Assembly (NCBI RefSeq): GCF_003966565.1
Contig: NZ_AP018718.1
Coordinates: 2,294,001-2,358,000 of the forward strand
DNA: 64,000 nt
Origin: Sulfuricystis multivorans
Lineage (GTDB): Bacteria; Pseudomonadota; Gammaproteobacteria; Burkholderiales; Rhodocyclaceae
Reading direction: 5' to 3'
The stretch's first letter is position 1. Each line of letters starts with the position of its first letter. Below are positions 1-64,000 of this stretch, in pieces. The notes beneath the pieces were generated by a model that saw only the letters and a list, made by a program, of their open reading frames with translations, made no database searches and had not been told where the DNA came from. A program made the position numbers and the translations under genes.

Positions 1-1
1 G

Positions 2-955
2 CCGTATTTCCGGGAGGTGGCCGAAGGCATCGTCGGCTGGCTACTGCGCGAAATGACCAACCCCGACGGCGCCTTCTACTCGTCACTCGATGCCGATTCG
101 CAAGGCGAGGAAGGCAAGTTCTACCTCTGGGATCGCGCCGAGGTCGCCCATCTGCTCACGCCCGAAGAGTCGGCGCTGGCGGGACGGCACTGGGGGCTCG
201 ATGAGCGGCCGAATTTCGAAAATCGCAACTGGCATCTGAAAATCGCCCAGCCGCTCGCGGCGGGCGAAGAAGCCTTGCGCGACAGCGCGCGCGCCAAGCT
301 CTTCGCCGCGCGCCAACAGCGCGTCCGCCCTGGCTGCGACGACAAAATCTTGACCAGCTGGAATGCGCTGGCGATCGCCGGGCTCGCCCATGCGGCACGG
401 GTGCTCGATCGGCCAGAATGGCTGGCACACGCGCGTCGGGCACTCGACTACCTGAAGACGCAGCATTGGCAAAACGGCCGGCTGCTCGCCACTTCACGCC
501 TAGGCAAGGCGCATTTGCCCGCCTATCTCGACGATCACGCCTTTCTGCTCGCCGCCCTGCTCGAGCTTCAGGAAACCGATCCACGCAACGAGGACATCGA
601 TTTCGCACGGCAGCTCGCCGATATCTTGCTGACGCACTTCGAGGACCAGCAAAACGGTGGTTTCTTCTTCACCGCCCACGACCATGAAGCGCTGATCCAA
701 CGCTCGAAGAGCGCCCACGACAATGCCTTGCCTTCCGGCAATGGCATCGCGGCGCGCGCCTTGCACGAGCTCGGCGAACTCGTGGGCGACGCACATTACC
801 TCGCTGCGGCACGGCGCACGCTGCAAGCCTTTGCCGCGCCCATGCAGGCGCAGCCGGCCGGCTGTGCGACGCTGATCATGGCGCTCGAAGCCGAGCTCGC
901 CGTCAACCCGCCGTCCTGCGACGGCGTTAATTGCTCTGTGCCGACAGCTGGCTAA
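2..955 (+). CDS. YyaL/DUF255-type thioredoxin-domain protein, C-terminal part (5' truncated)
   Basis: The reading frame is open at the left edge, so the start and the N-terminal thioredoxin-like domain lie outside the window. What remains is the (alpha/alpha)-barrel region typical of the YyaL / spermatogenesis-associated protein 20 family. Visible landmarks are DADSQGEEGKFYLW, CDDKILTSWNALAIAGLA, PAYLDDHAFLLAALLELQ and HDNALPSGNGIAARALHELG, all at the places expected in this family. The C-terminus is short after the last helix (CDGVNCSVPTAG). Members are often annotated as thioredoxin-domain or glycosidase-like proteins, but no biochemical function is firmly established. Family assignment is confident; function is unknown. 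Confidence 0.85.
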   Translation, partial: PYFREVAEGIVGWLLREMTNPDGAFYSSLDADSQGEEGKFYLWDRAEVAHLLTPEESALAGRHWGLDERPNFENRNWHLKIAQPLAAGEEALRDSARAKLFAARQQRVRPGCDDKILTSWNALAIAGLAHAARVLDRPEWLAHARRALDYLKTQHWQNGRLLATSRLGKAHLPAYLDDHAFLLAALLELQETDPRNEDIDFARQLADILLTHFEDQQNGGFFFTAHDHEALIQRSKSAHDNALPSGNGIAARALHELGELVGDAHYLAAARRTLQAFAAPMQAQPAGCATLIMALEAELAVNPPSCDGVNCSVPTAG

Positions 956-970
956 AGCCCGGCGGACGAA

Positions 971-999
971 TTCTCAAGCCCGGCGTTTTCCGCTAGACT
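971..999 (+). promoter_or_regulatory. Candidate sigma-70 promoter of the cytochrome c gene
   Basis: TTCTCA (971-976) and TAGACT (994-999) are separated by 17 bp and lie 46 bp before the cytochrome start codon. Each box matches its consensus at four or more positions. The leader carries a good Shine-Dalgarno sequence (GAGGAA). Confidence 0.45.
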
Positions 1000-1045
1000 G
1001 GCGCATGCGATTTATCCCTAACCAACCACTACGAGGAACGAAGCA

Positions 1046-1372
1046 ATGAAACAGATCAAACTGATCGCCTCCGCCCTGATCGCCGCCGGCGTGGTCGTCT
1101 CCGCTCCCGCCTTTGCCTCTGCCGGCCTCGATTTGGCCAAGAAGAGCAACTGCATGTCCTGCCACATGGTCGACAAGAAGCTGGTCGGCCCGGCCTATCA
1201 GGATGTGGCCAAGAAATATGCCGGCCAGAAGGACGCCGAGGCCAAGCTCTTCGAGAAGGTCAAGAAGGGTGGCAAGGGTGTCTGGGGCGAAGTGCCGATG
1301 CCGCCCAACTCCGCCGTCAAGGACGAGGACATCAAGACCCTGGTCAAGTGGGTCCTCGATGGCGCAAAGTAA
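1046..1372 (+). CDS. Small periplasmic class I cytochrome c (c551/c552-like)
   Basis: A 108-residue precursor. The signal peptide has a KQIK n-region, a hydrophobic core and a probable AFA-SA cleavage near residue 25, giving a mature protein of about 83 residues. A single heme site CMSCH sits at residues 36-40 near the mature N-terminus. The likely distal methionine ligand is in GEVPMPPN, the pattern of small c551/c552 electron carriers. The protein would shuttle electrons in the periplasm, for example to a terminal oxidase or nitrite reductase; the partner cannot be told from this window. It is monocistronic, with its own promoter and a strong downstream terminator. Confidence 0.9.
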   Translation: MKQIKLIASALIAAGVVVSAPAFASAGLDLAKKSNCMSCHMVDKKLVGPAYQDVAKKYAGQKDAEAKLFEKVKKGGKGVWGEVPMPPNSAVKDEDIKTLVKWVLDGAK

Positions 1373-1402
1373 TCTGCCTTGATCTGCCTGTATCGTGATG
1401 AG

Positions 1403-1429
1403 AACGGGGAGCCGTGGCTCCCCGTTTTT
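1403..1429 (+). terminator. Rho-independent terminator after the cytochrome c gene
   Basis: A perfect 10-bp stem (AACGGGGAGC / GCTCCCCGTT) with a CGTG loop runs into a T-tract. It sits 30 bp after the cytochrome stop and just before the end of the convergent response-regulator gene. Confidence 0.9.
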
Positions 1430-1436
1430 CATTGCC

Positions 1437-2090
1437 TCACGGCGTCGCTGCCGCTTTGCTTCCCTGCCCTTGCGCCGCCGGAGAATCCGCCAGCAGAATC
1501 AGCCGGGCGATCTCGGCGGTGGAATGCACGCCGAGCTTTTCCATCGCATGCTGGCGATGCACCTGCACGGTCTTGTCGCTGATCGCGAGCTTGCGGGCGA
1601 TGATCTTGTTGCACTCGCCGGCCGCAAGCAGCTCGACGACTTCGCGCTCGCGCGCCGTCAGGGTGGCGAGCCGTCTGCGTGCCGCCTCGATGCTGGAACG
1701 CGACAAGCACTGCTGGATACTCATGCGCACCGCGCGTCCGACGGCGTCGAGCAGCTCGTGATCCTTGCAGGGTTTCTCGAGGAAATCGATCGCCCCGCGC
1801 TTCATCGCCTGCACCGCCATCGGCAGGTCGCCGTGCGCGGTCAAGAAAATCACCGGTAGGCAGAGGTCCTGGGCACGCAGCTGGCGCTGCACTTCCAACC
1901 CGCCCATCAGCGGCATCAGCACATCGAGCACCAGACAGCCGGGCCGGTTGCGCTCGAAGGCGGCGAAGAATTCTTGGGCCGAGGCGAAGCTGTGCGTGCG
2001 CCAGCCCGCCGCATCGAGCAGGAAGCTCAGCGAGTCGCGCATCGCCGCATCGTCATCGACGACATAGATCACTGCATCCCGTTCGTTCAT
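1437..2090 (-). CDS. FixJ/TtrR-family response regulator
   Basis: The N-terminal receiver domain starts at VIYVVDDDAAMRD; the phosphoacceptor Asp is in CLVLDVLMP, with the switch Thr in FLTAHGD and the Lys in FLEKPC. A C-terminal LuxR-type helix-turn-helix follows (LTAREREVVELLAAGE...NKIIARKLAISDKTVQVHR). The ATG at 2090 is chosen because it overlaps the stop of the upstream sensor kinase in an ATGA arrangement; the frame also extends upstream without a better start. This gives 217 residues. It is the partner of the adjacent PhnD-domain kinase, as in TtrS/TtrR. The likely target is the divergent yeiH operon; this is inferred from position only. Confidence 0.9.
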   Translation of the reverse strand: MNERDAVIYVVDDDAAMRDSLSFLLDAAGWRTHSFASAQEFFAAFERNRPGCLVLDVLMPLMGGLEVQRQLRAQDLCLPVIFLTAHGDLPMAVQAMKRGAIDFLEKPCKDHELLDAVGRAVRMSIQQCLSRSSIEAARRRLATLTAREREVVELLAAGECNKIIARKLAISDKTVQVHRQHAMEKLGVHSTAEIARLILLADSPAAQGQGSKAAATP

Positions 2091-3889
2091 CCGTGTTCTT
2101 CCTCCGGCAACCAGAAACTGGCGCACACGCCGACATCCGCGTCATGTAGTTCCAGCGTGCCACCGTGCGACTCGACGATCCCCTTGCACAGCGACAAGCC
2201 CAGCCCCAGACCGGCCGGCTTGGTGGTAAAGAACGGTTCGAACAGCCGGGCGCGCTGTTGCGTATCGAGCCCGCCGCCGCGGTCGCGCACCGCGACGCGA
2301 TAACCATGCTGCTCGGCCGTCAACGAGACTTCGATTGGTGCACCAGGATTGCCATGCGTCGTCTGGGCCTCGATGGCATTCTGCAACAAATTGAGCACCA
2401 CTTGCTGGATCTGGATCGCATCGGCCCGCACCCGAGCTCCAGCACGAACGCTGTCGCCTTTCCAGACCACTTTGGCCTCGGGGCAGGCGATTCCGAACAG
2501 ATCGACGGCTTCCTTGACGAGAGGTTCCAGCGCCACCGGCTGGATGCTGCCACCCCCTTTGTGGGCGAATTCGCGGATTTTCTCGATGGTCTGTGCCGCG
2601 CGACTGCTCTGGCGTGCGATTTCCCGGCAGACGTTCTGCAAAGGCTCCGCCTCCAGCCGTCCGGTGGCGATGCGCCGGTCGATGCCGCGCGCATAATTGG
2701 CGATAGCCGCCAGCGGCTGTTTCAGCTCGTGGGCGATCGCGCTCGCCATGCCGCCGAGGATTGCCATGCGTCCCGCATGTTCAAGCTCGCTCTGGCGTTC
2801 GCGCATCGCCGCGGCCAGACGCTCTTTTTCCGCGTGCATCTCGCTGAGCTCGCGGGTGCGGCGCGTGACCAGATAATCGACGCGCACGGCATGGATGATG
2901 AGGGCAAACAGCAGCACGGCGACCACGCCGATGCCGACGCGATGCCGCTGGATCAGCGCCGCCAGGGTCTCCTGCTGCAAACGCGCATAGCGGCCAATGC
3001 CGAGATCGCGGAACAGTTCATCGACACTGTCATATTGCGCCGGGATCGTCCATTGACTGCCGCTCGGCGAGCGCGGCATCTCGAGCAACGCGATCGTCAC
3101 TGCCTTGGCCAGCCGAGGAGCGGTATCGGCAAGCGCGGCGAACGGCCAGTCGGGATACAGGCGTGACGAAGTTTGACACGGAAAGCCGGTGATCTGCCGC
3201 GGCGAGAGCACGCGCAACGCGCCCGGGGCGATTTCCCCACGCTCGACCATCTGCTCGATCAGGCAGGTCTTGACGATGCCGGCATCGGCCTTGCCGTCGC
3301 GCACCGCACGCGCGATCGCCTGGATCGGGAAGCCGACGAACTCCAGGCGCCCCAGGTCGCTTTCCGGATCGACACCGGCCAGTTTCAGCTCGCGCGCCGC
3401 GATCTGAAAGCAGCAGAACGCGTCGGGGCTCGCGGCCAGGACATGCTTGCCTTGTAAATCGGTCAGCTCGGTAAGTGGCGCATCCGCGCGCACGATCACC
3501 GCCGAGCCGACGGCCTGCGTCGGTGAAAGCGCGAGCGGCGAATCCAAGGTCACCAGCCGCGTCAGCCCGTCGCTATGTTCGAGCTCGCTGTAATTGCCGG
3601 CATTGGTGATCACGAAATCGACGCTGCGCTCATGCACCGCCTGGCGCAGTCCCGGGTGATCGAGAGCGACGAGGACGAAATCGAGCTGCGGCAGACGGCC
3701 TCGCAGCCAGTCGAAAACGTAGGCCCACTCCGCTTCGGCGCTCTCGATGCCCTTATCCGCGAGCACCGCGACGCGGATCGTCTGGCGCACCATCGCCCGG
3801 TGCTCTTCAAGCGCAGCGGCAGGGGCCGACAGAAGGAAAGATAGCCACGCCGCCCATAACACAAAACCTCGAAACAGTAAATTGGGCAA
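2087..3889 (-). CDS. TtrS-like sensor histidine kinase with periplasmic PhnD-type domain
   Basis: About 600 residues. A signal anchor (PNLLFRGFVLWAAWLSF) precedes a periplasmic PhnD/TtrS-type binding domain that begins at IRVAVLADKG and includes DFVITNAGNY and GKADAGIVKTCL. A transmembrane helix (VGIGVVAVLLFALII), a short coiled coil and a HisKA/HATPase core follow (IAHELKQPLAAIANYARG, NLLQNAIEAQ, DRGGGLD, GLGLGLSLCKGIVE). No PAS domain is seen. The start is set at TTG 3889, preceded by GAGGT and giving a normal signal sequence; GTG 3862 is an alternative. An in-frame ATG at 4168 would run into the divergent transporter gene and is rejected. The ligand is unknown; family members sense tetrathionate or other oxyanions. 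Confidence 0.85.
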   Translation of the reverse strand: MPNLLFRGFVLWAAWLSFLLSAPAAALEEHRAMVRQTIRVAVLADKGIESAEAEWAYVFDWLRGRLPQLDFVLVALDHPGLRQAVHERSVDFVITNAGNYSELEHSDGLTRLVTLDSPLALSPTQAVGSAVIVRADAPLTELTDLQGKHVLAASPDAFCCFQIAARELKLAGVDPESDLGRLEFVGFPIQAIARAVRDGKADAGIVKTCLIEQMVERGEIAPGALRVLSPRQITGFPCQTSSRLYPDWPFAALADTAPRLAKAVTIALLEMPRSPSGSQWTIPAQYDSVDELFRDLGIGRYARLQQETLAALIQRHRVGIGVVAVLLFALIIHAVRVDYLVTRRTRELSEMHAEKERLAAAMRERQSELEHAGRMAILGGMASAIAHELKQPLAAIANYARGIDRRIATGRLEAEPLQNVCREIARQSSRAAQTIEKIREFAHKGGGSIQPVALEPLVKEAVDLFGIACPEAKVVWKGDSVRAGARVRADAIQIQQVVLNLLQNAIEAQTTHGNPGAPIEVSLTAEQHGYRVAVRDRGGGLDTQQRARLFEPFFTTKPAGLGLGLSLCKGIVESHGGTLELHDADVGVCASFWLPEEEHG

Positions 3890-3919
3890 TTCATTTACCT
3901 CGCTTGGGTAATCGGCCAA

Positions 3920-3948
3920 TATCCAGCCGCGCCTCGCGTCTCTATAGT
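3920..3948 (+). promoter_or_regulatory. Candidate promoter of the yeiH operon
   Basis: A TATAGT -10 box (3943-3948) lies 17 bp after a weak TATCCA -35 box in the ~110-bp divergent spacer between the sensor kinase and yeiH. The spacer is where the adjacent response regulator would be expected to bind, although no clear operator repeat was found. Confidence 0.35.
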
Positions 3949-3998
3949 CCCAAAAATCGAGTTTATCGGATGGTTCAACCCACGGAGGAGGAAAAAGC

Positions 3999-5144
3999 AT
4001 GACGACCGCAAAAGAAACGGGCTTCGTAGGTAAACTGCCCGGTGCGCTGCCCGGTTTGGCGCTGCTGATCGGCACGATGGTGGTGATCCGGCTCTGGGTC
4101 GAGCCGTGGATGGCCAACGCCGTGGTCTTCGGCCAGAAAGGCTGGCTGATCAAGGTCACGCACCTCAATTACATTCTGCTTGGCATCATCATGGGCATGC
4201 TTTACCGCAATGTGCTCTTCGGCGGCAAGCTGCCGGAAGTGTTTGCCGATGGTTTCAGGCTGTCGCGCCTGTTCATCAAGACTGGCATCATCTTGCTCGG
4301 CTCGCTCTACACCGTGCAGGCCATCGTCAAGCTCGGTGCGCTGGCGATCTTCCTGATCGGCGGCTTCGTCGTGCTGTCGATCGTGATGGTGTTGTGGCTC
4401 GGCAAGCTTTTCGGCATGGAGCGTTCGATGACCGGCGTGATGGCCAATGCCTGTTCGATCTGCGGTGTGTCCGCGGCGGTCGCTACCGCGCCGGCGGTCG
4501 AAGCCAAGGCCGCCCACGTCGCCTATGCGATCGCCACCATTCTCGGCTTTGGCATCCTGACGATGTTCATCAGCCCTTTCATCGGCCATGCGCTGGGGCT
4601 CAACGACCTGCAATACGGCGCCTGGGTCGGCACCGGGATCCTCAATTCCGGTCAGGTGCTCGCCGCGTGCCTCGCGTTCAACCCGACCGTCGCCCCCGGT
4701 ACTGCCGTCTCCGTCGGCGAAATCTGGAACATCATGCGCGTGATCTCGATCCCCTTCGCCGTATTCGCCGTCACCGTCTGGTACTGGGCCGGCCATGAGC
4801 AGCCGCAGGGACAACGCAAGTCGCTCACCACCCTGCTGGTCGAAAAATTCCCGGTGTTCGTGCTCGGCTTCCTCGGCATGGTGCTGCTCACCAGTATCGG
4901 TGCCTTCGGTGATGCCGGTATCAAGGGTGGGCCGCCGGCTTCTGCGACGATCAAGATGATTCGCGACTGGATGCAGTGGATCTTCGGTATCGGCCTGGTC
5001 GGCATGGGCGGTTACATCGACTTCAAGGAGCTCCGCCAAGCCGGCGGCACGCCGCTCAAGGTCGGCCTGATCGTCGGCGTCACCAAGTATGTGCTCGCGC
5101 TGGTCGTGGTGCTGTTGATCCGCGACTATCTCGTCGAAATTTGA
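3999..5144 (+). CDS. YeiH-family (UPF0324) putative sulfate/anion exporter
   Basis: A 381-residue integral membrane protein with roughly ten hydrophobic segments. It has YeiH/PSE-family signatures: NYILLGIIMGMLYRN, TGIILLGSLYTVQAI, the cysteine motif NACSICGVSAAVATAPAV, and WVGTGILNSGQVLAA. The Shine-Dalgarno sequence GGAGGAGG is very strong. It is the first gene of a three-gene operon with a 49-residue membrane peptide and a UspA protein. It diverges from a TtrSR-like two-component system, so export of a sulfur oxyanion or small organic sulfonate is a reasonable guess. The family's substrate is not well established, so no gene symbol is given. Confidence 0.85.
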   Translation: MTTAKETGFVGKLPGALPGLALLIGTMVVIRLWVEPWMANAVVFGQKGWLIKVTHLNYILLGIIMGMLYRNVLFGGKLPEVFADGFRLSRLFIKTGIILLGSLYTVQAIVKLGALAIFLIGGFVVLSIVMVLWLGKLFGMERSMTGVMANACSICGVSAAVATAPAVEAKAAHVAYAIATILGFGILTMFISPFIGHALGLNDLQYGAWVGTGILNSGQVLAACLAFNPTVAPGTAVSVGEIWNIMRVISIPFAVFAVTVWYWAGHEQPQGQRKSLTTLLVEKFPVFVLGFLGMVLLTSIGAFGDAGIKGGPPASATIKMIRDWMQWIFGIGLVGMGGYIDFKELRQAGGTPLKVGLIVGVTKYVLALVVVLLIRDYLVEI

Positions 5145-5160
5145 TTCAGAGGAGGACGTC

Positions 5161-5310
5161 ATGGCAGAAGTGAAAATCGGCTCCGAAACCGTCGCCAGCG
5201 CCGCGAAGGGAAAAATGACGCTGTTCCGCGACGACCGACAGGAAGACTGGGGAGCGATCGTCTTGAGCATCCTGATCATCGCCATCATCGTCCTGCTGAC
5301 CATGAAATGA
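5161..5310 (+). CDS. 49-residue single-span membrane peptide in the yeiH operon
   Basis: A short frame with a strong ribosome-binding site (GAGGAGG, 6 nt before ATG). The soluble, charged N-terminus (MAEVKIGSETVASAAKGK, then FRDDRQEDW) is followed by one C-terminal hydrophobic helix, AIVLSILIIAIIVLLTMK. It starts 16 bp after yeiH, and its ATGA stop overlaps the start of the UspA gene, so translation is probably coupled. I do not recognise a family. The topology suggests a small accessory subunit of the transporter or a membrane tether for the UspA protein; that is inference. Confidence 0.75.
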   Translation: MAEVKIGSETVASAAKGKMTLFRDDRQEDWGAIVLSILIIAIIVLLTMK

Positions 5311-5756
5311 GTGCGAGGCTGCCGATCGCGGTCGCCGTCGATGGCTCGCCGGCCAGCGATGCCCCGCTCGCGGAGGCGTTGCGGCTGGCGCAGGCCGACA
5401 ACCGGCCGCTGCTCGGCGTGTTCGTGCTCGACACCGGCTGGGCGGACTACATCGGCAACGACTGGCAGTCCGCCGCCGGCGCGCGCCAAGGCTTCCTCGA
5501 CTACATCCGCGGCCAACTCGAAAGTCAGGCCGAGGCTGCCCGCACGCAGTTCGCGGCGGTCACGCGCGACCTCCCTTCCGCACACTTCAGGGTCATTCCA
5601 GGCGAGCCGCTAGAGGAACTCTGCGCACTGATCGCGCGCGGTGAGGCTGAGATTCTGGTCGTGGGCCCGCAAGCCTTTCAAATTTGCGGGCGGCCGAGCG
5701 TCAAGACGCTGGCACGCGATCTGGCGCGTCGGGCTTCCTCGTTGCACATCGTCTGA
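5307..5756 (+). CDS. UspA-type universal stress protein
   Basis: A 149-residue single Usp domain: IAVAVDGSPASDAPLAEALRLA at the start and AEILVVGPQAF near the end. The usual ATP-binding run G-x2-G-x9-G(S/T) is not intact (GPQAFQICGRPSVK), so this may be a non-ATP-binding member. Its start overlaps the stop of the 49-residue membrane peptide by ATGA. Usp domains are often partners or regulators of transporters, and the operon position with yeiH suggests that here. Confidence 0.85.
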   Translation: MSARLPIAVAVDGSPASDAPLAEALRLAQADNRPLLGVFVLDTGWADYIGNDWQSAAGARQGFLDYIRGQLESQAEAARTQFAAVTRDLPSAHFRVIPGEPLEELCALIARGEAEILVVGPQAFQICGRPSVKTLARDLARRASSLHIV

Positions 5757-5773
5757 TCGATGCTTCCGAGCGT

Positions 5774-5802
5774 TTGACACGCCAGAAACGGCGCGCGACA
5801 AT
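5774..5802 (+). promoter_or_regulatory. Sigma-70 promoter of livK
   Basis: A perfect TTGACA (5774-5779), 17-bp spacer and GACAAT (5797-5802). Transcription would begin near 5809, leaving a leader of about 37 nt with an AGGAG ribosome-binding site before livK. Confidence 0.7.
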
Positions 5803-5845
5803 CTTTTTCGCATTGCATGAATAACGACGAACAGGAGACCCGCCA

Positions 5846-7081
5846 ATGAACACAGCCGTCAAAGTCCTCTCCCTTTCCGTCGCCACGGCCCTGGCGTTGC
5901 TGGGCTGCGGCAAGAAGGAAGAAGCGCCGAAGCCTGCCGCGCTGGCCGCAGCGCCCGCCCCTGCCGCACCTTTGCCGGTGACCATCAAGATCGGTCACGT
6001 CGGTCCGCTCACCGGTGGCATCGCCCACCTCGGCAAGGACAACGAAAACGGCGCGCGTCTGGCGCTCGACGAAGCGAACGCCGCCGGCATCAAGCTCGGC
6101 GGCGCGCCGGCGAAGTTCGAGCTCATCGCCGAGGACGACCAGGCCGACCCGAAGGTCGGCAACACCGTCGCCCAGAAACTCGTCGATGCCAAGGTCGTCG
6201 GTGTCGTCGGCCACCTCAATTCCGGCACGACGATTCCCGCCTCGGCGATCTACAACCAGGCCGGCATCCCGATGATCTCGGGTTCCGCGACCAATCCGGC
6301 GCTCACCGAGCAGGGCTTCAAGAACGTCTTCCGTGTCGTCGGCCGCGACGACCAGCAAGGCCCGGCCGTGGCCAATTATCTGATCGCGGTCGCAAAACCG
6401 AAGCTTGCCGCGGTGATCGACGATGCCACCGCCTACGGCGAGGGGCTGGCCAACGAAGTCGAGAAGACCTTGAAAGAAGCCGGCGTCAAGGTGCTGCCGC
6501 GCGAGAAGGGCACCGACAAGACCTCCGACTGGAAAGCGGTGCTGACCAAGCTCAAGGGCAAGAAGCCCGATGTCGTGTTCTACGGTGGCATGGACGCCAC
6601 TGGCGGCCCGTTGCTCAAGCAGGCGCGCGAGCTGAAGATCAATGCTACGTTCGCCTTCGGCGACGGCGCCTGCACCGACAAGATGGCCGAACTCGCCGGC
6701 ACCGCCGCCGAAGGCCTGATCTGCTCGCAGGCCGGCATCCCGGTCCAGGCGGCAGGCAAGAAGTTCCTCGACGCCTATAAGGCAAAGTTCGGCATCGACC
6801 CGATCCTCTATTCGCCCTTCACTTATGACGCGGCCTGGCTGTTGATCGAGGCGATGAAAAAGGCCGATTCCGCCGATCCGGCCAAGTATCTGCCGGCGCT
6901 GCAGTCGATCCAGCATGACGGCGCCTCCGGCCACATCGAGTTCGACGAGAAGGGCGATCGCAAGGATGCGGAGATGACCATCTTCACGATGAAGGACGGC
7001 AAGGTCACCCCGCTGGCGATCATCAAGGGCGGCAAATCGCTGACGCTCGACGAATACGCCGCGCTCTCCGCCGCGAAGTAA
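5846..7081 (+). CDS. livK: Branched-chain amino acid ABC transporter, periplasmic binding lipoprotein
   Basis: 411 residues. A lipoprotein signal ends in LALLGC, so the protein is probably lipid-anchored. An Ala/Pro linker follows, then a type I periplasmic binding fold. LivK landmarks are IKIGHVGPLTGGIAHLGKD, ELIAEDDQADPKVGNTVAQKL, VGVVGHLNSGTTIPAS and FYGGMDATGGPLLKQARE. It is the first gene of livKHMGF and has its own strong promoter. A terminator-like hairpin separates it from the permease genes, which fits the need for excess binding protein. The ligand could be Leu/Ile/Val or another amino acid of this family. Confidence 0.92.
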   Translation: MNTAVKVLSLSVATALALLGCGKKEEAPKPAALAAAPAPAAPLPVTIKIGHVGPLTGGIAHLGKDNENGARLALDEANAAGIKLGGAPAKFELIAEDDQADPKVGNTVAQKLVDAKVVGVVGHLNSGTTIPASAIYNQAGIPMISGSATNPALTEQGFKNVFRVVGRDDQQGPAVANYLIAVAKPKLAAVIDDATAYGEGLANEVEKTLKEAGVKVLPREKGTDKTSDWKAVLTKLKGKKPDVVFYGGMDATGGPLLKQARELKINATFAFGDGACTDKMAELAGTAAEGLICSQAGIPVQAAGKKFLDAYKAKFGIDPILYSPFTYDAAWLLIEAMKKADSADPAKYLPALQSIQHDGASGHIEFDEKGDRKDAEMTIFTMKDGKVTPLAIIKGGKSLTLDEYAALSAAK

Positions 7082-7099
7082 TCCGGCCCCTTCCCCACC

Positions 7100-7137
7100 A
7101 CGGCGTCTTGTGGTTATCCACACGACGCCGTTGTTTT
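7100..7137 (+). terminator. Terminator/attenuator between livK and livH
   Basis: A 14-bp stem with one mismatch (ACGGCGTCTTGTGG / CCACACGACGCCGT), a TTAT loop and a TGTTTT tail. It lies 18 bp after livK and 22 bp before the chosen livH start. Partial read-through would make binding protein in excess over permease. Confidence 0.75.
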
Positions 7138-7159
7138 GCCTGCCGTATCATCCGCGCCC

Positions 7160-8152
7160 GTGGATATCTTTATTCAGCAGCTCATCAACGGCTTGACCAC
7201 CGGCAGCGTCTACGCGATCGTCGCGCTGGGCTACACGATGGTCTATGGCGTGATCCAACTGATCAATTTCGCGCATGGCGAGGTGGTGATGATCGGCGCG
7301 ATGGTCGCCTTCACGGTGATCATGGCGCTCGTCGGCATGAACCTGCCGATCCCACCAGCGCTGATCGTCTTCATCGGCGCACTGGCCGCGATCCCCGTCT
7401 GCATGGCGATCGGCTATCTGCTCGAGCGCCTCGCCTACCGTCCGCTGCGTCACGCGCCGCGGCTGGCCCCCTTGATCACCGCGATCGGCATGTCGATCAT
7501 CCTGCAGCACCTCGCCCTGTTGCTCTGGGGGCGCGATCCGCGCGCCTTTCCGCAAATCATGGAGAACGTGAGCTTCGCGATCGGCGGGGCGGCGATCAGC
7601 ACGGTGCAGATCGCCATCATCCTGCTGTCCGTGGCGATGATGGCGGGGCTGACCTGGTTCGTCTATCGCACCAAGTTCGGCATCGCGATGCGCGCCGCTG
7701 CCGAGGACGTGCGCATCGCCGCATTGATGGGTATCGACGCCAACCGCGTGATCGCCGCAACCTTCGTGATCGGCGCGGGTCTTGGCGCGGTGGCCGGCGT
7801 GATGGTCGGCACCTACTACGGCATCGCCCATTACACGATGGGGTTTACGCTCGGCCTGAAGGCTTTTTCCGCCGCAGTGCTCGGCGGCATCGGCAACATC
7901 GCCGGCGCGATGGCGGGCGGCATCCTGCTGGGGCTGGTCGAGGCGCTCGGCACCGGCTACATCAGCGAGATCAGCGACTTGTGCCACTGGCCGGTGGTGA
8001 GCGGCTGGCTGACCGATCGTTGTGCCGACGGCGGCAACGTCGTCCTGTTCGGTAGCAACTACCAGGATGTGTTCGCCTTCCTGGTGCTGATCCTCGTGCT
8101 CGTCTTCCGGCCCTCGGGCCTGCTTGGCGAACGCGTCGCGGAGCGTGCATGA
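7160..8152 (+). CDS. livH: Branched-chain amino acid ABC transporter permease LivH
   Basis: About 330 residues, hydrophobic, with the LivH signature GLTTGSVYAIVALGYTMVYG followed by INFAHGEVVMIGA near the N-terminus, and GLKAFSAAVLGGIGNIAGAM later. The GTG at 7160 is chosen because it starts at the conserved DIFIQQLINGL. A start at 7136 in the same frame would fall inside the terminator hairpin. No clear Shine-Dalgarno sequence is visible. The stop overlaps livM by ATGA. Confidence 0.9.
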   Translation: MDIFIQQLINGLTTGSVYAIVALGYTMVYGVIQLINFAHGEVVMIGAMVAFTVIMALVGMNLPIPPALIVFIGALAAIPVCMAIGYLLERLAYRPLRHAPRLAPLITAIGMSIILQHLALLLWGRDPRAFPQIMENVSFAIGGAAISTVQIAIILLSVAMMAGLTWFVYRTKFGIAMRAAAEDVRIAALMGIDANRVIAATFVIGAGLGAVAGVMVGTYYGIAHYTMGFTLGLKAFSAAVLGGIGNIAGAMAGGILLGLVEALGTGYISEISDLCHWPVVSGWLTDRCADGGNVVLFGSNYQDVFAFLVLILVLVFRPSGLLGERVAERA

Positions 8153-9207
8153 GCCGCAGGCGCTTCGGCCTTCTCCTCGTCGCCGTCACCCTCTTGGCGC
8201 TGCCGCTGGTGCTCACCCAGATCGGCACGGCCTGGGTGCGCATCGCGAATCTCGCGATCCTGTTCGTCTTCCTCTCGCTGGGGCTCAACATCGTCGTCGG
8301 CATGGCCGGGCTGCTCGATCTCGGTTACGTCGCCTTCTATGCGGTCGGCGCCTACACCTGGGCGCTCCTGGCCTCGCCGCATTTCGATCTGCATCTGCCG
8401 TTCTGGGTCATCCTGCCGCTGGGCGCCCTGTTGGCCTGCATCGCCGGTGCCGTGTTGGGAGCGCCGACTTTGCGCCTGAGGGGCGACTATCTGGCGATCG
8501 TCACGCTCGGCTTTGGCGAAATCGTGCGCATCTTCATGAACAATCTCTCGGCGCCGTTCAACATCACCAACGGCCCGAAGGGCATCACACGCATCGACGG
8601 GATGCGGATCGGCAATCTCGATTTCGTCCGCACCGATACGCTGTTTTCCATCGACTTCAGCGGCCCGGTGAAGTATTACTACGTGCTATTGCTGCTGCTG
8701 TTGGGTGTCATCGTCGTCAATCTGCGTCTGCAGAATTCGCGCATCGGCCGTGCCTGGGTGGCGATCCGCGAAGACGAGATCGCCGCCAAGGCCGCCGGCA
8801 TCAATACGCGCAACGTGAAGCTGCTTGCCTTCGCGATGGGCGCTTCCTTCGGCGGCATCGCCGGCGGCATGTTCGCGGCGATGCAGGGCTTCATCAGCCC
8901 GGAAAGTTTCGTGCTCAACGAATCGATCATGATCCTGGCGATGGTGGTTTTGGGCGGCATGGGCAATGTCTGGGGCGTGATCGCCGGCGCGCTGTTGCTC
9001 TCTTTCGTGCCCGAATTCCTGCGCTACTCGGTCGAACCGCTGCAGCGCGCCTTATTCGGCCGCATGCTGATCGATCCCGAAGTGCTGCGCATGCTGCTGT
9101 TCGGCCTCGCGCTGGTGCTGACGATGCGTTTCCGACCCGCCGGCCTGTGGCCGGAAAAGCGTCACCGACGCGAGATGAGCGAAGCCGGGGAGGAAGCGGC
9201 AAGATGA
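8149..9207 (+). CDS. livM: Branched-chain amino acid ABC transporter permease LivM
   Basis: 352 residues. Family motifs are SLGLNIVVGMAGLLDLGYVAF, the APTLRLRGDYLAIVTLGFGE block at a central position, and MVVLGGMGNVWGVIAGALL. It partners LivH in the membrane. ATGA overlaps on both sides couple it to livH and livG. Confidence 0.93.
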   Translation: MSRRRFGLLLVAVTLLALPLVLTQIGTAWVRIANLAILFVFLSLGLNIVVGMAGLLDLGYVAFYAVGAYTWALLASPHFDLHLPFWVILPLGALLACIAGAVLGAPTLRLRGDYLAIVTLGFGEIVRIFMNNLSAPFNITNGPKGITRIDGMRIGNLDFVRTDTLFSIDFSGPVKYYYVLLLLLLGVIVVNLRLQNSRIGRAWVAIREDEIAAKAAGINTRNVKLLAFAMGASFGGIAGGMFAAMQGFISPESFVLNESIMILAMVVLGGMGNVWGVIAGALLLSFVPEFLRYSVEPLQRALFGRMLIDPEVLRMLLFGLALVLTMRFRPAGLWPEKRHRREMSEAGEEAAR

Positions 9208-9980
9208 GCGCCCTCCCGCCGATACTGCTCGAAGCGCGCCACATCAGCAAGCGTTTCGGCGGCGTGCAGGCCCTCAAGGATGTCTCGCTGACCATCCGCA
9301 CAGGCGAAATCTACGGCCTGATCGGCCCCAACGGCGCCGGCAAGACCACCTTCTTCAACGTGCTCACCGGGCTTTACCCGCGCGATACGGGTGATGTGCT
9401 GTTCCTCGATCGGGCGCTCGATCTGTCGAGCCCGCACCGGGTTGCTGAAGCCGGCATCGCGCGCACCTTCCAGAACATCCGCTTGTTCGGCAACATGACC
9501 GCGCTGGAGAACGTCATGGTCGGCCGACACGTGCGCAGCCGTGCCGGCGTATTCGGCGCGATCCTGCGCAGCAAGGCGCAGCGGGCGGAAGAAGCCATGA
9601 TCCGTGAGAAGAGCATGGCGCTCTTGCACTACGTCGGCATCGCCGATCGCGCTCACGATCTCGCGCGCCATCTGCCTTATGGTGACCAGCGCCGGCTGGA
9701 GATCGCCCGGGCGCTCGCCACCGAGCCGAAGCTGTTGGCGCTCGATGAACCCGCCGCCGGGATGAACGCGCTTGAAACCGCGGGCTTGCGCCAGCTGATC
9801 GAAGGGCTACGCAACGATGGCCTGACGGTGCTCTTGATCGAACACGACGTGAAGCTGGTGATGGGCTTGTGCGACCGTGTCGCCGTGCTCGATTATGGCG
9901 AGAAGATCGCCGAGGACGTCCCCGCGGTGGTGCAAAAGGACCCCCAGGTCATCGCGGCTTATCTCGGAGGCGCTCGATGA
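9204..9980 (+). CDS. livG: Branched-chain amino acid ABC transporter ATPase LivG
   Basis: 258 residues. Walker A is GPNGAGKTTFFN, followed by the LivG-type TFQNIRLFGNMTALENVMVG. The signature region is the LivG variant LPYGDQRRLEIARALA, Walker B is LLALDEPAAGMN, and the H-loop is LIEHDVKLVMGLCDRVAVLD. The ATG at 9204 overlaps the livM stop by ATGA; the frame is open further upstream but without homology. Confidence 0.93.
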   Translation: MSALPPILLEARHISKRFGGVQALKDVSLTIRTGEIYGLIGPNGAGKTTFFNVLTGLYPRDTGDVLFLDRALDLSSPHRVAEAGIARTFQNIRLFGNMTALENVMVGRHVRSRAGVFGAILRSKAQRAEEAMIREKSMALLHYVGIADRAHDLARHLPYGDQRRLEIARALATEPKLLALDEPAAGMNALETAGLRQLIEGLRNDGLTVLLIEHDVKLVMGLCDRVAVLDYGEKIAEDVPAVVQKDPQVIAAYLGGAR

Positions 9981-10708
9981 GCGCGCCGCAAGACCGCAAA
10001 CATGCGCTGCTCGAGGCGATTGGTCTCGAAGTCCATTACGGCGGCATCTGTGCGGTGAAGGGCATCTCGTTCGCGATCGAAGAAGGCGAGATGGTTTGTC
10101 TGATCGGCGCGAACGGCGCTGGCAAGACCTCGACGCTGAAAGCCCTGGCGCGGATGATCCCCTCTTCTGGCGAAATCCATTACCGGCAAGAGCGCCTCGA
10201 CAAACTTCCCAGCCATGCGCTGATCAAGAAGGGATTGGCGCTGGTGCCCGAAGGGCGCGGCATCTTCGCCCGTCTGACGGTGGCCGAGAACCTCGCGATG
10301 GGCGCTTATCACCGCAATGACAAGGCTGGCGTCAGTGAGGATCTGGAGCATGTCTATGGCCTGCTGCCGCGTCTTAGGGAGCGCGCCGGGCAACTGGCCG
10401 GCACGCTTTCCGGTGGCGAGCAGCAGATGCTGGCGATCGGCCGCGCGCTGATGGGCCGCCCGAAGCTTTTGCTGCTCGACGAGCCGTCGATGGGCCTGGC
10501 GCCGTTGATGGTCGAGAAGGTCTTCGAGCTGATCCGCGCGATCGCCGCCGAGGGCGTGACGATCTTCCTCGTCGAGCAGAATGCCCGCCTCGCCCTCGCC
10601 ACCTGCTCGCGCGGCTACGTGATGGAAAGCGGCAAGATCACCCTCGCCGACAGCGCCGACAGACTGCTCGCCGACCCGCGCGTGCGCGCCGCCTATCTCG
10701 GCGAATGA
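9977..10708 (+). CDS. livF: Branched-chain amino acid ABC transporter ATPase LivF
   Basis: 243 residues. Walker A is GANGAGKTSTLKAL, then VPEGRGIFARLTVAENLAMG, the signature TLSGGEQQMLAIGRALM, Walker B LLLDEPSMGLAPLMVEK and the H-loop region FLVEQNARLAL, where Q replaces His as is usual for LivF. The start at 9977 overlaps the livG stop by ATGA. The last 16 bp overlap the 3' end of the convergent GGDEF/EAL gene. Confidence 0.93.
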   Translation: MSAPQDRKHALLEAIGLEVHYGGICAVKGISFAIEEGEMVCLIGANGAGKTSTLKALARMIPSSGEIHYRQERLDKLPSHALIKKGLALVPEGRGIFARLTVAENLAMGAYHRNDKAGVSEDLEHVYGLLPRLRERAGQLAGTLSGGEQQMLAIGRALMGRPKLLLLDEPSMGLAPLMVEKVFELIRAIAAEGVTIFLVEQNARLALATCSRGYVMESGKITLADSADRLLADPRVRAAYLGE

Positions 10709-13098
10709 TCGATCGCGCCGGCAATCGGCATGGCGATCGCCCGAATGATGCCCTCGAGCTTGTCGAGCAAGGCATCGCGCTTGGCCAGCAAGTCCGGCAG
10801 TAGCGCAGCCGCCGCAGCGTGTTCGTCGCTTTCGCAGAGCATCGCGATGCGCCGGCCGAGTGCGTGGATTTCCTCGTGGAGCGCATCGATGGCGGCGAAT
10901 TCCGCCAGCCGGGCATAACGGCGCCGCCCTTCGCCATGCAGCCAGATGCCGAAGCGGCAGGCACGCGGATCGAGCGGAATCTGGTCGGCCCGATACGCTT
11001 CCCTGCGCTCGACGCACGCCAGCAGCCTTTCGACCCAGCGACGATGTTCGACCGCGGCGGTGACGATCGGCAGATCGGTGCGCGGCAACGTATATCTAGA
11101 AACCTCGCGCAGCGCCGCATCCGGCTGCCAGGCAGCGATCCAGCCGGGCAGCGCCTCGGCCGGCATCGGCCGGCCGATGCCATAGCCCTGCGCCCGGTCG
11201 CAACCGAGATGCAGCAGCATCCTCGCATGATCGATGGTCTCGACGCCTTCGGCGATCACCTCGTCGCGGAAGGCCTGCGCAAGCCCAAGCACGCCTTCGA
11301 CGATCGCCAAGTCGTCCGGGTCGTGCAGCATGTCACGGACGAAGGACTGGTCGATCTTCAACAAATCGATCGGCAGCCGGCGCAGATAGGCCAGCGAGGC
11401 ATAGCCGGTGCCGAAATCGTCGAGTGCGAAACGCACACCCAGCGCGCGACACCGCTCCATGCGCGCGGAGACGCCGACGACATCCTCGAGCGCCGCCGAT
11501 TCCAGCACCTCGAGCTCGAACAACGCTGGCGGCGCGTGCGGATGGCGCGCCAGCGCCGCGGCGAGGAAATCGGCGAACGACGGCTGCTGCAGATGCACGG
11601 CCGGCAGATTGATGCTGATGCCGATCGCAAGCCCTTGCGCCTGCCAGGCTTCCAGCTGGGAAAGCGCCGTCTCGATCACCCATTCCGAGAGGCGGATGCC
11701 AAGCTCGCGCTCCTCACTGATCAATGGCAGGAAATCGGCGGGGCCGATGAGGCCGCGCTCCGGGTCGCGCCAGCGCACCAGCGCCTCGACGCCGACGATG
11801 CGCATCGCTCGCAAATCGGCCTTGGGCTGATAGTAGAGGCACAGCTCGCCGCCCTCGAGCGCTCGAGCAAAGCGGGCGATGGCTTCCTGGCGCACCTGGG
11901 TGTCACGGTCCACGCGGGTATCGAAGACATGCGTGCGATTGCGCCCCGACTGCTTGGCGAGATACATCGCCTGGTCGGCGTGGCGAATCAGCGCATCGGC
12001 GTCGGCATCGTCGTCGGGGAAGAAGGTGACGCCGATACTGGCCGAGAGGCTCACCTGCTCGCCATCGATCGGATAGGGTTGCGCCAACGCGGCAAGGACG
12101 CGCCCCAACAGTTGCAGGTAATCATGCTCCTCGGCCGCCCCGGAGAGCACCAGCACGAATTCATCGCCACCGAGGCGGGCGATCGTGTCGGTTTCGCGCA
12201 AGGTCGCACGCAGCCGGTTGGCCACTTCGATCAGCACCCGGTCACCGACGGCATGCCCCCAGGTGTCATTGACCGGCTTGAAGCCGTCGAGATCGAGCAG
12301 CGCCACGGCGCCGCGACGGCCATCGCGGCGCGCTTGCGCAAGCGCCATCACCAGTCGGTCGGCGAGCAGCGCCCGGTTGGGCAGCTGGGTGAGCGGATCG
12401 AAGTGGGCGCGATGAACGAGACTGTCGGCCATCCGGTTGAAAGCGTCCGCCAGACGCGAGAGCTCGTCGCTGCCGGGCAGGCGGATACGGGCGTCGAGCT
12501 GGCCGGCGGCCAGACGCTGGGCAGCCTGTTCGAGCGCGCCCAGACGCCGCGTCACCCAGAAATCGAGCGGCAACAGTAGCGCCAGGCCCAGCAGGATGCC
12601 GACGAGACCGATCTGCAACAGCTGGGCGGTGGTGTGGCGGCGCGCCTTTTCGAGGAACTCGAGCGAAATGCCGTAGTGCACTTCGCCGAGTCGCTGAGCG
12701 ACGAAATCGATCGGCGTTTGAAAATGCCGCACACCGTGTCGTTCCTCGCCTGCCTCTGGCAGCGCCCCCCCTGCCGGCCAGCCGACGCGGACGATCATTC
12801 GCCCCTGATGATCGAAAATCACCAGATGCGTGGCCGTGCCTTGGGCGACGAGGCGCTCGGCGATACCGGCAAGCGTCGCGTAATCGCGCTGCGCGAGCGG
12901 CAGCGCGAGCGAAGCGGCAAGCAGCGTGTCGGTACGTTCGACCTGTGTCCGAAGCTGCCCGCGCAGCTCCGTTTCGAGCAGATCCCAGGTCTTCCAGACC
13001 AGCAGTCCGAGCAGGACCAGTAGCGCCGAGAGCGACATCATCGCCAGCTTGGCGCGAAACGACAGATGGGCGAACGGGTTCGGCATCTTCGCGGTCAT
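10693..13098 (-). CDS. Membrane GGDEF–EAL protein with C-terminal CZB zinc-binding domain
   Basis: 801 residues. A transmembrane helix near residues 17-35, a periplasmic loop, a second helix near 160-180 and a HAMP segment are followed by GGDEF and EAL. The GGDEF motif is intact at 310-314, and an RxxD inhibitory site (RETD) sits five residues upstream. EAL is intact (EALVRW near 438, DDFGTGYASL, LLKIDQSF, AEGVET), so cyclase and phosphodiesterase activities are both possible. The last ~120 residues match the CZB domain: His685 (EHRRW), Cys714 (ACRFGIW), His741 and His745 (LHEEIH). It starts 4 bp after a PhnD-like gene, which suggests that the binding protein feeds its periplasmic domain. Confidence 0.9.
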   Translation of the reverse strand: MTAKMPNPFAHLSFRAKLAMMSLSALLVLLGLLVWKTWDLLETELRGQLRTQVERTDTLLAASLALPLAQRDYATLAGIAERLVAQGTATHLVIFDHQGRMIVRVGWPAGGALPEAGEERHGVRHFQTPIDFVAQRLGEVHYGISLEFLEKARRHTTAQLLQIGLVGILLGLALLLPLDFWVTRRLGALEQAAQRLAAGQLDARIRLPGSDELSRLADAFNRMADSLVHRAHFDPLTQLPNRALLADRLVMALAQARRDGRRGAVALLDLDGFKPVNDTWGHAVGDRVLIEVANRLRATLRETDTIARLGGDEFVLVLSGAAEEHDYLQLLGRVLAALAQPYPIDGEQVSLSASIGVTFFPDDDADADALIRHADQAMYLAKQSGRNRTHVFDTRVDRDTQVRQEAIARFARALEGGELCLYYQPKADLRAMRIVGVEALVRWRDPERGLIGPADFLPLISEERELGIRLSEWVIETALSQLEAWQAQGLAIGISINLPAVHLQQPSFADFLAAALARHPHAPPALFELEVLESAALEDVVGVSARMERCRALGVRFALDDFGTGYASLAYLRRLPIDLLKIDQSFVRDMLHDPDDLAIVEGVLGLAQAFRDEVIAEGVETIDHARMLLHLGCDRAQGYGIGRPMPAEALPGWIAAWQPDAALREVSRYTLPRTDLPIVTAAVEHRRWVERLLACVERREAYRADQIPLDPRACRFGIWLHGEGRRRYARLAEFAAIDALHEEIHALGRRIAMLCESDEHAAAAALLPDLLAKRDALLDKLEGIIRAIAMPIAGAIDHSPR

Positions 13099-13102
13099 GC
13101 CC

Positions 13103-13987
13103 TCAAGGTTGGCTCATCACACGCCGCGTCTCGGGCAGAAAACGCTCGAGCACCGCCAATTGCTGCATATCGGGTAAATCGAAGCCGAGCTGTCCGGATT
13201 CCTTGGCGAAGATGCGCCCGGCGGTACTGGCGTCGAAGTCGAAGATGGCCTTGCGGATCGCTTCTGGAGTGGGTAGATCGGCGGCCGGCCGCATCATCAG
13301 CATGCCACCCGGCAGTCCCTCAGAGCGATAGATGATCTGCAGTCGACTGCGCAGCTCGTCCGGTAAATCGGGCCAGGCCACATCCGGACAAGCCGCGGCG
13401 GCTACCTCGCCGAGCGCCACCGCCTGGACGGCATTGAACGGCGTCTTCTCCGTGCGCAACATCACGTCACGGCCTGGCTCGAGGCCATTTCCCTGCAGCA
13501 AGGCCGCAGTGACCTGGGCCGTCACGGTGAGCGGATCGATCGTCGCCACCATCTTGCCGCGCAGATCGGTCAGCTGGCGGATCGTCCCACCCTGCGCCAC
13601 GACGAGATAAATCCTCAGGATCGCCTTGGCGACGACCAGCACGAGGTGATGACGATCGCGATGGACCTGCCAGCCGGGGCCGGGGCCGATGAAGTAGAGG
13701 TCATATTCTCCATCGAGTGCGCGGCGCTGGAAGCTCTTGAAATCGGGCGCCGTCGACAGGGCGATCGGACGCTGAAAGCTTGCGGCGAAATGAGCGCGCA
13801 GCGGCTCGAAGATGGTCAGCAGCCGTGCGGTCGGCAGATAAGGAACGACGCCGAATTCGAGCGGCCGATCACGGCCGGCGAGATCCGCACCGCAGACCCG
13901 ACCAGCGAGCATGACGCCCGCCGCGCCGAGTGAACTCAGGAGCAGGCGCCGCCGGAGCGGATCGATGTCGGGATGTCTGGCAGCCAT
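13103..13987 (-). CDS. PhnD-like periplasmic binding protein paired with the GGDEF–EAL gene
   Basis: 294 residues. The N-terminus has a Tat-like signal (PLRRRLLLSSLGAAGVMLAG). The body resembles phosphate/phosphonate-binding proteins: LEFGVVPYLPTARL, EYDLYFIGPGPGW, and LRGKMVATIDPLTVTAQV. No ABC permease or ATPase is adjacent. Instead the gene lies 4 bp upstream of the GGDEF–EAL–CZB gene, so it probably acts as a sensor subunit rather than a transporter component. The ligand is unknown. Confidence 0.85.
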   Translation of the reverse strand: MAARHPDIDPLRRRLLLSSLGAAGVMLAGRVCGADLAGRDRPLEFGVVPYLPTARLLTIFEPLRAHFAASFQRPIALSTAPDFKSFQRRALDGEYDLYFIGPGPGWQVHRDRHHLVLVVAKAILRIYLVVAQGGTIRQLTDLRGKMVATIDPLTVTAQVTAALLQGNGLEPGRDVMLRTEKTPFNAVQAVALGEVAAAACPDVAWPDLPDELRSRLQIIYRSEGLPGGMLMMRPAADLPTPEAIRKAIFDFDASTAGRIFAKESGQLGFDLPDMQQLAVLERFLPETRRVMSQP

Positions 13988-14046
13988 GGCAGCTACGGCG
14001 TGACGGATCGCAATACCAAAATCATAGCCGGAATTCGGCAGTGTGC

Positions 14047-14074
14047 GTGCCGTCTCGCCAGCGCCGAGTTTCGG
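14047..14074 (+). repeat. Dispersed ~25-bp repeat, intergenic copy
   Basis: Reads GTGCCGTCTCGCCAGCGCCG followed by AGTTTCGG and is close to the consensus. It lies in the 111-bp gap between the PhnD-like gene and the flavin reductase gene. See the finding on dispersed repeats. Confidence 0.75.
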
Positions 14075-14098
14075 AATCCCCCGGACGAAGGGGATTAT

Positions 14099-15103
14099 TT
14101 ACTTTGCCGCGTAGCTGAACACGTCGGCGAAGAACTCTTGCGGGGGCAGCCCATGCGCGACGAAATCGCGCTGCGCCGCCTCGCACATCGCCGGCGCGCC
14201 ACAGACATAAGCCTGGTACGCGGACAGATCTGGATGGTCGGCGAGCACGACTTCATGGACTAGGCCAGTGCGACCTTGCCAATCGGCATCCGGCTCGGAA
14301 AGCACCGGAGTGTAGCGAATGCCGTTTTCCTGCGCCCAGCGCTCGCACAGCGCGTTCAGGTAGAGGCCGGCGCGGTTCTTCGCTCCCCAGTAAAGCGCCA
14401 TCGGGCGTTTGATGCCGATGTGCAGCGCATGCTCGATCAGGCCCTTGATCGGTGCAAAGCCAGTGCCGCCGGCGACCAGGAGGATCGGCTTGTCGGATTC
14501 CTCGCGCAGATGGAAGCTGCCGAACGGCCCTTCGATGCGCAGGATCTCCTTGACCTTCATCTTCGAAAACACATGCTCGGTGAAATTGCCGCCAGGAATG
14601 TGGCGCACGTGCAGTTCGAGCAAGTCGTCGGCATGCGGCGCATTGGCGAGCGAAAACGCGCGGCGCTTGCCGCCCGCCAACAGGAACTCGATGTACTGGC
14701 CGGCGAGGAACTGCAGGCGCTCGTTGCTCGGCAGCTTGAGATGAATCACCATCACGTCGTCGGCGACGCGTTCCAGCTGCTCTACGCGGCAGGGCAGGGT
14801 TTTCACCGGGATGTCGCGCGCGGCATTCACCTCATGCACCTCCACGATCACGTCGGAAAGCGGTCTTGCGCAGCACATGAGCGCCATGCCGGCAACACGC
14901 TCATCGGCCGGCAGCGCGCTTTCCTGGGCGGCGCCGAGATCGACCTTTCCCCTAAGCACCTTGGCCTTGCAGGCGCCGCAGGCGCCGTTCTTGCAGCCAT
15001 AGGGCAGGTGGATGCCGGCATCGAGCGCGGCCTCGAGGATCGTCGCGCCATCGGCGACAGAGAAGCTGTGGCCGCTGGGCTGGAGAGTGACTTGATGAGC
15101 CAT
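14099..15103 (-). CDS. 2Fe-2S ferredoxin–flavin reductase (CDP-6-deoxyglucoseen reductase-like)
   Basis: 334 residues. An N-terminal plant-type ferredoxin domain has CKNGACGACKAKVLRG and a later Cys in ALMCCARPL. A flavin-binding domain (GQYIEFLLAGGKRRAFSLAN) and an NAD(P)H-binding domain (ILLVAGGTGFAPIKGL, YVCGAPAMCEAA) follow. This is the oxygenase-reductase layout, carrying electrons from NAD(P)H through FAD to the iron-sulfur cluster. Betaproteobacterial homologues are usually named after AscD, but the acceptor is unknown. It diverges from the SDR gene across only 14 bp. Confidence 0.85.
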   Translation of the reverse strand: MAHQVTLQPSGHSFSVADGATILEAALDAGIHLPYGCKNGACGACKAKVLRGKVDLGAAQESALPADERVAGMALMCCARPLSDVIVEVHEVNAARDIPVKTLPCRVEQLERVADDVMVIHLKLPSNERLQFLAGQYIEFLLAGGKRRAFSLANAPHADDLLELHVRHIPGGNFTEHVFSKMKVKEILRIEGPFGSFHLREESDKPILLVAGGTGFAPIKGLIEHALHIGIKRPMALYWGAKNRAGLYLNALCERWAQENGIRYTPVLSEPDADWQGRTGLVHEVVLADHPDLSAYQAYVCGAPAMCEAAQRDFVAHGLPPQEFFADVFSYAAK

Positions 15104-15105
15104 GC

Positions 15106-15111
15106 GATAAT
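15106..15111 (+). promoter_or_regulatory. Candidate -10 box for a leaderless SDR transcript
   Basis: GATAAT lies 6 nt before the GTG start at 15118. At this spacing transcription would begin at or next to the start codon. Confidence 0.4.
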
Positions 15112-15117
15112 CGTCTG

Positions 15118-16002
15118 GTGAGAAAAAGAAGATTGCTGATCGTCGGTTGCGGGGATGTCGTGCGACGCGCGCTGCCCTGCCTCACCCGCCGCTGGCAGGT
15201 CACCGCGCTGGTGAGAAGCTTCGATCCCGCCTTGCGCGCCCAAGGGGTGCGGCAGATCCGCGGCGACCTCGATGCGCCGGCCACGCTGCGCCGGCTTGCC
15301 GGAATCGCCGACGCGGTGCTGCACAGCGCGCCGCCCCCAGGCGAAGGGAACGACGATCCGCGCACCCGCCATCTCCTCGCAACGCTGACCAGTGCGCGGA
15401 GTCTACCACGCAGACTCGTCTACATCAGCACCAGCGGCGTGTATGGCCCCTGTGGCGGCGAACGTGTCGCCGAGACGCGCCGGCTGGCCGCCGCCACCGG
15501 CCGCGCGCGCCGCCGGGTCGCGGCGGAAACCCGGCTGCGTGCCGCAGGACGCCGAGGCATGACGGTCAGCATCCTGCGCGCGCCCGGCATCTATGCCGCC
15601 GACCGGCTGCCGCTGGAGCGCGTGCGGCACGGCGATCCGGTGCTGCTCTTCGCCGAGGATTCCTACACCAACCACATCCACGCCGAAGACCTCGCCGCCG
15701 CCTGCTGCGCGGCGCTGGAGCGCGGCCGGCCCAACCGCAGCTACAACATCAGCGACGACTCGGACATCCGCATGGGCGACTGGTTCGACAAACTCGCCGA
15801 TGCGTTCCAACTGCCCCGCCCGCCGCGCGTAACGCGCGCCGAGGCGCAGACCCGCCTGTCGCCCCAACTGCTATCTTTCATGAACGAATCGCGCCGCCTC
15901 GACAATACCCGCATGAAGCGCGAACTGCGGCTGAAACTGCGCTATCCCACTGTCGATGCTGGCATCGAAGCTGCCTTGAGGAATCCGCCATGCTCTGGCT
16001 GA
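15118..16002 (+). CDS. SDR-family NAD(P)-binding epimerase/reductase (YeeZ-like)
   Basis: 294 residues from a GTG start. An N-terminal Rossmann motif is present (LLIVGCGDVVRRALPCL). LVYISTSGVYGPCGGERVAE carries the catalytic Ser/Tyr region of extended SDR proteins, and SYNISDDSDIRMGDWFDKLA is typical of epimerase-like members. The substrate is unknown. The 3' end overlaps hemJ by 13 bp, so the two genes are probably co-transcribed. Confidence 0.8.
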   Translation: MRKRRLLIVGCGDVVRRALPCLTRRWQVTALVRSFDPALRAQGVRQIRGDLDAPATLRRLAGIADAVLHSAPPPGEGNDDPRTRHLLATLTSARSLPRRLVYISTSGVYGPCGGERVAETRRLAAATGRARRRVAAETRLRAAGRRGMTVSILRAPGIYAADRLPLERVRHGDPVLLFAEDSYTNHIHAEDLAAACCAALERGRPNRSYNISDDSDIRMGDWFDKLADAFQLPRPPRVTRAEAQTRLSPQLLSFMNESRRLDNTRMKRELRLKLRYPTVDAGIEAALRNPPCSG

Positions 16003-16406
16003 AAGCCTTCCACATCTTCTTCGTCGTCTCCTGGTTCGCCGGCCTGTTCTATCTGCCGCGCATCTTCGTCAATCTTGCGCTGGTGCCGATGGAAAGCGCC
16101 GCCGAGCGCGAACGCCTGCTCGTGATGGCCAGAAAGCTCTACAAATTCGTCACGCCGATCGGGCTGTTGGCCGTCGTCACCGGCTTGACGCTCTGGTTCG
16201 GCTTTGGTTTTTCCGGTGGCTGGCTGCATGTCAAGACCACGCTGGTCGCCGGGCTGCTCGCCTATCACTTCTACTGCGGCCGTCTGCTGCGGCAGTTTCA
16301 GGCGGGCGCCAACACGCGCTCGCATGTCTGGTTCCGCGTCTTCAACGAGCTGCCCGTGCTGGTGCTACTCGCCGTCGTGATCCTCGTCGTGGTGAAACCG
16401 TTTTGA
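15990..16406 (+). CDS. hemJ: HemJ-type protoporphyrinogen IX oxidase (CopD-like membrane protein)
   Basis: 138 residues with about four transmembrane helices. The opening MLWLKAFHIFFVVSWFAGLF contains the conserved His of HemJ, and RKLYKFVTPIGLLAVVTGL and KTTLVAGLLAYHFYCG follow. HemJ oxidises protoporphyrinogen IX to protoporphyrin IX in the membrane as the penultimate heme step. It is common in bacteria lacking HemG/HemY. The ATG at 15990 overlaps the SDR gene. The heme gene hemE lies elsewhere in the window. Confidence 0.8.
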   Translation: MLWLKAFHIFFVVSWFAGLFYLPRIFVNLALVPMESAAERERLLVMARKLYKFVTPIGLLAVVTGLTLWFGFGFSGGWLHVKTTLVAGLLAYHFYCGRLLRQFQAGANTRSHVWFRVFNELPVLVLLAVVILVVVKPF

Positions 16407-16411
16407 CGCGC

Positions 16412-17641
16412 ATGATCATGCGTCGCCGTGCTGGCCCGCAATGTGACCGCGTAGAACATGGCAGCGTTGGCGCCGGGCCGCCCCAAGCCAACGCGGCTTA
16501 TTTTTCGACCTGCCCCCGCGGGCTGGAGGCGCTGCTCGCCGAGGACATCGCCGCCTGTGGCGGCACCGCGATCACCACGACGCCCGGCGGCGCGGGGTTT
16601 TCGGGCAGCCTGGAAACCTGCTACCGGTTGAACCTCCATTCGCGCATCGCCACCCGCGTGCTGTGCCGTCTCGCCAGCGCCGAATATCGAGACGAGCGCG
16701 ACATCTACCGGCTCGCCTTCGAGATCGCCTGGCCAAGACTGTTCGAGGTCTCGCGCAGCATCCGCGTCTATGTCACCGCGACCAAGGCGCCGGTAAAAAG
16801 CCTCGAATACCTCACGCTGAAAGTCAAGGATGCCGTCTGCGACCGTTTCCGCGCCGATTGTGGCCGCCGGCCCGATGTGAATACCGCGGCGCCCGACGTG
16901 CGCATCCACCTCTACGTCACGGCCACAGAGGCGACCTTGTATCTCGACACCTCGGGCGAGCCCCTGTGGTTAAGAGGCCAGAAAATCGCCAAGGTCGCCG
17001 CGCCGCTGAAGGAAAACCTCGCCGCCGGCATCCTGCGTCTGTCCGGCTGGAGGCCCGGAGTGCCACTGATCGATCCGATGTGCGGCTCGGGTACCTTGCT
17101 GCTCGAGGCGGCCGGGATGGCACTCGATGACGCGCCGGGCCTGTCGCGCGAGATGAAGGATTTCGGCTTCACGAAGTGGCTCGACTACCGGCCGGCGCTG
17201 TGGAAGCGGCTGTGCGTCGAGGCCGCCGAGCGTCGTGTCGCCGCGCCGGGAAAGCTGCCGATCTGGGGAGCCGACCTCAATGCCGATGCCGTGGCGCGCA
17301 CGCGGCAAAACCTGGCCCATGCCGGTCTGGATCACCTGATCGAGGTGCGCAAGATCGACATTCTCGACATCACCCCGCCGGCGCCAGGCGGTGTGCTGGT
17401 CGCCAATCCGCCTTATGGCGAACGTCTTGGCGAGCTCGACGCGCTGGCGGCCTTCTATCCGCGACTCGGCGATGCGCTCAAAAAACGCTTCGCCGGCTGG
17501 AGCTGCTGGTTCCTCTCTGCCGATGCGCGCCTGCCGAAGCTGATCGGTCTGAAGCCGAAGCGAAAGATTCCGCTCTGGAACGGGCCGCTCGAGTGCCGGC
17601 TCTACGGCTTCGATATCGTCGCTGGCAGCGCGCGCAAATGA
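16412..17641 (+). CDS. THUMP-domain rRNA guanine-N2 methyltransferase (RlmL N-domain type)
   Basis: About 409 residues. After the N-terminal YFSTCPRGLEALLAEDI comes a THUMP domain, then a SAM methyltransferase with LIDPMCGSGTLLLEAAG and the catalytic VANPPYGERLGELDAL. It corresponds to the RlmL half of E. coli RlmKL (23S m2G2445) without the RlmK half. The start is uncertain: TTG 16403 overlaps the hemJ stop, and ATGs occur at 16412 and 16418. Homologues begin close to FSTCPRGL, so the ~30 residues before it are extra and include a copy of a 31-bp palindrome (16464-16494). A second dispersed repeat lies at 16663-16686. Confidence 0.8.
   Translation: MIMRRRAGPQCDRVEHGSVGAGPPQANAAYFSTCPRGLEALLAEDIAACGGTAITTTPGGAGFSGSLETCYRLNLHSRIATRVLCRLASAEYRDERDIYRLAFEIAWPRLFEVSRSIRVYVTATKAPVKSLEYLTLKVKDAVCDRFRADCGRRPDVNTAAPDVRIHLYVTATEATLYLDTSGEPLWLRGQKIAKVAAPLKENLAAGILRLSGWRPGVPLIDPMCGSGTLLLEAAGMALDDAPGLSREMKDFGFTKWLDYRPALWKRLCVEAAERRVAAPGKLPIWGADLNADAVARTRQNLAHAGLDHLIEVRKIDILDITPPAPGGVLVANPPYGERLGELDALAAFYPRLGDALKKRFAGWSCWFLSADARLPKLIGLKPKRKIPLWNGPLECRLYGFDIVAGSARK
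16464..16494. repeat. 31-bp palindromic repeat (GCGTTGGC...GCCAACGC), copy in the methyltransferase N-terminus
   Basis: Eight-bp perfect arms flank a GC-rich centre. The same palindrome occurs in each unit of the 165-bp array (25300, 25465, 25630) and, imperfectly, at 29192-29222. Here it is read through in frame as part of the nonconserved N-terminus. Confidence 0.75.
16663..16686 (+). repeat. Dispersed ~25-bp repeat inside the methyltransferase gene
   Basis: GTGCCGTCTCGCCAGCGCCG then AATA, identical to the 14047 copy over the first 20 bp. It is read in frame as CRLASAEY. Confidence 0.7.
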
Positions 17642-17644
17642 TGA

Positions 17645-18133
17645 CTATTTGCTGAACAAGGGCAGAATAAACTGCCAGACGAGATACAGAACGACGAGGA
17701 CGACCGCCAGTTTGCCCACCACGGCAAAGAGTCCGCCACTGCTTCCTTCGCTGTGCTGAATGTGGGTCACCGGCTGCGGTTTGACGCCGATCTCCCGCTC
17801 TTCGCGGGCGTAGCTGTCCCGCGCCACGAGCGGATCGAGCGGGTCGCCCAGATCCGCGCCGCGGTCCTGTTTGTCGACCTTTTGATAAGCCTCGCGCAGT
17901 GGAATCTGCAACTTGCGGGCGAGATCGATCGCGCGGATCAGCTTGTTGATCTCGGCGAGGAATAGCAATTCAGCCGTCACCTCGACAGGGAAACCGCTGC
18001 GTTGGCCATCGCGCGTATCCGTCATCAGATGCGTGATGTACTGGTCGAGATCGTGGGTGCCCCACAGCATGCAGATGCGATTGCGGATGTGCGGGTAGGC
18101 TTCGATGGCGCTGGCTTCAGTGGTGGGCTTCAT
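17645..18133 (-). CDS. Unknown protein with C-terminal membrane anchor, downstream of pilTU
   Basis: 162 residues. The N-terminal half is soluble and looks conserved in style (RNRICMLWGTHDLDQYITHL, AELLFLAEINKLIRAIDLA). A charged linker follows, then one C-terminal hydrophobic helix (AVVGKLAVVLVVLYLVWQF) with a short LFSK tail, as in a tail-anchored protein. I do not recognise a family. It lies 21 bp after pilU on the same strand, so it is probably the third gene of a pilT–pilU operon and may relate to twitching. A plausible AGGACG ribosome-binding site precedes ATG 18133. Confidence 0.75.
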   Translation of the reverse strand: MKPTTEASAIEAYPHIRNRICMLWGTHDLDQYITHLMTDTRDGQRSGFPVEVTAELLFLAEINKLIRAIDLARKLQIPLREAYQKVDKQDRGADLGDPLDPLVARDSYAREEREIGVKPQPVTHIQHSEGSSGGLFAVVGKLAVVLVVLYLVWQFILPLFSK

Positions 18134-18154
18134 GATCGGTTCGTCCTGGGCAGG

Positions 18155-19291
18155 TTAGACGATGTCGAGATTCTTGATGCCGCTGGCGAGATCGCGCTCG
18201 GCCATTTCCTTGCCGTGCAGCTTGATCTGCAGGCGCACTTCGTTCATCGAGTCGGCGAAGCGCAGTGCATCCTCGTAGCTGATCTTGCCGGCTTCATAGA
18301 GATCGAACAGCGCCTGGTCGAATGTCTGCATGCCGAGTTCCCGCGAACGCTTCATCACCTCCTTGATCTCGTGCACCTCGCCCTTGCCGATCAGATCGGA
18401 GATCAGCGGCGAGTTGATCAGGATCTCGACCGCCGCGACGCGCCCCTTGCCTTCGCGTGCCGGTAGCAGCCGCTGCGAGACGACGGCCTTCAGATTCAAT
18501 GACAGATCCATCAACAGCTGTGGCCGCCGATCCTCGGGAAAGAAGTTGATGATGCGATCCATCGCCTGGTTGGCATTGTTCGCGTGCAGTGTCCCCATGC
18601 ACAGATGGCCGGTCTCGGCGAAGGCGATCGCGTGCTCCATCGTCTCCCGATCGCGGATCTCGCCGATCAGGATCACGTCGGGCGCCTGACGCAACGTATT
18701 CTTCAGCGCCGCTTCCCAGGAATCGGTATCGACACCGACCTCGCGCTGGGTAATGATGCAGTTCTTGTGCTCATGCACGTATTCGATCGGGTCTTCGATC
18801 GTGATGATGTGGCCGTAGCTGTGTTCGTTACGGTAGCCGATCATCGCCGCGAGCGAAGTCGATTTGCCCGAGCCGGTGCCACCGACGAACAGCACCAGAC
18901 CGCGCTTGGTCATGCCGATGTCCTTGAGGACGGGCGGCAAGCCGAGGTCCTCGAATTTCGGGATCGCCGTGTTGATGGTGCGGAACACCAGGCCGACGCG
19001 CCCCTGCTGGATGAAGGCATTGACGCGGAAGCGGCCGATGCCGGCAGGCGAGATCGCGAAATTGCACTCCTTGGTTTCTTCGAAAGTCGCCGCCTGCTTG
19101 TCGTTCATCACCGCGTGCGCCAGCTCGATCGTGTGCTGGGGCATCAGCGGCTGCGCGGTGACCGGCGTCACCTTGCCGTCGACCTTGATCGCCGGCGGAA
19201 AGCCGGCGGTGATGAACAGGTCCGAACCCTTCTTCTGCACCAGCATCGCCAAGAGCTGGTATAGGAATTTGAGCGATTCGTCGCGTTCCAT
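18155..19291 (-). CDS. pilU: Type IV pilus retraction ATPase PilU
   Basis: 378 residues. A GspE/PilT-type ATPase with Walker A GGTGSGKSTSLAAMIG, Asp-box TIEDPIEYVHEH, Walker B region DVILIGEIRDRETMEHA and His-box GHLCMGTLHANN. The N-terminus (LLAMLVQKKGSDLFITAG) and the position 5 bp after pilT mark it as PilU rather than a second PilT. It acts in the cytoplasm at the pilus base with PilT to depolymerise pili. Confidence 0.93.
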   Translation of the reverse strand: MERDESLKFLYQLLAMLVQKKGSDLFITAGFPPAIKVDGKVTPVTAQPLMPQHTIELAHAVMNDKQAATFEETKECNFAISPAGIGRFRVNAFIQQGRVGLVFRTINTAIPKFEDLGLPPVLKDIGMTKRGLVLFVGGTGSGKSTSLAAMIGYRNEHSYGHIITIEDPIEYVHEHKNCIITQREVGVDTDSWEAALKNTLRQAPDVILIGEIRDRETMEHAIAFAETGHLCMGTLHANNANQAMDRIINFFPEDRRPQLLMDLSLNLKAVVSQRLLPAREGKGRVAAVEILINSPLISDLIGKGEVHEIKEVMKRSRELGMQTFDQALFDLYEAGKISYEDALRFADSMNEVRLQIKLHGKEMAERDLASGIKNLDIV

Positions 19292-19296
19292 GCGCT

Positions 19297-20340
19297 TTAC
19301 CCGAGGAAACTATCCTTGTTGGCGGCTTTGGCGCGCGCCTCGGCCGCCGAGACGATGTTGCGCTTGACCAGATCCGCCAGACACTGGTCGAGGGTCTGCA
19401 TGCCAAACGCCTGGCCGGTCTGGATCGCCGAATACATCTGCGCGACCTTGTTCTCGCGGATCAGGTTGCGGATCGCCGGTGTGCCGATCATGATCTCGTG
19501 TGCGGCGACCCGACCATTGCCGTCCTTGGTCTTCAACAGCGTCTGCGCGATCACCGCGCGCAAGGATTCGGACAACATCGAACGCACCATCTCCTTTTCC
19601 GCCGCGGGGAAGACGTCGACGATCCGGTCGATGGTCTTGGCCGCCGACGAGGTGTGCAGCGTGCCGAACACCAAGTGGCCGGTTTCGGCGGCAGTGAGCG
19701 CCAGACGGATCGTTTCCAGATCGCGCATCTCGCCGACGAGGATCACGTCCGGATCCTCACGCAAGGCCGAACGCAAGGCATTGGCGAATGACAACGTGTG
19801 CGGGCCAACCTCGCGCTGGTTGATCAGGCACTTCTTCGACTCATGGACGAATTCGATCGGATCTTCGACGGTGAGGATGTGAGCATATTCCTTTTCGTTG
19901 ATGTGATCGATCATTGCCGCCAGCGTCGTCGATTTGCCGGAGCCGGTGGGCCCAGTAACCAGCACGATGCCGCGCGGCTGGTCGGCAATCTCGGCGAAAA
20001 TCTTCGGCGCGTTGAGCTGTTCGAGGGTGAGCACCTTCGATGGAATGGTACGGAACGCCGCCGCTGCACCGCGGTTCTGCACATAGGCATTGACGCGGAA
20101 GCGCGCCAGATTCGGCACCGCGAACGAGAAATCGCATTCCAGCGTCTCTTCGTAGTGCTTACGCTGGGCATCGTTCATGATGTCATAGACCATCGCATGC
20201 ACATCCTTGTGCTCCATCGGCGGCAGGTTGATGCGCCGGATGTCGCCATGCACGCGGATCATTGGCGGCAGTCCCGAAGACAAGTGCAGGTCCGAGGCCT
20301 TGTTCTTGACGGCAAACGCCAGCAATTCGGTAATGTCCAT
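19297..20340 (-). CDS. pilT: Type IV pilus twitching motility ATPase PilT
   Basis: 347 residues. LLAFAVKNKASDLHLSSGLP opens the protein. Walker A is GPTGSGKSTTLAAMID, the Asp-box is TVEDPIEFVHES, the Walker B region is DVILVGEMRDLETIRLAL, and the His-box is GHLVFGTLHTSSAAKTIDR. The PilT-specific AIRNLIRENK motif is present near the C-terminus. It powers pilus retraction. It diverges from yggS across 67 bp. Confidence 0.95.
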   Translation of the reverse strand: MDITELLAFAVKNKASDLHLSSGLPPMIRVHGDIRRINLPPMEHKDVHAMVYDIMNDAQRKHYEETLECDFSFAVPNLARFRVNAYVQNRGAAAAFRTIPSKVLTLEQLNAPKIFAEIADQPRGIVLVTGPTGSGKSTTLAAMIDHINEKEYAHILTVEDPIEFVHESKKCLINQREVGPHTLSFANALRSALREDPDVILVGEMRDLETIRLALTAAETGHLVFGTLHTSSAAKTIDRIVDVFPAAEKEMVRSMLSESLRAVIAQTLLKTKDGNGRVAAHEIMIGTPAIRNLIRENKVAQMYSAIQTGQAFGMQTLDQCLADLVKRNIVSAAEARAKAANKDSFLG

Positions 20341-20355
20341 GTGAGAAACGCTCCG

Positions 20356-20384
20356 TGCAACCGGTCAGGGCGGTTCGGTATACT
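20356..20384 (+). promoter_or_regulatory. Candidate promoter of yggS–proC operon
   Basis: TATACT (20379-20384) is a near-perfect -10 box with a weak TGCAAC -35 box 17 bp upstream. It lies in the pilT–yggS divergent spacer, 23 bp before the yggS start. Confidence 0.45.
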
Positions 20385-20407
20385 GATTCCAGCAATTCAA
20401 ACGCTAT

Positions 20408-21100
20408 ATGACAACAATTTCTGCCAACCTGCAAGCCGTGAATAGGCGCATTATCCACGCCTGTTCTGCCGCCGGGCGCGACCCGGGCACGGTACGGCTC
20501 ATCGCCGTCTCGAAAACCTTCCCGGCAGAAGCGGTGCGCGAAGCCCATCATGCCGGCCAGCAGGCCTTCGGTGAAAGTTACGTGCAGGAAGCCTTGGCGA
20601 AACAGGCCCAACTTGCCGATCTCGAGCTCGAATGGCATTTCATCGGCCCACTGCAGAGCAACAAAACCAAGGCCGTGGCCGAGCATTTCGCCTGGGTGCA
20701 TTCGGTCGACCGCCTCAAGATCGCCGAGCGGCTCTCGGCGCAGCGCCCCGCCGACCTGCCGCCGCTTAACGTCTGCGTCGAGGTCAATGTCAGCGGCGAA
20801 GCGACCAAGAGCGGCTGCACGCCAGAGGAAGCGCCGGCCTTGTGCCATGCGGTGGCGCAGCTTCCCAATCTCAAGCTGCGCGGCCTGATGACGATCCCGG
20901 CGCCGGCGCCGGACTCGGCGCTGGTCAAACGGCAGTTCGCCCAGCTGCGCTCCCTGTTCGAACGAATCAGGCGGGGTGGCCTGGAGCTCGATACCTTGTC
21001 GATGGGCATGAGCCACGACCTCGAAGAGGCCATCCAAGAGGGCGCGACCATCGTGCGCATCGGCACGGCCATTTTCGGCGAGAGGAAACACACGACATGA
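20408..21100 (+). CDS. yggS: PLP homeostasis protein YggS (PLPBP family)
   Basis: 230 residues with the fold-type III PLP-binding pattern: LIAVSKTFPAEAVREAH carries the PLP lysine, then FGESYVQEALAK, WHFIGPLQSNK, VCVEVNVSGEATKSGC, RGLMTIPAP and LSMGMSHDLEEAIQEGATIVRIGTAIFG near the end. It has no known catalytic activity and buffers PLP. The stop overlaps proC by ATGA, the usual yggS–proC pairing. Confidence 0.93.
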   Translation: MTTISANLQAVNRRIIHACSAAGRDPGTVRLIAVSKTFPAEAVREAHHAGQQAFGESYVQEALAKQAQLADLELEWHFIGPLQSNKTKAVAEHFAWVHSVDRLKIAERLSAQRPADLPPLNVCVEVNVSGEATKSGCTPEEAPALCHAVAQLPNLKLRGLMTIPAPAPDSALVKRQFAQLRSLFERIRRGGLELDTLSMGMSHDLEEAIQEGATIVRIGTAIFGERKHTT

Positions 21101-21909
21101 AAATCACCTTCATCGGCGGCGGCAACATGGCCACCGCGCTGATCGGCGGCCTGCGCCAACAGGGCTTCTCGGCCGCCGGCATCCAGGTCGTCGATCCTGT
21201 CGAGGAAACCCGTGCGCGGCTCACCGAAACCTACGGCGTGCGCTCTACACCGGCCATCGACCCCGCGGCCCTCAACTGTGAAGTGCTGATGCTCGCCGTC
21301 AAGCCGCAGATCATGAAGGAAGCCCTTCTGCCTGCCGCCGGCAAGCTGACGGACCAGCTCGTCATCAGCATCGCCGCCGGCTTGCGGCTTGCCGACATCA
21401 GTCGCTGGCTCGGTGGTTACCAGCGCATCGTGCGCAGCATGCCGAACACGCCCGCGCTGATCGGCGCTGGCATCACGGGACTTTACGCACCGCCCGCGGT
21501 CGATCACGCAGACCGCGCGCAGGCCGAGAAGATCCTTCGCGCGGTCGGTCGCACGCTGTGGGTCGACGACGAGGCGCTGATGGACGTCGTCACCGCCGTC
21601 TCGGGCAGCGGGCCGGCCTATGTCTTCTACTTCATCGAAGCCCTGCAAAATGCCGGTGCGGCGCTGGGCCTTGGGGCCGAAACGGCGCGCCTGCTGGCGA
21701 TCGAAACCTTCCTCGGCGCGGCCAAACTCGCCGCAAAGAGCACCGAACCCGTTGACCAGCTGCGCCAGCGCGTCACCTCGAAGGGCGGCACCACCGCAGC
21801 GGCGCTCGAAGTATTCGATGGCGAAGCGCTCGCCGCAATCGTCGCCCGAGGTGTGGCAGCGGCGGCCGCGCGCGGCCGAGAACTCAGCGAAATCCTCGGG
21901 AAAGACTGA
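21097..21909 (+). CDS. proC: Pyrroline-5-carboxylate reductase
   Basis: 270 residues. The N-terminal NAD(P) motif is FIGGGNMATALIGGL; MLAVKPQIM, RSMPNTPALIGAGITGLY and the C-terminal catalytic block TAVSGSGPAYVFYFIEAL and TSKGGTTAAALEV follow. It reduces pyrroline-5-carboxylate to proline, the last step of proline synthesis. ATGA overlaps join it to yggS and yggT. Confidence 0.95.
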   Translation: MKITFIGGGNMATALIGGLRQQGFSAAGIQVVDPVEETRARLTETYGVRSTPAIDPAALNCEVLMLAVKPQIMKEALLPAAGKLTDQLVISIAAGLRLADISRWLGGYQRIVRSMPNTPALIGAGITGLYAPPAVDHADRAQAEKILRAVGRTLWVDDEALMDVVTAVSGSGPAYVFYFIEALQNAGAALGLGAETARLLAIETFLGAAKLAAKSTEPVDQLRQRVTSKGGTTAAALEVFDGEALAAIVARGVAAAAARGRELSEILGKD

Positions 21910-22454
21910 TGCTGGCGCAGATTCTCGCTCTCCTGCTCGGCACCGCGACGAGCCTCATCACCCTCGCCTGTCTTTTGCGCATCTGGATGCAATGGCTGCG
22001 TGCCCCCTTTGGCAATCCCGTCGGCCAGTTCGTCGTCACATTCACCAACTGGGCCGTGTTGCCGTTGCGGCGCCTCGTGCCCGGGCTGTTCGGCCTCGAT
22101 CTGGCCAGCGTGCTGGCCGCTTGGCTTGCGCAATGCGTGTATTTCTTCGTCATGGCGAGCCTGGCCGGCGTCGACATCCTCGCCTGGGGCGGCTTTTTCG
22201 CCCTCGTCTGGACTGCCACCTTGGCGCTCCTCAAACTGTTCGTCTATCTGCTGATGGGCATCGTGATCCTCGCCGCGATCCTGTCATGGATCGCGCCTTA
22301 CGCTCCGGCATCACCGCTGTTTTATGCTCTCGCCGCACCGCTTTTGCAGCCGGCGCGCCGCCTCGTGCCAGTGATCGGCGGGCTCGATTTCGCCCCGCTC
22401 ATCGTCGTCCTGCTGTTGCAGGTGGTGCTGATCGTGCTGGAGAACCTGCGCTGA
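21909..22454 (+). CDS. yggT: YggT-family membrane protein
   Basis: 181 residues with two tandem YggT repeats, each a pair of transmembrane helices around a CLLRIWMQWLR- or ILSWIAPYAP-type segment, then LLQPARRLVPVIGGLDFAPL. The family is implicated in osmotic or K+ tolerance and in envelope processes, but its activity is unclear. TGATG overlap with proC and ATGA overlap with yggU show one operon. Confidence 0.88.
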   Translation: MLAQILALLLGTATSLITLACLLRIWMQWLRAPFGNPVGQFVVTFTNWAVLPLRRLVPGLFGLDLASVLAAWLAQCVYFFVMASLAGVDILAWGGFFALVWTATLALLKLFVYLLMGIVILAAILSWIAPYAPASPLFYALAAPLLQPARRLVPVIGGLDFAPLIVVLLLQVVLIVLENLR

Positions 22455-22747
22455 TGGCTGACTGGATCAAATCAGACGGCGATGGAGTGATCCTCCTACT
22501 CCACATCCAGCCGGGGGCAAAGAAGACCGAGGTCGCCGGCCTGTATGGCAATGCGCTGAAGATCCGGCTTGCCGCACCGCCGGTCGAGGGCAAGGCCAAT
22601 GACGCGCTGCACGCCTTCCTGGCGAAGAAACTCGGCGCTGGCAGGAAGGCAGTGGAGCTCGTCAGTGGCGAGACTTCGCGGACCAAGCGCGTGCGCATCC
22701 TGGGTGTTGCGGCAAAGGACGTGCGGGCGGCACTCGGCATGGGGTGA
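22454..22747 (+). CDS. yggU: YggU/DUF167 family small protein
   Basis: 97 residues. It opens with [20 protein letters not shown] and has the DUF167 core [20 protein letters not shown] and [12 protein letters not shown]. Function is unknown. A dispersed repeat (22628-22651) encodes the KLGAGRKA stretch between these conserved blocks. Confidence 0.88.
22628..22651 (-). repeat. Dispersed ~25-bp repeat inside yggU
   Basis: AAACTCGGCGCTGGCAGGAA then GGCA, the reverse orientation of the 14047 copy. It is read in frame as KLGAGRKA. Confidence 0.65.
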
Positions 22748-22749
22748 GC

Positions 22750-23586
22750 ATGGCGACCTACGCGATCGGCGATGTGCAGGGTTGTTTCGAGCCGCTCGAA
22801 CGGCTGCTCGACTACCTGCGTTTTTCACCCGCGTCGGATCGGCTCTGGTTCGTCGGCGATCTGGTCAATCGCGGCCCCGCCTCGCTCGAGGTGCTGCGCT
22901 TCGTCAAGGCCCTGAACGATGCGGCGACCATTGTGCTCGGCAATCATGATCTGCACTTGGTGATGCAGGCCGAAGGCTTCGGCAAGGCAAGCCGAGAGGA
23001 CACGCTCGATGCGGTGCTCACGGCGCCCGACCGCGAGGAGCTCATCGCCTGGCTGCGCAGCCGGCCGCTGTTCCATGTCGAGGGTGAATGGGCGATGGTG
23101 CATGCCGGCCTGTTGCCATGCTGGGACGTGGCCAAGGCGCAGGCGCTCTCGGATGAGGTCTCGGCGGCGCTCACCGCATCCGATTACCGTGAATTCCTCG
23201 CCCACATGTGGGGCTCGGAGCCGGACGCCTGGCGCGACGATCTTTGCGGTTGGGATCGGCTGCGCGTGGTGGTGAATGCGATGACGCGGATGCGCTTCGT
23301 CACGCCAGAGGGGCGCATGGAATTTCGCGCGGCCGGCGCAAAGGGGCCGCCGGAACGGGGGCCCGCCGGCACGCTGCCATGGTTCGCGGTACCGGGACGC
23401 AAGAGCGCCGATCACCACATCGTCTTCGGCCACTGGTCGGCGCTGGGCTTCCGGCAGATGGACAACGTGCTGGCGCTGGATTCGGGCTGCCTGTGGGGCG
23501 GCAGCCTCACTGCGGTGCGCCTCGAAGACCGGCGCGTGTTCCAGATGCCTTGCGGGCAGGCGGCCAAGCCGACCGGTTGGCAATGA
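22750..23586 (+). CDS. apaH: Symmetrical diadenosine tetraphosphatase
   Basis: 278 residues. A metallophosphatase with [30 protein letters not shown] and [10 protein letters not shown] as metal-binding motifs, then [13 protein letters not shown] and [10 protein letters not shown]. It hydrolyses Ap4A to two ADP. ATG 22750 is preferred to GTG 22744 (which would add two residues) because homologues start at MATYAIGD. It ends 1 bp from the end of the convergent ychF. Confidence 0.93.
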
Positions 23587-23587
23587 T

Positions 23588-24682
23588 TCAGACGTTGAAC
23601 AGAAAGTTCATCACGTCGCCATCCTTGACGACGTAATCCTTGCCTTCGGCGCGCATCTTGCCGGCTTCCTTGGCGCCTTGCTCGCCCCCAAAGGCGATGA
23701 AGTCATCATAGGCGATGGTCTGGGCGCGGATGAAGCCGCGCTCGAAATCGCTGTGGATCACGCCGGCTGCCTGCGGCGCGGTGTCGCCCTGATGGATCGT
23801 CCAGGCGCGCACTTCCTTGACCCCGGCGGTGAAATAGGTCTGCAGCCCCAACAGGTGATAGGCGGCGCGGATCAGGCGATTCAAGCCCGGCTCGGCTAGC
23901 CCCAAGTCGGCGAGGAACACTTGCTTGTCTTCGTCCGACAGATCGGCGATCTCGGCCTCGATCGCCGCGCAGATCGGCACCACCTCCGCGCCCTCCTTGG
24001 CGGCGTGCGCGATGACGGCATCGAGATGCGGATTGTTCGTGAAGCCGTCTTCCTTGACATTCGCCGCGTAAAGCACGGGCTTCGCGGTAAGCAGAAAGAA
24101 CTGCCGCAGATTGCCCCATTCCTCTTTGGCCAGATCGAGCGCGCGCACCGGCTTCGCTTCGTTCAGTTGCTTTTGACACTTTTCCAGCACATCGACCAAG
24201 AGCTTCGCTTCCTTGTCGCCGCCGGCCTTGGCCTGCTTCGAGTAACGCGCCAGCGCTTTCTCGACGGTGGCGAGATCGGCCAGACACAGCTCGGTATCGA
24301 TCACCTCGATGTCGCGGATCGGGTCGACGCTGCCCGAGACATGAACGACGTTCGGATCATCGAAGCAGCGCACGACATGGACGATTGCGTCGGTCTCGCG
24401 GATGTTGGCGAGGAACTGGTTGCCCAGACCCTCGCCCTTGCTCGCCCCGGCGACGAGACCGGCGATGTCGACGAATTCGACGACGGCTGGGACGACGCGC
24501 TGCGGCTTGACGATCTTTGCCAGCTCAGCCAGACGCGGGTCGGGCACCTCGACGATGCCGACATTCGGCTCGATGGTGCAGAAGGGATAGTTCTCCGCGG
24601 CGATGCCCGATTTGGTCAGTGCATTGAACAGGGTGGACTTGCCAACGTTGGGCAGCCCGACGATTCCGCATTTCAAACTCAT
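23588..24682 (-). CDS. ychF: Ribosome-associated ATPase YchF (Obg family)
   Basis: 364 residues. The G1 motif is [40 protein letters not shown] is the G3 region. The C-terminal TGS domain includes [26 protein letters not shown] as adjoining pieces. YchF prefers ATP over GTP. Its start overlaps the pth stop by ATGA. Confidence 0.95.
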
Positions 24683-25278
24683 GATGCTTCCTTTTTCGGT
24701 GCCGCGGGACGCGCATTGATGCGCTGCATCGCGGCGTTGAAATCGCCGTTGATGATGAGCGGCCAGACGGCCAGCGCGCGATCGAGCGCGGCGTCGATTT
24801 CCGCCGCTTCTTCCTTGCGCGGCGGCTTCAACACATAGTCGATCACTTGGTTGCGATCGCCCGGATGGCCGATGCCGATGCGCAGCCGCCAGTAATCCTG
24901 CGTGCCGAGATGGCTGGTGATGTCCTTCAAGCCGTTGTGGCCACCCAAGCCCCCGCCAAACTTGAGGCGCAGTTGGCCCGGCGGCAGGTCGAGCTCGTCA
25001 TGGACGACGAGCATTTCGGCAGGCTCGATGCGGTAGAAATGCAGCACCGCCTGCACCGACAGGCCCGAGCGATTCATGAAGGTCTGCGGTTTCAAGAGGA
25101 AAAAATCGGCGCTGCCGACACGGCGTTTGGCGATGAGTCCATGAAAACGTGCTTCGCGCGCAAACGGCACGCCAAGCTCACGCGCCAGCCGCTCACAAAA
25201 CCAAAACCCGGCGTTGTGCCGGGTTTCAAGGTAGTCGGGGCCTGGGTTGCCCAGCCCGACGACGAGACGCAGCGCCAC
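24679..25278 (-). CDS. pth: Peptidyl-tRNA hydrolase
   Basis: 199 residues. [20 protein letters not shown] contains the catalytic His; [23 protein letters not shown] and GHNGLKDI are further Pth motifs. It releases tRNA from peptidyl-tRNA that has dropped off the ribosome. The start is taken as GTG 25278, where homology begins; the frame continues upstream into the 165-bp repeat array without similarity. It is separated from rplY by the array, so its expression may depend on reading through that structured region. Confidence 0.92.
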
Positions 25279-25299
25279 AGGGAAACGATCATCCACGCA

Positions 25300-25775
25300 G
25301 CGTTGGCGAACGGCCGCCCCGAGCCAACGCGGCACGCGCCGGATGGCGCAAACTGCTCTGTCCAAGCCACGGAGAACCCCTCATCTTCGTGAGCGCAGCG
25401 AGCCAGTCTGGAACCCCCCGCGAGGGGGGCGAAGGGGGGCGGGCCGTCGCAAAACTGCGGCGCAGCGTTGGCGAAGGGCCGCCCCGAGCCAACGCGGCAC
25501 GCGCCGGATGGCGCAAACCGCTCTGTCCAAGCCACGGAGAACCCCTCATCTTCGCGAGCGCAGCGAGCCAGTCTGGAACCCCCCGCGAGGGGGGCGAAGG
25601 GGGGCGGGCCGTCGCAAAACTGCGGCGCAGCGTTGGCGAAGGGCCGCCCCGAGCCAACGCGGCACGCGCCGGATGGCGCAAACCGCTCTGTCCAAGCCAC
25701 GGAGAACCCCTCATCTTCGCGAGCGCAGCGAGCCAGTCTGGAACCCCCCGCGAGGGGGGCGAAGGGGGGCGGGCC
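25300..25775. repeat. 165-bp tandem repeat array, almost three copies, between rplY and pth
   Basis: Units begin at 25300, 25465 and 25630; the last stops about 19 bp short of full length. Copies 2 and 3 appear identical, and copy 1 differs by a few substitutions, so the duplication is recent. Each unit holds the 31-bp palindrome GCGTTGGC-N15-GCCAACGC and a strong hairpin CCCCCCGCGAGGGGGG. Because 165 is divisible by three and GC-rich, long spurious reading frames cross it on both strands. A diverged, inverted relative lies at 29091-29222. No gene is present in the array. Confidence 0.95.
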
Positions 25776-25778
25776 ATA

Positions 25779-26444
25779 TTACTTCTTCTCTGGCTTTTTC
25801 TCAGACGCAGCGGCCGGCTTCTTCTCGGTGATGATCTGCGTTTCGGCCGGCGCGGCTTCTTCCTCGCTGGCAGCACCAGCGCCACGCACCACGATGGTGA
25901 CGACGACCGGATCACCCTCGCCATGATGCACTGCCTCGACGCCCGCGGGCAGCGTGAGCTGCGAGACGTGCAACGACTGGCCGCCTTTCAGATCCTTCAG
26001 GTCCACTTCGATGTACTCGGGCAGGTCCTTCGGCAGGCACTTGACGTCGAGCTCGGTCATCACATGCTGCACCATGCCGCCATCGAGCTTGACGCCCGGA
26101 GCGATCTCGGCGTTGACGAAATGCAGCGGTACCTTCTGGTGAATCTCGTGGGTAGCGTCGATGCGCTGGAAGTCGACATGGCGGATCTGCCGCTTGACTG
26201 GGTGCATCTGCACGTCACGCAGCAGGCACATCTCCTTCGCATCGCCGATCACCAGATTGATGATCGAGGAATGGAAAGCTTCCTTGCGCAGCGCCTGGAA
26301 GAGCTCGTTGTGGTCGAGCTCGATCATCTGCGCAGCGCCGCCGCCTCCGTAAAGAATACCGGGGACTTTGCCGGCGCGACGCAGGCGGCGGCTCGCACTC
26401 GATCCCTGCGCCTCGCGCTTGGTTGCATTGATTTCGAATTGCAT
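25779..26444 (-). CDS. rplY: 50S ribosomal protein L25/general stress protein Ctc
   Basis: 221 residues, the long two-domain form. An N-terminal 5S-rRNA-binding L25 domain (FEINATKREAQGSSASRRLR, GKVPGILYGG) is followed by the C-terminal TL5/Ctc domain and a charged, Lys/Glu/Ala-rich tail ending in EKKPEKK. The stop is 3 bp from the repeat array. It is co-directional with prs (54 bp upstream), the standard prs–rplY–pth order. Confidence 0.95.
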   Translation of the reverse strand: MQFEINATKREAQGSSASRRLRRAGKVPGILYGGGGAAQMIELDHNELFQALRKEAFHSSIINLVIGDAKEMCLLRDVQMHPVKRQIRHVDFQRIDATHEIHQKVPLHFVNAEIAPGVKLDGGMVQHVMTELDVKCLPKDLPEYIEVDLKDLKGGQSLHVSQLTLPAGVEAVHHGEGDPVVVTIVVRGAGAASEEEAAPAETQIITEKKPAAASEKKPEKK

Positions 26445-26498
26445 GGTTGGCTCCAGAAAATGTCCTGCCCGCGACCAGGCCGGACGGTTGTTGAAAAG

Positions 26499-27449
26499 CT
26501 ATTCCATGAACAGCGAGGACACCGACTCTTCGTTGCTGATGCGGATGATGGTCTCGGCCAAGAGGCCGGCGATCGAGACGACACGGATCTTCTCGCAGGC
26601 GAGCGCGTCTTCGCGCAGCGGGATGGTGTCGGTGACGACCAGCTCGTCGAGGTCGGATTCCTCGATGCGCGCCACCGCGCTGCCGGAGAGCACCGGGTGC
26701 GTGCAGTAGGCGATCACTTTCTTCGCGCCATGTTCTTTGAGCGCGCGCGCCGCCTTCACCAGCGTGCCGGCGGTATCGACGATGTCGTCCATGATCACAC
26801 AGCTTCTTCCCTCGACATCGCCGATGATGTGCATCACCTCGGCGACGTTCGCCTTCGGGCGGCGCTTGTCGATGATCGCCAAGTCCGTCTCCAGGCGCTT
26901 GGCCGCAGCCCGTGCCCGCAGCACGCCACCGACGTCGGGGGAGACGACCAGCAGGTCGTCATGGCGCTGCTTCCAGATGTCGCCGAGCAGGATCGGCGTC
27001 GCGTAGATGTTGTCGACGGGAATGTCGAAGAAGCCCTGGATCTGGTCGGCGTGCAGATCGACGGTGAGCACGCGCTGCACGCCGACGGCCTGCAGCATGT
27101 TGGCGACCACCTTCGCCGCAATCGGCACGCGCGCCGAGCGCGGCCGACGGTCCTGGCGGGCATAGCCGTAGTAGGGCACCGCGGCGGTGATGCGCCCGGC
27201 CGAGGCGCGCTTCAAGGCGTCGGCGAGGATCACCAGTTCCATCAGATTGTCGTTGGCCGGCGCGCAGGTCGGCTGCAGGATGAAGACATCCTTGCCGCGC
27301 ACGTTTTCCAAGAGCTCGACGTTGCTCTCGCCGTCCGAAAAACGGCCAACGGTGGCGCGGCCGAGTGAAATGTTGAGGCGCTTGGCGACGTCGGACGCCA
27401 ACTTCGGGTTGGCGTTGCCGGTGAAGACCATCAGACTGTCGTAGGCCAT
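26499..27449 (-). CDS. prs: Ribose-phosphate pyrophosphokinase
   Basis: 316 residues. It opens with [22 protein letters not shown]-site residues lie around [10 protein letters not shown], and [19 protein letters not shown] and the PRPP loop [13 protein letters not shown] are clear. It makes PRPP from ribose 5-phosphate and ATP for nucleotide, His and Trp synthesis. It follows tRNA-Gln, probably on the same transcript. Confidence 0.96.
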
Positions 27450-27512
27450 GGCGTCCCTGAAAGAGAAACGGGCAGCCTCAGGATCTGGGCCCGGGTCTGC
27501 CCGTGAAATGTC

Positions 27513-27589
27513 TGGCTGGGGAGGAAGGATTCGAACCCTCGTATGCCGGAATCAAAATCCGGTGCCTTAACCAGCTTGGCGACTCCCCA
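27513..27589 (-). tRNA. tRNA-Gln (anticodon TTG), CCA encoded
   Basis: On the minus strand the 5' acceptor strand TGGGGAG (from 27589) pairs with CTCCCCA. The anticodon stem CCGGA/TCCGG encloses loop TTTTGAT, giving anticodon TTG. The T-arm contains GGTTCGAATCC. CCA follows the discriminator G and is encoded at 27515-27513. It lies 63 bp upstream of prs, as in many betaproteobacteria. Confidence 0.97.
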
Positions 27590-27627
27590 AACTCCGGCCG
27601 CGAGTGCGGCAGCGCGGAAGGACGCGG

Positions 27628-27656
27628 ATTTTCCGGGTTTCGAGTCAGGCTGTCAA
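27628..27656 (-). promoter_or_regulatory. Promoter of tRNA-Gln–prs transcript
   Basis: On the minus strand, a perfect TTGACA (27656-27651), a 17-bp spacer and GAAAAT (27633-27628). It is about 38 bp upstream of the tRNA 5' end. Confidence 0.7.
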
Positions 27657-27674
27657 TGCCTTGCGCCGACTCAG

Positions 27675-27680
27675 TAGAAT
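27675..27680 (+). promoter_or_regulatory. Candidate -10 box for a leaderless phosphatidyltransferase transcript
   Basis: TAGAAT lies 6 nt before ATG 27687. Such spacing would place the transcription start at the initiation codon. Confidence 0.4.
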
Positions 27681-27686
27681 TGTTCA

Positions 27687-28250
27687 ATGCTTCCGAACCG
27701 GGTCCTCACCCTGCCGAACATCGTCACCTTCATCCGCCTCGGCTTGCTGCCGCTGCTGCTGTGGATGCTGGCGGCGCGACGCTTCGAGCTGGCCTTTTGG
27801 CTGTTCATCGCCGCCAGCGTCGGCGACGGTCTCGACGGTTATCTCGCGCGCCGACTCGACCAACACTCGCGCCTCGGCGCGTTGCTGGACCCGATCGCCG
27901 ATAAGCTGACGATCCTCGGCATCGCGTGGATCCTTGCCGCCCAAGGGCTGTTGCCGGTGTGGATCGCCGCGCTGATGAGCCTGCGCGATCTGGTCATCGT
28001 CACCGGCGCGCTCGCCTACCGGCAGCTGGTCGGGGCGCTGGAGATGGCGCCCACAATGCTCTCCAAGTTCAATACCCTGCTCGAATTCCTGCTGCTCGCG
28101 CTCGTGTTGATGGCGCAGAACCGCTGGATCGAAACGGCGCCCTGGCTTGCGCCGCTCCTCGGCGCCGTGGCGGTGACGATCGTCGCCTCGGGGGCGCAGT
28201 ATGTCTGGGTCTGGGGCAACAAGGCGCGGGACCATGCGCATCGGCATTGA
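27687..28250 (+). CDS. CDP-alcohol phosphatidyltransferase family membrane enzyme
   Basis: 187 residues with about five transmembrane helices. The family catalytic motif is complete as [11 protein letters not shown] followed by [10 protein letters not shown] (D-G-x2-A-R...G-x3-D-x3-D). The opening [17 protein letters not shown] resembles phosphatidylglycerophosphate synthase PgsA. Other members make cardiolipin or use other alcohol acceptors, so the exact lipid product is uncertain. The 3' end overlaps the ROK kinase gene by 17 bp. Confidence 0.88.
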
Positions 28251-29070
28251 TCTGGGCGGCACGAAGACCGAGATCATCGTGCTGGGCGACGATGGCGCGA
28301 CGCTGCTGCGCGAGCGCGCGCCCACCCCGCGCGGCGATTATGCGGCGACGGTGGCGACGATCGCCTCATTGGTGCGCAGGGCCGAGCAAAAACTCGGCGT
28401 TGGCGGGACGGCACCACCGATCCCCGTGGGCATCGGCATCCCTGGTGCCGAATCGCGGGTCAGCGGGCTGATCAAGAACGCCAATTCGACCTGGCTGATC
28501 GGCAAGCCTTTGCGTGCCGATCTGGAAGCGGCGCTGTCCCGGCCGGTGCGGCTGGCCAACGATGCCAATTGTTTCGCGCTCTCCGAAGCGACCGATGGCG
28601 CGGCAGCGGGCGCAACGGTGGTTTTCGGCGTGATCCTCGGCACGGGTGTCGGCGGCGGCATCGTCGTCGAGGGCAAAGTGCTGGTGGGGCCGAACGCGAT
28701 CGCCGGCGAATGGGGTCACAACCCGCTGCCGGGCGCGAGCGAAGGACGCCCCTGCTACTGCGGCCGTCAGGATTGCATCGAGACTTATCTTTCCGGCCCG
28801 GCGTTGGCGCTCGATGGCGGCGCCGACGACGAAGCCGCGCTCGAGCGCTACGAGCGCCGGCTCGCCCGGGCGCTCGCCGGTGTCATCAATCTGCTCGACC
28901 CGGACGTGATCGTCTTGGGCGGCGGCGTGTCGAACCTCGATCGGCTGTATGATCGCGTTCCCCGCCTGTGGCGCGAATGGGTGTTCTCCGACCACGTCGC
29001 CACTCGACTGCTCAAAAACCGGCATGGCGACTCGTCCGGGGTCAGAGGCGCCGCCTGGCTGTGGGGCTGA
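28234..29070 (+). CDS. ROK-family sugar kinase, fructokinase (Mak)-like
   Basis: 278 residues. The N-terminal ATP phosphate loop is [20 protein letters not shown]; the catalytic Asp region is [14 protein letters not shown]. The [14 protein letters not shown] stretch and zinc motif [15 protein letters not shown] are the Mak/NagK type, closest to Mak fructokinase. It phosphorylates a hexose (fructose, glucose or N-acetylglucosamine) with ATP. A dispersed repeat (28388-28414) encodes KLGVGGTA in a loop before the conserved PVGIGIPGA. Confidence 0.85.
28388..28414 (-). repeat. Dispersed ~25-bp repeat inside the ROK kinase gene
   Basis: AAAAACTCGGCGTTGGCGGG then ACGGCAC. It is read in frame as KLGVGGTA between conserved blocks. 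Confidence 0.65.
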
Positions 29071-29090
29071 TAATAAACTCGCCCCCGTTC

Positions 29091-29222
29091 GACCCGCCCC
29101 CCTTCGCCCCCCTCGCGGGGGGGTTCCAGACAGGCTCGCTGCGCTCGCGGACATGTAAACGGCGGTGCGGTTTGCGGCTTCGCCGCGTGCCGCGTTGGCT
29201 CGGGGCGGCCCTTCGCCAACAC
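29091..29222 (-). repeat. Diverged inverted copy of the 165-bp repeat unit
   Basis: The 175-bp gap between the ROK kinase and thioredoxin genes is mostly this element. GACCCGCCCCCCTTCGCCCC with a strong CCCCCC/GGGGGG hairpin starts it, and the 31-bp palindrome, with one imperfect arm (29192-29222), ends it. The middle has diverged and is shorter than the 25-kb units. The hairpin 21 bp after the kinase stop could terminate transcription. Confidence 0.85.
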
Positions 29223-29245
29223 TGCGCTTTAAACTACTTCTTGCT

Positions 29246-29605
29246 ATGCACCATCACCCCCAACCCGATTTCATCTTCGACGTCGATCTCGATGACTTCG
29301 AGACACGCGTGATCGAGGCCTCGAAAAGCGTGCCGGTGATCGTCGATTTCTGGGCCGACTGGTGCCCGCCCTGTCGCGCGCTCACGCCGGTGCTCGAACG
29401 CATCGCCCTGGCGATGGAGGGCAGGCTCAAGCTCGCCAAGGTCGAGGTCGATGAGGGCGCGAACATGAAGCTCGCCGGCCGCTATGGCTTGAAGGGCTTT
29501 CCGACCGTGCTCTTGTTCATCGATGGCGAGATCAGGGGACGCTTTTCCGGGGCGCGCGCCGAGCATTGGCTGCGCGACTTTCTGGTCGAGCACGGCGTCA
29601 GATGA
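29246..29605 (+). CDS. Thioredoxin-fold protein with WCPPC active site
   Basis: 119 residues. VIVDFWADWCPPCRALTPVLE contains the redox dicysteine; GLKGFPTVLLFIDGE supplies the cis-proline. The N-terminal MHHHPQPDFIFDVDLDDFE is not a signal peptide, so the protein is cytoplasmic. The CPPC centre instead of CGPC should shift the redox potential. ATG 29246 is chosen because the frame upstream is repeat sequence. ATGA overlap couples it to the MFS gene. Confidence 0.9.
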   Translation: MHHHPQPDFIFDVDLDDFETRVIEASKSVPVIVDFWADWCPPCRALTPVLERIALAMEGRLKLAKVEVDEGANMKLAGRYGLKGFPTVLLFIDGEIRGRFSGARAEHWLRDFLVEHGVR

Positions 29606-30834
29606 ACGCTGCCGTGCCCAACCCGTGGACACGGGTCTTCGCGCCGTTCGCGATCGGCTATTTCTTCTCCTATCTGCTGAGAAACGCGAATGCCGTCATC
29701 TCCCCCGAGCTGCGCGGCGATCTCGGCCTGACCAATGCCGATCTGGGGCTGTTGACCTCGGCCTATCTGCTCGCTTTCGGCGCTTTCCAGCTACCCTTGG
29801 GACTGCTGCTCGACCGTTTCGGCCCGCGCCGCGTCGAGGCCACGCTTCTTCTGATCTGCGCGGCCGGCTGCGCGCTGTTCGCGGCGGGGCAAGGCATCAC
29901 TCAGCTGACGCTGGGGCGGGCGATGATCGGACTCGGTGTGTCGGCCTGCTTGATGGGCAGCTTCAAATCCTTTTCGTTGTGGTTTCCGCTCGAGCGGCAG
30001 GCCTCGCTCAATGCCGCGATCATGGCCGCCGGAGGGCTAGGTGCCATGTTTGCGAGCTCCCCACTTTCGCTGCTCCTGCCGCTTCTCGGCTGGCGCGGCA
30101 TTTTCTTCGTACTCGCCGGCCTCACCCTCGGCGTGTCGCTATTGATCTTCACCTCGCCGGAAAAATCCATTCACAGCGGACGCGAAACGCTCGCCCGGCA
30201 GCTCGAGGGCTTGGCCACGATCTTCAAAAGCCGCAGCTTCTGGCGCTTCGCACCGCAAACCACGCTGATCGTCGGCGGCTTCATGGCCTTGCAAGGGCTG
30301 TGGGCGCTGCCCTTCATGACCCAGGTCGATGGACTCTCGCGCGAGGCCGCTGCTCGCGTGCTGCTGATGATGGCTGCGGCGATGATGGTCGGCTTCCTGC
30401 TCATCGCCTTCTTCGTACGACGGCTTACCCATGCCGGCCTGCCGCCAGCGCATCTTTTGGCGATCGGCATCGGCTGCGGACTCATCATGACGTTGGGCAT
30501 CGTTTTGCAGCTTGGGCCGGCCTGGTTGCTCTGGCCATCGTTGGGGTTGGTGTTCGCGGTGAGCAATCTTGCCTACGCGCTGCTGACCGCCGAATTTCCG
30601 GTCGAACTCGCCGGCCGCGCCAATACCGCGTTGAATTTCGGCTCATTCATCGGTGCCTTCGGCATCCAGTGGCTGTTCGGCGTCGCGGTGGACGCCCTGC
30701 AGCGCGCTGGCCTGGCAACACCCGAGGCCTATCGCGCCGCCTTGGCCGTCGTGCTCGCGCTGCAGGCCGCAGGCTGGGGTTGGTATGTGCTGGAAACGCG
30801 CCGCGCGCAGCGTGGCGCTGTCAAGCTGCCATGA
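29602..30834 (+). CDS. Major facilitator superfamily transporter
   Basis: 410 residues with about twelve transmembrane helices. The N-terminus AIGYFFSYLLRNANAVISPE and the loop 2-3 motif GLLLDRFGPRRVEA are MFS features of the nitrate/oligosaccharide-like permeases. The substrate cannot be deduced. The start overlaps the thioredoxin stop by ATGA. The 3' end overlaps the convergent mlaF-like gene by 14 bp. Confidence 0.85.
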   Translation: MNAAVPNPWTRVFAPFAIGYFFSYLLRNANAVISPELRGDLGLTNADLGLLTSAYLLAFGAFQLPLGLLLDRFGPRRVEATLLLICAAGCALFAAGQGITQLTLGRAMIGLGVSACLMGSFKSFSLWFPLERQASLNAAIMAAGGLGAMFASSPLSLLLPLLGWRGIFFVLAGLTLGVSLLIFTSPEKSIHSGRETLARQLEGLATIFKSRSFWRFAPQTTLIVGGFMALQGLWALPFMTQVDGLSREAAARVLLMMAAAMMVGFLLIAFFVRRLTHAGLPPAHLLAIGIGCGLIMTLGIVLQLGPAWLLWPSLGLVFAVSNLAYALLTAEFPVELAGRANTALNFGSFIGAFGIQWLFGVAVDALQRAGLATPEAYRAALAVVLALQAAGWGWYVLETRRAQRGAVKLP

Positions 30835-31633
30835 GCCGCAGATCGTCCCTGAACGGCGGGGCGGGGTGGTGAAAGGCCACCGGGCCGTCGGGTTTGGCAT
30901 GGATGAACTGATGCACGGCCGGATCACGCGAGTCGAGCAGTTCCTGGGGCGTGCCGCTGGCGACGACGACGCCGTCATGGATGAAGTAGGCGTAATCGAC
31001 GACCTTCAGCGTTTCCGACACGTCGTAGGTGACGACGATCGAGGTAGCGCCGAGCGCGTCGTTGAGACGGCGGATCAGCTGGGCGATGACGTTGAGCGAG
31101 ATCGGGTCGAGGCCGGCGAAGGGTTCGTCATACATCGTCAGCACCGGATCGAGCGCGATCGCGCGCGCCAGCGCCACCCGCCGCGCCATGCCGCCGGAGA
31201 GCTCGTTGGGCATCAGCTGGCTGGCGCCGCGCAGGCCCACCGCATGGAGCTTCATCAGCACCAGGTCGTGGATGATCTCCTCGGAAAGGTCGGTGAGCTC
31301 GCGCATCGGAAAGGCGATGTTGTCATAGACGGAGATGTCCGAGAACAGCCCGCCGGCTTGGAACATCATGCCGATCTCGCGGCGCAGCCGGTAAAGCCCG
31401 GCATCGTCGAGCTCATGCACCACCTGGCCAGCGAAGACGACGCGGCCCTGCTGCGGCCGCAACTGGCCACCAATCAGCCGCAGCAGCGTGCTCTTGCCGG
31501 CGCCTGAAACACCGAGGATGCCCACCAGCTTGCCGCGCGGCACGGATAACCGGATGCCGCGCAGCACGCGGTTTCCGCCATAGGCGAAATGCACATCGTC
31601 GATCTCGATCAGGGCTTCGCCACTTTCAGGCAT
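30821..31633 (-). CDS. MlaF-like ABC transporter ATPase, orphan
   Basis: 270 residues. Walker A is [16 protein letters not shown], then [20 protein letters not shown], signature [17 protein letters not shown] and Walker [13 protein letters not shown]. The C-terminal tail [20 protein letters not shown] is characteristic of MlaF, the ATPase of phospholipid/organic-solvent-resistance transporters. The H-loop position reads VVTYDVSE, with Tyr instead of His. No mlaE/mlaD permease or MCE gene is nearby. ATG 31633 is chosen because homology begins there; it overlaps the end of the upstream chemoreceptor gene by 8 bp. Confidence 0.85.
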
Positions 31634-32747
31634 GGCACAACAGGCTCGGATCGTTTTCGCCGCTCGCCGCAAGCTTCTCCAGGCTGGCGAGCACCTTGAA
31701 GCTTGCCTCTTCCATCTTGGCGATTTGCGCGAAGCTGGCTTCCATCTCGCCCGCGGCATTTGCGGCGAGCGCTGCTAGGCCGGCGTCGTGGAAGGCTTTG
31801 TGCGGCCCTTCCATCTCGGCGTAGCCGGGCAGCTTCGAGAAGCACTCGCGCCCTTCGCCTTCGTAATACCACTTGCCGAGCCGGCAGGCGGTGTGCGGCG
31901 CGAAATCGGCCGCCGTCTTGGTCGACACGCCCATCAGCACGCGATAGATCTCGAACTTGTAGATCAGGTGATCGATCTTGGCCACTTCGACGAAGCTCCT
32001 CAGCGCGGCGGCGGTGATCGTGCTTTCCATGCGCCGGGACAGATCGAACAGCGCGCGCATGTCCTCGGTCGCCGCAGCGCCTTCCTTGCCAAAATCGGCG
32101 CTGCGGCCGGCCCACTGTTCCATCTGCTCGCGCGTGACGCGCGTTTCACTCTGGATCGCGCTCACCAGGCCAGAGATTTCGTTGGTCGCGGTCGCGGTTC
32201 GCTCGGCCAGCTTTCTCACTTCGTCCGCCACCACCGCGAAGCCGCGCCCCATCTCGCCGGCGCGCGCCGCCTCGATCGCCGCATTGAGCGCCAGGAGATT
32301 GGTCTGGTCGGCGATCTCGCGGATCAGCTGCACGATGCCGCCGATCTGCTGCGCGCGCTCGGCGAGACTTTGCACGTTCTGCGCCATCGTGGCGCTATCA
32401 CCGGCCTGGTTGGAGAGGCTGGCGGCGATCTTCTCCATCGACTGCCGGCAACTGCCAGAAACCGTCGCCGCCTCGATCGCGTAGCGCTTTTCCTCGCGCA
32501 GATCGGCGGCGATCGAGGCCTGCGAACGTTGGATTTCGAGGAAGGAATCGCCGAACGACTGCATCGTCCGGTAGATGCGCTGGCAACGGTCGAGATCGCC
32601 ATTCATCAGCGCGAGGTTTTCCTCCGCTGCGCGGCGGGCCTGCAACGCCACATCGCGTTCCCGCTCGGCCGCCTCGGCCCGCGCACGCTCGGCGCGCAAC
32701 TCGGCTTCCAGTTCTCCGATCTTCTTCTTGTAGCTGCCGCAGAACAT
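31626..32747 (-). CDS. Soluble methyl-accepting chemotaxis protein with CZB domain
   Basis: 373 residues, no transmembrane helix. An N-terminal coiled coil (residues 5-60) precedes the MCP signalling hairpin, including [20 protein letters not shown] and [18 protein letters not shown]. The C-terminal CZB zinc-binding domain has His260 (IDHLIYKF), Cys288 ([13 protein letters not shown]), His316 and His320 (PHKAFHDAG). The layout is like cytoplasmic TlpD-type receptors, which respond to hypochlorite, redox or zinc state. It overlaps the start of the MlaF-like gene, an unusual pairing. Confidence 0.92.
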
Positions 32748-32849
32748 GATGCCTTCCTTTCCCTTTGCACCAAGGGGGTGGTGCTTTCGACGAAAGCGAT
32801 ATCTTACCTCCCGATCGCAGCCGATCGGACGCGACCTTCAAAATCTGGG

Positions 32850-33091
32850 TTCAACCTAAAAACCTCAGTTGGACGCGCCCGATGGTGCGTTCCGGCGGGT
32901 GCATGGCGCGACGCATCGAGGCCGCAGGCTCATGCCTGCAAGGAGGAGCTTTAATGCCAGGCGCCCGCCGGGGTGTGCCAGCGGGTGCGTAGCGGGGTCA
33001 CCCTCTCGGTGAGCGGTGAAGGTGAGGCACCTGATGATTCGTGATGGCATTTTCACCTTGAGAAGCGGTCAACTGGGGTTTTTAGGTTCAA
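32850..33091. mobile_element. 242-bp non-coding element with 22-bp terminal inverted repeats (MITE-like)
   Basis: The left end TTCAACCTAAAAACCTCAGT (32850-32869, then TG) is matched by its reverse complement at 33070-33091 with 20 of 22 positions identical. The ~198 bp between contain internal hairpins (around the CGCCCGCCGGGG and TCACC...GGTGA segments) but no convincing gene. The element fills most of the 340-bp gap between the chemoreceptor start and priA, and its right end supplies the priA stop codon. No target-site duplication is obvious. The first ~100 bp of the gap (32748-32849) hold nothing I can identify beyond the chemoreceptor leader. Confidence 0.6.
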
Positions 33092-35070
33092 TACTCCGCC
33101 GGATCGACATCGAGGTGCCAGCGTAGATCGCGCGGCGCCTTGAAGCCGTAGAGCGTGGTCAGCCAGGCATCGAGGAAGGCGTGCAGTCTCGGCCGGCTGG
33201 TCGATTCGATCAAAACTTGCGCGCGCTCGCGGCTTTTCAGACGGAAAAGCCGCATCGGCACCGGGTCATAAAGCGTCACATCGGCAAGACTCGGCGCTCG
33301 CGAGACGGCATCCTTCAGGAAGGCGAGTGCATCATCGAGCGCATGCGCCTCGGCGCGCAAGATCGCCTGGTGGGAAAACGGCGGAAAGCCCGCCGCCTGG
33401 CGCTCATCGAGCTGCTGGCGGGCGAATGAGACATAGTCGTGGCCGATGAGCGCCTGATAGAGCGGATGATCCGGGTATTCGGTCTGGATCAGCACCTCGC
33501 CGGGTAGCCGATGGCGGCCACAGCGGCCGCCCACCTGCATGAGCTGGGCAAACAGCCGCTCGGGAGCGCGAAAGTCGGCGGCGAACAACGCCGCATCGGC
33601 GCCGACGACGCCGACGAGCGTGAGGTTTGGAAAATCATGCCCCTTGGCAAGCATCTGGGTGCCGACGAGGATATCGGCCTCTCCGCCGTGGATCGCGGCC
33701 AGGAGCGTCTGCCATTTCTTCGGCGAGTCGGCCGAGTCGCGGTCGATGCGCAGGATGCGTGCATCGGGAAAGAGGGTGGCGAGGCGTTCTTCGAGCCGCT
33801 GCGTGCCGCGGCCGAACGGCTGGATGTCGAGGTTGCCGCAGTCGGGGCAGGCGCGCGGGATGGGCGCTTCGAGGCCGCAGTGATGGCAGCGTAGCCGCCG
33901 GTCCGCCAGATGCAGCACCAGATTCGCCGCGCAACGCCGGCAGCGCGAGATCCAGCCGCAGGCCGGACAGGCGAGCACCGGGGCATAGCCCCGCCGGTTG
34001 AGGAAGACCAGGCTCTGCTCGCGCCGATGCAAGCGAACGCTCAGCGCCTCGATCAGCTCCTGGCTCAGGCCGTCCTGCAGTGTCTGCTTGCGTGTATCGA
34101 CGGTGACGACCGTGGGCAGCTCGGCAGCGGCGAATGCACGCTCGGGCAGCGCGAGCAGGGTGTAACGGCCGCTCATCGCGTGGTAGAAGGTTTCGAGCGA
34201 CGGAGTGGCCGAGCCCAGCACGATCGGCACGTTCCTTAGCCGGGCGCGCCAGATCGCCACGTCGCGCGCCGAATAGCGCAGCCCTTCCTGCTGCTTGAAC
34301 GAAGCGTCGTGTTCTTCATCGACGACGATCAAACCGAGCCGCGGCAGCGGCATGAACACGGCGAGCCGTGTGCCGAGCACGATGTCGGCCTCGCCCGTGA
34401 GCGCGGCGAGGAAGGCACGGGCGCGCGCGGCATCACTGACGCCACTGTGGGCGGCGACGATCCGCGCTGCCGGAAAACGGTCGCGCACGCGGCCTTCGAG
34501 CTGCGGTGTGAGCGCGATTTCCGGCACCAGCATCAACGCCTGGCCGCCCTTGGCCAGTACCGCCTCGATCGCGCGCAGGTAGACCTCGGTCTTGCCGCTG
34601 CCGGTCACCCCGTGCAACAGGAAGGTCGCGAAGCCCGTGGCGCCGCCGATCGCATCGATCGCAGCCTGCTGGTCGGCGGTCGGGTCGTAGCCGGCCGGGG
34701 ATGCCGTCTTTCCAGCGCCGACTTTCGGCTTCGGCTCGCGCGGTCGTTTGCCGCGGCGCATCAGCGGCGGCAGCGCGAACGCCATCACCTGACCGAGCGG
34801 ATGGTGGTAGTACTGGGCGCAAAATCGGCACAGCTCGAGCCATTCCTGCGGCAGCACCGGCAAGGTGGCAACGGGTTCGGCGGTCTTGAGCCTTTCCACC
34901 GGCTGATCGCTATGCGCGATTTCGCCAACCACCACGCCGATCTTGCTGGGCTTGCCAGAGGAGCCGAAGGGGACTTTGACCAGCCTTCCGGCAGGATCGC
35001 CCGCGCCTTCGAGACGGTAATCGAACAGCCGGGGCACCGGCAGATCGAGGGCGACCTGGACCAGCCTCAC
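33088..35070 (-). CDS. priA: Primosomal protein N' (replication restart helicase PriA)
   Basis: 660 residues. An N-terminal DNA-binding domain (VQVALDLPVPRLFDY) precedes a helicase with Walker A GVTGSGKTEVYLRA, VDEEHDASFKQQEGLRYSARD and SATPSLET. Eight zinc-binding cysteines lie in CPACGWISRCRRC and CHHCG...CPDCG, and the C-terminal motifs GTQMLAKGHDFPN and LMQVGGRCGR are intact. It reloads replisomes at stalled forks. A dispersed repeat (34701-34728) encodes KVGAGKTAS in the linker before the helicase domain. The stop codon lies within the adjacent inverted-repeat element. Confidence 0.95.
   Translation of the reverse strand: MRLVQVALDLPVPRLFDYRLEGAGDPAGRLVKVPFGSSGKPSKIGVVVGEIAHSDQPVERLKTAEPVATLPVLPQEWLELCRFCAQYYHHPLGQVMAFALPPLMRRGKRPREPKPKVGAGKTASPAGYDPTADQQAAIDAIGGATGFATFLLHGVTGSGKTEVYLRAIEAVLAKGGQALMLVPEIALTPQLEGRVRDRFPAARIVAAHSGVSDAARARAFLAALTGEADIVLGTRLAVFMPLPRLGLIVVDEEHDASFKQQEGLRYSARDVAIWRARLRNVPIVLGSATPSLETFYHAMSGRYTLLALPERAFAAAELPTVVTVDTRKQTLQDGLSQELIEALSVRLHRREQSLVFLNRRGYAPVLACPACGWISRCRRCAANLVLHLADRRLRCHHCGLEAPIPRACPDCGNLDIQPFGRGTQRLEERLATLFPDARILRIDRDSADSPKKWQTLLAAIHGGEADILVGTQMLAKGHDFPNLTLVGVVGADAALFAADFRAPERLFAQLMQVGGRCGRHRLPGEVLIQTEYPDHPLYQALIGHDYVSFARQQLDERQAAGFPPFSHQAILRAEAHALDDALAFLKDAVSRAPSLADVTLYDPVPMRLFRLKSRERAQVLIESTSRPRLHAFLDAWLTTLYGFKAPRDLRWHLDVDPAEY
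34701..34728 (+). repeat. Dispersed ~25-bp repeat inside priA linker
   Basis: ATGCCGTCTTTCCAGCGCCG then ACTTTCGG. It is read on the minus strand as KVGAGKTAS, at the junction between the DNA-binding and helicase domains. Confidence 0.75.
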
Positions 35071-35152
35071 TTAGCGAAGCTCCTTCGAGAAAAACTACGC
35101 AATCGCCTTCAATCGATTGCTTGGAAAGCTTTTTTTCATCCCCAGCCCAGCC

Positions 35153-35337
35153 TGTGGATAATTTTGTGAACAACTCCTGGCGAAAACGGCCGGAGAGCCG
35201 CCTTAGCCCACCAAAGCCATAGATTTCATACGCATGGAATGTTATTTCTCATTTATTATCATTAAGTTATCTTGAACGTACTCTTCGCCGAGCGAAAAAC
35301 CGCTGGCAAATCATGGGGATCGTGATTCTGTGCATAA
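35153..35337. other. DnaA-box-containing AT-rich spacer between priA and hemE
   Basis: The 360-bp gap (35071-35430) has no gene. It holds one perfect DnaA box (TGTGGATAA, 35153-35161), a two-mismatch box (TGTGAACAA, 35165-35173) and a one-mismatch box (TGTGCATAA, 35329-35337). These surround an unusually AT-rich stretch (35220-35278, including TTATTTCTCATTTATTATC). The arrangement resembles a replication origin or a DnaA-controlled promoter region. dnaA itself is not in the window, so the role is open. Confidence 0.4.
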
Positions 35338-35405
35338 CTCGGCTCCCGTGATTGCCGGAAAGCCCGTCAGCCGGGGTTTCGCGGCGGGTGGTCACTCAGA
35401 TTGCC

Positions 35406-35426
35406 GGCGGGAAGTGGGTTCCCGCC
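35406..35426. terminator. Hairpin downstream of hemE, no T-tract
   Basis: GGCGGGAA / TTCCCGCC stem (8 bp) with GTGGG loop, 4 bp after the hemE stop. Without a U-run it is at best a weak intrinsic terminator or an mRNA 3'-end stabiliser. Confidence 0.4.
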
Positions 35427-35430
35427 CACC

Positions 35431-36489
35431 TCATTTCCGGACGTAGCGGTGAACGGTTTCGACCAGCACTGCGACATTGTCCGGCGGGGTGTGCTGATGG
35501 ATGCCGTGGCCCAGGTTGAAAACGTGGCCAGTCATCCCGCCGCCAAAGCTTTCCAGCACTCGTGTCGCCTCACGGGCGACGGCTTCGGGTGAGGCGAACA
35601 GCGCGATCGGGTCCATGTTGCCTTGCAGCGCCACCTTCTCGCCGACACGGTGGCGCGCCTCGCCCAGATGGGTCGTCCAATCCAGACCCACCGCATCGCA
35701 GCCGCAAGCGGCGATCGCTTCGAGCCACTGACCGCCGCCTTTCGTGAACACGATACAGGGCACCCGCTCGCCATCGCGGGTCTTTGTCAAGCCCTCGATC
35801 ACGCGCTCGATGTAGGCGAGCGAGAACTCGCGGAATGCGGCATGCGACAGCGCGCCGCCCCAGGTGTCGAAAATCTGCACTGCCTGGACACCGCATTCGA
35901 TCTGGGCGTTCAGATAGCGCGTCACCGCCTCGGCATTCACCTCGAGGACGCGATGCAACAGATCCGGACGGTCATAGAGCATCGTCTTGACGGTACGAAA
36001 ATCGTCCGAAGAGCCGCCTTCGACCATGTAACAGGCGAGCGTGAACGGCGAGCCGGAAAAGCCGATCAGCGGCACGCTGTTATTGAGCGCGCGGCGAATC
36101 TCGGCCACTGCGTCGAGCACATAGCGCAGGTGATCGTAGGGATCCGGGGCGGCCAAGTCGCGGATCGCCCATTCCTCGCGCAAGGGTCGCTCGAACTTCG
36201 GGCCTTCGCCATCGGAAAAATATAGTCCCAGACCCATCGCGTCGGGAATGGTGAGGATGTCCGAAAACAGGATCGCCGCATCCAGATCGTAGCGCGCCAG
36301 CGGTTGCAGGGTCACTTCGCAGGCGAGACTGGGCGTCTTGCACAATTCCAGAAAGCTGCCGGCACGCTTGCGGGTTTCGCAATACTCGGGCAGATAACGT
36401 CCCGCCTGGCGCATCAGCCACACGGGGGTGCGGGTGGTGGGTTCGCGCAGCAGGGCGCGCAGAAAATCGTCGTTTTCGGGACGGGCCAT
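35431..36489 (-). CDS. hemE: Uroporphyrinogen decarboxylase
   Basis: 352 residues. The signature [16 protein letters not shown] contains the substrate-binding Arg residues; [17 protein letters not shown] and [15 protein letters not shown] are further HemE motifs, and [16 protein letters not shown] ends the barrel. It decarboxylates uroporphyrinogen III to coproporphyrinogen III in heme synthesis. It is next to priA, a pairing seen in other betaproteobacteria. Confidence 0.96.
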
Positions 36490-36589
36490 TTCGAAAATCC
36501 CCTATGGAGAAATCGAATTATCGCATGCTGGTCTTGCCGAAATCGCGGACAATGCGGAGCATGCAGCGGCGTGAGAAAGGGAAGCTTCC

Positions 36590-37732
36590 ATGGCAACCAG
36601 ACAGATCGGCATCCTGACCGCCGGCGGCGACAGCCCCGGCCTGAACGCAGCGATCCGCGGTGTCGGCAAGGCGGCGATGGGTTATTACAAAATGCACCTG
36701 ATCGGCTTTCGCGACGGCTTCCGCGGCCTGATGGAAAACCGCACGATGGCGCTCGACGGCGGCCAGCTCTCCGGCATCCTCACGCTCGGCGGCACGATCC
36801 TCGGCACCAGCCGCGACAAGCCGCACAAGATGCCGGTCGGCGGCAAGATGCTGGACATGACCGATGCGATCGTCGCCAACTATCATGAGCATCACCTCGA
36901 CTGCCTCGTCTGCCTGGGCGGCGGCGGCACATTGAAAAATGCGCTGCGCCTCAAGAAACGGGGCCTCAATGTGATCAACCTGCCGAAGACCATCGACAAC
37001 GACGTCTGGGGCACCGATACCACCTTCGGCTTCGATACCGCGCTTTCCATCGCCACCGAGTGCATCGACCGCCTGCACAGCACCGCGCACAGCCATCACC
37101 GCATCATCGTCGTCGAGATCATGGGGCATCGTGCCGGCTGGCTGGCGCTCGGCGCCGGTATCGCCGGCGGCGCCGACGTGATCCTGATCCCGGAGATCCC
37201 CTACGAGGTCGACAGCATCGCCGAGGCGATCCGCGAGCGGGTCAATGGAGGCAAGCCTTTCTCGATCGTCGCGGTCGCCGAGGGCGCGGTCTCGAAGCAG
37301 GATCTGGCGGCGATCGCTGCGGCGAAACAGCAGAAGAAGGCCGCCAAGGGGAAGATGAAGAAGGCAGCCAAACTCGCCAGCAAGATGGACGACAGCGAGG
37401 CCGATGCCGCCGAGCTGATCTACGCCAGCCGCACGCTCAGGCTCGCCCGCCAGCTCGAAAAGCTCACCGGACTCGAAGCGCGCCTGACCATCCTCGGCCA
37501 CTTGCAGCGCGGCGGCACGCCCTCGGCAGCCGACCGCATCCTCGCCACCCGGCTCGGTACCGCCGCCGCCGACTTGATCGCCAAAGGTCATTACGGCGTG
37601 CTGGTCGCGGCACGGGGCGAGGGCACGCGGCCGCTGCCGATCGAAGAGGTCGCCGGCAAGGTGAAGACCGTGCCCCCTGATCATCCGCTGATCCTCTCGG
37701 CGCGGCGGGTCGGTACGAATTTCGGCGATTGA
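36590..37732 (+). CDS. 6-phosphofructokinase (PfkA family, atypical phosphoryl-donor motif)
   Basis: 380 residues, longer than the ~320 of E. coli PfkA. The N-terminal loop is [18 protein letters not shown]. The donor-specificity loop reads [12 protein letters not shown] instead of GGDGS (ATP) or GGDD (PPi). The substrate motif is PKTIDND, with the Lys found in PPi-dependent and related long forms. [16 protein letters not shown] and [15 protein letters not shown] complete the active site. A Lys/Ala-rich insertion ([19 protein letters not shown]) precedes the C-terminal part. The donor, ATP or PPi, is not certain. It has a GGGAAG-like ribosome-binding site. Confidence 0.85.
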
Positions 37733-37734
37733 TC

Positions 37735-38310
37735 GTGGAAGCGTTCCTGATCTCCACCGGCATCGTCGCCTTGGCCGAAGTCGGTGACAAGACGCAGCTG
37801 CTCGCGCTCGTCCTCGCCGCCAAGTTCCGCCGTCCCTGGCCGATCGTCGCCGGCATCTTCGTCGCCACCCTAGCGAACCACGCGCTCGCCGGTGCGCTCG
37901 GCGTGGCAGTGGCCGCCCTGTTCGCGCCCGAGACGCTGCGATGGCTGCTCGGCCTGTCCTTCATCGGCATGGCCATCTGGCTGTTCATTCCCGATGAGGT
38001 CGATGAGGAAAAGACGCGGCTTGCCCGCCTGGGCGTGTTCGGGACGACGCTGACGGCCTTTTTCTTGGCCGAGATGGGCGACAAGACGCAAATCGCCACG
38101 GTCGCGCTGGCGGCGCAGTTCGGCTCGGTCATGGCTGTTGTTCTCGGCACCACGCTGGGCATGATGATCGCGAACGTGCCTGCCGTGCTGCTCGGCAGCC
38201 GCATCGCCCACGCGCTGCCGGAAAAACCGATCCATGCGCTCGCCGCGGCGATCTTCCTCGCGCTGGGCGTTGCCACGCTGCTGGGCTTTGGCGAGCGCTT
38301 CGGACTGTAA
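37735..38310 (+). CDS. TMEM165/GDT1 family cation exporter (UPF0016)
   Basis: 191 residues with six transmembrane helices in two repeats, each carrying the E-x-G-D-K-T signature: ALAEVGDKTQLLAL and FLAEMGDKTQIATV. Bacterial members export Mn2+ or exchange Ca2+/Mn2+ for protons. GTG 37735 is preferred because homologues start at MEAFLISTG; TTG 37729, overlapping the phosphofructokinase stop, is an alternative. It is probably co-transcribed with the phosphofructokinase gene. Confidence 0.88.
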   Translation: MEAFLISTGIVALAEVGDKTQLLALVLAAKFRRPWPIVAGIFVATLANHALAGALGVAVAALFAPETLRWLLGLSFIGMAIWLFIPDEVDEEKTRLARLGVFGTTLTAFFLAEMGDKTQIATVALAAQFGSVMAVVLGTTLGMMIANVPAVLLGSRIAHALPEKPIHALAAAIFLALGVATLLGFGERFGL

Positions 38311-38311
38311 A

Positions 38312-38347
38312 CCCCAGCGGGCAGGCACAAGGCCTGCCCCTACGGGG
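38312..38347. terminator. Bidirectional hairpin between convergent gdt1-type gene and trkH
   Basis: The inner stem GGGCAGGC/GCCTGCCC (38319-38326 with 38332-38339) is nested in an outer CCCC/GGGG pair. It occupies the whole 37-bp gap between two convergent genes. No T-run follows, but the position fits a shared terminator. Confidence 0.5.
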
Positions 38348-39802
38348 CTATTTCTTCCAGAACGCCGGTGTGAATACGACCAGCAGCGTGAAAATCTCCA
38401 GCCGGCCAAGCAGCATCGCGAAGGTGCACACCCAGGTCTGGAAGTCGGAAAGAGACGCATAGGTCGTCGCCGGGCCGACTTCGCCCAAGCCCGGGCCGGT
38501 GTTGTTGATGCTGGCGACGACGGCAGAAAACGCCGTGATGCTGTCCAAGCCCGAAAAGGACATCACCAGGGTCAGCGTCGTCACCGCGACCATATAGACG
38601 AAACCGAAGGCCAGCACCGCGAACAGGATCTTGGCTTCGACCGGCGTGCCCCCGATGCGCACCAGCCACACCGCCTTCGGGTGCATCGCGCGCATCAGCT
38701 CGCGATAGACCTGTTTGAAGAGGATGATCGCGCGCATCATCTTGATCCCGCCGCCGGTCGAGCCGGCGCTGGTGGCAAAGCTGCACAGAAACAGCATCCA
38801 CAGCGGCGCGAAGGCTGGCCAGAGCGCATAGTCGGTGTTCGCATAGCCGGTCGTCGTCGCGATCGAGACGACGTTGAAGGCGGCAAAGCGCAACGCCGTC
38901 GAAAAATCCATATAAACGTCGTGTGCGTAAAGATAAAGGGCGATGCAAAGGACGCTGCCGAGGACGACGACGAGATACCAGCCAAGCTCGGGATCGCGCA
39001 GGTAAGGGCGCAAGCTGCGACCATGCACGGCGAGAAAGTGCGTCGCGAAGTTGACGCCGGCCAGCAGCATGAAGACGATCGCCACCGCTTCGACGGCTGG
39101 CGAATTCCAGTAACCGAAGCTCGCATCGTGACTCGAAAAGCCGCCCAGCCCCATCGTCGTGAAGGCATGCATCACGGCATCGAACCAGCTCATCCCCGCA
39201 AGCCGATAGCCGAGCACGCAGGCGAGCGTGATGCCGGCATAGACCGCCCAGAGGCCCTTCGCGGTATGGGTCATGCGGGGGGTGAGCTGCGCATCCTTCA
39301 TCGGTCCGGGTGTTTCGGCCTTGAACATCTGCCGGCCGCCGATGCCAAGGAGCGGCAGCACCGCGACCGCCAGAACGATCAGGCCCATGCCGCCCAGCCA
39401 GACCAGCATGCCGCGCCAGAGGTTGATCGAGGGCGGCAGCGTATCGAGATGGTCGAGCACGGTTGCGCCGGTCGTCGTCAGCCCCGAGACGGCCTCGAAG
39501 TAGGCATCGGTGAAGGAGATGCCGAGATGGAACACGAACGGCAGACAGGCGAAGGCCGGCAGCAGCGTCCACACCATCACCACCAGCAAAAAGCCGTCGC
39601 GCACCTTGAGCTCGTTGCGGTCGCGGTGTGCCAGCCACCACAGCCACAGGCCGCAGGCCAAAGTCGTCAGAAAAGCCTCGTCATAGGCCGATTCAGCACC
39701 ATCGTGCCAGAGCGAGGAAAACAACACCGGCACCAGCAAGGTCAGCGAAAAGCCCGTCAGCAGAACGCCAAAGACGCGGATCACCGGGAAGAAGCGCTTC
39801 AT
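38348..39802 (-). CDS. trkH: Trk potassium uptake membrane subunit
   Basis: 484 residues, about ten or more transmembrane segments with four pore repeats. The first filter region is EAVSGLTTTGATVLDHLD; others are FTTMGLGGFSSHD, TTTGYANTDYALW and INNTGPGLGEVG. TSAGSTGGGIKMMRA is the typical TrkH block after pore 3. It imports K+ with the NAD-binding regulator TrkA, encoded just upstream. Confidence 0.94.
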   Translation of the reverse strand: MKRFFPVIRVFGVLLTGFSLTLLVPVLFSSLWHDGAESAYDEAFLTTLACGLWLWWLAHRDRNELKVRDGFLLVVMVWTLLPAFACLPFVFHLGISFTDAYFEAVSGLTTTGATVLDHLDTLPPSINLWRGMLVWLGGMGLIVLAVAVLPLLGIGGRQMFKAETPGPMKDAQLTPRMTHTAKGLWAVYAGITLACVLGYRLAGMSWFDAVMHAFTTMGLGGFSSHDASFGYWNSPAVEAVAIVFMLLAGVNFATHFLAVHGRSLRPYLRDPELGWYLVVVLGSVLCIALYLYAHDVYMDFSTALRFAAFNVVSIATTTGYANTDYALWPAFAPLWMLFLCSFATSAGSTGGGIKMMRAIILFKQVYRELMRAMHPKAVWLVRIGGTPVEAKILFAVLAFGFVYMVAVTTLTLVMSFSGLDSITAFSAVVASINNTGPGLGEVGPATTYASLSDFQTWVCTFAMLLGRLEIFTLLVVFTPAFWKK

Positions 39803-39808
39803 GACGGC

Positions 39809-39856
39809 GTCAGAGGAACTGGAAGCCCACCTGTCAGAGGAACTGGAAGCCCACCT
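39809..39856. repeat. Exact 24-bp tandem duplication at the 3' end of trkA
   Basis: GTCAGAGGAACTGGAAGCCC plus ACCT occurs twice back to back (39809-39832 and 39833-39856). The second copy contains the trkA stop codon and last codons. The first fills the spacer before trkH. Confidence 0.95.
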
Positions 39857-41222
39857 GGAACAGCTTCTCGACCTGTGCCACCTCGCGCTTGCGCATGCAG
39901 AAAACGATCACGTGATCCTCGGGCGCGATCACCGTATCGTGATGCGGGATGATCACGCGCCCGCCCACGGTGCCGTCCTGGCGGACGATGGCACCGATGT
40001 GCGCGCCGCGGATCTTCGGCAATTCGTCGATGCGTCGGCCGACGACCTTCGAGGTCTTGCGGTCGCCGTGGGCGATCAGCTCGAGCGCCTCGGCAGCGCC
40101 GCGCCGCAGGCTGTGCACGCGCGCGACGTCACCGCGCCGCACGTGCGTGAGCAGCGGGCCGATCGACACCTGCGCCGGCGACATGCCGATGTCGATCGGC
40201 CCGCCCTGCACCATGTCGGCATAGGCGCGGCGGTTGATCAGCGCCAGCACGCGCTTGCAACCGAGTCGCTTGGCGAGCGACGCCGCCATGATGTTGTCCT
40301 CGTCGTCGTTGGTCAGCGCCAGGAACATGTCGATCTCGTCGATGTTCTCCTGGGAAAGCAGGGTCTCGTCGGTCGCCTCGCCGTGCAACACCAGGGTGCG
40401 GGAAAGCTTGCCGGCGATCGTTTCGGCGCGCCGCCGGTCGACCTCGATCAGCTTCACTTCATAGCGTTCTTCGAGCGTGCGCGCCACACGCAGGCCGATG
40501 TTGCCGCCGCCGGCGATCATCACGCGCTTGACCGGCTCGGCACTGCGCCGTAGTTCGGTGAGCACCAGGCGGATGTATTGGCTGTCGGCGAGCAGGAAGA
40601 CTTCATCGCCTTGCTCGATGACCGTGTCGCCGTCCGGATCGACCGGCTGATGCTCGCGAAAGATCGCGGCGATGCGCGCATCCACGCCGGGCGGCAGGTG
40701 CGCGCGCATCGCGCGGATCGGCTGACCGACCAGCAGCCCGTCCTGCTTCGCACGTACGCCGACCAGGGTCACCTTGCCATTGGCGAATTCGAGCACTTGC
40801 AGCGCGCCGGGAAATTCGATCAGCTTGGCGATGTATTCGGTGATGTCCTGTTCCGGGCAGATCGCGTAATCGACCGCGAAGTTCTCGTTGGCGAGCAGCA
40901 CCGGGTCGAGCAGATCGGGCGAGCGCAGACGGGCGATGCGCGTGGTGACGGAAAACAGGCTCCTGGCGATCTTGCAGGCCACCAGATTGGTCTGGTCGGA
41001 CTGCGTGACTGCGACGAGCAGGTCCGTGTCCTCGATGCCGGCTTCGCGCAGCACCGATGGATAGGCGGCGTTGCCCGTCACCGTGCGCACATCGAGCCGG
41101 TCGGCAAGCTGCGCGAGCGCCTCGTGATTCTGATCGACGACGGTGATGTCATTGGCCTCCGAGGCGAGCGCCTCGGCGACGGAGGCGCCGACCTGACCGG
41201 CGCCGAGGATGAGGATTTTCAT
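39834..41222 (-). CDS. trkA: Trk system potassium uptake regulator TrkA
   Basis: 462 residues with two RCK (NAD-binding) halves. The first is ILILGAGQVGASVAEALA; the second is VMIAGGGNIGLRVARTLEE. Each half is followed by a TrkA-C domain, the last including APEDHVIVFCM. It gates TrkH according to nucleotide binding. The start overlaps the NtrX-like stop by ATGA, so ntrX–trkA–trkH is one transcriptional unit. Confidence 0.95.
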   Translation of the reverse strand: MKILILGAGQVGASVAEALASEANDITVVDQNHEALAQLADRLDVRTVTGNAAYPSVLREAGIEDTDLLVAVTQSDQTNLVACKIARSLFSVTTRIARLRSPDLLDPVLLANENFAVDYAICPEQDITEYIAKLIEFPGALQVLEFANGKVTLVGVRAKQDGLLVGQPIRAMRAHLPPGVDARIAAIFREHQPVDPDGDTVIEQGDEVFLLADSQYIRLVLTELRRSAEPVKRVMIAGGGNIGLRVARTLEERYEVKLIEVDRRRAETIAGKLSRTLVLHGEATDETLLSQENIDEIDMFLALTNDDEDNIMAASLAKRLGCKRVLALINRRAYADMVQGGPIDIGMSPAQVSIGPLLTHVRRGDVARVHSLRRGAAEALELIAHGDRKTSKVVGRRIDELPKIRGAHIGAIVRQDGTVGGRVIIPHHDTVIAPEDHVIVFCMRKREVAQVEKLFQVGFQFL

Positions 41223-42475
41223 TCTTCTTCTTTGGTGGCGTTGCGCAAGCCCAGGTCTTTCAGCTTGCGATACAGGTGCGTGCGTTCGAGACCGGTCTTT
41301 TCGGAAAGTCGTGTCATGCTGCCGCCATCGACGCGCAAATGGTGCTCGAAGTAGAGCCGTTCGAACAGCTCGCGCGCTTGCTTGAGCGGCATTTCGAACA
41401 TTTCCGGCAACAGGCCAGGCGGAATCTCCGGCGCCACGGCCAGTCCAGGCGCGAGCAGATGCTCGGCCTCTTCGACGCCGATTTCCTCGTCGAGCGCAGC
41501 CAGCGCCAGCGACTTCAAGGCGCTGCGCAGCTCAGGATATCCCTCCGGCCACGAATACTGGCGCAACGCATTCTGCGCCGCGACCGACAGGCGTCTGAGC
41601 GGCGCCTCGCCGGCTTCGGCGAGCTGCGCCAGTAGATGCGTGGCGAGATCGGGAATCTCGTCCTTGAGCTCCGCGAACGACGGCAAGCCGATGCTGACCT
41701 CGAACAGACGGTCGATGACGGCAGCGTCCCAGCCATGCTCGCTGAGTGCGCTGGCGGTGTGTGTCGTCGCCGCGACGAGGCGCAGGTTATGGCGTTCGAG
41801 ACGTTCGAGCGCGAAAGCGAGGTTCTTCTGCTGCAGGCGCGTCAATTTCGCCAGCTCGCCGCAGTAGAGCACCCCGCCGCTGGCCTGGGCAAGCATGTCG
41901 AGCGAGATCGGGCTGGAATCCTGACCAAGGTCGACCCAGGGTTTGCCCGGAATCTGCAGCGTGCGCGCAGAAAGCTCGACGATCGAGGCTGGCGGCGCGC
42001 GCAGCAGCACCGAGCGGCTCTTGGCCGCCAGCTGCTCGAGGCGCCGGCGCAGGTCTTTGAGCAGTGCCGAACGCGGGAAGGCAGCCAGGGTGAGTGCCGA
42101 GCCGGTTTTCGGATGATGTTCGAGCCCCTGCTTCACCGCAGCAAGCAGCTTTTGCAGGCTGATCGGTTTTTCGAGGAAGCCGACCGCGCCGATCTTCGTC
42201 GCCTCGACCGCGGTTTCGATCGTCGCATGACCGGACATCATCACCACCGGCATGTTGAGCTTGCCGGCCGCCGCCCATTCCTTGAGCAGCGTCACCCCAT
42301 CGGTATCGGGCATCCAGATGTCGAGCAAGACGAGATCGGGGCGATGACTATCGCGGATGGCGCGGGCCGCAGCCGCATTTTCTGCAGTGACGACATCGTG
42401 CCCCTCGTCGGTGAGGATCTCGGAGAGCAGCTCGCGGATGCCGACTTCGTCGTCGACGACCAGAATCTGGGACAT
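41219..42475 (-). CDS. NtrX-like response regulator with degenerate sigma-54 AAA+ domain
   Basis: 418 residues. The receiver domain is intact (ILVVDDEVGIRELLSEIL, LVLLDIWMPDTDG, MMSGHAT, FLEKPI). The central domain aligns in layout with NtrC-family AAA+ modules, but the Walker A Gly-rich loop is missing (VLLRAPPASIVELSARTL in its place) and there is no GAFTGA sigma-54 contact loop. A Fis-type helix-turn-helix remains at the C-terminus (SMTRLSEKTGLERTHLYRKL). It cannot activate sigma-54 in the usual way; it more likely acts as a DNA-binding repressor or activator. It lies downstream of the NtrY-like kinase. Confidence 0.88.
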   Translation of the reverse strand: MSQILVVDDEVGIRELLSEILTDEGHDVVTAENAAAARAIRDSHRPDLVLLDIWMPDTDGVTLLKEWAAAGKLNMPVVMMSGHATIETAVEATKIGAVGFLEKPISLQKLLAAVKQGLEHHPKTGSALTLAAFPRSALLKDLRRRLEQLAAKSRSVLLRAPPASIVELSARTLQIPGKPWVDLGQDSSPISLDMLAQASGGVLYCGELAKLTRLQQKNLAFALERLERHNLRLVAATTHTASALSEHGWDAAVIDRLFEVSIGLPSFAELKDEIPDLATHLLAQLAEAGEAPLRRLSVAAQNALRQYSWPEGYPELRSALKSLALAALDEEIGVEEAEHLLAPGLAVAPEIPPGLLPEMFEMPLKQARELFERLYFEHHLRVDGGSMTRLSEKTGLERTHLYRKLKDLGLRNATKEEE

Positions 42476-42562
42476 GTCTGCAGATTATCGCGAAAAATTA
42501 CGCCGTGCCATAGAAATCAGAGGAGCTTTCAGCCCTGCAAACGCCGCGATCGTCTTGGCTAT

Positions 42563-42769
42563 TCAGACCCGCAGCGGCGGGCCGGCGTGGGCAAAGAATG
42601 CCGCCGCCGGTTGCGGTCGGCCGAACAGATAGCCCTGGAAGAGCCGGCAGCCGTTGTGTATCAGCCAAGCGCGCTGCGCGTAGGTCTCGGCGCCTTCGGC
42701 GACGACTTCGAGGTGCATCTGCCGGGCTGTCAGCAGAATGGTCTTCGACAGCGACGGTAGCGCGAAGGG
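42563..42769 (-). pseudogene. C-terminal remnant of an EAL-domain (c-di-GMP phosphodiesterase) gene
   Basis: The 68 codons immediately after the NtrY-like stop, in the same frame, read as the end of an EAL domain: [20 protein letters not shown], then [16 protein letters not shown] and a terminal AGPPLRV stop. AEGAET corresponds to the AEGVET catalytic block and QGYLFGRP to the conserved EAL C-terminus. The N-terminal GGDEF/EAL portions are absent and there is no start codon. It is a relic, or, if the TGA at 42770-42772 were read through, an EAL tail on the kinase. The rest of the gap to ntrX (42476-42562) has no identified feature. Confidence 0.8.
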
Positions 42770-44551
42770 TCAGACATCGGCGTTTCTCCCTACAGAGGCG
42801 ATGGGCAATTGTACGCAAACGCTCGCGCCACCGCCTTCGGCCAAAGGCCGGTTGGCGAGCGTCACGGTACCGCCGTGATCGACGACGATCTTGTGCACGA
42901 TCGCCAGCCCAAGGCCCGTGCCCTTCGGCTTGGTCGTCACATAGGGCTCGAACGCATGCTGGAGGATCTCGGGCGGGAAGCCCGGGCCGTCGTCTTCGAC
43001 GGTCAGCTCGACGTTGCGGCCTTGCGAACGGGTCCTGACGATGATGCGTGCCGTCTTGCCAGCGCCGAGTTTTTCACTGCCGGCCTCGCTGGCGTTCTTG
43101 ATCAGATTGTGCAGCACCTGGCGGATCTGGTCGGCATCGGCCAACACCGGCGGCAGGAGCGGATCGAGTTCGGTTTCGATGCCGAAGCCGCTGCTGGCAT
43201 AGAGTTCGAGCACCTCGGCGATCAGCCGGTTCAGATCGAGCGGCTGCGGATTCGGCGGCGGCAGGCGCGCATAGTCGCGAAAGTCGTTGACCATCGCCTT
43301 CATCGCCTCGACCTGATCGACGATGGTCTTCGTCGCCCGCTCGAGTATCGCGGCATCTTCCGGCGCGAGCTTGCCAGCAAGTTTCATCTGCAGCCGTTCG
43401 GCCGACAGTTGGATCGGCGTGAGCGGATTCTTGATCTCGTGGGCGAGCCGGCGGGCCACTTCGCCCCAGACTGCGGCGCGCTGCGCGGCTTCGCGTTCGA
43501 TGCGCGCCTGGGCGAGCTGTTGCGTCATCTCGTTGAACGAGCGCGTCAGCACCCCCAGCTCGTCGTCGGTCTCCAGCACCGCGCGCGGTGTCAGATCGCC
43601 GGCGGCCACCGCCCGCGTGCCTTCGGCGAGCATCAGCAGCGGCTTGGCGAGCCGGCCGGCGAGGAAGAAGGCCAGCGCGATCGCGGCGAACAGCGCCAGC
43701 AGCAACGCAAAGGTCAGGGTCAGCGTATAGAGGCGTTTGAGGCCAATGCGACCGAGCTGCAATTGCTGGTAGTCGCGCTGCGCGGCCTCCACCAGGGCGG
43801 CGCTTTGCGCGATCGCGGCCGGCACTGGCTGCTCGAGCTGCAGGATCAGCGGCTCGGCCGCGAAATGATAGGCGCGCACCGGAACGAGGGCGCGCACCAC
43901 GAAGCCGCTTCCCGCATCGCCCTCGACACGCGCGCTGCCCGTGCCGCTACGCGCCTGCCGCAGCTCGGCCGGGTCGGGCAGCGGCGGCAGGAGATCTTGC
44001 TGCTCGCTGGCGCTGCTGCTGGCGATCAGCTGGCCGCTCGCCGTCACCAGCACGGCGGCATTCACGCCGGCCTGTTCGCGCAGGCGATTGAGGAGCACCG
44101 CCCCCGGCGCAGGCACTTCGGCCAGATCGAAGGCCATCGAACGGCCTTTGACGAGGAGCTCGGCTTGCATCGTCTCGAACACGCTGTGCGCGAGATCCAG
44201 TCCGCCGTCGAGCGCGGCCTCGATGCGCACGTCGAACCATGAGTCGATGCTTTTCACCGCGAACTGCATCGAAACCGCATACACCAGCACGCCGGGCAGC
44301 ACCGCCATCATCGCCAGCATCATCATCAGCCGCGTCTTGAGGCGTGCGCCGAACACGCCTTGGCGCCGATCGCGCCACAGGCGGCGCAACTGGGTGATGA
44401 CCAGTCCGAGCAGCAGGAGGGCCGCCAGCGCATTGAAGACGATCAACAGCGGCGTGTGGCGGGCGAACAGGGCGGTATCGGCGGAAGCCGAGGTGAGTAG
44501 GATCACCAGCATGCCGCCGAGCGCCGCGGCGAGTGTCAAGGCGATGATCAT
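42770..44551 (-). CDS. NtrY-like membrane sensor histidine kinase
   Basis: 593 residues. Transmembrane segments near residues 5-20, 35-55 and 75-100 precede an extracytoplasmic region, then another helix (LTLTFALLLALFAAIALAFF) and a HAMP domain (LMLAEGTRAVAAGDLTPRAV). HisKA has RLAHEIKNPLTPIQLSAERL; HATPase has NLIKNASEA, DDGPGFP, and GTGLGLAIVHKIV. No PAS domain is evident. It pairs with the NtrX-like regulator downstream. A dispersed repeat (43048-43074) encodes KLGAGKTA in the variable loop after the N-box. The start overlaps DUF4390 by ATGA. Confidence 0.9.
   Translation of the reverse strand: MIIALTLAAALGGMLVILLTSASADTALFARHTPLLIVFNALAALLLLGLVITQLRRLWRDRRQGVFGARLKTRLMMMLAMMAVLPGVLVYAVSMQFAVKSIDSWFDVRIEAALDGGLDLAHSVFETMQAELLVKGRSMAFDLAEVPAPGAVLLNRLREQAGVNAAVLVTASGQLIASSSASEQQDLLPPLPDPAELRQARSGTGSARVEGDAGSGFVVRALVPVRAYHFAAEPLILQLEQPVPAAIAQSAALVEAAQRDYQQLQLGRIGLKRLYTLTLTFALLLALFAAIALAFFLAGRLAKPLLMLAEGTRAVAAGDLTPRAVLETDDELGVLTRSFNEMTQQLAQARIEREAAQRAAVWGEVARRLAHEIKNPLTPIQLSAERLQMKLAGKLAPEDAAILERATKTIVDQVEAMKAMVNDFRDYARLPPPNPQPLDLNRLIAEVLELYASSGFGIETELDPLLPPVLADADQIRQVLHNLIKNASEAGSEKLGAGKTARIIVRTRSQGRNVELTVEDDGPGFPPEILQHAFEPYVTTKPKGTGLGLAIVHKIVVDHGGTVTLANRPLAEGGGASVCVQLPIASVGRNADV
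43048..43074 (+). repeat. Dispersed ~25-bp repeat inside the NtrY-like kinase
   Basis: GTGCCGTCTTGCCAGCGCCG then AGTTTTT. It is read on the minus strand as KLGAGKTA between the N-box and G1 region. Confidence 0.75.
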
Positions 44552-45138
44552 TGCGGCTCGGCGGCGGGCACGAACTGCCAGCTCAAGGTGTGGGCATCGA
44601 CCCGCCAGTCGTCGTTGGCGAGCGCATCAATCTGCAAGGGCTTCGGCAGCTGGCTTTGATCGAGCGAGAGGCGAACGGCCGCGATGAGCGTCTCGCCTTG
44701 CGGCAGGGCGCCTGCGTCGGCGATGTGCAGGCGCCGGATGTGGCCGAGCGCCGCAAGCGCCGCTTCGAGGGTAGCGAAGTTCTGGTAGAGGCTGCCGACG
44801 GCGAGCCGATACTGGCGCGTCAGCGCGTGATAGCTCAGCCGGTAATTGACGACACGGCCGGCCAGATGTTCGTCGATCCAGTACCAGCGCTTGCGCTTGA
44901 TCTGCACTTCGAAACGGAAATGAAGCGGCACGCCCTTGCCGACGGCATCGATGAGGCGAGCGCCGATCTCGACGTCGAATTCGGCATTCACCGCCCAGCC
45001 GCGCTCGTCCGGCACCACGGCGGCACTCTGCGGCTGGATGCTGCCCGCCCAGGCAAGCCAAGCGACGAAGAGCCCGACGCCCAGCGCAACGAGCCGTTCA
45101 AGGCATTTTTTCCAACAGGGCGTAATAGAAGCCGTCAT
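44548..45138 (-). CDS. DUF4390 protein, likely exported
   Basis: 196 residues. A hydrophobic N-terminal segment (RLVALGVGLFVAWLAWAG) suggests a signal peptide or anchor. The body has the DUF4390 pattern: NAEFDVEIGARLIDAVGKGV, LHFRFEVQIKRKRWYWIDEH and VNYRLSYHALTRQYRL. Function is unknown; the gene regularly sits between rsmB and ntrY in betaproteobacteria. As written it overlaps rsmB by 41 bp, so a slightly later start is possible. Confidence 0.8.
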   Translation of the reverse strand: MTASITPCWKKCLERLVALGVGLFVAWLAWAGSIQPQSAAVVPDERGWAVNAEFDVEIGARLIDAVGKGVPLHFRFEVQIKRKRWYWIDEHLAGRVVNYRLSYHALTRQYRLAVGSLYQNFATLEAALAALGHIRRLHIADAGALPQGETLIAAVRLSLDQSQLPKPLQIDALANDDWRVDAHTLSWQFVPAAEPQ

Positions 45139-46378
45139 GAGTGGCCGAGGGCATCAGTTGCAGTTCTTCTTCGCTGCCGCCCGTCGGCAGGCGGCGCGCA
45201 TCCGGATGACGCGCAACGAACGCGCGCACCTGCCCGGCATTTTCGCCGGGAAACACCGAACAGGTGCAGTAGAGCATTTTGCCACCGGGGGCCAGGAGCG
45301 GCCACAAGGCATCGAGAATGGCGGCCTGGGTCTGTGCGAATCCCGCCACATCCTCGGGGCGCCGCAGCCACTTGATGTCCGGGTGGCGGCGCACCACCCC
45401 GGAAGCGGAGCAGGGCACATCGGCGAGAATGCGCTCGAAAAGCCGACCGTCCCACCAGCCCGCCGGTTTACGCGCATCGCCGATTTCTACCTTCGCGGCA
45501 AGATGAAGTCGAGCGAGGTTTTCCTCGATGCGCCGGGCGCGGGCGGCATCGACTTCCAGCGCGGTCAGCTCGATCTCATGCCGCTCCAAAAGATGCGCGC
45601 TCTTGCCGCCGGGCGCCGCGCAGGCATCCAGCACGCGCATGCCGTCCTGGGCATCGAGGAGCCGCGCCGCCTGCTGGGCGCCCCAGTCCTGCACCGAGAC
45701 GCAACCTGCCTGAAAGCCGGGGAGGCGCTCGACCGGCAAGGGGGCTTCGAGCAGGATCGCCGTCTCGTCGAGCGTCTGCCCCGCACCGCCGGCTTTGGCC
45801 AACTGCGCGAGAAATTCGGCGCTGGTGATGCGGCACCGCGCGTTCAACCGCAGCGTCATTGGCGGATGACCATTGCCGCTGGCGGCGATCTCCCGCCAGC
45901 ATTCCGGATAGGCCTCGGCGAGCAGCGCGAGCCACCAGCGCGGATGGCGGAAAGAAGCCACTTCGTCGGCATCCGCCGCGGCGATGAGCTCTGCGCGGCG
46001 GCGCTGGAAATGGCGCAAGATGGCATTGGTCAATTTCTTGAATGGCTTGTCGGCAGCCTCGACGGCCTGATCGACGAGGGTGTGCGCTTCTTCGGGTCGG
46101 CGCTCCAGACGGGCGAGCGCGACGAGCAGAAGCGATCGCGCCGCCTTGTCTTTCAGCGGCCGCTCGAGCAAGCGGGCAAGGAAAAAATCGCCGCGGCCAT
46201 AATCGCGCAAGGCAGTCATCGCCAGATCGCGCGCGGCCGGCCGCAGTTCGATGGGCAGCGCGGCAAGCGTCGTCTCCGGGGTGCGGCCGGCGAGCACTTC
46301 CACAACCGCGCCCACCGCAGCGGCGAGCGCCCGGGAAAGCGGCGGGTTGCGAAAGGAAGGCGGAAAGGTGGCATTCAT
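45098..46378 (-). CDS. rsmB: 16S rRNA (cytosine-967-C5)-methyltransferase
   Basis: 426 residues. An N-terminal NusB-like RNA-binding domain precedes a SAM methyltransferase with VLDACAAPGGKSAHLLE, the catalytic Cys in ILADVPCSASGVVRRHPDIK, and CTCSVFPGENAGQV. It methylates C967 of 16S rRNA. A repeat-like stretch at 45811-45836 encodes CRITSAEF between LRLNA and the loop that follows. It diverges from homospermidine synthase across 44 bp. Confidence 0.94.
   Translation of the reverse strand: MNATFPPSFRNPPLSRALAAAVGAVVEVLAGRTPETTLAALPIELRPAARDLAMTALRDYGRGDFFLARLLERPLKDKAARSLLLVALARLERRPEEAHTLVDQAVEAADKPFKKLTNAILRHFQRRRAELIAAADADEVASFRHPRWWLALLAEAYPECWREIAASGNGHPPMTLRLNARCRITSAEFLAQLAKAGGAGQTLDETAILLEAPLPVERLPGFQAGCVSVQDWGAQQAARLLDAQDGMRVLDACAAPGGKSAHLLERHEIELTALEVDAARARRIEENLARLHLAAKVEIGDARKPAGWWDGRLFERILADVPCSASGVVRRHPDIKWLRRPEDVAGFAQTQAAILDALWPLLAPGGKMLYCTCSVFPGENAGQVRAFVARHPDARRLPTGGSEEELQLMPSATHDGFYYALLEKMP
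45811..45836 (-). repeat. Dispersed ~25-bp repeat (diverged) inside rsmB
   Basis: GAAATTCGGCGCTGGTGATG then CGGCAC. It is read on the minus strand as CRITSAEF, close to the CRLASAEF reading of the 14047 and 16663 copies. Confidence 0.5.
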
Positions 46379-46422
46379 GGTCGACTGCGCATGGTAACCG
46401 CGATCTGTGGTAAACGTCGGTC

Positions 46423-47838
46423 ATGAACCCTTCCGCCCATACCCCCATTCCCTTCCCCGGCCGACTGACGATCGTCGGCTGGGGCGCCATCGCCCAAGGC
46501 GTTTTGCCCTTGCTGTTTGGCCATTTCGCGCTGCGCCCCGAACAGGTCACAATCGTCACCGCCGATGCCGACGGCATTGGAGAAGCGCAGGCTTACGGCG
46601 TTTCCCACATGATCCTGCCGCTCGACCGCGATAACTTCCGGCATGTGCTCGCCCCGCTCGTCGGAGCTGGCGACTTTCTGCTCAATCTCGCCGTCAATGT
46701 CGCCAGCGTGGCGCTGATCGAGTTCTGCCGCGAGCGCGGTGCACTCTACCTCGATGCCTGCATCGAACCCTGGGCCGGCGGTTATACCGATCCGCTGCTT
46801 TCCCCTTCGCAGCGTTCGAACTACGCGCTGCGCGAACAGGCGAAGGCACTGCACCGGCCGGGTGGCCCAACCGCAGTGCTCACCCACGGCGCCAATCCCG
46901 GCTGGGTGTCGCATTTCGTCAAGCAGGCGCTCCTCGACATCGCCCGCGATTGCGGCTTCGCTGCCATGCCGCCCGCCGACCGTGCCGGCTGGGCGCGGCT
47001 GGCACAAACGCTCGGCGTCCGGGTGATCCATATCGCCGAACGCGACTGGCAGGTGGCCGAACCCAGGAAGCGTCCTGGAGAATTCGTCAACACCTGGTCG
47101 GTCGACGGCTTCGTCGGCGAAGGCTGTCAGCCAGCCGAGCTCGGCTGGGGCAGCCACGAAAAGGCGCTGCCGCCGGACGGCCATCGCCACGGCTTCGGCT
47201 GCGAGGCGGCGATCTGGCTCGAACGTCCCGGCGCGGCGACGCGCGTGCGCACTTGGACGCCGCTGGCCGGTCCGCTTCACGGTTTCCTGATCACACATGG
47301 CGAAGCGATCTCGATCGCCGACTATCTGACCATAGGCGCCGGCACGACGCCGGAATACCGGCCGACCGTGCATTACGCCTACCATCCCTGCGACGACGCG
47401 GTGCTGTCGCTGCACGAGCTCGCCGGCCGCGAATGGCATTTGCAGGAAAACAAGCGCATCGTGCGCGACGAGATCGTTTCCGGCGTCGATGAGCTGGGTG
47501 TGCTGTTGTTGGGCCATCCGAAGGGCGCCTACTGGCTCGGTTCGCGTCTATCGCACGCGGAAGCGAAGCGGCTCGCCCCCTACAACTCGGCGACGGTGTT
47601 GCAGGTCACGGCGGGTGTGATGTCCGGGATGATCTGGGCGATCGAAAATCCGGCGATGGGCGTGGTCGATCCGGACGAACTGCCGTACGACGAAATGATC
47701 GCTTTGTGCCGGCCTTACTTGGGCGAGGTGGTCGGCGTCTATTCGGACTGGACGCCGCTGAAAGACCGTGCCGAGTTCTTCCCGCAGGACGTCGATGTCG
47801 ACGACCCCTGGCAGTTCAAGAATTTCCGGGTGAGCTGA
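46423..47838 (+). CDS. hss: Homospermidine synthase
   Basis: 471 residues. The N-terminal NAD-binding motif is [18 protein letters not shown]. Family blocks include [54 protein letters not shown] (with the substrate-binding Trp) and the C-terminal [14 protein letters not shown]. It converts two putrescines, or putrescine and spermidine, to sym-homospermidine with NAD+ as prosthetic hydride carrier. It has no polyamine gene as neighbour. The 3' end overlaps the convergent fmt by 23 bp. Confidence 0.92.
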
Positions 47839-48748
47839 ATCTTTCGCCGGCAGCGAGCGGAAAACCGCGCAGGAAATCGGCAGCGGGCAGCCGCCGGCCG
47901 CCAGGCTTCTGCAGCTCGGTCAAGCGCAATGCGCCTTCGCCGCAGGCGACGACGATGCCGGAAGGCCCAACGGCAATGATTTCACCTGGCCGGCCTGCAC
48001 CTTCCGCAAGCTCTGCATGCCACAGCTTCAGCGTCGTCTCTCCCAGCTGCGAGGTAGAACCCGGGAACGGATCGAAGGCGCGCAAGCGCCGTTCGATCTC
48101 GACGGCCGGACGCGTCCAGTCGATCCGTCCTTCGGCCTTGTCGATCTTTGCCGCATAGGTCGCGCCTTGCTCAGGCTGCGGCGTCGGCTTCAGGCTGTCG
48201 AGCCTGGTGAGCGCCTCGACGATCAGCCGGCCGCCGAGGTTGGCAAGCTTGTCGGTGAGGCTTTCTGCCGTCTCGTCAGGGCCGATTTTCAGTCTTTCGG
48301 CCAGCAGCATCGGCCCGGTGTCGAGTCCGGCATCCATCTGCATGATCGTGATGCCCGTTTCAAGATCGCCCGCCTCGATCGCGCGCGCAATCGGCGCCGC
48401 CCCCCGCCAGCGCGGCAGCAGCGAGGCATGGATGTTGACGCAACCGCGCCTCGGGATGTCGAGCACGGCCGGCGGCAGAATCAAACCGTAGGCCGCGACC
48501 ACCAACACATCGGGCGCGGCGGCGATCAACGGCGCATGGGTTGCGGGATCGCGCAGCTTTTCCGGCTGATGGACGGCAATGCCGTGGGCCAACGCCACGT
48601 CTTTGACGGGGCTCGTGACGAGTTTCTGCCCGCGCCCAGACGGGCGGTCGGGCTGGGTCAGCACCAGCGGGATGTCGAAACCGGCAGCGATCAGCGCCCG
48701 CAGCGCGATGGCGGCGAACTCGGGCGTGCCGGCAAAGGCGACTTTCAT
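47816..48748 (-). CDS. fmt: Methionyl-tRNA formyltransferase
   Basis: 310 residues. [19 protein letters not shown] opens the protein; [14 protein letters not shown] and [16 protein letters not shown] are the catalytic-domain motifs, and [13 protein letters not shown] follows. It formylates initiator Met-tRNA. ATG 48748 overlaps the def stop by ATGA, the classic def–fmt pair. A longer in-frame extension upstream lies within def and is rejected. Confidence 0.95.
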
Positions 48749-49248
48749 GCGGTGATGCGCGCTTGCTTCGCCAGCTTGGCTTTGATCCTGGATAGCTTGA
48801 GCCGGGACAGGTATTCGACGAACACCTTGCCGTCGAGGTGATCGATCTCGTGCTGCAGACAAACCGCCAGCAGGCCATCCGCCTCGAGCTCGAAGGGTTC
48901 GCCTTCGAGATTCAGCGCGCGCACCTTGATGCGTTCACTGCGTTTCACCGTCTCATAGATGCCGGGCACCGACAGGCAGCCTTCCTCACCGACATGCTCG
49001 CCCCACCGTTCGAGGATTTCCGGGTTGATGAAGACCATCGGCTTCGATTTGTCCTCCGACACATCGAGCACCAGCAGGCGCTTGTGCACATCGACCTGGG
49101 TGGCCGCCAGTCCAATGCCCGGCGCCTGGTACATGGTTTCCAGCATGTCGGCGGCAAGCTTCCTGATCCCGGCATCGACGGCCTCGACCGGCTTGGCCAC
49201 CGTATGCAGGCGTGGATCGGGATAACGCAGAATCGGCAATAAGGCCAT
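48745..49248 (-). CDS. def: Peptide deformylase
   Basis: 167 residues. The three metal-site motifs are intact: [20 protein letters not shown] and [10 protein letters not shown]. It removes the N-formyl group from nascent proteins. ATG 49248 matches the family start ([13 protein letters not shown]). It diverges from the LysM gene across 73 bp. Confidence 0.95.
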
Positions 49249-49321
49249 GAAAGTCTTCTTTAACAGGTTGATGCGTGCGGAATTTGCGGGCAGAATCCGA
49301 CGTACGTCCGGAGGTCCCACC

Positions 49322-50347
49322 ATGCGTCACATTATATTCGCGCTGATTTTCGCTTTTTCAACCTCTGCCGCGCTGGCCCAGAGCGCCAAGCCGCTCGAGC
49401 TCGCGCCAGATGCGCCGGAACGCCACATCGTCGTGCCGGGCGACACCCTGTGGGGCATCGCGGCGAAGTTCCTCAAGGATCCGTTCCGCTGGCCCGAACT
49501 GTGGAAGATGAATGCCGAGCAGGTCAGAAACCCACACCGCATCTATCCCGGCCAGGTGCTGATCCTCGACTTGAGTGGCGGCCAACCGCAGCTGAAACTC
49601 GCCACGTTGAAACTTTCCCCCAAGGTGCGCGCCGAAGCGCTCGGCGAGGCGATTCCGGCGATTCCGGCCAGCGCGATCGAGCCCTTCCTGTCCCAGCCGC
49701 TGGTGATCAATCCCGGCGAGTTCGACACCTCGCCGCGCATCGTCGCCACGCAGGAGGATCGGGTTTTCACCGGCACCGGCGACAAGATCTACGCCACCAA
49801 CAACGCCGATCCCAAGATCAAGCGATGGCATGTCTTCCGTCCCGGACGGCCGTTGGTCGATCCGGACAGCAAGGAAGTCCTGGGCATCGAAGCCGTCTAT
49901 CTCGGCAGCGCGCGTCCCGATGGCGAGCCCGGCGACGTCCTGCCGCTCGTGCTGACCAGCGTCAAGCAGGAAATCGGTCGCGGTGATTATCTCGTGCCGG
50001 CCGAGCGCCCCGAGGTGATGAGTTATGTGCCGCATGCGCCGACCCAGGACATCAACGGCCGCGTGATGCTGATCTATGGCGGCGTCGGCGAGGGTGCGGT
50101 CAACTCGGTCGTCTCGCTCTCGCGCGGTAAGCAGGATGGGCTGGAAGTCGGCCATGTGGTGGCGATCTATCGCGCCGGCTCCGCAGTGACGAACCGTTTC
50201 GAAGACGACAAGCCGCAGACCCATCTGCTCCCCGACGAGCGCATCGGCCTCGCTTTCGTGTTCCGCGTCTTCGATCGGGTCTCTTACGCGCTGATCACCA
50301 GCGCCAGTCGCCCGGTGATGGAAGGCGACCGGATCCACAAGCCATGA
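49322..50347 (+). CDS. Secreted LysM-domain peptidoglycan-binding protein
   Basis: 341 residues. A signal peptide ([20 protein letters not shown]) is followed by one LysM domain ([38 protein letters not shown]). The long C-terminal region has no recognised domain. A strong GGAGGT ribosome-binding site fixes ATG 49322. This gene between def and dprA is conserved in betaproteobacteria; its role is probably in the cell wall but unproven. Confidence 0.9.
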
Positions 50348-50363
50348 CTCACTTCCCTTCCGG

Positions 50364-51446
50364 ATGGATGCGCCGGACGAGCTGGCCGACTGGCTGCGCC
50401 TGACCCTGATCCCCGGTCTGGGCGGCGAAGGCGAGCGCCGCTTGTTGCAGGCTTTCGGCGAGCCGGCGGCGATTTTCTCCGCTTCGCCTGGAATGCTCGC
50501 CAAGCTGCTCGGCGTGCAGCTTGCCGAGCGCGTCCTGTGCCATGACAGTACCGCCGAGATCGAAGCCGCCATGCGCTGGGCGCAGATGCCCGGCAACCGG
50601 ATACTCACGCTCGCCGATGCGGCCTATCCGCAGGCGCTCTTGACCGCCGCCGACCCGCCGCTGCTGCTTTACGCCAAAGGCCGTATCGAGCTTCTGAACC
50701 GCCCCGCCTTGGCGATCGTCGGTTCGCGCAATGCAACCCAACAGGGCGAGGCCAATGCAAGCGCCTTTGCGCGGACGCTTGCCGCAGCAGGGCTGACCAT
50801 CGTCAGCGGGCTGGCGGCAGGTATTGACGCCGCCGCCCACCGGGGCGCGCTGCAAGAGCCTGCTTCCACGGTTGCGGTGGTCGGCACCGGCTGTGACCGC
50901 ATCTACCCGGCCCGCAACGAAGCGCTCGCCCGCGAGATCGCCTTCAAGGGCTGCATCATCAGCGAATTCCCTCTCGGCACGCCACCGATCGCCGCCAACT
51001 TTCCGCGCCGCAACCGGTTGATCGCGGGTCTGAGTCGCGGCTGCCTCGTCGTCGAAGCGGCGAAAGAGAGCGGCTCCCTGATCACTGCACGGCTGGCGGC
51101 CGAAGCGGGCCGCGAGGTGTTCGCGATCCCCGGCTCGATCCACTCGCCGCAATCGAAGGGCTGCCATGCGCTGATCAAGCAGGGTGCGAAACTGGTCGAA
51201 TCGGCGCAGGACATCCTCGAGGAGCTGCGCTGGGAGAACGTGACGAATCCAGTGATCGTCCCGCCGGTGAAGGAGGCCGAAAGGGATCCGATCCTGCTCG
51301 CTCTCGGCGGCGATCCCGTTGATCTCGACACCCTCGCGGCGCGCACGGGGCTTAGCGCCGACGCGCTGCTGGCCCGTCTCTTCACGCTCGAAATGGAAGG
51401 CCGCATCGCGAATCTGCCGGGTGGCCGTTATCAACGGCTGAACTGA
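50364..51446 (+). CDS. dprA: DNA-processing protein DprA
   Basis: 360 residues. An N-terminal helical (SAM-like) domain (LRLTLIPGLGGEGERRLLQA) precedes the Rossmann-fold Smf domain with LAIVGSRNATQQGEA, IVSGLAAGIDAAAHRGAL and VVEAAKESGSLITARLA. A C-terminal winged helix (DLDTLAARTGLSADALLARL) completes it. It binds incoming single-stranded DNA and loads RecA during natural transformation. It follows the LysM gene by 16 bp. Confidence 0.94.
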   Translation: MDAPDELADWLRLTLIPGLGGEGERRLLQAFGEPAAIFSASPGMLAKLLGVQLAERVLCHDSTAEIEAAMRWAQMPGNRILTLADAAYPQALLTAADPPLLLYAKGRIELLNRPALAIVGSRNATQQGEANASAFARTLAAAGLTIVSGLAAGIDAAAHRGALQEPASTVAVVGTGCDRIYPARNEALAREIAFKGCIISEFPLGTPPIAANFPRRNRLIAGLSRGCLVVEAAKESGSLITARLAAEAGREVFAIPGSIHSPQSKGCHALIKQGAKLVESAQDILEELRWENVTNPVIVPPVKEAERDPILLALGGDPVDLDTLAARTGLSADALLARLFTLEMEGRIANLPGGRYQRLN

Positions 51447-51491
51447 ACCAGCTTGCCAGCGGACATGAAGCCCGCTTAACATCCGCCCCCC

Positions 51492-54017
51492 ATGAGCAAA
51501 CAATTGATCATCGCCGAAAAGCCATCGGTCGCGCAGGACATCGCGCGTGCCCTGGGCGGTTTCACTCGCGAGGGTGACTATTTCGAGAGCGAGTACTATG
51601 TGCTGTCCTCGGCCGTAGGCCATCTTCTGGAACTGGCCGTGCCGGAGGAATATGAGGTCAAGCGCGGTAAATGGAGTTTCAGCCATCTGCCGGTGATTCC
51701 GCCACGCTTCACGCTGCATCCGATCGAGAAGACCGCCGATCGCCTGAAGTTGCTCGTGCGGCTTGCCAAGCGCAAGGATGTCGTGGCGCTGATCAATGCC
51801 TGCGACGCGGGACGCGAAGGCGAGCTGATCTTCCGCTACATCGTCCAGTTTGCCAAGATCGACAAGCCGATCCGTAGGCTGTGGCTGCAGTCGATGACGC
51901 CACAGGCGATCAAGGACGGCTTTGCCCACCTGCGCACCGATGAAGAGATGCTGCCGCTCGCGGATGCAGCGCGCTGCCGCTCGGAGGCCGACTGGCTGAT
52001 CGGCATCAACGGCACGCGCGCGATGACCGCCTTCAATTCTCAGGAAGGCGGCTTCTATAAAACCACCGTCGGCCGCGTGCAAACGCCGACCTTGGCGATC
52101 CTCGTCGAGCGCGAGAAGGCGATCCGCGCCTTCCAGCCGCGCGACTACTGGGAGGTCGAGGCCGAGTTCCAGGCGGTCGCTGGCACTTATCGCGGCAAAT
52201 GGTTCGACGAAAAATTCAAAAAGTCGGACGATGAGCATGCCAGGGCCGAGCGCCTGTGGGACATCGAGCAGGCCGAGGCGCTGCGCAAGAAGTGTCTGGG
52301 CAAGCATGGCGAGGTCACGGAAGAGGCAACCCCCAAGACCGAAGCCTGTCCGCTGCTCTACGATCTCACCAGTCTTCAGCGCGACGCCAACGGCCGCTTC
52401 GGCTTTTCGGCACGCAACACCCTGGCGCTCGCCCAAGCGCTCTACGAAAAACACAAGGTGCTGACCTATCCGCGTACCGACAGCCGATACTTACCCGAGG
52501 ACATGATCGGCGCCGTCAAGGAGACGCTCGCGGCGCTGACCGATTCGCCCCTCGGCCAGCATGCCGCAACGGTGCTCAAAAACGGCTGGGTGCATCCGAC
52601 CAAGCGCATCTTCGACAACGCCAAGGTCTCCGACCACTTCGCGATCATTCCCACCGGCACCCCGCCGAAACATCTTTCCGAGCCCGAGCAGAAACTCTAT
52701 GACCTCGTCGTCAAGCGTTTCATCGCGATCTTTTACCCTGCCGCCGAGTATCTCGTCACGACGCGCATCACGCGCGTCGAAGGGGAGCCGTTCAAGACCG
52801 TCGGCAAGGTGCTGGTGACCCCGGGGTGGCTCGCCGTCTATGGCAAGGAGGCGCAGGGGGGGGAAGAGAGCCCGAATCTACCACCGCTGGCCAAGAACGA
52901 ACGGGTGTGGACCAACGACGTCGAAGTGAAACCCAACCACACCAAGCCGCCGCCACGCTTCAACGAAGCGACGCTGCTCACGGCAATGGAAGGCGCCGGC
53001 AAGCTGGTCGAAGACGAAGAACTCCGGGAGGCGATGCTTGATCGGGGCCTGGGCACGCCGGCCACCCGCGCGGCGATCATCGAAGGATTGATCCAGGAAG
53101 AATACGTGCATCGTCACGGCCGCGAATTGCAGCCGACCGCCAAGGCCTTCAACCTGCTGTTCGCCCTCGAACAGCTCAAAGTCGACGAGATCCGCTCGCC
53201 GGAGCTCACCGGGCTGTGGGAATGGAAGCTCAGGGAGATGGAACATGGGCGCCTAAAGCGCGAGGCGTTCATGGCGCACATCGTCGAGCAGACGCGCGAG
53301 ATGGTCGAACGCATCAAGACCGGCGAGCTGCACGACACCGATTTCGGCACGCTCGAAACGCCTTGCCCGAAATGTGGCGGAAAAATCCACGAGACCTACC
53401 GCTACTTCAAGTGCGACCAGTGCGACTACAAGCTGTGGAAGGTGATCGCCGGCCGCCAGTGGGAGCCGGAGGAAATGGAAGAGCTGCTGAAAAACCGGCA
53501 GATCGGCCCGCTTTCCGGCTTTCGCAGCAAGATGGGGCGCGCCTTTTCCGCCGTCATCCGCCTCGATGAGGATTTCGCGCCGAAGTTCGACTTCGGCAAC
53601 GAGGAGGATGCGGCCGAGGCAGTCGATTTCAGCGGACAGGTGCCGTTGGGCCCCTGCCCGAAGTGCGGCGCGCGGGTATTCGAAATGCCGATGGCCTACG
53701 TCTGCGAAAAGGCCGTAGGTTCAGCGAAGTCCTGCGACTTCCGCTCTGGCAAGGTGATCCTGCAGCAGGAAATCTCCCGCGCCGAGATGCAGAAGCTGCT
53801 CGAAACCGGCCGGACCTCATTACTCAAGGGCTTCGTCTCGAACCGCACGAAGAAGAAGTTTTCCGCCTATCTGGTGCGCAACGCCTCCGGCAAGATCGGC
53901 TTCGAGTTCGAGCAGCGCACGGCAAAACCTACCCAGGCGAAGACGGAAACGAAAGTCGGCGCTGGTGAGGCGGCAAGCGCAGCGAAAAAGTCCTCGACGA
54001 GAAAGAAAAGCGGCTGA
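51492..54017 (+). CDS. topB: DNA topoisomerase III (type IA)
   Basis: 841 residues, longer than E. coli TopB (653) because of extra C-terminal domains. The Toprim motif is QLIIAEKPSVAQDIARALGG; INACDAGREGELIFRYI supplies metal ligands, and the active-site Tyr is in LTYPRTDSRYLP. The C-terminus carries zinc ribbons (CPKCGGKIHET...CDQC and CPKCGARVFE) and a Lys-rich tail. A dispersed repeat (53951-53976) encodes KVGAGEAAS in that tail. It decatenates DNA in replication and recombination. Confidence 0.94.
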   Translation: MSKQLIIAEKPSVAQDIARALGGFTREGDYFESEYYVLSSAVGHLLELAVPEEYEVKRGKWSFSHLPVIPPRFTLHPIEKTADRLKLLVRLAKRKDVVALINACDAGREGELIFRYIVQFAKIDKPIRRLWLQSMTPQAIKDGFAHLRTDEEMLPLADAARCRSEADWLIGINGTRAMTAFNSQEGGFYKTTVGRVQTPTLAILVEREKAIRAFQPRDYWEVEAEFQAVAGTYRGKWFDEKFKKSDDEHARAERLWDIEQAEALRKKCLGKHGEVTEEATPKTEACPLLYDLTSLQRDANGRFGFSARNTLALAQALYEKHKVLTYPRTDSRYLPEDMIGAVKETLAALTDSPLGQHAATVLKNGWVHPTKRIFDNAKVSDHFAIIPTGTPPKHLSEPEQKLYDLVVKRFIAIFYPAAEYLVTTRITRVEGEPFKTVGKVLVTPGWLAVYGKEAQGGEESPNLPPLAKNERVWTNDVEVKPNHTKPPPRFNEATLLTAMEGAGKLVEDEELREAMLDRGLGTPATRAAIIEGLIQEEYVHRHGRELQPTAKAFNLLFALEQLKVDEIRSPELTGLWEWKLREMEHGRLKREAFMAHIVEQTREMVERIKTGELHDTDFGTLETPCPKCGGKIHETYRYFKCDQCDYKLWKVIAGRQWEPEEMEELLKNRQIGPLSGFRSKMGRAFSAVIRLDEDFAPKFDFGNEEDAAEAVDFSGQVPLGPCPKCGARVFEMPMAYVCEKAVGSAKSCDFRSGKVILQQEISRAEMQKLLETGRTSLLKGFVSNRTKKKFSAYLVRNASGKIGFEFEQRTAKPTQAKTETKVGAGEAASAAKKSSTRKKSG
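53951..53976 (-). repeat. Dispersed ~25-bp repeat inside the topB tail
   Basis: GAAAGTCGGCGCTGGTGAGG then CGGCAA. It is read in frame as KVGAGEAA, 14 codons before the stop. Confidence 0.65.
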
Positions 54018-54038
54018 TCCGCGGCGCGCAGGCTGGAG

Positions 54039-55262
54039 TCAGTCCTGCGCCCAGAAGCGGCTGACGTCCCGAATGCCCCATTTCGCCGCCTCTTCGCGAC
54101 CGACGATCTTTTCCGTCGGCTGCCTGGAGAGATCGACGACTTCCGGCGCAAGATAGGTTTGTGATTTCGTCGAGAAAAAGACCTTGACCTTCGGCGTGAG
54201 CAGCGATTGCGGCGATTGCTCGATGACGACGCCGAGACGGCCTGAGGATAGCCGCACCAGCGAACCGACCGGGTAGATGCCGATGCTCCTCACGAAGGCG
54301 TGGAAGATGCGCTCGTCGAAATGGCCTTTCCATTCGGCCATCCGGCGGATCGACTCGGACGGCTCCCAGCCGGCCTTGTAGGGACGGTTCGAGGTGATCG
54401 CGTCATAGACGTCGCAGACCGCGCCCATTTTGGCGAACAGGCTGATCGCCTCACCCGACAAGCCTTCGGGATAGCCGCTGCCGTCGATCTTCTCATGGTG
54501 GTGCAGGCACACATCGCGGGGAATCTCGCCTGCCGCGCCGCCCTCGACCAGCAGACGATGGCCATCGACCGGATGGCGTTTCATGATCACGAACTCTTCG
54601 TCGGTGAGCTTGCCCGGCTTGTTGAGCACTCCAGGTGGCGTCAGCGCCTTGCCGAGGTCATGCAACAATCCCGCCATGCCAACCTCGCGCGTCGTCGCCT
54701 CATCGAGCTCGAGCACGCGCGCGAGTGCGACCATCAGCGCACAAACGGCGACCGAGTGCATATAAGTGTAGTCATCGGCCGATCGCAGCCGCGCCAGGCT
54801 GATCAACGCGCCGGGGTTGCGCATCACCGAGGCGGAAATCTCATCGACCAGCGCGCCGGCGGCGGCATGGTCGATCGCCTTGCCCATGCGCACTTCCTGG
54901 AACATCGAGATGACCTGTTCCTTGCCTTGGGCGCAAATCTTCGCCGCCCGCCGTACTTCCTCGGCCAGGAGCACGGGCCGCCGGATCGTCGGAGCCGGCG
55001 CTGGCGGCGCCTCGATATGCATGAGCTCGTCTTCGACGCGGGCGGCGATTTCCTCGCGGGTGGGCGCCGACGCCTCGACGTCGAGGCCTTTCGCCGTGTC
55101 GATCCACACCTCGCGCACGCCGCAGCTTTGCACTTCCCTGAGCAGCTGCGGCGTATCGATCTTGAAACTCTCGCTCCAGAATGGGTGGTCCATCCACGAA
55201 CCGCAGAATTCGTGGATGTGCATCCCCAGTCGGAGTTGGTCGACAGTGACTTTTTTCAACAT
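54039..55262 (-). CDS. HD-GYP domain c-di-GMP phosphodiesterase
   Basis: 407 residues. The N-terminal DUF3391 region ([19 protein letters not shown]) is followed by an HD-GYP domain: [26 protein letters not shown] and [16 protein letters not shown]. All are intact, so it should hydrolyse c-di-GMP. No membrane segment or receiver domain is present. ATG 55262 is the family start; an earlier in-frame ATG at 55313 would overlap the divergent uppP. Confidence 0.92.
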
Positions 55263-55301
55263 GCTAGACTCGCCGCCCCCTTTCCATCCAGCCGACATGT
55301 C

Positions 55302-56126
55302 ATGGAGCTTCATCCTCTCTTCCAGGCGCTGATTCTCGGCTCAATCGAGGGTCTCACCGAATTCCTGCCGATCTCCAGCACCGGCCATCTGATCCTCGCC
55401 GGAGACTTGCTCGATTTTAACGACGAGCGTGGCAAGCTGTTTGAAATCGTCATTCAATCCGGCGCGATCCTCGCCGTGGTCTGGGAATACCGGCACCGCT
55501 TCGGCACGGTGCTCGCCGGCCTGCCCCATGACCCGGTCGCGCGACGGTTCGTCATCAATCTCTTCATCGCCTTCCTGCCGCTCGCGGTGCTGGGCCTTTT
55601 GTTCGGCAAGGCGATCAAGGCCACCTTGTTCGCGCCGATCCCGGTCGCCCTCGCTTTCATCATTGGCGCCCTGATCATCCTTTGGGCCGAGCGGCGCACA
55701 CATACGGTCACCATCCACTCGGTCGACGACATCACGCCGTGGGATGCGCTGAAACTCGGTCTAGCGCAAGCCTGCGCGCTGATCCCCGGCACTTCGCGCT
55801 CGGGTTCGACCATCATCGGCGGGCTCATCTTCGGGCTTAGCCGCCAGGCGGCCACTGAATTTTCCTTCTTCCTTGCCGTACCAACGCTCGGCGCCGCGAC
55901 CGTCTATCAGCTTTACAAAGAACGGCACTTGCTGGTCTGGGACGATCTCGGCCTGTGGGTCGTCGGCTTCGTCTCCGCCTTCGTCTCGGCTTTCCTGTGC
56001 GTGCGCTGGCTGTTGCGCTACATCAGCCACCACGATTTCACGATCTTCGCCTGGTACCGGATCGTCTTCGGCCTCGTCGTGATCATTACCTGGCAGCGGG
56101 GGATCGTCGATTGGACCACCTCTTGA
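55302..56126 (+). CDS. uppP: Undecaprenyl-diphosphatase
   Basis: 274 residues, about eight transmembrane helices. Both catalytic motifs are intact: [20 protein letters not shown] and [18 protein letters not shown]. It recycles undecaprenyl pyrophosphate for cell-wall synthesis and confers bacitracin tolerance. It is divergent from the HD-GYP gene across only 39 bp, and the next gene begins 4 bp after its stop. Confidence 0.95.
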
Positions 56127-56130
56127 TGCC

Positions 56131-58044
56131 ATGAACGTCCTTTTCGAAGAGGATGGCGCCTTCAAGACCGGCACCATCGTCGCCGACAACGATACCTCCT
56201 TGCAGGTCGACACCGTGTCGGGCAAGCGCATCAAGCTGAAAGCCGCCCAAGTGCTGCTGCGCTTTGCCGAGCCCGCACCTGCCGAGCTGCTCGCGCGAGC
56301 GGAAACGCTGATGGCCGAGATCGACACCGAATTCCTCTGGGAAGTCGCGCCGGAGGGCGAGTTCGGCTTTGCCGAGATGGCCGCCGAGTATTTCGGCCAT
56401 GCGCCCAGCCCCAGCGAGGCCGCCGCAGTGTTGCTGAGACTGCATTCGGCGCCGATCCATTTCCATCGCAAGGGCAAGGGGCGCTTCAGACGCGCGCCGC
56501 CGGAGATTCTGCAGGCCGCGCTCGCCGGGCTGGAAAAAAAGCGCCAGCAGGCGCTGGCCATCGAGCGCATGGTCGAGGAGCTCAAAGCCGGCCAGCTGCC
56601 CGCCGAGTTCAAGCCCCTGCTTGCCGAGCTGCTCTACAAGCCCGACCGTAACAAGCCGGAAACCAAGGCGCTGGAAGCCGCCTGCGCGGCAACCCATGAA
56701 TCCGCCGAGCGGCTGCTTTTTCGCTGCGGCGCGATCGATGACACGCACGACTATCACCTCGGCCGTTTCCTGTTCGAGCATTTCCGCGCCGGCACCGGCT
56801 TTCCCTCGTTCGAGCCGCCCGTGGCAGCGGCCGATTTGCCCTGTGCGCAAATCGCTGCCTTCTCGATCGACGACGCCCACACCACCGAGATCGACGATGC
56901 CTTCTCGGTCGAAATGAAACCCGATGGCGGCATGAAGGTCGGCATCCACATCGCCGCGCCGGGCTTGGGCTTCGGGCCGGATTCCGATCTCGGCAAGATC
57001 GCCCGCCAGCGCTTATCGACCGTCTATATGCCGGGCAAGAAGATCACGATGCTGCCCGAAGGCGTCATCGATGCCCACACGCTCGCCGCCGGGCAGATCG
57101 TTCCGGCACTGTCGCTCTACCTCGACGTCGCGCCGGATCTGCGCATCCTCGCGCACGAGACGAGGATCGAGCATGTGCCGGTGGCGGCGAACCTGCGCCA
57201 TCACGACATCGAGCCGCTGTTCAATCGGGATACGCTGGCAGCCGGCAGCGTGCCCGACTTTCCTTTCCGCGACGCATTGATCCGCCTCTGGGAGCTTGCC
57301 ACCGTGCTCGAAGTCGGGCGCGGTCAGACGAGCCAGCAAAACCGCAAGGACTACAACTTCCGCATCGACTGGGAGGCCGAGACGGCGTATGGCAAAGGCC
57401 AAGTGACGATCGAGGAGCGGCCGCGCGGCAGTCCGCTCGACATGCTGGTCGCCGAGCTGATGATCGTCGCCAACAGCACCTGGGGTGCGCTGCTGCGCGA
57501 TGCAAAGCTGCCGGGCATGTACCGGGCGCAGACCGCGGGCAAGGCGCGCATGACGACGGTGGCTGCCCCGCACGAAGGTCTGGGCGTCGATTGCTACGCC
57601 TGGTCGACCTCTCCCTTGCGGCGCTTTGCCGATCTGGCCAACCAGTGGCAGCTGATCGCGCTGTTGCGGGGGGATAAGCCGCCGTTTCCGCCCAAGTCGG
57701 CGGAGCTGATGGCCGCCTTGCGCGACTTCGAGCTCACCTACGCAAGCTATGCCGAATTCCAGCGGCAGATGGAACATTACTGGTGCCTGCGCTGGCTGTT
57801 ACAGGAGGAAGTGAGCGAGATCACGGCCCAGGTGCTCAAGGAGAACATCGTGCGCTGCGAGACGCTGCCGCTGATCCTCAAGGCCACCGGCATGCCGACG
57901 CTGGAGCGCGGCGCGCGCGTGCGCCTCGCGGTAGCGGATGTCGATCTCTTGGCCGCCACCGCGCAGGCGCGTTTCCTCGCCGTGCTGGCGGCGGCAGATG
58001 CGGAGGAAAACGACGCGAACGACGTGGAGGAAGGCGCAGGTTAG
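56131..58044 (+). CDS. RNB-domain exoribonuclease (RNase II/R family)
   Basis: 637 residues. The RNB catalytic core has AAFSIDDAHTTEIDDAFSVE with the Asp cluster, then VGIHIAAPGLGFGPDSDLG, VYMPGKKITMLPE and TSPLRRFADLANQWQLIA. The N-terminal ~200 residues lack clear cold-shock domains, and the C-terminal S1 region is short. This fits the shorter betaproteobacterial RNase II-like form rather than full RNase R. It degrades RNA 3' to 5'. tonB follows, as is common in the group. Confidence 0.88.
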   Translation: MNVLFEEDGAFKTGTIVADNDTSLQVDTVSGKRIKLKAAQVLLRFAEPAPAELLARAETLMAEIDTEFLWEVAPEGEFGFAEMAAEYFGHAPSPSEAAAVLLRLHSAPIHFHRKGKGRFRRAPPEILQAALAGLEKKRQQALAIERMVEELKAGQLPAEFKPLLAELLYKPDRNKPETKALEAACAATHESAERLLFRCGAIDDTHDYHLGRFLFEHFRAGTGFPSFEPPVAAADLPCAQIAAFSIDDAHTTEIDDAFSVEMKPDGGMKVGIHIAAPGLGFGPDSDLGKIARQRLSTVYMPGKKITMLPEGVIDAHTLAAGQIVPALSLYLDVAPDLRILAHETRIEHVPVAANLRHHDIEPLFNRDTLAAGSVPDFPFRDALIRLWELATVLEVGRGQTSQQNRKDYNFRIDWEAETAYGKGQVTIEERPRGSPLDMLVAELMIVANSTWGALLRDAKLPGMYRAQTAGKARMTTVAAPHEGLGVDCYAWSTSPLRRFADLANQWQLIALLRGDKPPFPPKSAELMAALRDFELTYASYAEFQRQMEHYWCLRWLLQEEVSEITAQVLKENIVRCETLPLILKATGMPTLERGARVRLAVADVDLLAATAQARFLAVLAAADAEENDANDVEEGAG

Positions 58045-58047
58045 AAT
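58042..58047 (+). promoter_or_regulatory. Candidate -10 box for leaderless tonB transcript
   Basis: TAGAAT overlaps the stop codon of the upstream exonuclease gene and lies 6 nt before ATG 58054. Confidence 0.4.
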
Positions 58048-58053
58048 TTCCCC

Positions 58054-58938
58054 ATGCCCCTTTCCCTCGACTGGCCCGCTCCACTGGCAACGCTGGATGC
58101 ATCGCGACGGCGGCTGACGCTCGCAGTTGGCATTTCATTGTTCCTGCACGCGATCCTCTTGTCGATCCACTTCAAGCTGCCCGAGAAGCTCGACCATGTC
58201 CGCGAGCAGGCGCTCGACGTCATCCTCGTCAATGCCAAGCACGCCGAAAAACCCGTCAAGACGCAGGCCAAGGCACAGGCGAACCTCGATGCCGGCGGCA
58301 ACATCGACGCGCCACGGCGTGCCAAGACTCCGCTGCCGCCCAGCCGGGAGAGCCACAGCGGTGACGACCTCATCGCCGCCCGCCAGCGCGTCGCGCTGCT
58401 CGAACAGCAGCAGCGTGAGCTGATCACCAAACATGGTACGGAGCATGCCATCCGGCCGCAGACCGAACCCACTCTCGATGCGCACCAGGCCGAGATTTCC
58501 GGCCGCGATCTCGCCACTGCGGCGCGGGCATTGGTGCGGCTGGAAGCGGAAATCGCCCGTTCGATCGACGAATACAACCAACGGCCGAAACGCAAGTTCA
58601 TCGGCGCGCGCGTCGAGGAATACCGTTTCGCGCAATATGTCGAGGACTGGCGCCAGAAGGTCGAGCGCGTCGGCAACCTCAACTATCCCGAAGCGGCGCG
58701 CGGCAAGCTCTACGGCAGCCTGATCCTCACCGTGGCGATCAAGAGCGATGGTAGCCTCGAGCGCGTCGAGCTCAATCGCTCCTCCGGCCACAAGGTGCTC
58801 GACGAGGCGGCACAACGCATCGTGCGCCTGGCCGCGCCTTTCGCTGCCTTCCCGGAGAACATCCGCCGCGATACCGATATCATCGAAATCACCCGCACCT
58901 GGACGTTTACCGGTGCGGATCGACTTGCCACCCAATAG
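58054..58938 (+). CDS. TonB-family energy transducer
   Basis: 294 residues. One N-terminal transmembrane helix (LTLAVGISLFLHAILLSIHF), a periplasmic linker with a coiled-coil-like segment (VALLEQQQRELI), and a C-terminal TonB domain (VGNLNYPEAARGKLYGSLIL, VELNRSSGHKVLDEAAQRIV). It would link the proton-motive force to outer-membrane receptors, or serve a structural role. No exbB/exbD or receptor is adjacent, so its partner is unknown. Confidence 0.88.
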   Translation: MPLSLDWPAPLATLDASRRRLTLAVGISLFLHAILLSIHFKLPEKLDHVREQALDVILVNAKHAEKPVKTQAKAQANLDAGGNIDAPRRAKTPLPPSRESHSGDDLIAARQRVALLEQQQRELITKHGTEHAIRPQTEPTLDAHQAEISGRDLATAARALVRLEAEIARSIDEYNQRPKRKFIGARVEEYRFAQYVEDWRQKVERVGNLNYPEAARGKLYGSLILTVAIKSDGSLERVELNRSSGHKVLDEAAQRIVRLAAPFAAFPENIRRDTDIIEITRTWTFTGADRLATQ

Positions 58939-58949
58939 AAGGACATCTC

Positions 58950-60209
58950 ATGGCTCTCTCTGCCGACGACGTCAGCATGGCGCTGTTCTGCGATTTCGAA
59001 AACATCGCGCTCGGCGTGCGTGATGCGCAGTATGAAAAATTCGACATCAAGCCGGTGCTCGAACGCCTGCTGCTCAAGGGCAGCATCGTCGTCAAGAAGG
59101 CCTATTGCGACTGGGAGCGCTACAAGAGCTTCAAGGCGGCGATGCACGAGGCGAACTTCGAGCTGATCGAAATCCCGCACGTGCGCCAGTCGGGCAAGAA
59201 CTCGGCCGACATCCGCATGGTCGTCGATGCGCTCGATCTCTGTTACACCAAGAGCCACGTCAATACCTTCGTCATCATCTCGGGCGACTCGGACTTCTCG
59301 CCGCTGGTGTCGAAGCTGCGCGAGAACGCCAAGCGGGTGATTGGTGTCGGCGTCAAGCAATCGACCTCCGACTTGTTGATCGCCAACTGCGACGAGTTCA
59401 TCTACATCGACGACCTGATGAGGAAACGGAGCCGCGAGGACAAGCAGGCGAAGAAACCTGCCGATCCGCAGGAAATGGAGGCGCGCCGCACCAAGGGTCT
59501 GGAGATGGCCGCCGCCACGCTGGAAGCGCTGCTCGAAGACCGCAGTGACGACGAGAAGGTCTGGGCCTCGGTGCTCAAGGAAGCGATCAAGCGTCGCCAT
59601 CCGGGTTTCAACGAGGCCTATCACGGCTTCAAGACCTTCGGCGCGCTGCTCGAAGAGGCGGCGCGGCGCGGGCTGATGGAAGTCGGCCGCGAGGCCAACA
59701 GCACCTATGTGAAACGGCGCCTCGCGCAGACTTCGGCCGAAGCGACGCCGGCCGAAATGGCAGCCCCCGAGCCTGCGACGACGCTGCCGAGCCCATCCGC
59801 GGCCGAGGGTGCCGTCCCGCCAGCGCCGACTTTGCGAGGTGAGGCGGCGCCCGGCGGGACGTCTCCTATTCCGCCAGCGCCGACTTTGCGAGGTGAGGCG
59901 GCGCCCGGCGGGACGTCTCCTATTCCGCCAGTGCCGACTTTGGAGTCTCCGTCGGCAGAAGCCGCCGCACCCGCGCCGGCGCCCCGCCGTCGTGGCCGCG
60001 GCCGCAAACCCGCCGCAGCGGCCGAAGCGCCGGCCGCCGCAGAATCCGCTCCCGTAAAGCCCGCCGAACCCGCCAAAGCGGCATCAGCCGCTTCCGTTGA
60101 ATCGGCACCGGCTGCTCCCGTCGAGGCCAAGACCGAAGCGCAAAGAAAGCTCGTCCGCAAGCCGCGCAGTCCGCGGCGTCGCAAAGATCAGGCGCCCGTC
60201 GCGTCCTGA
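58950..60209 (+). CDS. NYN-domain ribonuclease-like protein with LOTUS domain and repeat-rich tail
   Basis: 419 residues. The N-terminal NYN/DUF88 (LabA-like PIN-fold) domain has MALFCDFENIALGVRDAQYE, SADIRMVVDALDLCY and FVIISGDSDFSPLVSKLREN, with the acidic residues of a metal-dependent RNase. An OST-HTH/LOTUS RNA-binding domain follows (VWASVLKEAIKRRHPGFNEA, then GFKTFGALLEEAA). The last ~150 residues are Pro/Ala-rich and disordered, include two tandem 18-residue repeats (PAPTLRGEAAPGGTSPIP), and end in a basic RRRK tail. It is probably an RNA-processing factor; the substrate is unknown. Confidence 0.9.
   Translation: MALSADDVSMALFCDFENIALGVRDAQYEKFDIKPVLERLLLKGSIVVKKAYCDWERYKSFKAAMHEANFELIEIPHVRQSGKNSADIRMVVDALDLCYTKSHVNTFVIISGDSDFSPLVSKLRENAKRVIGVGVKQSTSDLLIANCDEFIYIDDLMRKRSREDKQAKKPADPQEMEARRTKGLEMAAATLEALLEDRSDDEKVWASVLKEAIKRRHPGFNEAYHGFKTFGALLEEAARRGLMEVGREANSTYVKRRLAQTSAEATPAEMAAPEPATTLPSPSAAEGAVPPAPTLRGEAAPGGTSPIPPAPTLRGEAAPGGTSPIPPVPTLESPSAEAAAPAPAPRRRGRGRKPAAAAEAPAAAESAPVKPAEPAKAASAASVESAPAAPVEAKTEAQRKLVRKPRSPRRRKDQAPVAS
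59809..59941 (+). repeat. 54-bp tandem repeats built on the dispersed ~25-bp repeat
   Basis: GTGCCGTCCCGCCAGCGCCG then ACTTT at 59809-59833 is a copy of the dispersed repeat. From 59821 a 54-bp unit (18 codons) is repeated twice exactly (59821-59874, 59875-59928), with a partial third copy from 59929. The unit starts with the CAGCGCCGACTTT core, so the dispersed element appears to have been expanded in tandem within the coding frame. Confidence 0.85.
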
Positions 60210-61792
60210 TGGTCGGCTAGATGGGCCAGCAGCCGCGCCGCCTTGGTCACCTGCTCCACCGCGCGGCGCAGCGCACTGGCCGCGCGCAGGCGGGCATCCA
60301 TCGCCGTCACCTCGAGCACCCCGCGCGCGCCCAGCTCGATGAGCTCCGCCTTGAGCCGCTGATAAGCGGCTTCGAACGCCCCCAGATCGGCTTCCAATGT
60401 CGCGGGCGTGCCGGCGCCGGCTGTCGGATCTGCAGCCGCGATCACACGCTCGCCGGTGGCGCGGAAGGCCGCGATGTTTTGCGCCGCCGGCAGCTGCGGC
60501 GCCTCGCCGGCGGCTGCCGTCGCCTCGGCGGCCAGCTCGGCGGCCATTTCGTAATAGCGCGCGATGCGCAACAGCGACGGTAGTCGGCGCGCACTCTCGG
60601 CCGGGATGCGGGTGCGGGAAAGTTCGGCGATGAACAGCGCGATCGCATGTGACAGACTGGCGGCGCTGCGCTCATGGCCGGCGAGATTCGTCTCACCGAC
60701 CAGCGCCGCCCGCACGATGCGCGATGTGATGCCGCCGAGATGGCGCAATTCGCGATCGAGCGCGTCGAATGCCAGCGTCGCTACCGCGAGCACGTTCTTG
60801 TCGAGATAGCGGGGCCGTGCCTCATCCTCCTCGGCGCTGCGGAAACGGCCTTCGAGGAAGACGACGAGCATGTCGGCAAGCGGCCAGACGAGCAGGACGC
60901 CCAACACGTTGAACACCGTGTGGAACAGCGCCAGCTGCGCGGCGGGCGCGGCAGCGAGGCCGAACAGTCCGCGCAGCATTTCCAGCAGGGCCAGCAGCCA
61001 GGGCAGCAGCAACAAGGCAACGATGCCGGTCAGCACGTTGAACAGCACGTGCGCCAGCGCGGCGCGCTTGGCGTTCGGCGTCGCGCCGAGTGCGGCGAGC
61101 ACCGCGGTCACGGTCGTGCCGACGTTGGCGCCGATCACCACCGCAGCGGCGGCTTCGAGCGTGATGAATCCGCTTTGCGCGGCCGAGAAGGCGATCACCA
61201 GCGCTGCGGCCGAGGCCTGCATCAGGACGGTCATCAGGATGCCGATCAGCACCATCGCGCCAACGCCGGCAAAGCCATCCCAGTGCGGCAAGGTGAAACC
61301 TGCGGCGATGCCGGAAAAGCTGCTGCGCAACAGATCGATACCGAGGAAAAGCACGCCGAAGCCGGCGAGCGCCGTGCCGAGCGCACCGCGCCGGCCGACC
61401 TCGTCGCCGAGTCGCAGCAGCATGCCTATGCCGATCAGCGGCAATGCCAGCGTCTCGATCTTGAACTGCAGGCCGACGAGTGCGACCAGCCAGCCGGTGA
61501 TCGTCGTGCCGACGTTGGCGCCGAACAGCACCCACAGCGCACCGCCGAGCGAAAGCAAGCCGGCATTGACGAAACCGATCGATGCCACCGTCACCGCACT
61601 GGACGACTGCACCAGCGCCGTGACCGTGATGCCCGTGGCAAGCCCACGTAGGCGCGTCTTGGTCGAGCCGGTCAGGATGCGCTCGAGCGCCCGCCCGGCG
61701 GCGAGCTTCAGGCCATCGGTCATCAGCCACATGCCGAGCAGGAACAAGCCGACACCCCCCGCCGTACCGCCGAGCGCCTCGAAACCGCTCAT
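60188..61792 (-). CDS. Na/Pi cotransporter family protein with PhoU-like C-terminus
   Basis: 534 residues. Two Na/Pi cotransporter repeats contain the QSS signature in ALVQSSSAVTVASIGFVNAG and the related LMQASAAALVIAFSAA, with GANVGTTITGWLVAL and GANVGTTVTAVLAAL. About nine membrane helices are followed by a cytoplasmic helical PhoU-like domain (residues ~340-534). ATG 61792 starts at the conserved LGGTAGGVGLFLLGMWLM. Its 3' end overlaps the NYN gene by 22 bp on the opposite strand. It likely moves phosphate with Na+. Confidence 0.9.
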   Translation of the reverse strand: MSGFEALGGTAGGVGLFLLGMWLMTDGLKLAAGRALERILTGSTKTRLRGLATGITVTALVQSSSAVTVASIGFVNAGLLSLGGALWVLFGANVGTTITGWLVALVGLQFKIETLALPLIGIGMLLRLGDEVGRRGALGTALAGFGVLFLGIDLLRSSFSGIAAGFTLPHWDGFAGVGAMVLIGILMTVLMQASAAALVIAFSAAQSGFITLEAAAAVVIGANVGTTVTAVLAALGATPNAKRAALAHVLFNVLTGIVALLLLPWLLALLEMLRGLFGLAAAPAAQLALFHTVFNVLGVLLVWPLADMLVVFLEGRFRSAEEDEARPRYLDKNVLAVATLAFDALDRELRHLGGITSRIVRAALVGETNLAGHERSAASLSHAIALFIAELSRTRIPAESARRLPSLLRIARYYEMAAELAAEATAAAGEAPQLPAAQNIAAFRATGERVIAAADPTAGAGTPATLEADLGAFEAAYQRLKAELIELGARGVLEVTAMDARLRAASALRRAVEQVTKAARLLAHLADHQDATGA

Positions 61793-61851
61793 GATCCGTC
61801 GCTTCCTTCGATCATGAGGCGATTGTGCCTGAATGCGCCCTGCCCATGCCC

Positions 61852-61857
61852 TAGAAT
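61852..61857 (+). promoter_or_regulatory. Candidate -10 box of mtgA with very short leader
   Basis: TAGAAT ends 8 nt before ATG 61866, leaving almost no room for a 5' untranslated region. Confidence 0.35.
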
Positions 61858-61865
61858 TTCGCCAG

Positions 61866-62567
61866 ATGCCCACACTCAAACCCACCCGCTGGCCCGTCCG
61901 TCTCCTCGCCATCCTCGTCCTGGCTTTCTTGGCCTGGCAGGGCTGGTATCTCGGCTGGGTGCTGTGGTGGCGCGATCATGATCCCGGCCAGACGCGCTTC
62001 ATGGCGCAGCGTCTGGCCGAGCTGCGCGAGAAAAACCCGCAGGCGCGTCTTAGCCAGACTTGGGTGCCTTATGGGCAGATTTCGATGCATCTCAAGCGCG
62101 CGGTGGTGGCTGCCGAGGACGACAAGTTCATCGACCACGAGGGTTTCGACTGGGAGGGCATCCAGAAGGCCATCGAGAAGAACCAGAAGAAGGGCAGGAT
62201 CGTCGCCGGCGGCTCGACGATTTCGCAGCAGCTGGCGAAAAACCTGTTCCTCTCCGGCGCGAAGACCCCGGGCCGCAAGGCGCAGGAAGCGTTGATCACC
62301 CTCTGGCTGGAAACCTTCTGGGGCAAGCGCCGCATCCTCGAGGTGTATCTGAATGTCGTCGAATGGGGCGAAGGGGTGTTTGGCGCCGAAGCCGCCGCGC
62401 GGCGCTATTTCGGCGTCGGCGCCCGGAATCTGTCGGCCGAACAGGCGGCACGGCTCGCCGTGATGCTGCCCGCGCCGCGCAAGTTCGAGAAGAATCCGTA
62501 TTCCGATTATCTGAACCGGCGCACACAGCAAATTGTCGCGAGGATGCACCTCTCTTCCGTGCCTTGA
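61866..62567 (+). CDS. mtgA: Monofunctional peptidoglycan glycosyltransferase
   Basis: 233 residues. A single N-terminal transmembrane helix (LLAILVLAFLAWQGWYL) precedes a GT51 domain with AVVAAEDDKFIDHEGFDW (catalytic Glu), GGSTISQQLAKNLFLSG and LEVYLNVVEWGEGVFGAE. It polymerises lipid II into glycan strands on the periplasmic face. ATG 61866 is preferred over 61833 as the family start. In many betaproteobacteria aroE lies between tonB and mtgA; here NYN and Na/Pi genes do. Confidence 0.93.
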   Translation: MPTLKPTRWPVRLLAILVLAFLAWQGWYLGWVLWWRDHDPGQTRFMAQRLAELREKNPQARLSQTWVPYGQISMHLKRAVVAAEDDKFIDHEGFDWEGIQKAIEKNQKKGRIVAGGSTISQQLAKNLFLSGAKTPGRKAQEALITLWLETFWGKRRILEVYLNVVEWGEGVFGAEAAARRYFGVGARNLSAEQAARLAVMLPAPRKFEKNPYSDYLNRRTQQIVARMHLSSVP

Positions 62568-62583
62568 GGCGCAGCGCCGGGCG

Positions 62584-62589
62584 TAGAAT
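62584..62589 (+). promoter_or_regulatory. Candidate -10 box for leaderless corA-type transcript
   Basis: TAGAAT lies 6 nt before ATG 62596. Confidence 0.4.
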
Positions 62590-62595
62590 TCCTTC

Positions 62596-63978
62596 ATGCC
62601 TGCCCAGCCCACCCAGCCAGAGACCCGCCCGCGCGCCCAAAGTCTCTTCGAACAGCACCTGACCGACGTGCAGCTGCTGCTCGCGCGTCAGCGGCGCGTC
62701 GAGGCACTGGTCGAGAAGCAGGATATGCCACGCCATGGCGTGGTCGAGGATCTGGTGCACCGCCAGCATCTGGTCGAGCTGCACAACCTGCTGCGGCGGC
62801 TGTCGGCCGCGGAAATCGCCCGTCTGATCGAAGTCCTGCCGGAAGAAGATCGCCTCACCACCTGGCAGGAAGTCGAGGAAAGCCGCGGTGAGCTGGTGCT
62901 CGAATTCCTGCCCGACGAGCTGCGCGCCGAATTGCTCGCCGCGCGCCCGCTGCACGGCGCGCCGAGCAGCGCGGTCTCGGCCTTCGAGCTCAGAAACGGC
63001 CGTCTGTCGCAGGCGCGCATCGCCCGGCGCGAAGATCTCGCCACGGTGGCGCCGATCTGGATCGATCTCGTCGCGCCATCCGCCCAGGTGCGTGCCTGGG
63101 TGGGTGAATTCTTCGATCTCTACCTGCCCGACCCCGAAGATGTCGATGACATCGAGGAATCGGCGCGCTTCTACATCGACGACAACGGCGCGGTGCACTT
63201 GAGCTCGAACTTTCTGCTCAGCCGCCAGGGCGCCACACGCAACGTGCCGGTGGCCTTCATCCTGCACCGGAACATCCTGTTTTCGATCCGGAACGAGGAG
63301 CTGCCGGTGTTCCGGCTGCAGCGCCTGCGCGCGCGCACCCAGCCCGGCTACGTCTCCGACGGCAAGGACGTGCTGCTCGACCTCTATGGCGCCGACGTCG
63401 AATACTCGGCCGACACACTCGAAGAAACCTATGCCGAGCTCGAACGCGTCGGCCGCCAGGTGCTCTCGCCGCAGGTCTCCGACGACGAGGCCGCCGAGAT
63501 CCTCGCCGAGATCGCCAAGAGCGAGGACTTGAACGGCCGCATCCGCAGGAATGTCCTCGATACGCGCCGCGCGCTTTCCTTCCTGATGCGCGGCCGCATG
63601 CTCTCACCGGAACAACACGAGGATGCGCGCCAGATCCTGCGCGACATCGAGTCGCTCGACGGTCACACTTCGTTTCTGTTCAACAAGATCAACTTCCTGA
63701 TGGATGCCGCGGTCGGCTTCATCAACATCAACCAGAACAAGCGCGTGTCGAAACTGACCGCGATCACCGTCGTGTTCGTGCCGATCAACATCATCGCCGG
63801 CATCGGCGGCATGTCCGAATTCTCGATGATGACCGAGGGCATCCCGTGGCCGATTTCCTACGGCGCCTTCACCGTGGCGATGGCCCTGTTGGGTTACGGC
63901 ACCTATCATGCGCTGCGCTATTTCGAGCGTCGCGAGGCGGCCAAACGGCTTGCTGCACGCCGTTCGCGATCAGCGTGA
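62596..63978 (+). CDS. CorA-family Mg2+/Co2+ transporter with MgtE-N-like domain
   Basis: 460 residues. Residues ~55-115 (HNLLRRLSAAEIARLIEVLP, EEDRLTTWQEVEESRGELV, LEFLPDELRAELL) resemble the MgtE intracellular N domain. A CorA-type cytoplasmic funnel follows, then two C-terminal helices with the pore loop IIAGIGGMSEFSMM. The usual Gly-Met-Asn filter motif reads Gly-Met-Ser here. It probably imports a divalent cation, but selectivity may differ from canonical CorA. The last 22 bp of the window (63979-64000) hold nothing identifiable. Confidence 0.88.
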   Translation: MPAQPTQPETRPRAQSLFEQHLTDVQLLLARQRRVEALVEKQDMPRHGVVEDLVHRQHLVELHNLLRRLSAAEIARLIEVLPEEDRLTTWQEVEESRGELVLEFLPDELRAELLAARPLHGAPSSAVSAFELRNGRLSQARIARREDLATVAPIWIDLVAPSAQVRAWVGEFFDLYLPDPEDVDDIEESARFYIDDNGAVHLSSNFLLSRQGATRNVPVAFILHRNILFSIRNEELPVFRLQRLRARTQPGYVSDGKDVLLDLYGADVEYSADTLEETYAELERVGRQVLSPQVSDDEAAEILAEIAKSEDLNGRIRRNVLDTRRALSFLMRGRMLSPEQHEDARQILRDIESLDGHTSFLFNKINFLMDAAVGFININQNKRVSKLTAITVVFVPINIIAGIGGMSEFSMMTEGIPWPISYGAFTVAMALLGYGTYHALRYFERREAAKRLAARRSRSA

Positions 63979-64000
63979 GACTGCCGTAATCGAAGCGCAG

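What the first reader, a model, noticed from the sequence alone, without database searches (positions are those of the whole stretch)
14047..59941. Degenerate ~25-bp sequence dispersed on both strands, mostly inside unrelated genes
A sequence close to GTGCCGTCTCGCCAGCGCCG-ASTTTCG occurs at 14047, 16663, 34701, 43048 and 59809 on the plus strand, and at 22628, 28388, 45811 and 53951 on the minus strand. That is about one per 7 kb. Most copies are inside genes (rRNA methyltransferase, yggU, ROK kinase, priA, NtrY-like kinase, rsmB, topB, NYN protein). They are read in different frames, giving KLGAGxxA, CRLASAEF or VPPAPT, and sit in linkers or variable loops. Recurrence in unrelated proteins and frames means selection or spread acts on DNA, not protein. 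Candidate explanations are a REP-like element moved by a RAYT-type transposase, a DNA-uptake or chromosome-organising signal, or a protein-tolerated mobile linker. dprA and pil genes in the window make an uptake role worth testing, but that is speculation.
Basis: partly seen in the sequence, partly recalled or inferred. Interest (0 to 1): 0.78.

Follow-up and report, generated by a model that had tools for sequence, protein, structure and literature searches.

The report
Genome-wide 24-letter DNA uptake-like motif
A 24-letter DNA word is written hundreds of times, at fairly regular intervals, across the main chromosome of this bacterium and some relatives, mostly inside genes, in the manner of the "self" tags that some bacteria use when they take up DNA, although that function has not been tested here.

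Summary
The unit is a sharp-edged 24-bp motif, TGCCGT-CYY-G-CCAGCGCCGA-N-TTT (about 30 bits). The window holds 17 strong copies. A contiguous 464-kb stretch of the same chromosome holds 103, against 0.5 expected, without strand bias. The nearest named relatives are Rhodocyclaceae (Betaproteobacteria). More than 200 hits occur in 9 of 101 sampled family members; outside the family counts are near background, apart from a few exact copies.

Single copies are not insertions: at RsmB, Fmt and one PriA site, relatives without the motif have no 24-bp gap. The DNA word is conserved with little regard to codon position. Spacing is more regular than random. Two plasmid-like contigs lack it. Single copies do not fold, and the genome has no RAYT transposase. 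The best reading is an uptake-sequence-like genome motif kept by biased uptake and recombination; uptake itself is inferred.

Two features are not explained. In own and one sister species, 54-bp hairpin units extend some copies (24+54n bp), as at 59810-59941. The motif centre also differs as a block at some orthologous sites, which suggests copying between sites.

The parts
166..189 (-). 24-bp motif copy (35.9 bits), inside ORF 17-955 (+)
   Evidence: kept at the orthologous site in G019
8448..8471 (+). 24-bp motif copy (30.2 bits), inside ORF 8149-9207 (+)
   Evidence: identical in G019; no gap against G023
14048..14071 (+). 24-bp motif copy (38.8 bits), intergenic between predicted genes 13103-13987 and 14099-15103
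16664..16687 (+). 24-bp motif copy (33.8 bits) inside the RlmL-like rRNA methyltransferase gene 16403-17641; G019 carries centre variant B at the orthologous site
20911..20934 (-). 24-bp motif copy (24.9 bits) inside predicted gene 20438-21100 (+)
   Evidence: identical in G019
22628..22651 (-). 24-bp motif copy (35.2 bits) inside the DUF167/YggU gene 22454-22747 (+)
25102..25125 (-). 24-bp motif copy (28.8 bits) inside predicted gene 24679-25296 (-)
28390..28413 (-). 24-bp motif copy (34.1 bits) inside predicted gene 28234-29070 (+)
33287..33310 (-). 24-bp motif copy (31.2 bits) inside priA (33088-35070, -)
34702..34725 (+). 24-bp motif copy (36.3 bits) inside priA (33088-35070, -)
43049..43072 (+). 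24-bp motif copy (38.4 bits) inside the NtrY-like kinase gene 42770-44551 (-); G019 has a 78-bp (24+54) form here
45812..45835 (-). 24-bp motif copy (26.3 bits) inside rsmB (45098-46378, -)
48266..48289 (+). 24-bp motif copy (31.6 bits) inside fmt (47816-48748, -)
53952..53975 (-). 24-bp motif copy (33.0 bits) in the C-terminal tail of the topoisomerase gene 51492-54017 (+)
59810..59833 (+). first motif copy (39.2 bits) of a 24+2x54-bp array inside the NYN-domain gene 58950-60209 (+)
59813..59861 (+). imperfect hairpin formed by the first motif and the arm in the 54-bp unit (outer stem 59813-59821 with 59853-59861)
   Evidence: MFE -22.5 kcal/mol as DNA, z -2.4
59864..59887 (+). second array unit copy (24.2 bits), 54 bp after the first
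59918..59941 (+). third array unit copy (19.5 bits), 54 bp after the second

Best explanation
The copies are instances of a genome-saturating DNA motif that works like a DNA uptake sequence. A cell-surface receptor of the type IV pilus/competence machinery would prefer fragments of own-lineage DNA that carry the word. Recombination of the taken-up DNA then pulls near-matching, protein-tolerated stretches of the chromosome towards the word by point changes, and keeps it there. Shown: the motif, its abundance, over-regular spacing, lack of strand bias, in-place origin without 24-bp insertions at three testable sites, DNA-level conservation (moderate), lineage dialects, and absence from plasmid-like contigs. 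Inferred: recognition by an uptake receptor, competence of the organism, and the drive. The hairpin arrays, found here in own and G019 only, look like a younger derivative of unknown mechanism.
For: Abundance: 103 sites at 15 bits or more in 464 kb against 0.5 by chance; strands 54/54 among the 108 at 12 bits or more. Spacing in own: 97 loci, CV 0.633 against 0.98 for uniform placement, 5 gaps under 1 kb against 18.1 expected, P 0 of 5000 for both; in G019: 102 loci, CV 0.827 (P 0.035), 6 short gaps against 19.3 (P 0 of 5000). Not insertions: of 29 other RsmB orthologues (22 of them from genomes not saturated with the motif) G019 is equal in length, 24 lack one residue at the site, one lacks that and one residue further on, two are longer, and one (motif-bearing G080) is about 10 residues shorter; of 20 more, 19 lack one residue and one lacks four. 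Fmt (six orthologues) and priA-33287 (seven) show no extra residues in own. Shared site: rsmB carries the motif in own, G019, G001, G069 and G038 and a near form in G064 (16 of 18 aligned positions), but not in the bearing genomes G080, G008 and G046; non-bearing genomes match at 4-15 of 21 positions. DNA-level conservation, own against G019: conserved motif positions differ at 0.077-0.097 of third codon positions against 0.227-0.233 in flanks, while second positions are freer (0.090-0.105 against 0.060). Acquired DNA: contigs C2 and C3 (240 of 252 kb read) hold 2 weak hits against 56 expected; interior G019 runs without own homology (47 kb) hold 3 against 10.7. Dialects: position 1 is T in own (96%) and in 17 of 18 in G019, 4 of 6 in G080, but C in 13 of 14 in G069, 9 of 9 in G046 and 6 of 8 in G023. 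ComEC (PF03772) and a ComP_DUS-family pilin (PF16732) are encoded in own. Published uptake sequences share these traits: DUS spacing matching conversion fragments, scarcity in acquired DNA, permissive core locations (PMC2397512, passages); origin by point mutation and reported even spacing (PMC1939737, passages).
Against: No uptake or competence data for this organism. ComEC and ComP_DUS-family pilins occur in all 25 genomes tested, bearing or not, so neither tracks the motif. The motif is twice as long as the 12-bp DUS and sparser than the almost 1,500 copies quoted for Neisseria (PMC2346458). The CTG core reported for all DUS dialects is absent at the matching place. Centre variants B and C differ from A by 4-5 bases at once at orthologous sites, which gradual point mutation does not predict. 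Hairpin arrays are not predicted. The third-position reduction is partly ascertainment: for own-ascertained sites 0.097 is close to the 0.114 that a two-fold ascertainment effect alone would give; only the G019-ascertained 0.077 is clearly lower. Spacing is only mildly over-regular in G019 by CV. [quoted passage not shown]
Confidence: 0.57

Rival explanations
1. The motif is the binding site of an intracellular chromosome-organising or repair protein, placed about every 4.7 kb on the chromosome and not needed on plasmids.
For: Regular spacing, chromosome-only occurrence, 30-bit specificity. The even-spacing argument was once made for Haemophilus uptake sequences too (PMC1939737, passages).
Against: No strand bias in 464 kb whose GC skew is negative, though weakly, in 11 of 12 windows, so not KOPS- or Chi-like. 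Lineage-restricted: 9 of 101 family genomes above 200 hits. No candidate protein was sought.
Confidence: 0.2
2. A short mobile element (REP-, CGTC- or RPE-like) inserts as the 78-bp hairpin form and collapses to 24-bp scars by deletion between its direct repeats.
For: Arrays of 24+54n bp; own 24 bp against G019 78 bp at the NtrY site. 48 and 60 near-identical hairpin arms. The array folds. The first unit in G019 NtrY is centre type B and the second type A, as a conversion intermediate would be.
Against: No 24-bp insertion against orthologues at RsmB, Fmt or priA-33287. At up to 2 mismatches the hairpin arm is absent from G080 and nine other searched genomes, although all ten carry 34 to 664 core-motif hits. 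No RAYT. Spacing is over-regular.
Confidence: 0.1
3. A writer copies the motif into near-matching chromosomal sites, for example short single-stranded DNA or a template-switch between dispersed copies, so that the sites evolve in concert.
For: The same centre difference, CCAGC in G019 and AAGCC in own, occurs at 4 aligned sites, and centre type B sits in G019 at 3 sites that are type A in own; at one site (own 41549) the deviations outside the centre are shared. Variant C: 19 in own, 0 in G019, 2 in G046, 0 in the nine other genomes.
Against: Few events: of 9 candidate type-C sites in 464 kb only 4 could be aligned cleanly. No reverse transcriptase or other writer was searched for; direction of change unknown.
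Confidence: 0.1

Closest known systems
Neisseriaceae DNA uptake sequence (DUS, ATGCCGTCTGAA) read by ComP
   Same: Dispersed, both strands, many copies intragenic, scarce in acquired DNA, lineage dialects, two dialects co-occurring in one genome reported (PMC3630211 and PMC2397512, passages). Both motifs contain TGCCGTCT. The Neisseriaceae fall in the same GTDB order as the Rhodocyclaceae (recalled).
   Different: 24 bp instead of 10-12; the DUS core CTG is absent at the matching place (CTC); the consensus has no stop codon in any of the six frames, whereas all DUS dialects but one carry UGA in one frame (PMC3630211, passage); lower density; receptor unknown.
Pasteurellaceae uptake signal sequence (USS)
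   Same: Genome saturation, origin by point mutation rather than insertion, reported even spacing (PMC1939737, passages).
   Different: Unrelated sequence; GC-rich, without the AT-rich flanks of USS (recalled).
CGTC-tagged REP repeats, including Rickettsia RPE-4/RPE-6 and Neisseria dRS3
   Same: Contain CGTC; intragenic REPs known; no dedicated transposase (PMC3733652, passages).
   Different: Here CGTC lies inside the stem of the array hairpin, single copies do not fold, and single copies are not insertions where tested.
KOPS / Chi polar chromosomal motifs
   Same: Dispersed chromosomal word.
   Different: About three times as long (recalled lengths) and without strand bias.

Membership tests
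DNA uptake sequence (DUS/USS) | Strong genome-wide over-representation | tested here: met
   386 against 5; 103 against 0.5
DNA uptake sequence (DUS/USS) | No chromosomal orientation bias | tested here: met
   54/54 in 464 kb
DNA uptake sequence (DUS/USS) | Arises in place, not by insertion | tested here: met
   RsmB, Fmt, priA-33287; several other window sites inconclusive
DNA uptake sequence (DUS/USS) | Scarce in acquired DNA | tested here: met
   C2/C3: 2 weak against 56 expected; interior G019 non-homologous runs 3 against 10.7. Own has one interior run, 3.7 kb, 0 hits; its range-end runs test nothing
DNA uptake sequence (DUS/USS) | Lineage dialects | tested here: met
   T or C at position 1; N is C in 14 of 14 in G069; G080 mixed, 4 T and 2 C
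DNA uptake sequence (DUS/USS) | Cognate pilin receptor | tested here: inconclusive
   PF16732 in 25 of 25 genomes, bearing or not
DNA uptake sequence (DUS/USS) | Sequence enhances DNA uptake and transformation | not testable with these tools
   needs an uptake assay
Neisserial DUS proper | CTG core shared by all dialects | tested here: not met
   motif reads TGCCGTCTC where DUS reads TGCCGTCTG (motif; DUS from PMC2346458; core from PMC3630211)
REP with RAYT | RAYT (Y1 transposase) gene in the genome | tested here: not met
   PF01797: 0 matches at E <= 0.001 in own genome; 5 of 14 control genomes positive
REP with RAYT | Each copy is a palindrome | tested here: not met
   two single copies folded: z 0.09 and 1.19; the array unit z -2.4
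CGTC-tagged REP | CGTC tag outside the stem | tested here: not met
   CGTC is paired in the array fold
RPE-like in-frame insertion | Empty site in orthologues | tested here: not met
   no 8-residue gap at RsmB, Fmt, priA-33287
KOPS / Chi | Polarity with replication | tested here: not met
   54/54; GC skew weakly negative in 11 of 12 40-kb windows

The most novel reading that the evidence does not exclude
A separate lineage of uptake-type genome marking in the Rhodocyclaceae with a 24-bp word, in which dispersed sites also exchange their centre as a block (types A, B and C), so that the marks are rewritten in concert by short-tract copying between non-homologous places.
Probability: 0.25. Interest if true: 0.9.

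Novelty: new variant of a known kind. Interest (0 to 1): 0.72.

Why it matters
The papers I saw speak of uptake sequences in Neisseriaceae and Pasteurellaceae. A third, lineage-restricted case with a longer word, related genera lacking it, and two close genomes for comparison would make it testable how such marking starts, spreads, changes dialect and decays. It may also predict which environmental Rhodocyclaceae are naturally transformable. The block differences of the centre, if confirmed, would add a copying process that the point-mutation model of uptake-sequence evolution lacks.

Tried and rejected
RAYT-mobilised REP: rejected for lack of a Y1 transposase and of a palindrome in single copies. 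Mobile 24-bp linker: rejected on orthologue alignments at three sites. KOPS/Chi polarity: rejected. My early guess that the host was alphaproteobacterial: dropped. ComEC and ComP_DUS as markers of bearing genomes: uninformative, present in all 25. A permissive hairpin-arm scan gave mostly chance hits, its output was cut, and it was replaced. Inconclusive window sites: the topoisomerase copy lies in a variable tail; the 28390 site is next to a small length change; rlmL, 20911, yggU and the NYN gene had only the G019 orthologue; the NtrY, 8448 and 34702 sites differ by two residues or fewer from G023, which is itself a low-bearing genome. Literature: no paper on a dispersed or uptake motif in Rhodocyclaceae among the listings; one search returned none. 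Three papers held the 11-mer GCCAGCGCCGA (listing only, unrelated titles). PMC12616744 was searched for six terms with no hit, so nothing of it was seen beyond its listing. The library lacks most subscription journals.
Full report
What is there. Aligned copies show a unit of 24 bp: information is near zero on both sides and high from position 1 to 24, except at 7-10, which are partly degenerate, and 21, which has background composition. The word is TGCCGT-CYY-G-CCAGCGCCGA-N-TTT. It is 8 codons long and the consensus has no stop codon in any of the six frames (read directly). A matrix built on a 464-kb contiguous stretch that includes the window finds 103 sites at 15 bits or more, against none with the reversed matrix and 0.5 with shuffled columns.

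Who has it. The genome (2.81 Mb; contigs of 2.56 Mb, 149 kb and 103 kb) is unnamed. The four best named RsmB matches, in a scan that was capped and may leave out the own record, are Rhodocyclaceae/Rhodocyclales metagenome assemblies at 60-69% identity, two of which also carry full motif copies. In a sample of 101 genomes of the family, 9 exceed 200 hits (own, G019, G080, G001, G069, G008, G038, G046, G064), four have 24-43 (G018, G023, G045, G056), and the rest have 19 or fewer. In 250 genomes of the order (8 of them of the own family) and 274 of the class, none outside the family exceeds 12 and 4 hits, at up to 3 and 2 mismatches. On an RsmB tree of 50 rows the nine bearing genomes fall in one 12-row part (support 89/86) with three non- or low-bearing ones; the label needs 3 changes, against 8.4 in shuffles. 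One gene is a weak guide, and one origin with losses is possible but not shown.

Not insertions. In RsmB, of 29 other orthologues G019 is equal in length, 24 lack one residue at the site, one lacks that and one more further on, two are longer, and one (G080, itself bearing) is about 10 residues shorter. Of 20 more, 19 lack one residue and one lacks four. The motif is there in own, G019, G001, G069 and G038 (17-21 of 21 scored positions, three being gapped for the last three) and in near form in G064 (16 of 18), but not in bearing G080, G008 and G046 (13, 11, 8); non-bearing genomes match at 4-15. Fmt (six orthologues, two of them from genomes not saturated with the motif) and priA-33287 (seven, four such) show no extra residues in own. 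Other window sites are inconclusive. So at the testable sites the word was written over existing sequence where the protein allowed it; the reading frames used fit this.

Kept at the DNA level. Own and G019 are 83-91% identical in most of the longer aligned blocks of the window. Of 108 own sites, 80 align without gaps and keep the motif, 9 align but do not, 11 have gaps in the alignment, 4 are not spanned and 4 have no homologous region. In the reverse direction 78 of 115 are kept, 9 lost, 10 gapped, 13 not spanned and 5 without homologue. At conserved motif positions the third codon position differs at 0.077-0.097 against about 0.23 in flanks, while second positions differ more than in flanks. 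Part of the third-position effect is ascertainment, so I count this as moderate evidence.

Where it lies. Spacing is over-regular in own (CV 0.633, P 0 of 5000) and less so in G019 (CV 0.827, P 0.035), where the longest gap (29 kb) spans an 18-kb run without own homology; gaps under 1 kb are rare in both, 5 against 18.1 and 6 against 19.3. Two smaller contigs of lower GC hold two weak hits in 240 kb against 56 expected. Interior G019 runs without own homology (47 kb) hold 3 hits against 10.7. Own has only one such interior run (3.7 kb, 0 hits); its other runs lie at the ends of the compared ranges. There is no strand bias. Intergenic sites are not enriched between convergent genes (3 of 22), so terminators are not the main role.

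Two oddities. First, some loci are arrays of 24+54n bp: the 54-bp unit carries a second arm that pairs with the motif. The window's 59810-59941 is such an array with n = 2, inside an NYN-domain gene and in frame. At the NtrY site own has 24 bp and G019 78 bp. The arm occurs 48 times in own, 60 in G019 and, at up to 2 mismatches, not at all in ten other genomes including same-genus G080. Second, the centre has alternative forms. Type C (AAGCC for CCAGC) occurs 19 times in own, never in G019, twice in G046, and not in nine others. Of 9 candidate type-C sites in 464 kb, 4 align cleanly with G019, which has type A at each; two align only with gaps, one is not spanned and two have no homologue. At three sites G019 has type B where own has A. 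Identical multi-base differences at unrelated places suggest copying between sites; I found no mechanism.

Interpretation. The closest functional analogues are uptake sequences. Published DUS/USS traits seen here: over-representation, no orientation bias, permissive intragenic positions, scarcity in acquired DNA, origin by point change, dialects, and reported even spacing (PMC2346458, part 1 of 3 read; PMC2397512, PMC1939737, PMC3630211, passages). PMC1939737 also says that known uptake sequences are less even than a compaction signal should be. The motif shares TGCCGTCT with the neisserial DUS ATGCCGTCTGAA, a lead only; the DUS core CTG is not there, so it is not filed as a neisserial DUS. 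ComEC and a ComP_DUS-family pilin are encoded, but also in non-bearing relatives. An intracellular chromosome-organising role predicts much the same map and remains the main rival.

Noticed in passing
25296-25790, also 16461-16497 and 29189-29225: A different hairpin-like repeat (about 37 nt, GCGTTGGC...GCCAACGC), present as a 165-bp unit in three tandem copies; 5 copies in 464 kb of own and 3 in 480 kb of G019 at up to 5 mismatches.
   Followed up: partly
L258-L261 (G181), L262-L263 (G571), L264 (G478), L265 (G467), L266 (G542): A few exact single motif copies lie within open frames of genomes from distant families that otherwise have few or no hits; transferred DNA or assembly contamination are possible.
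   Followed up: partly
L226 (own C1 near 1721386-1722318): A hairpin-array arm lies about 700 bp from the ComP_DUS-family pilin gene of the own genome.
   Followed up: no
G018, G023, G045, G056: Genomes with 24-43 hits, between background and saturation, might be losing, gaining or importing the motif.
   Followed up: no
G000 contigs C2 and C3: Two contigs (149 and 103 kb) of 55-58% GC against 65% for the window, practically without the motif, look like plasmids; their genes were not examined.
   Followed up: partly
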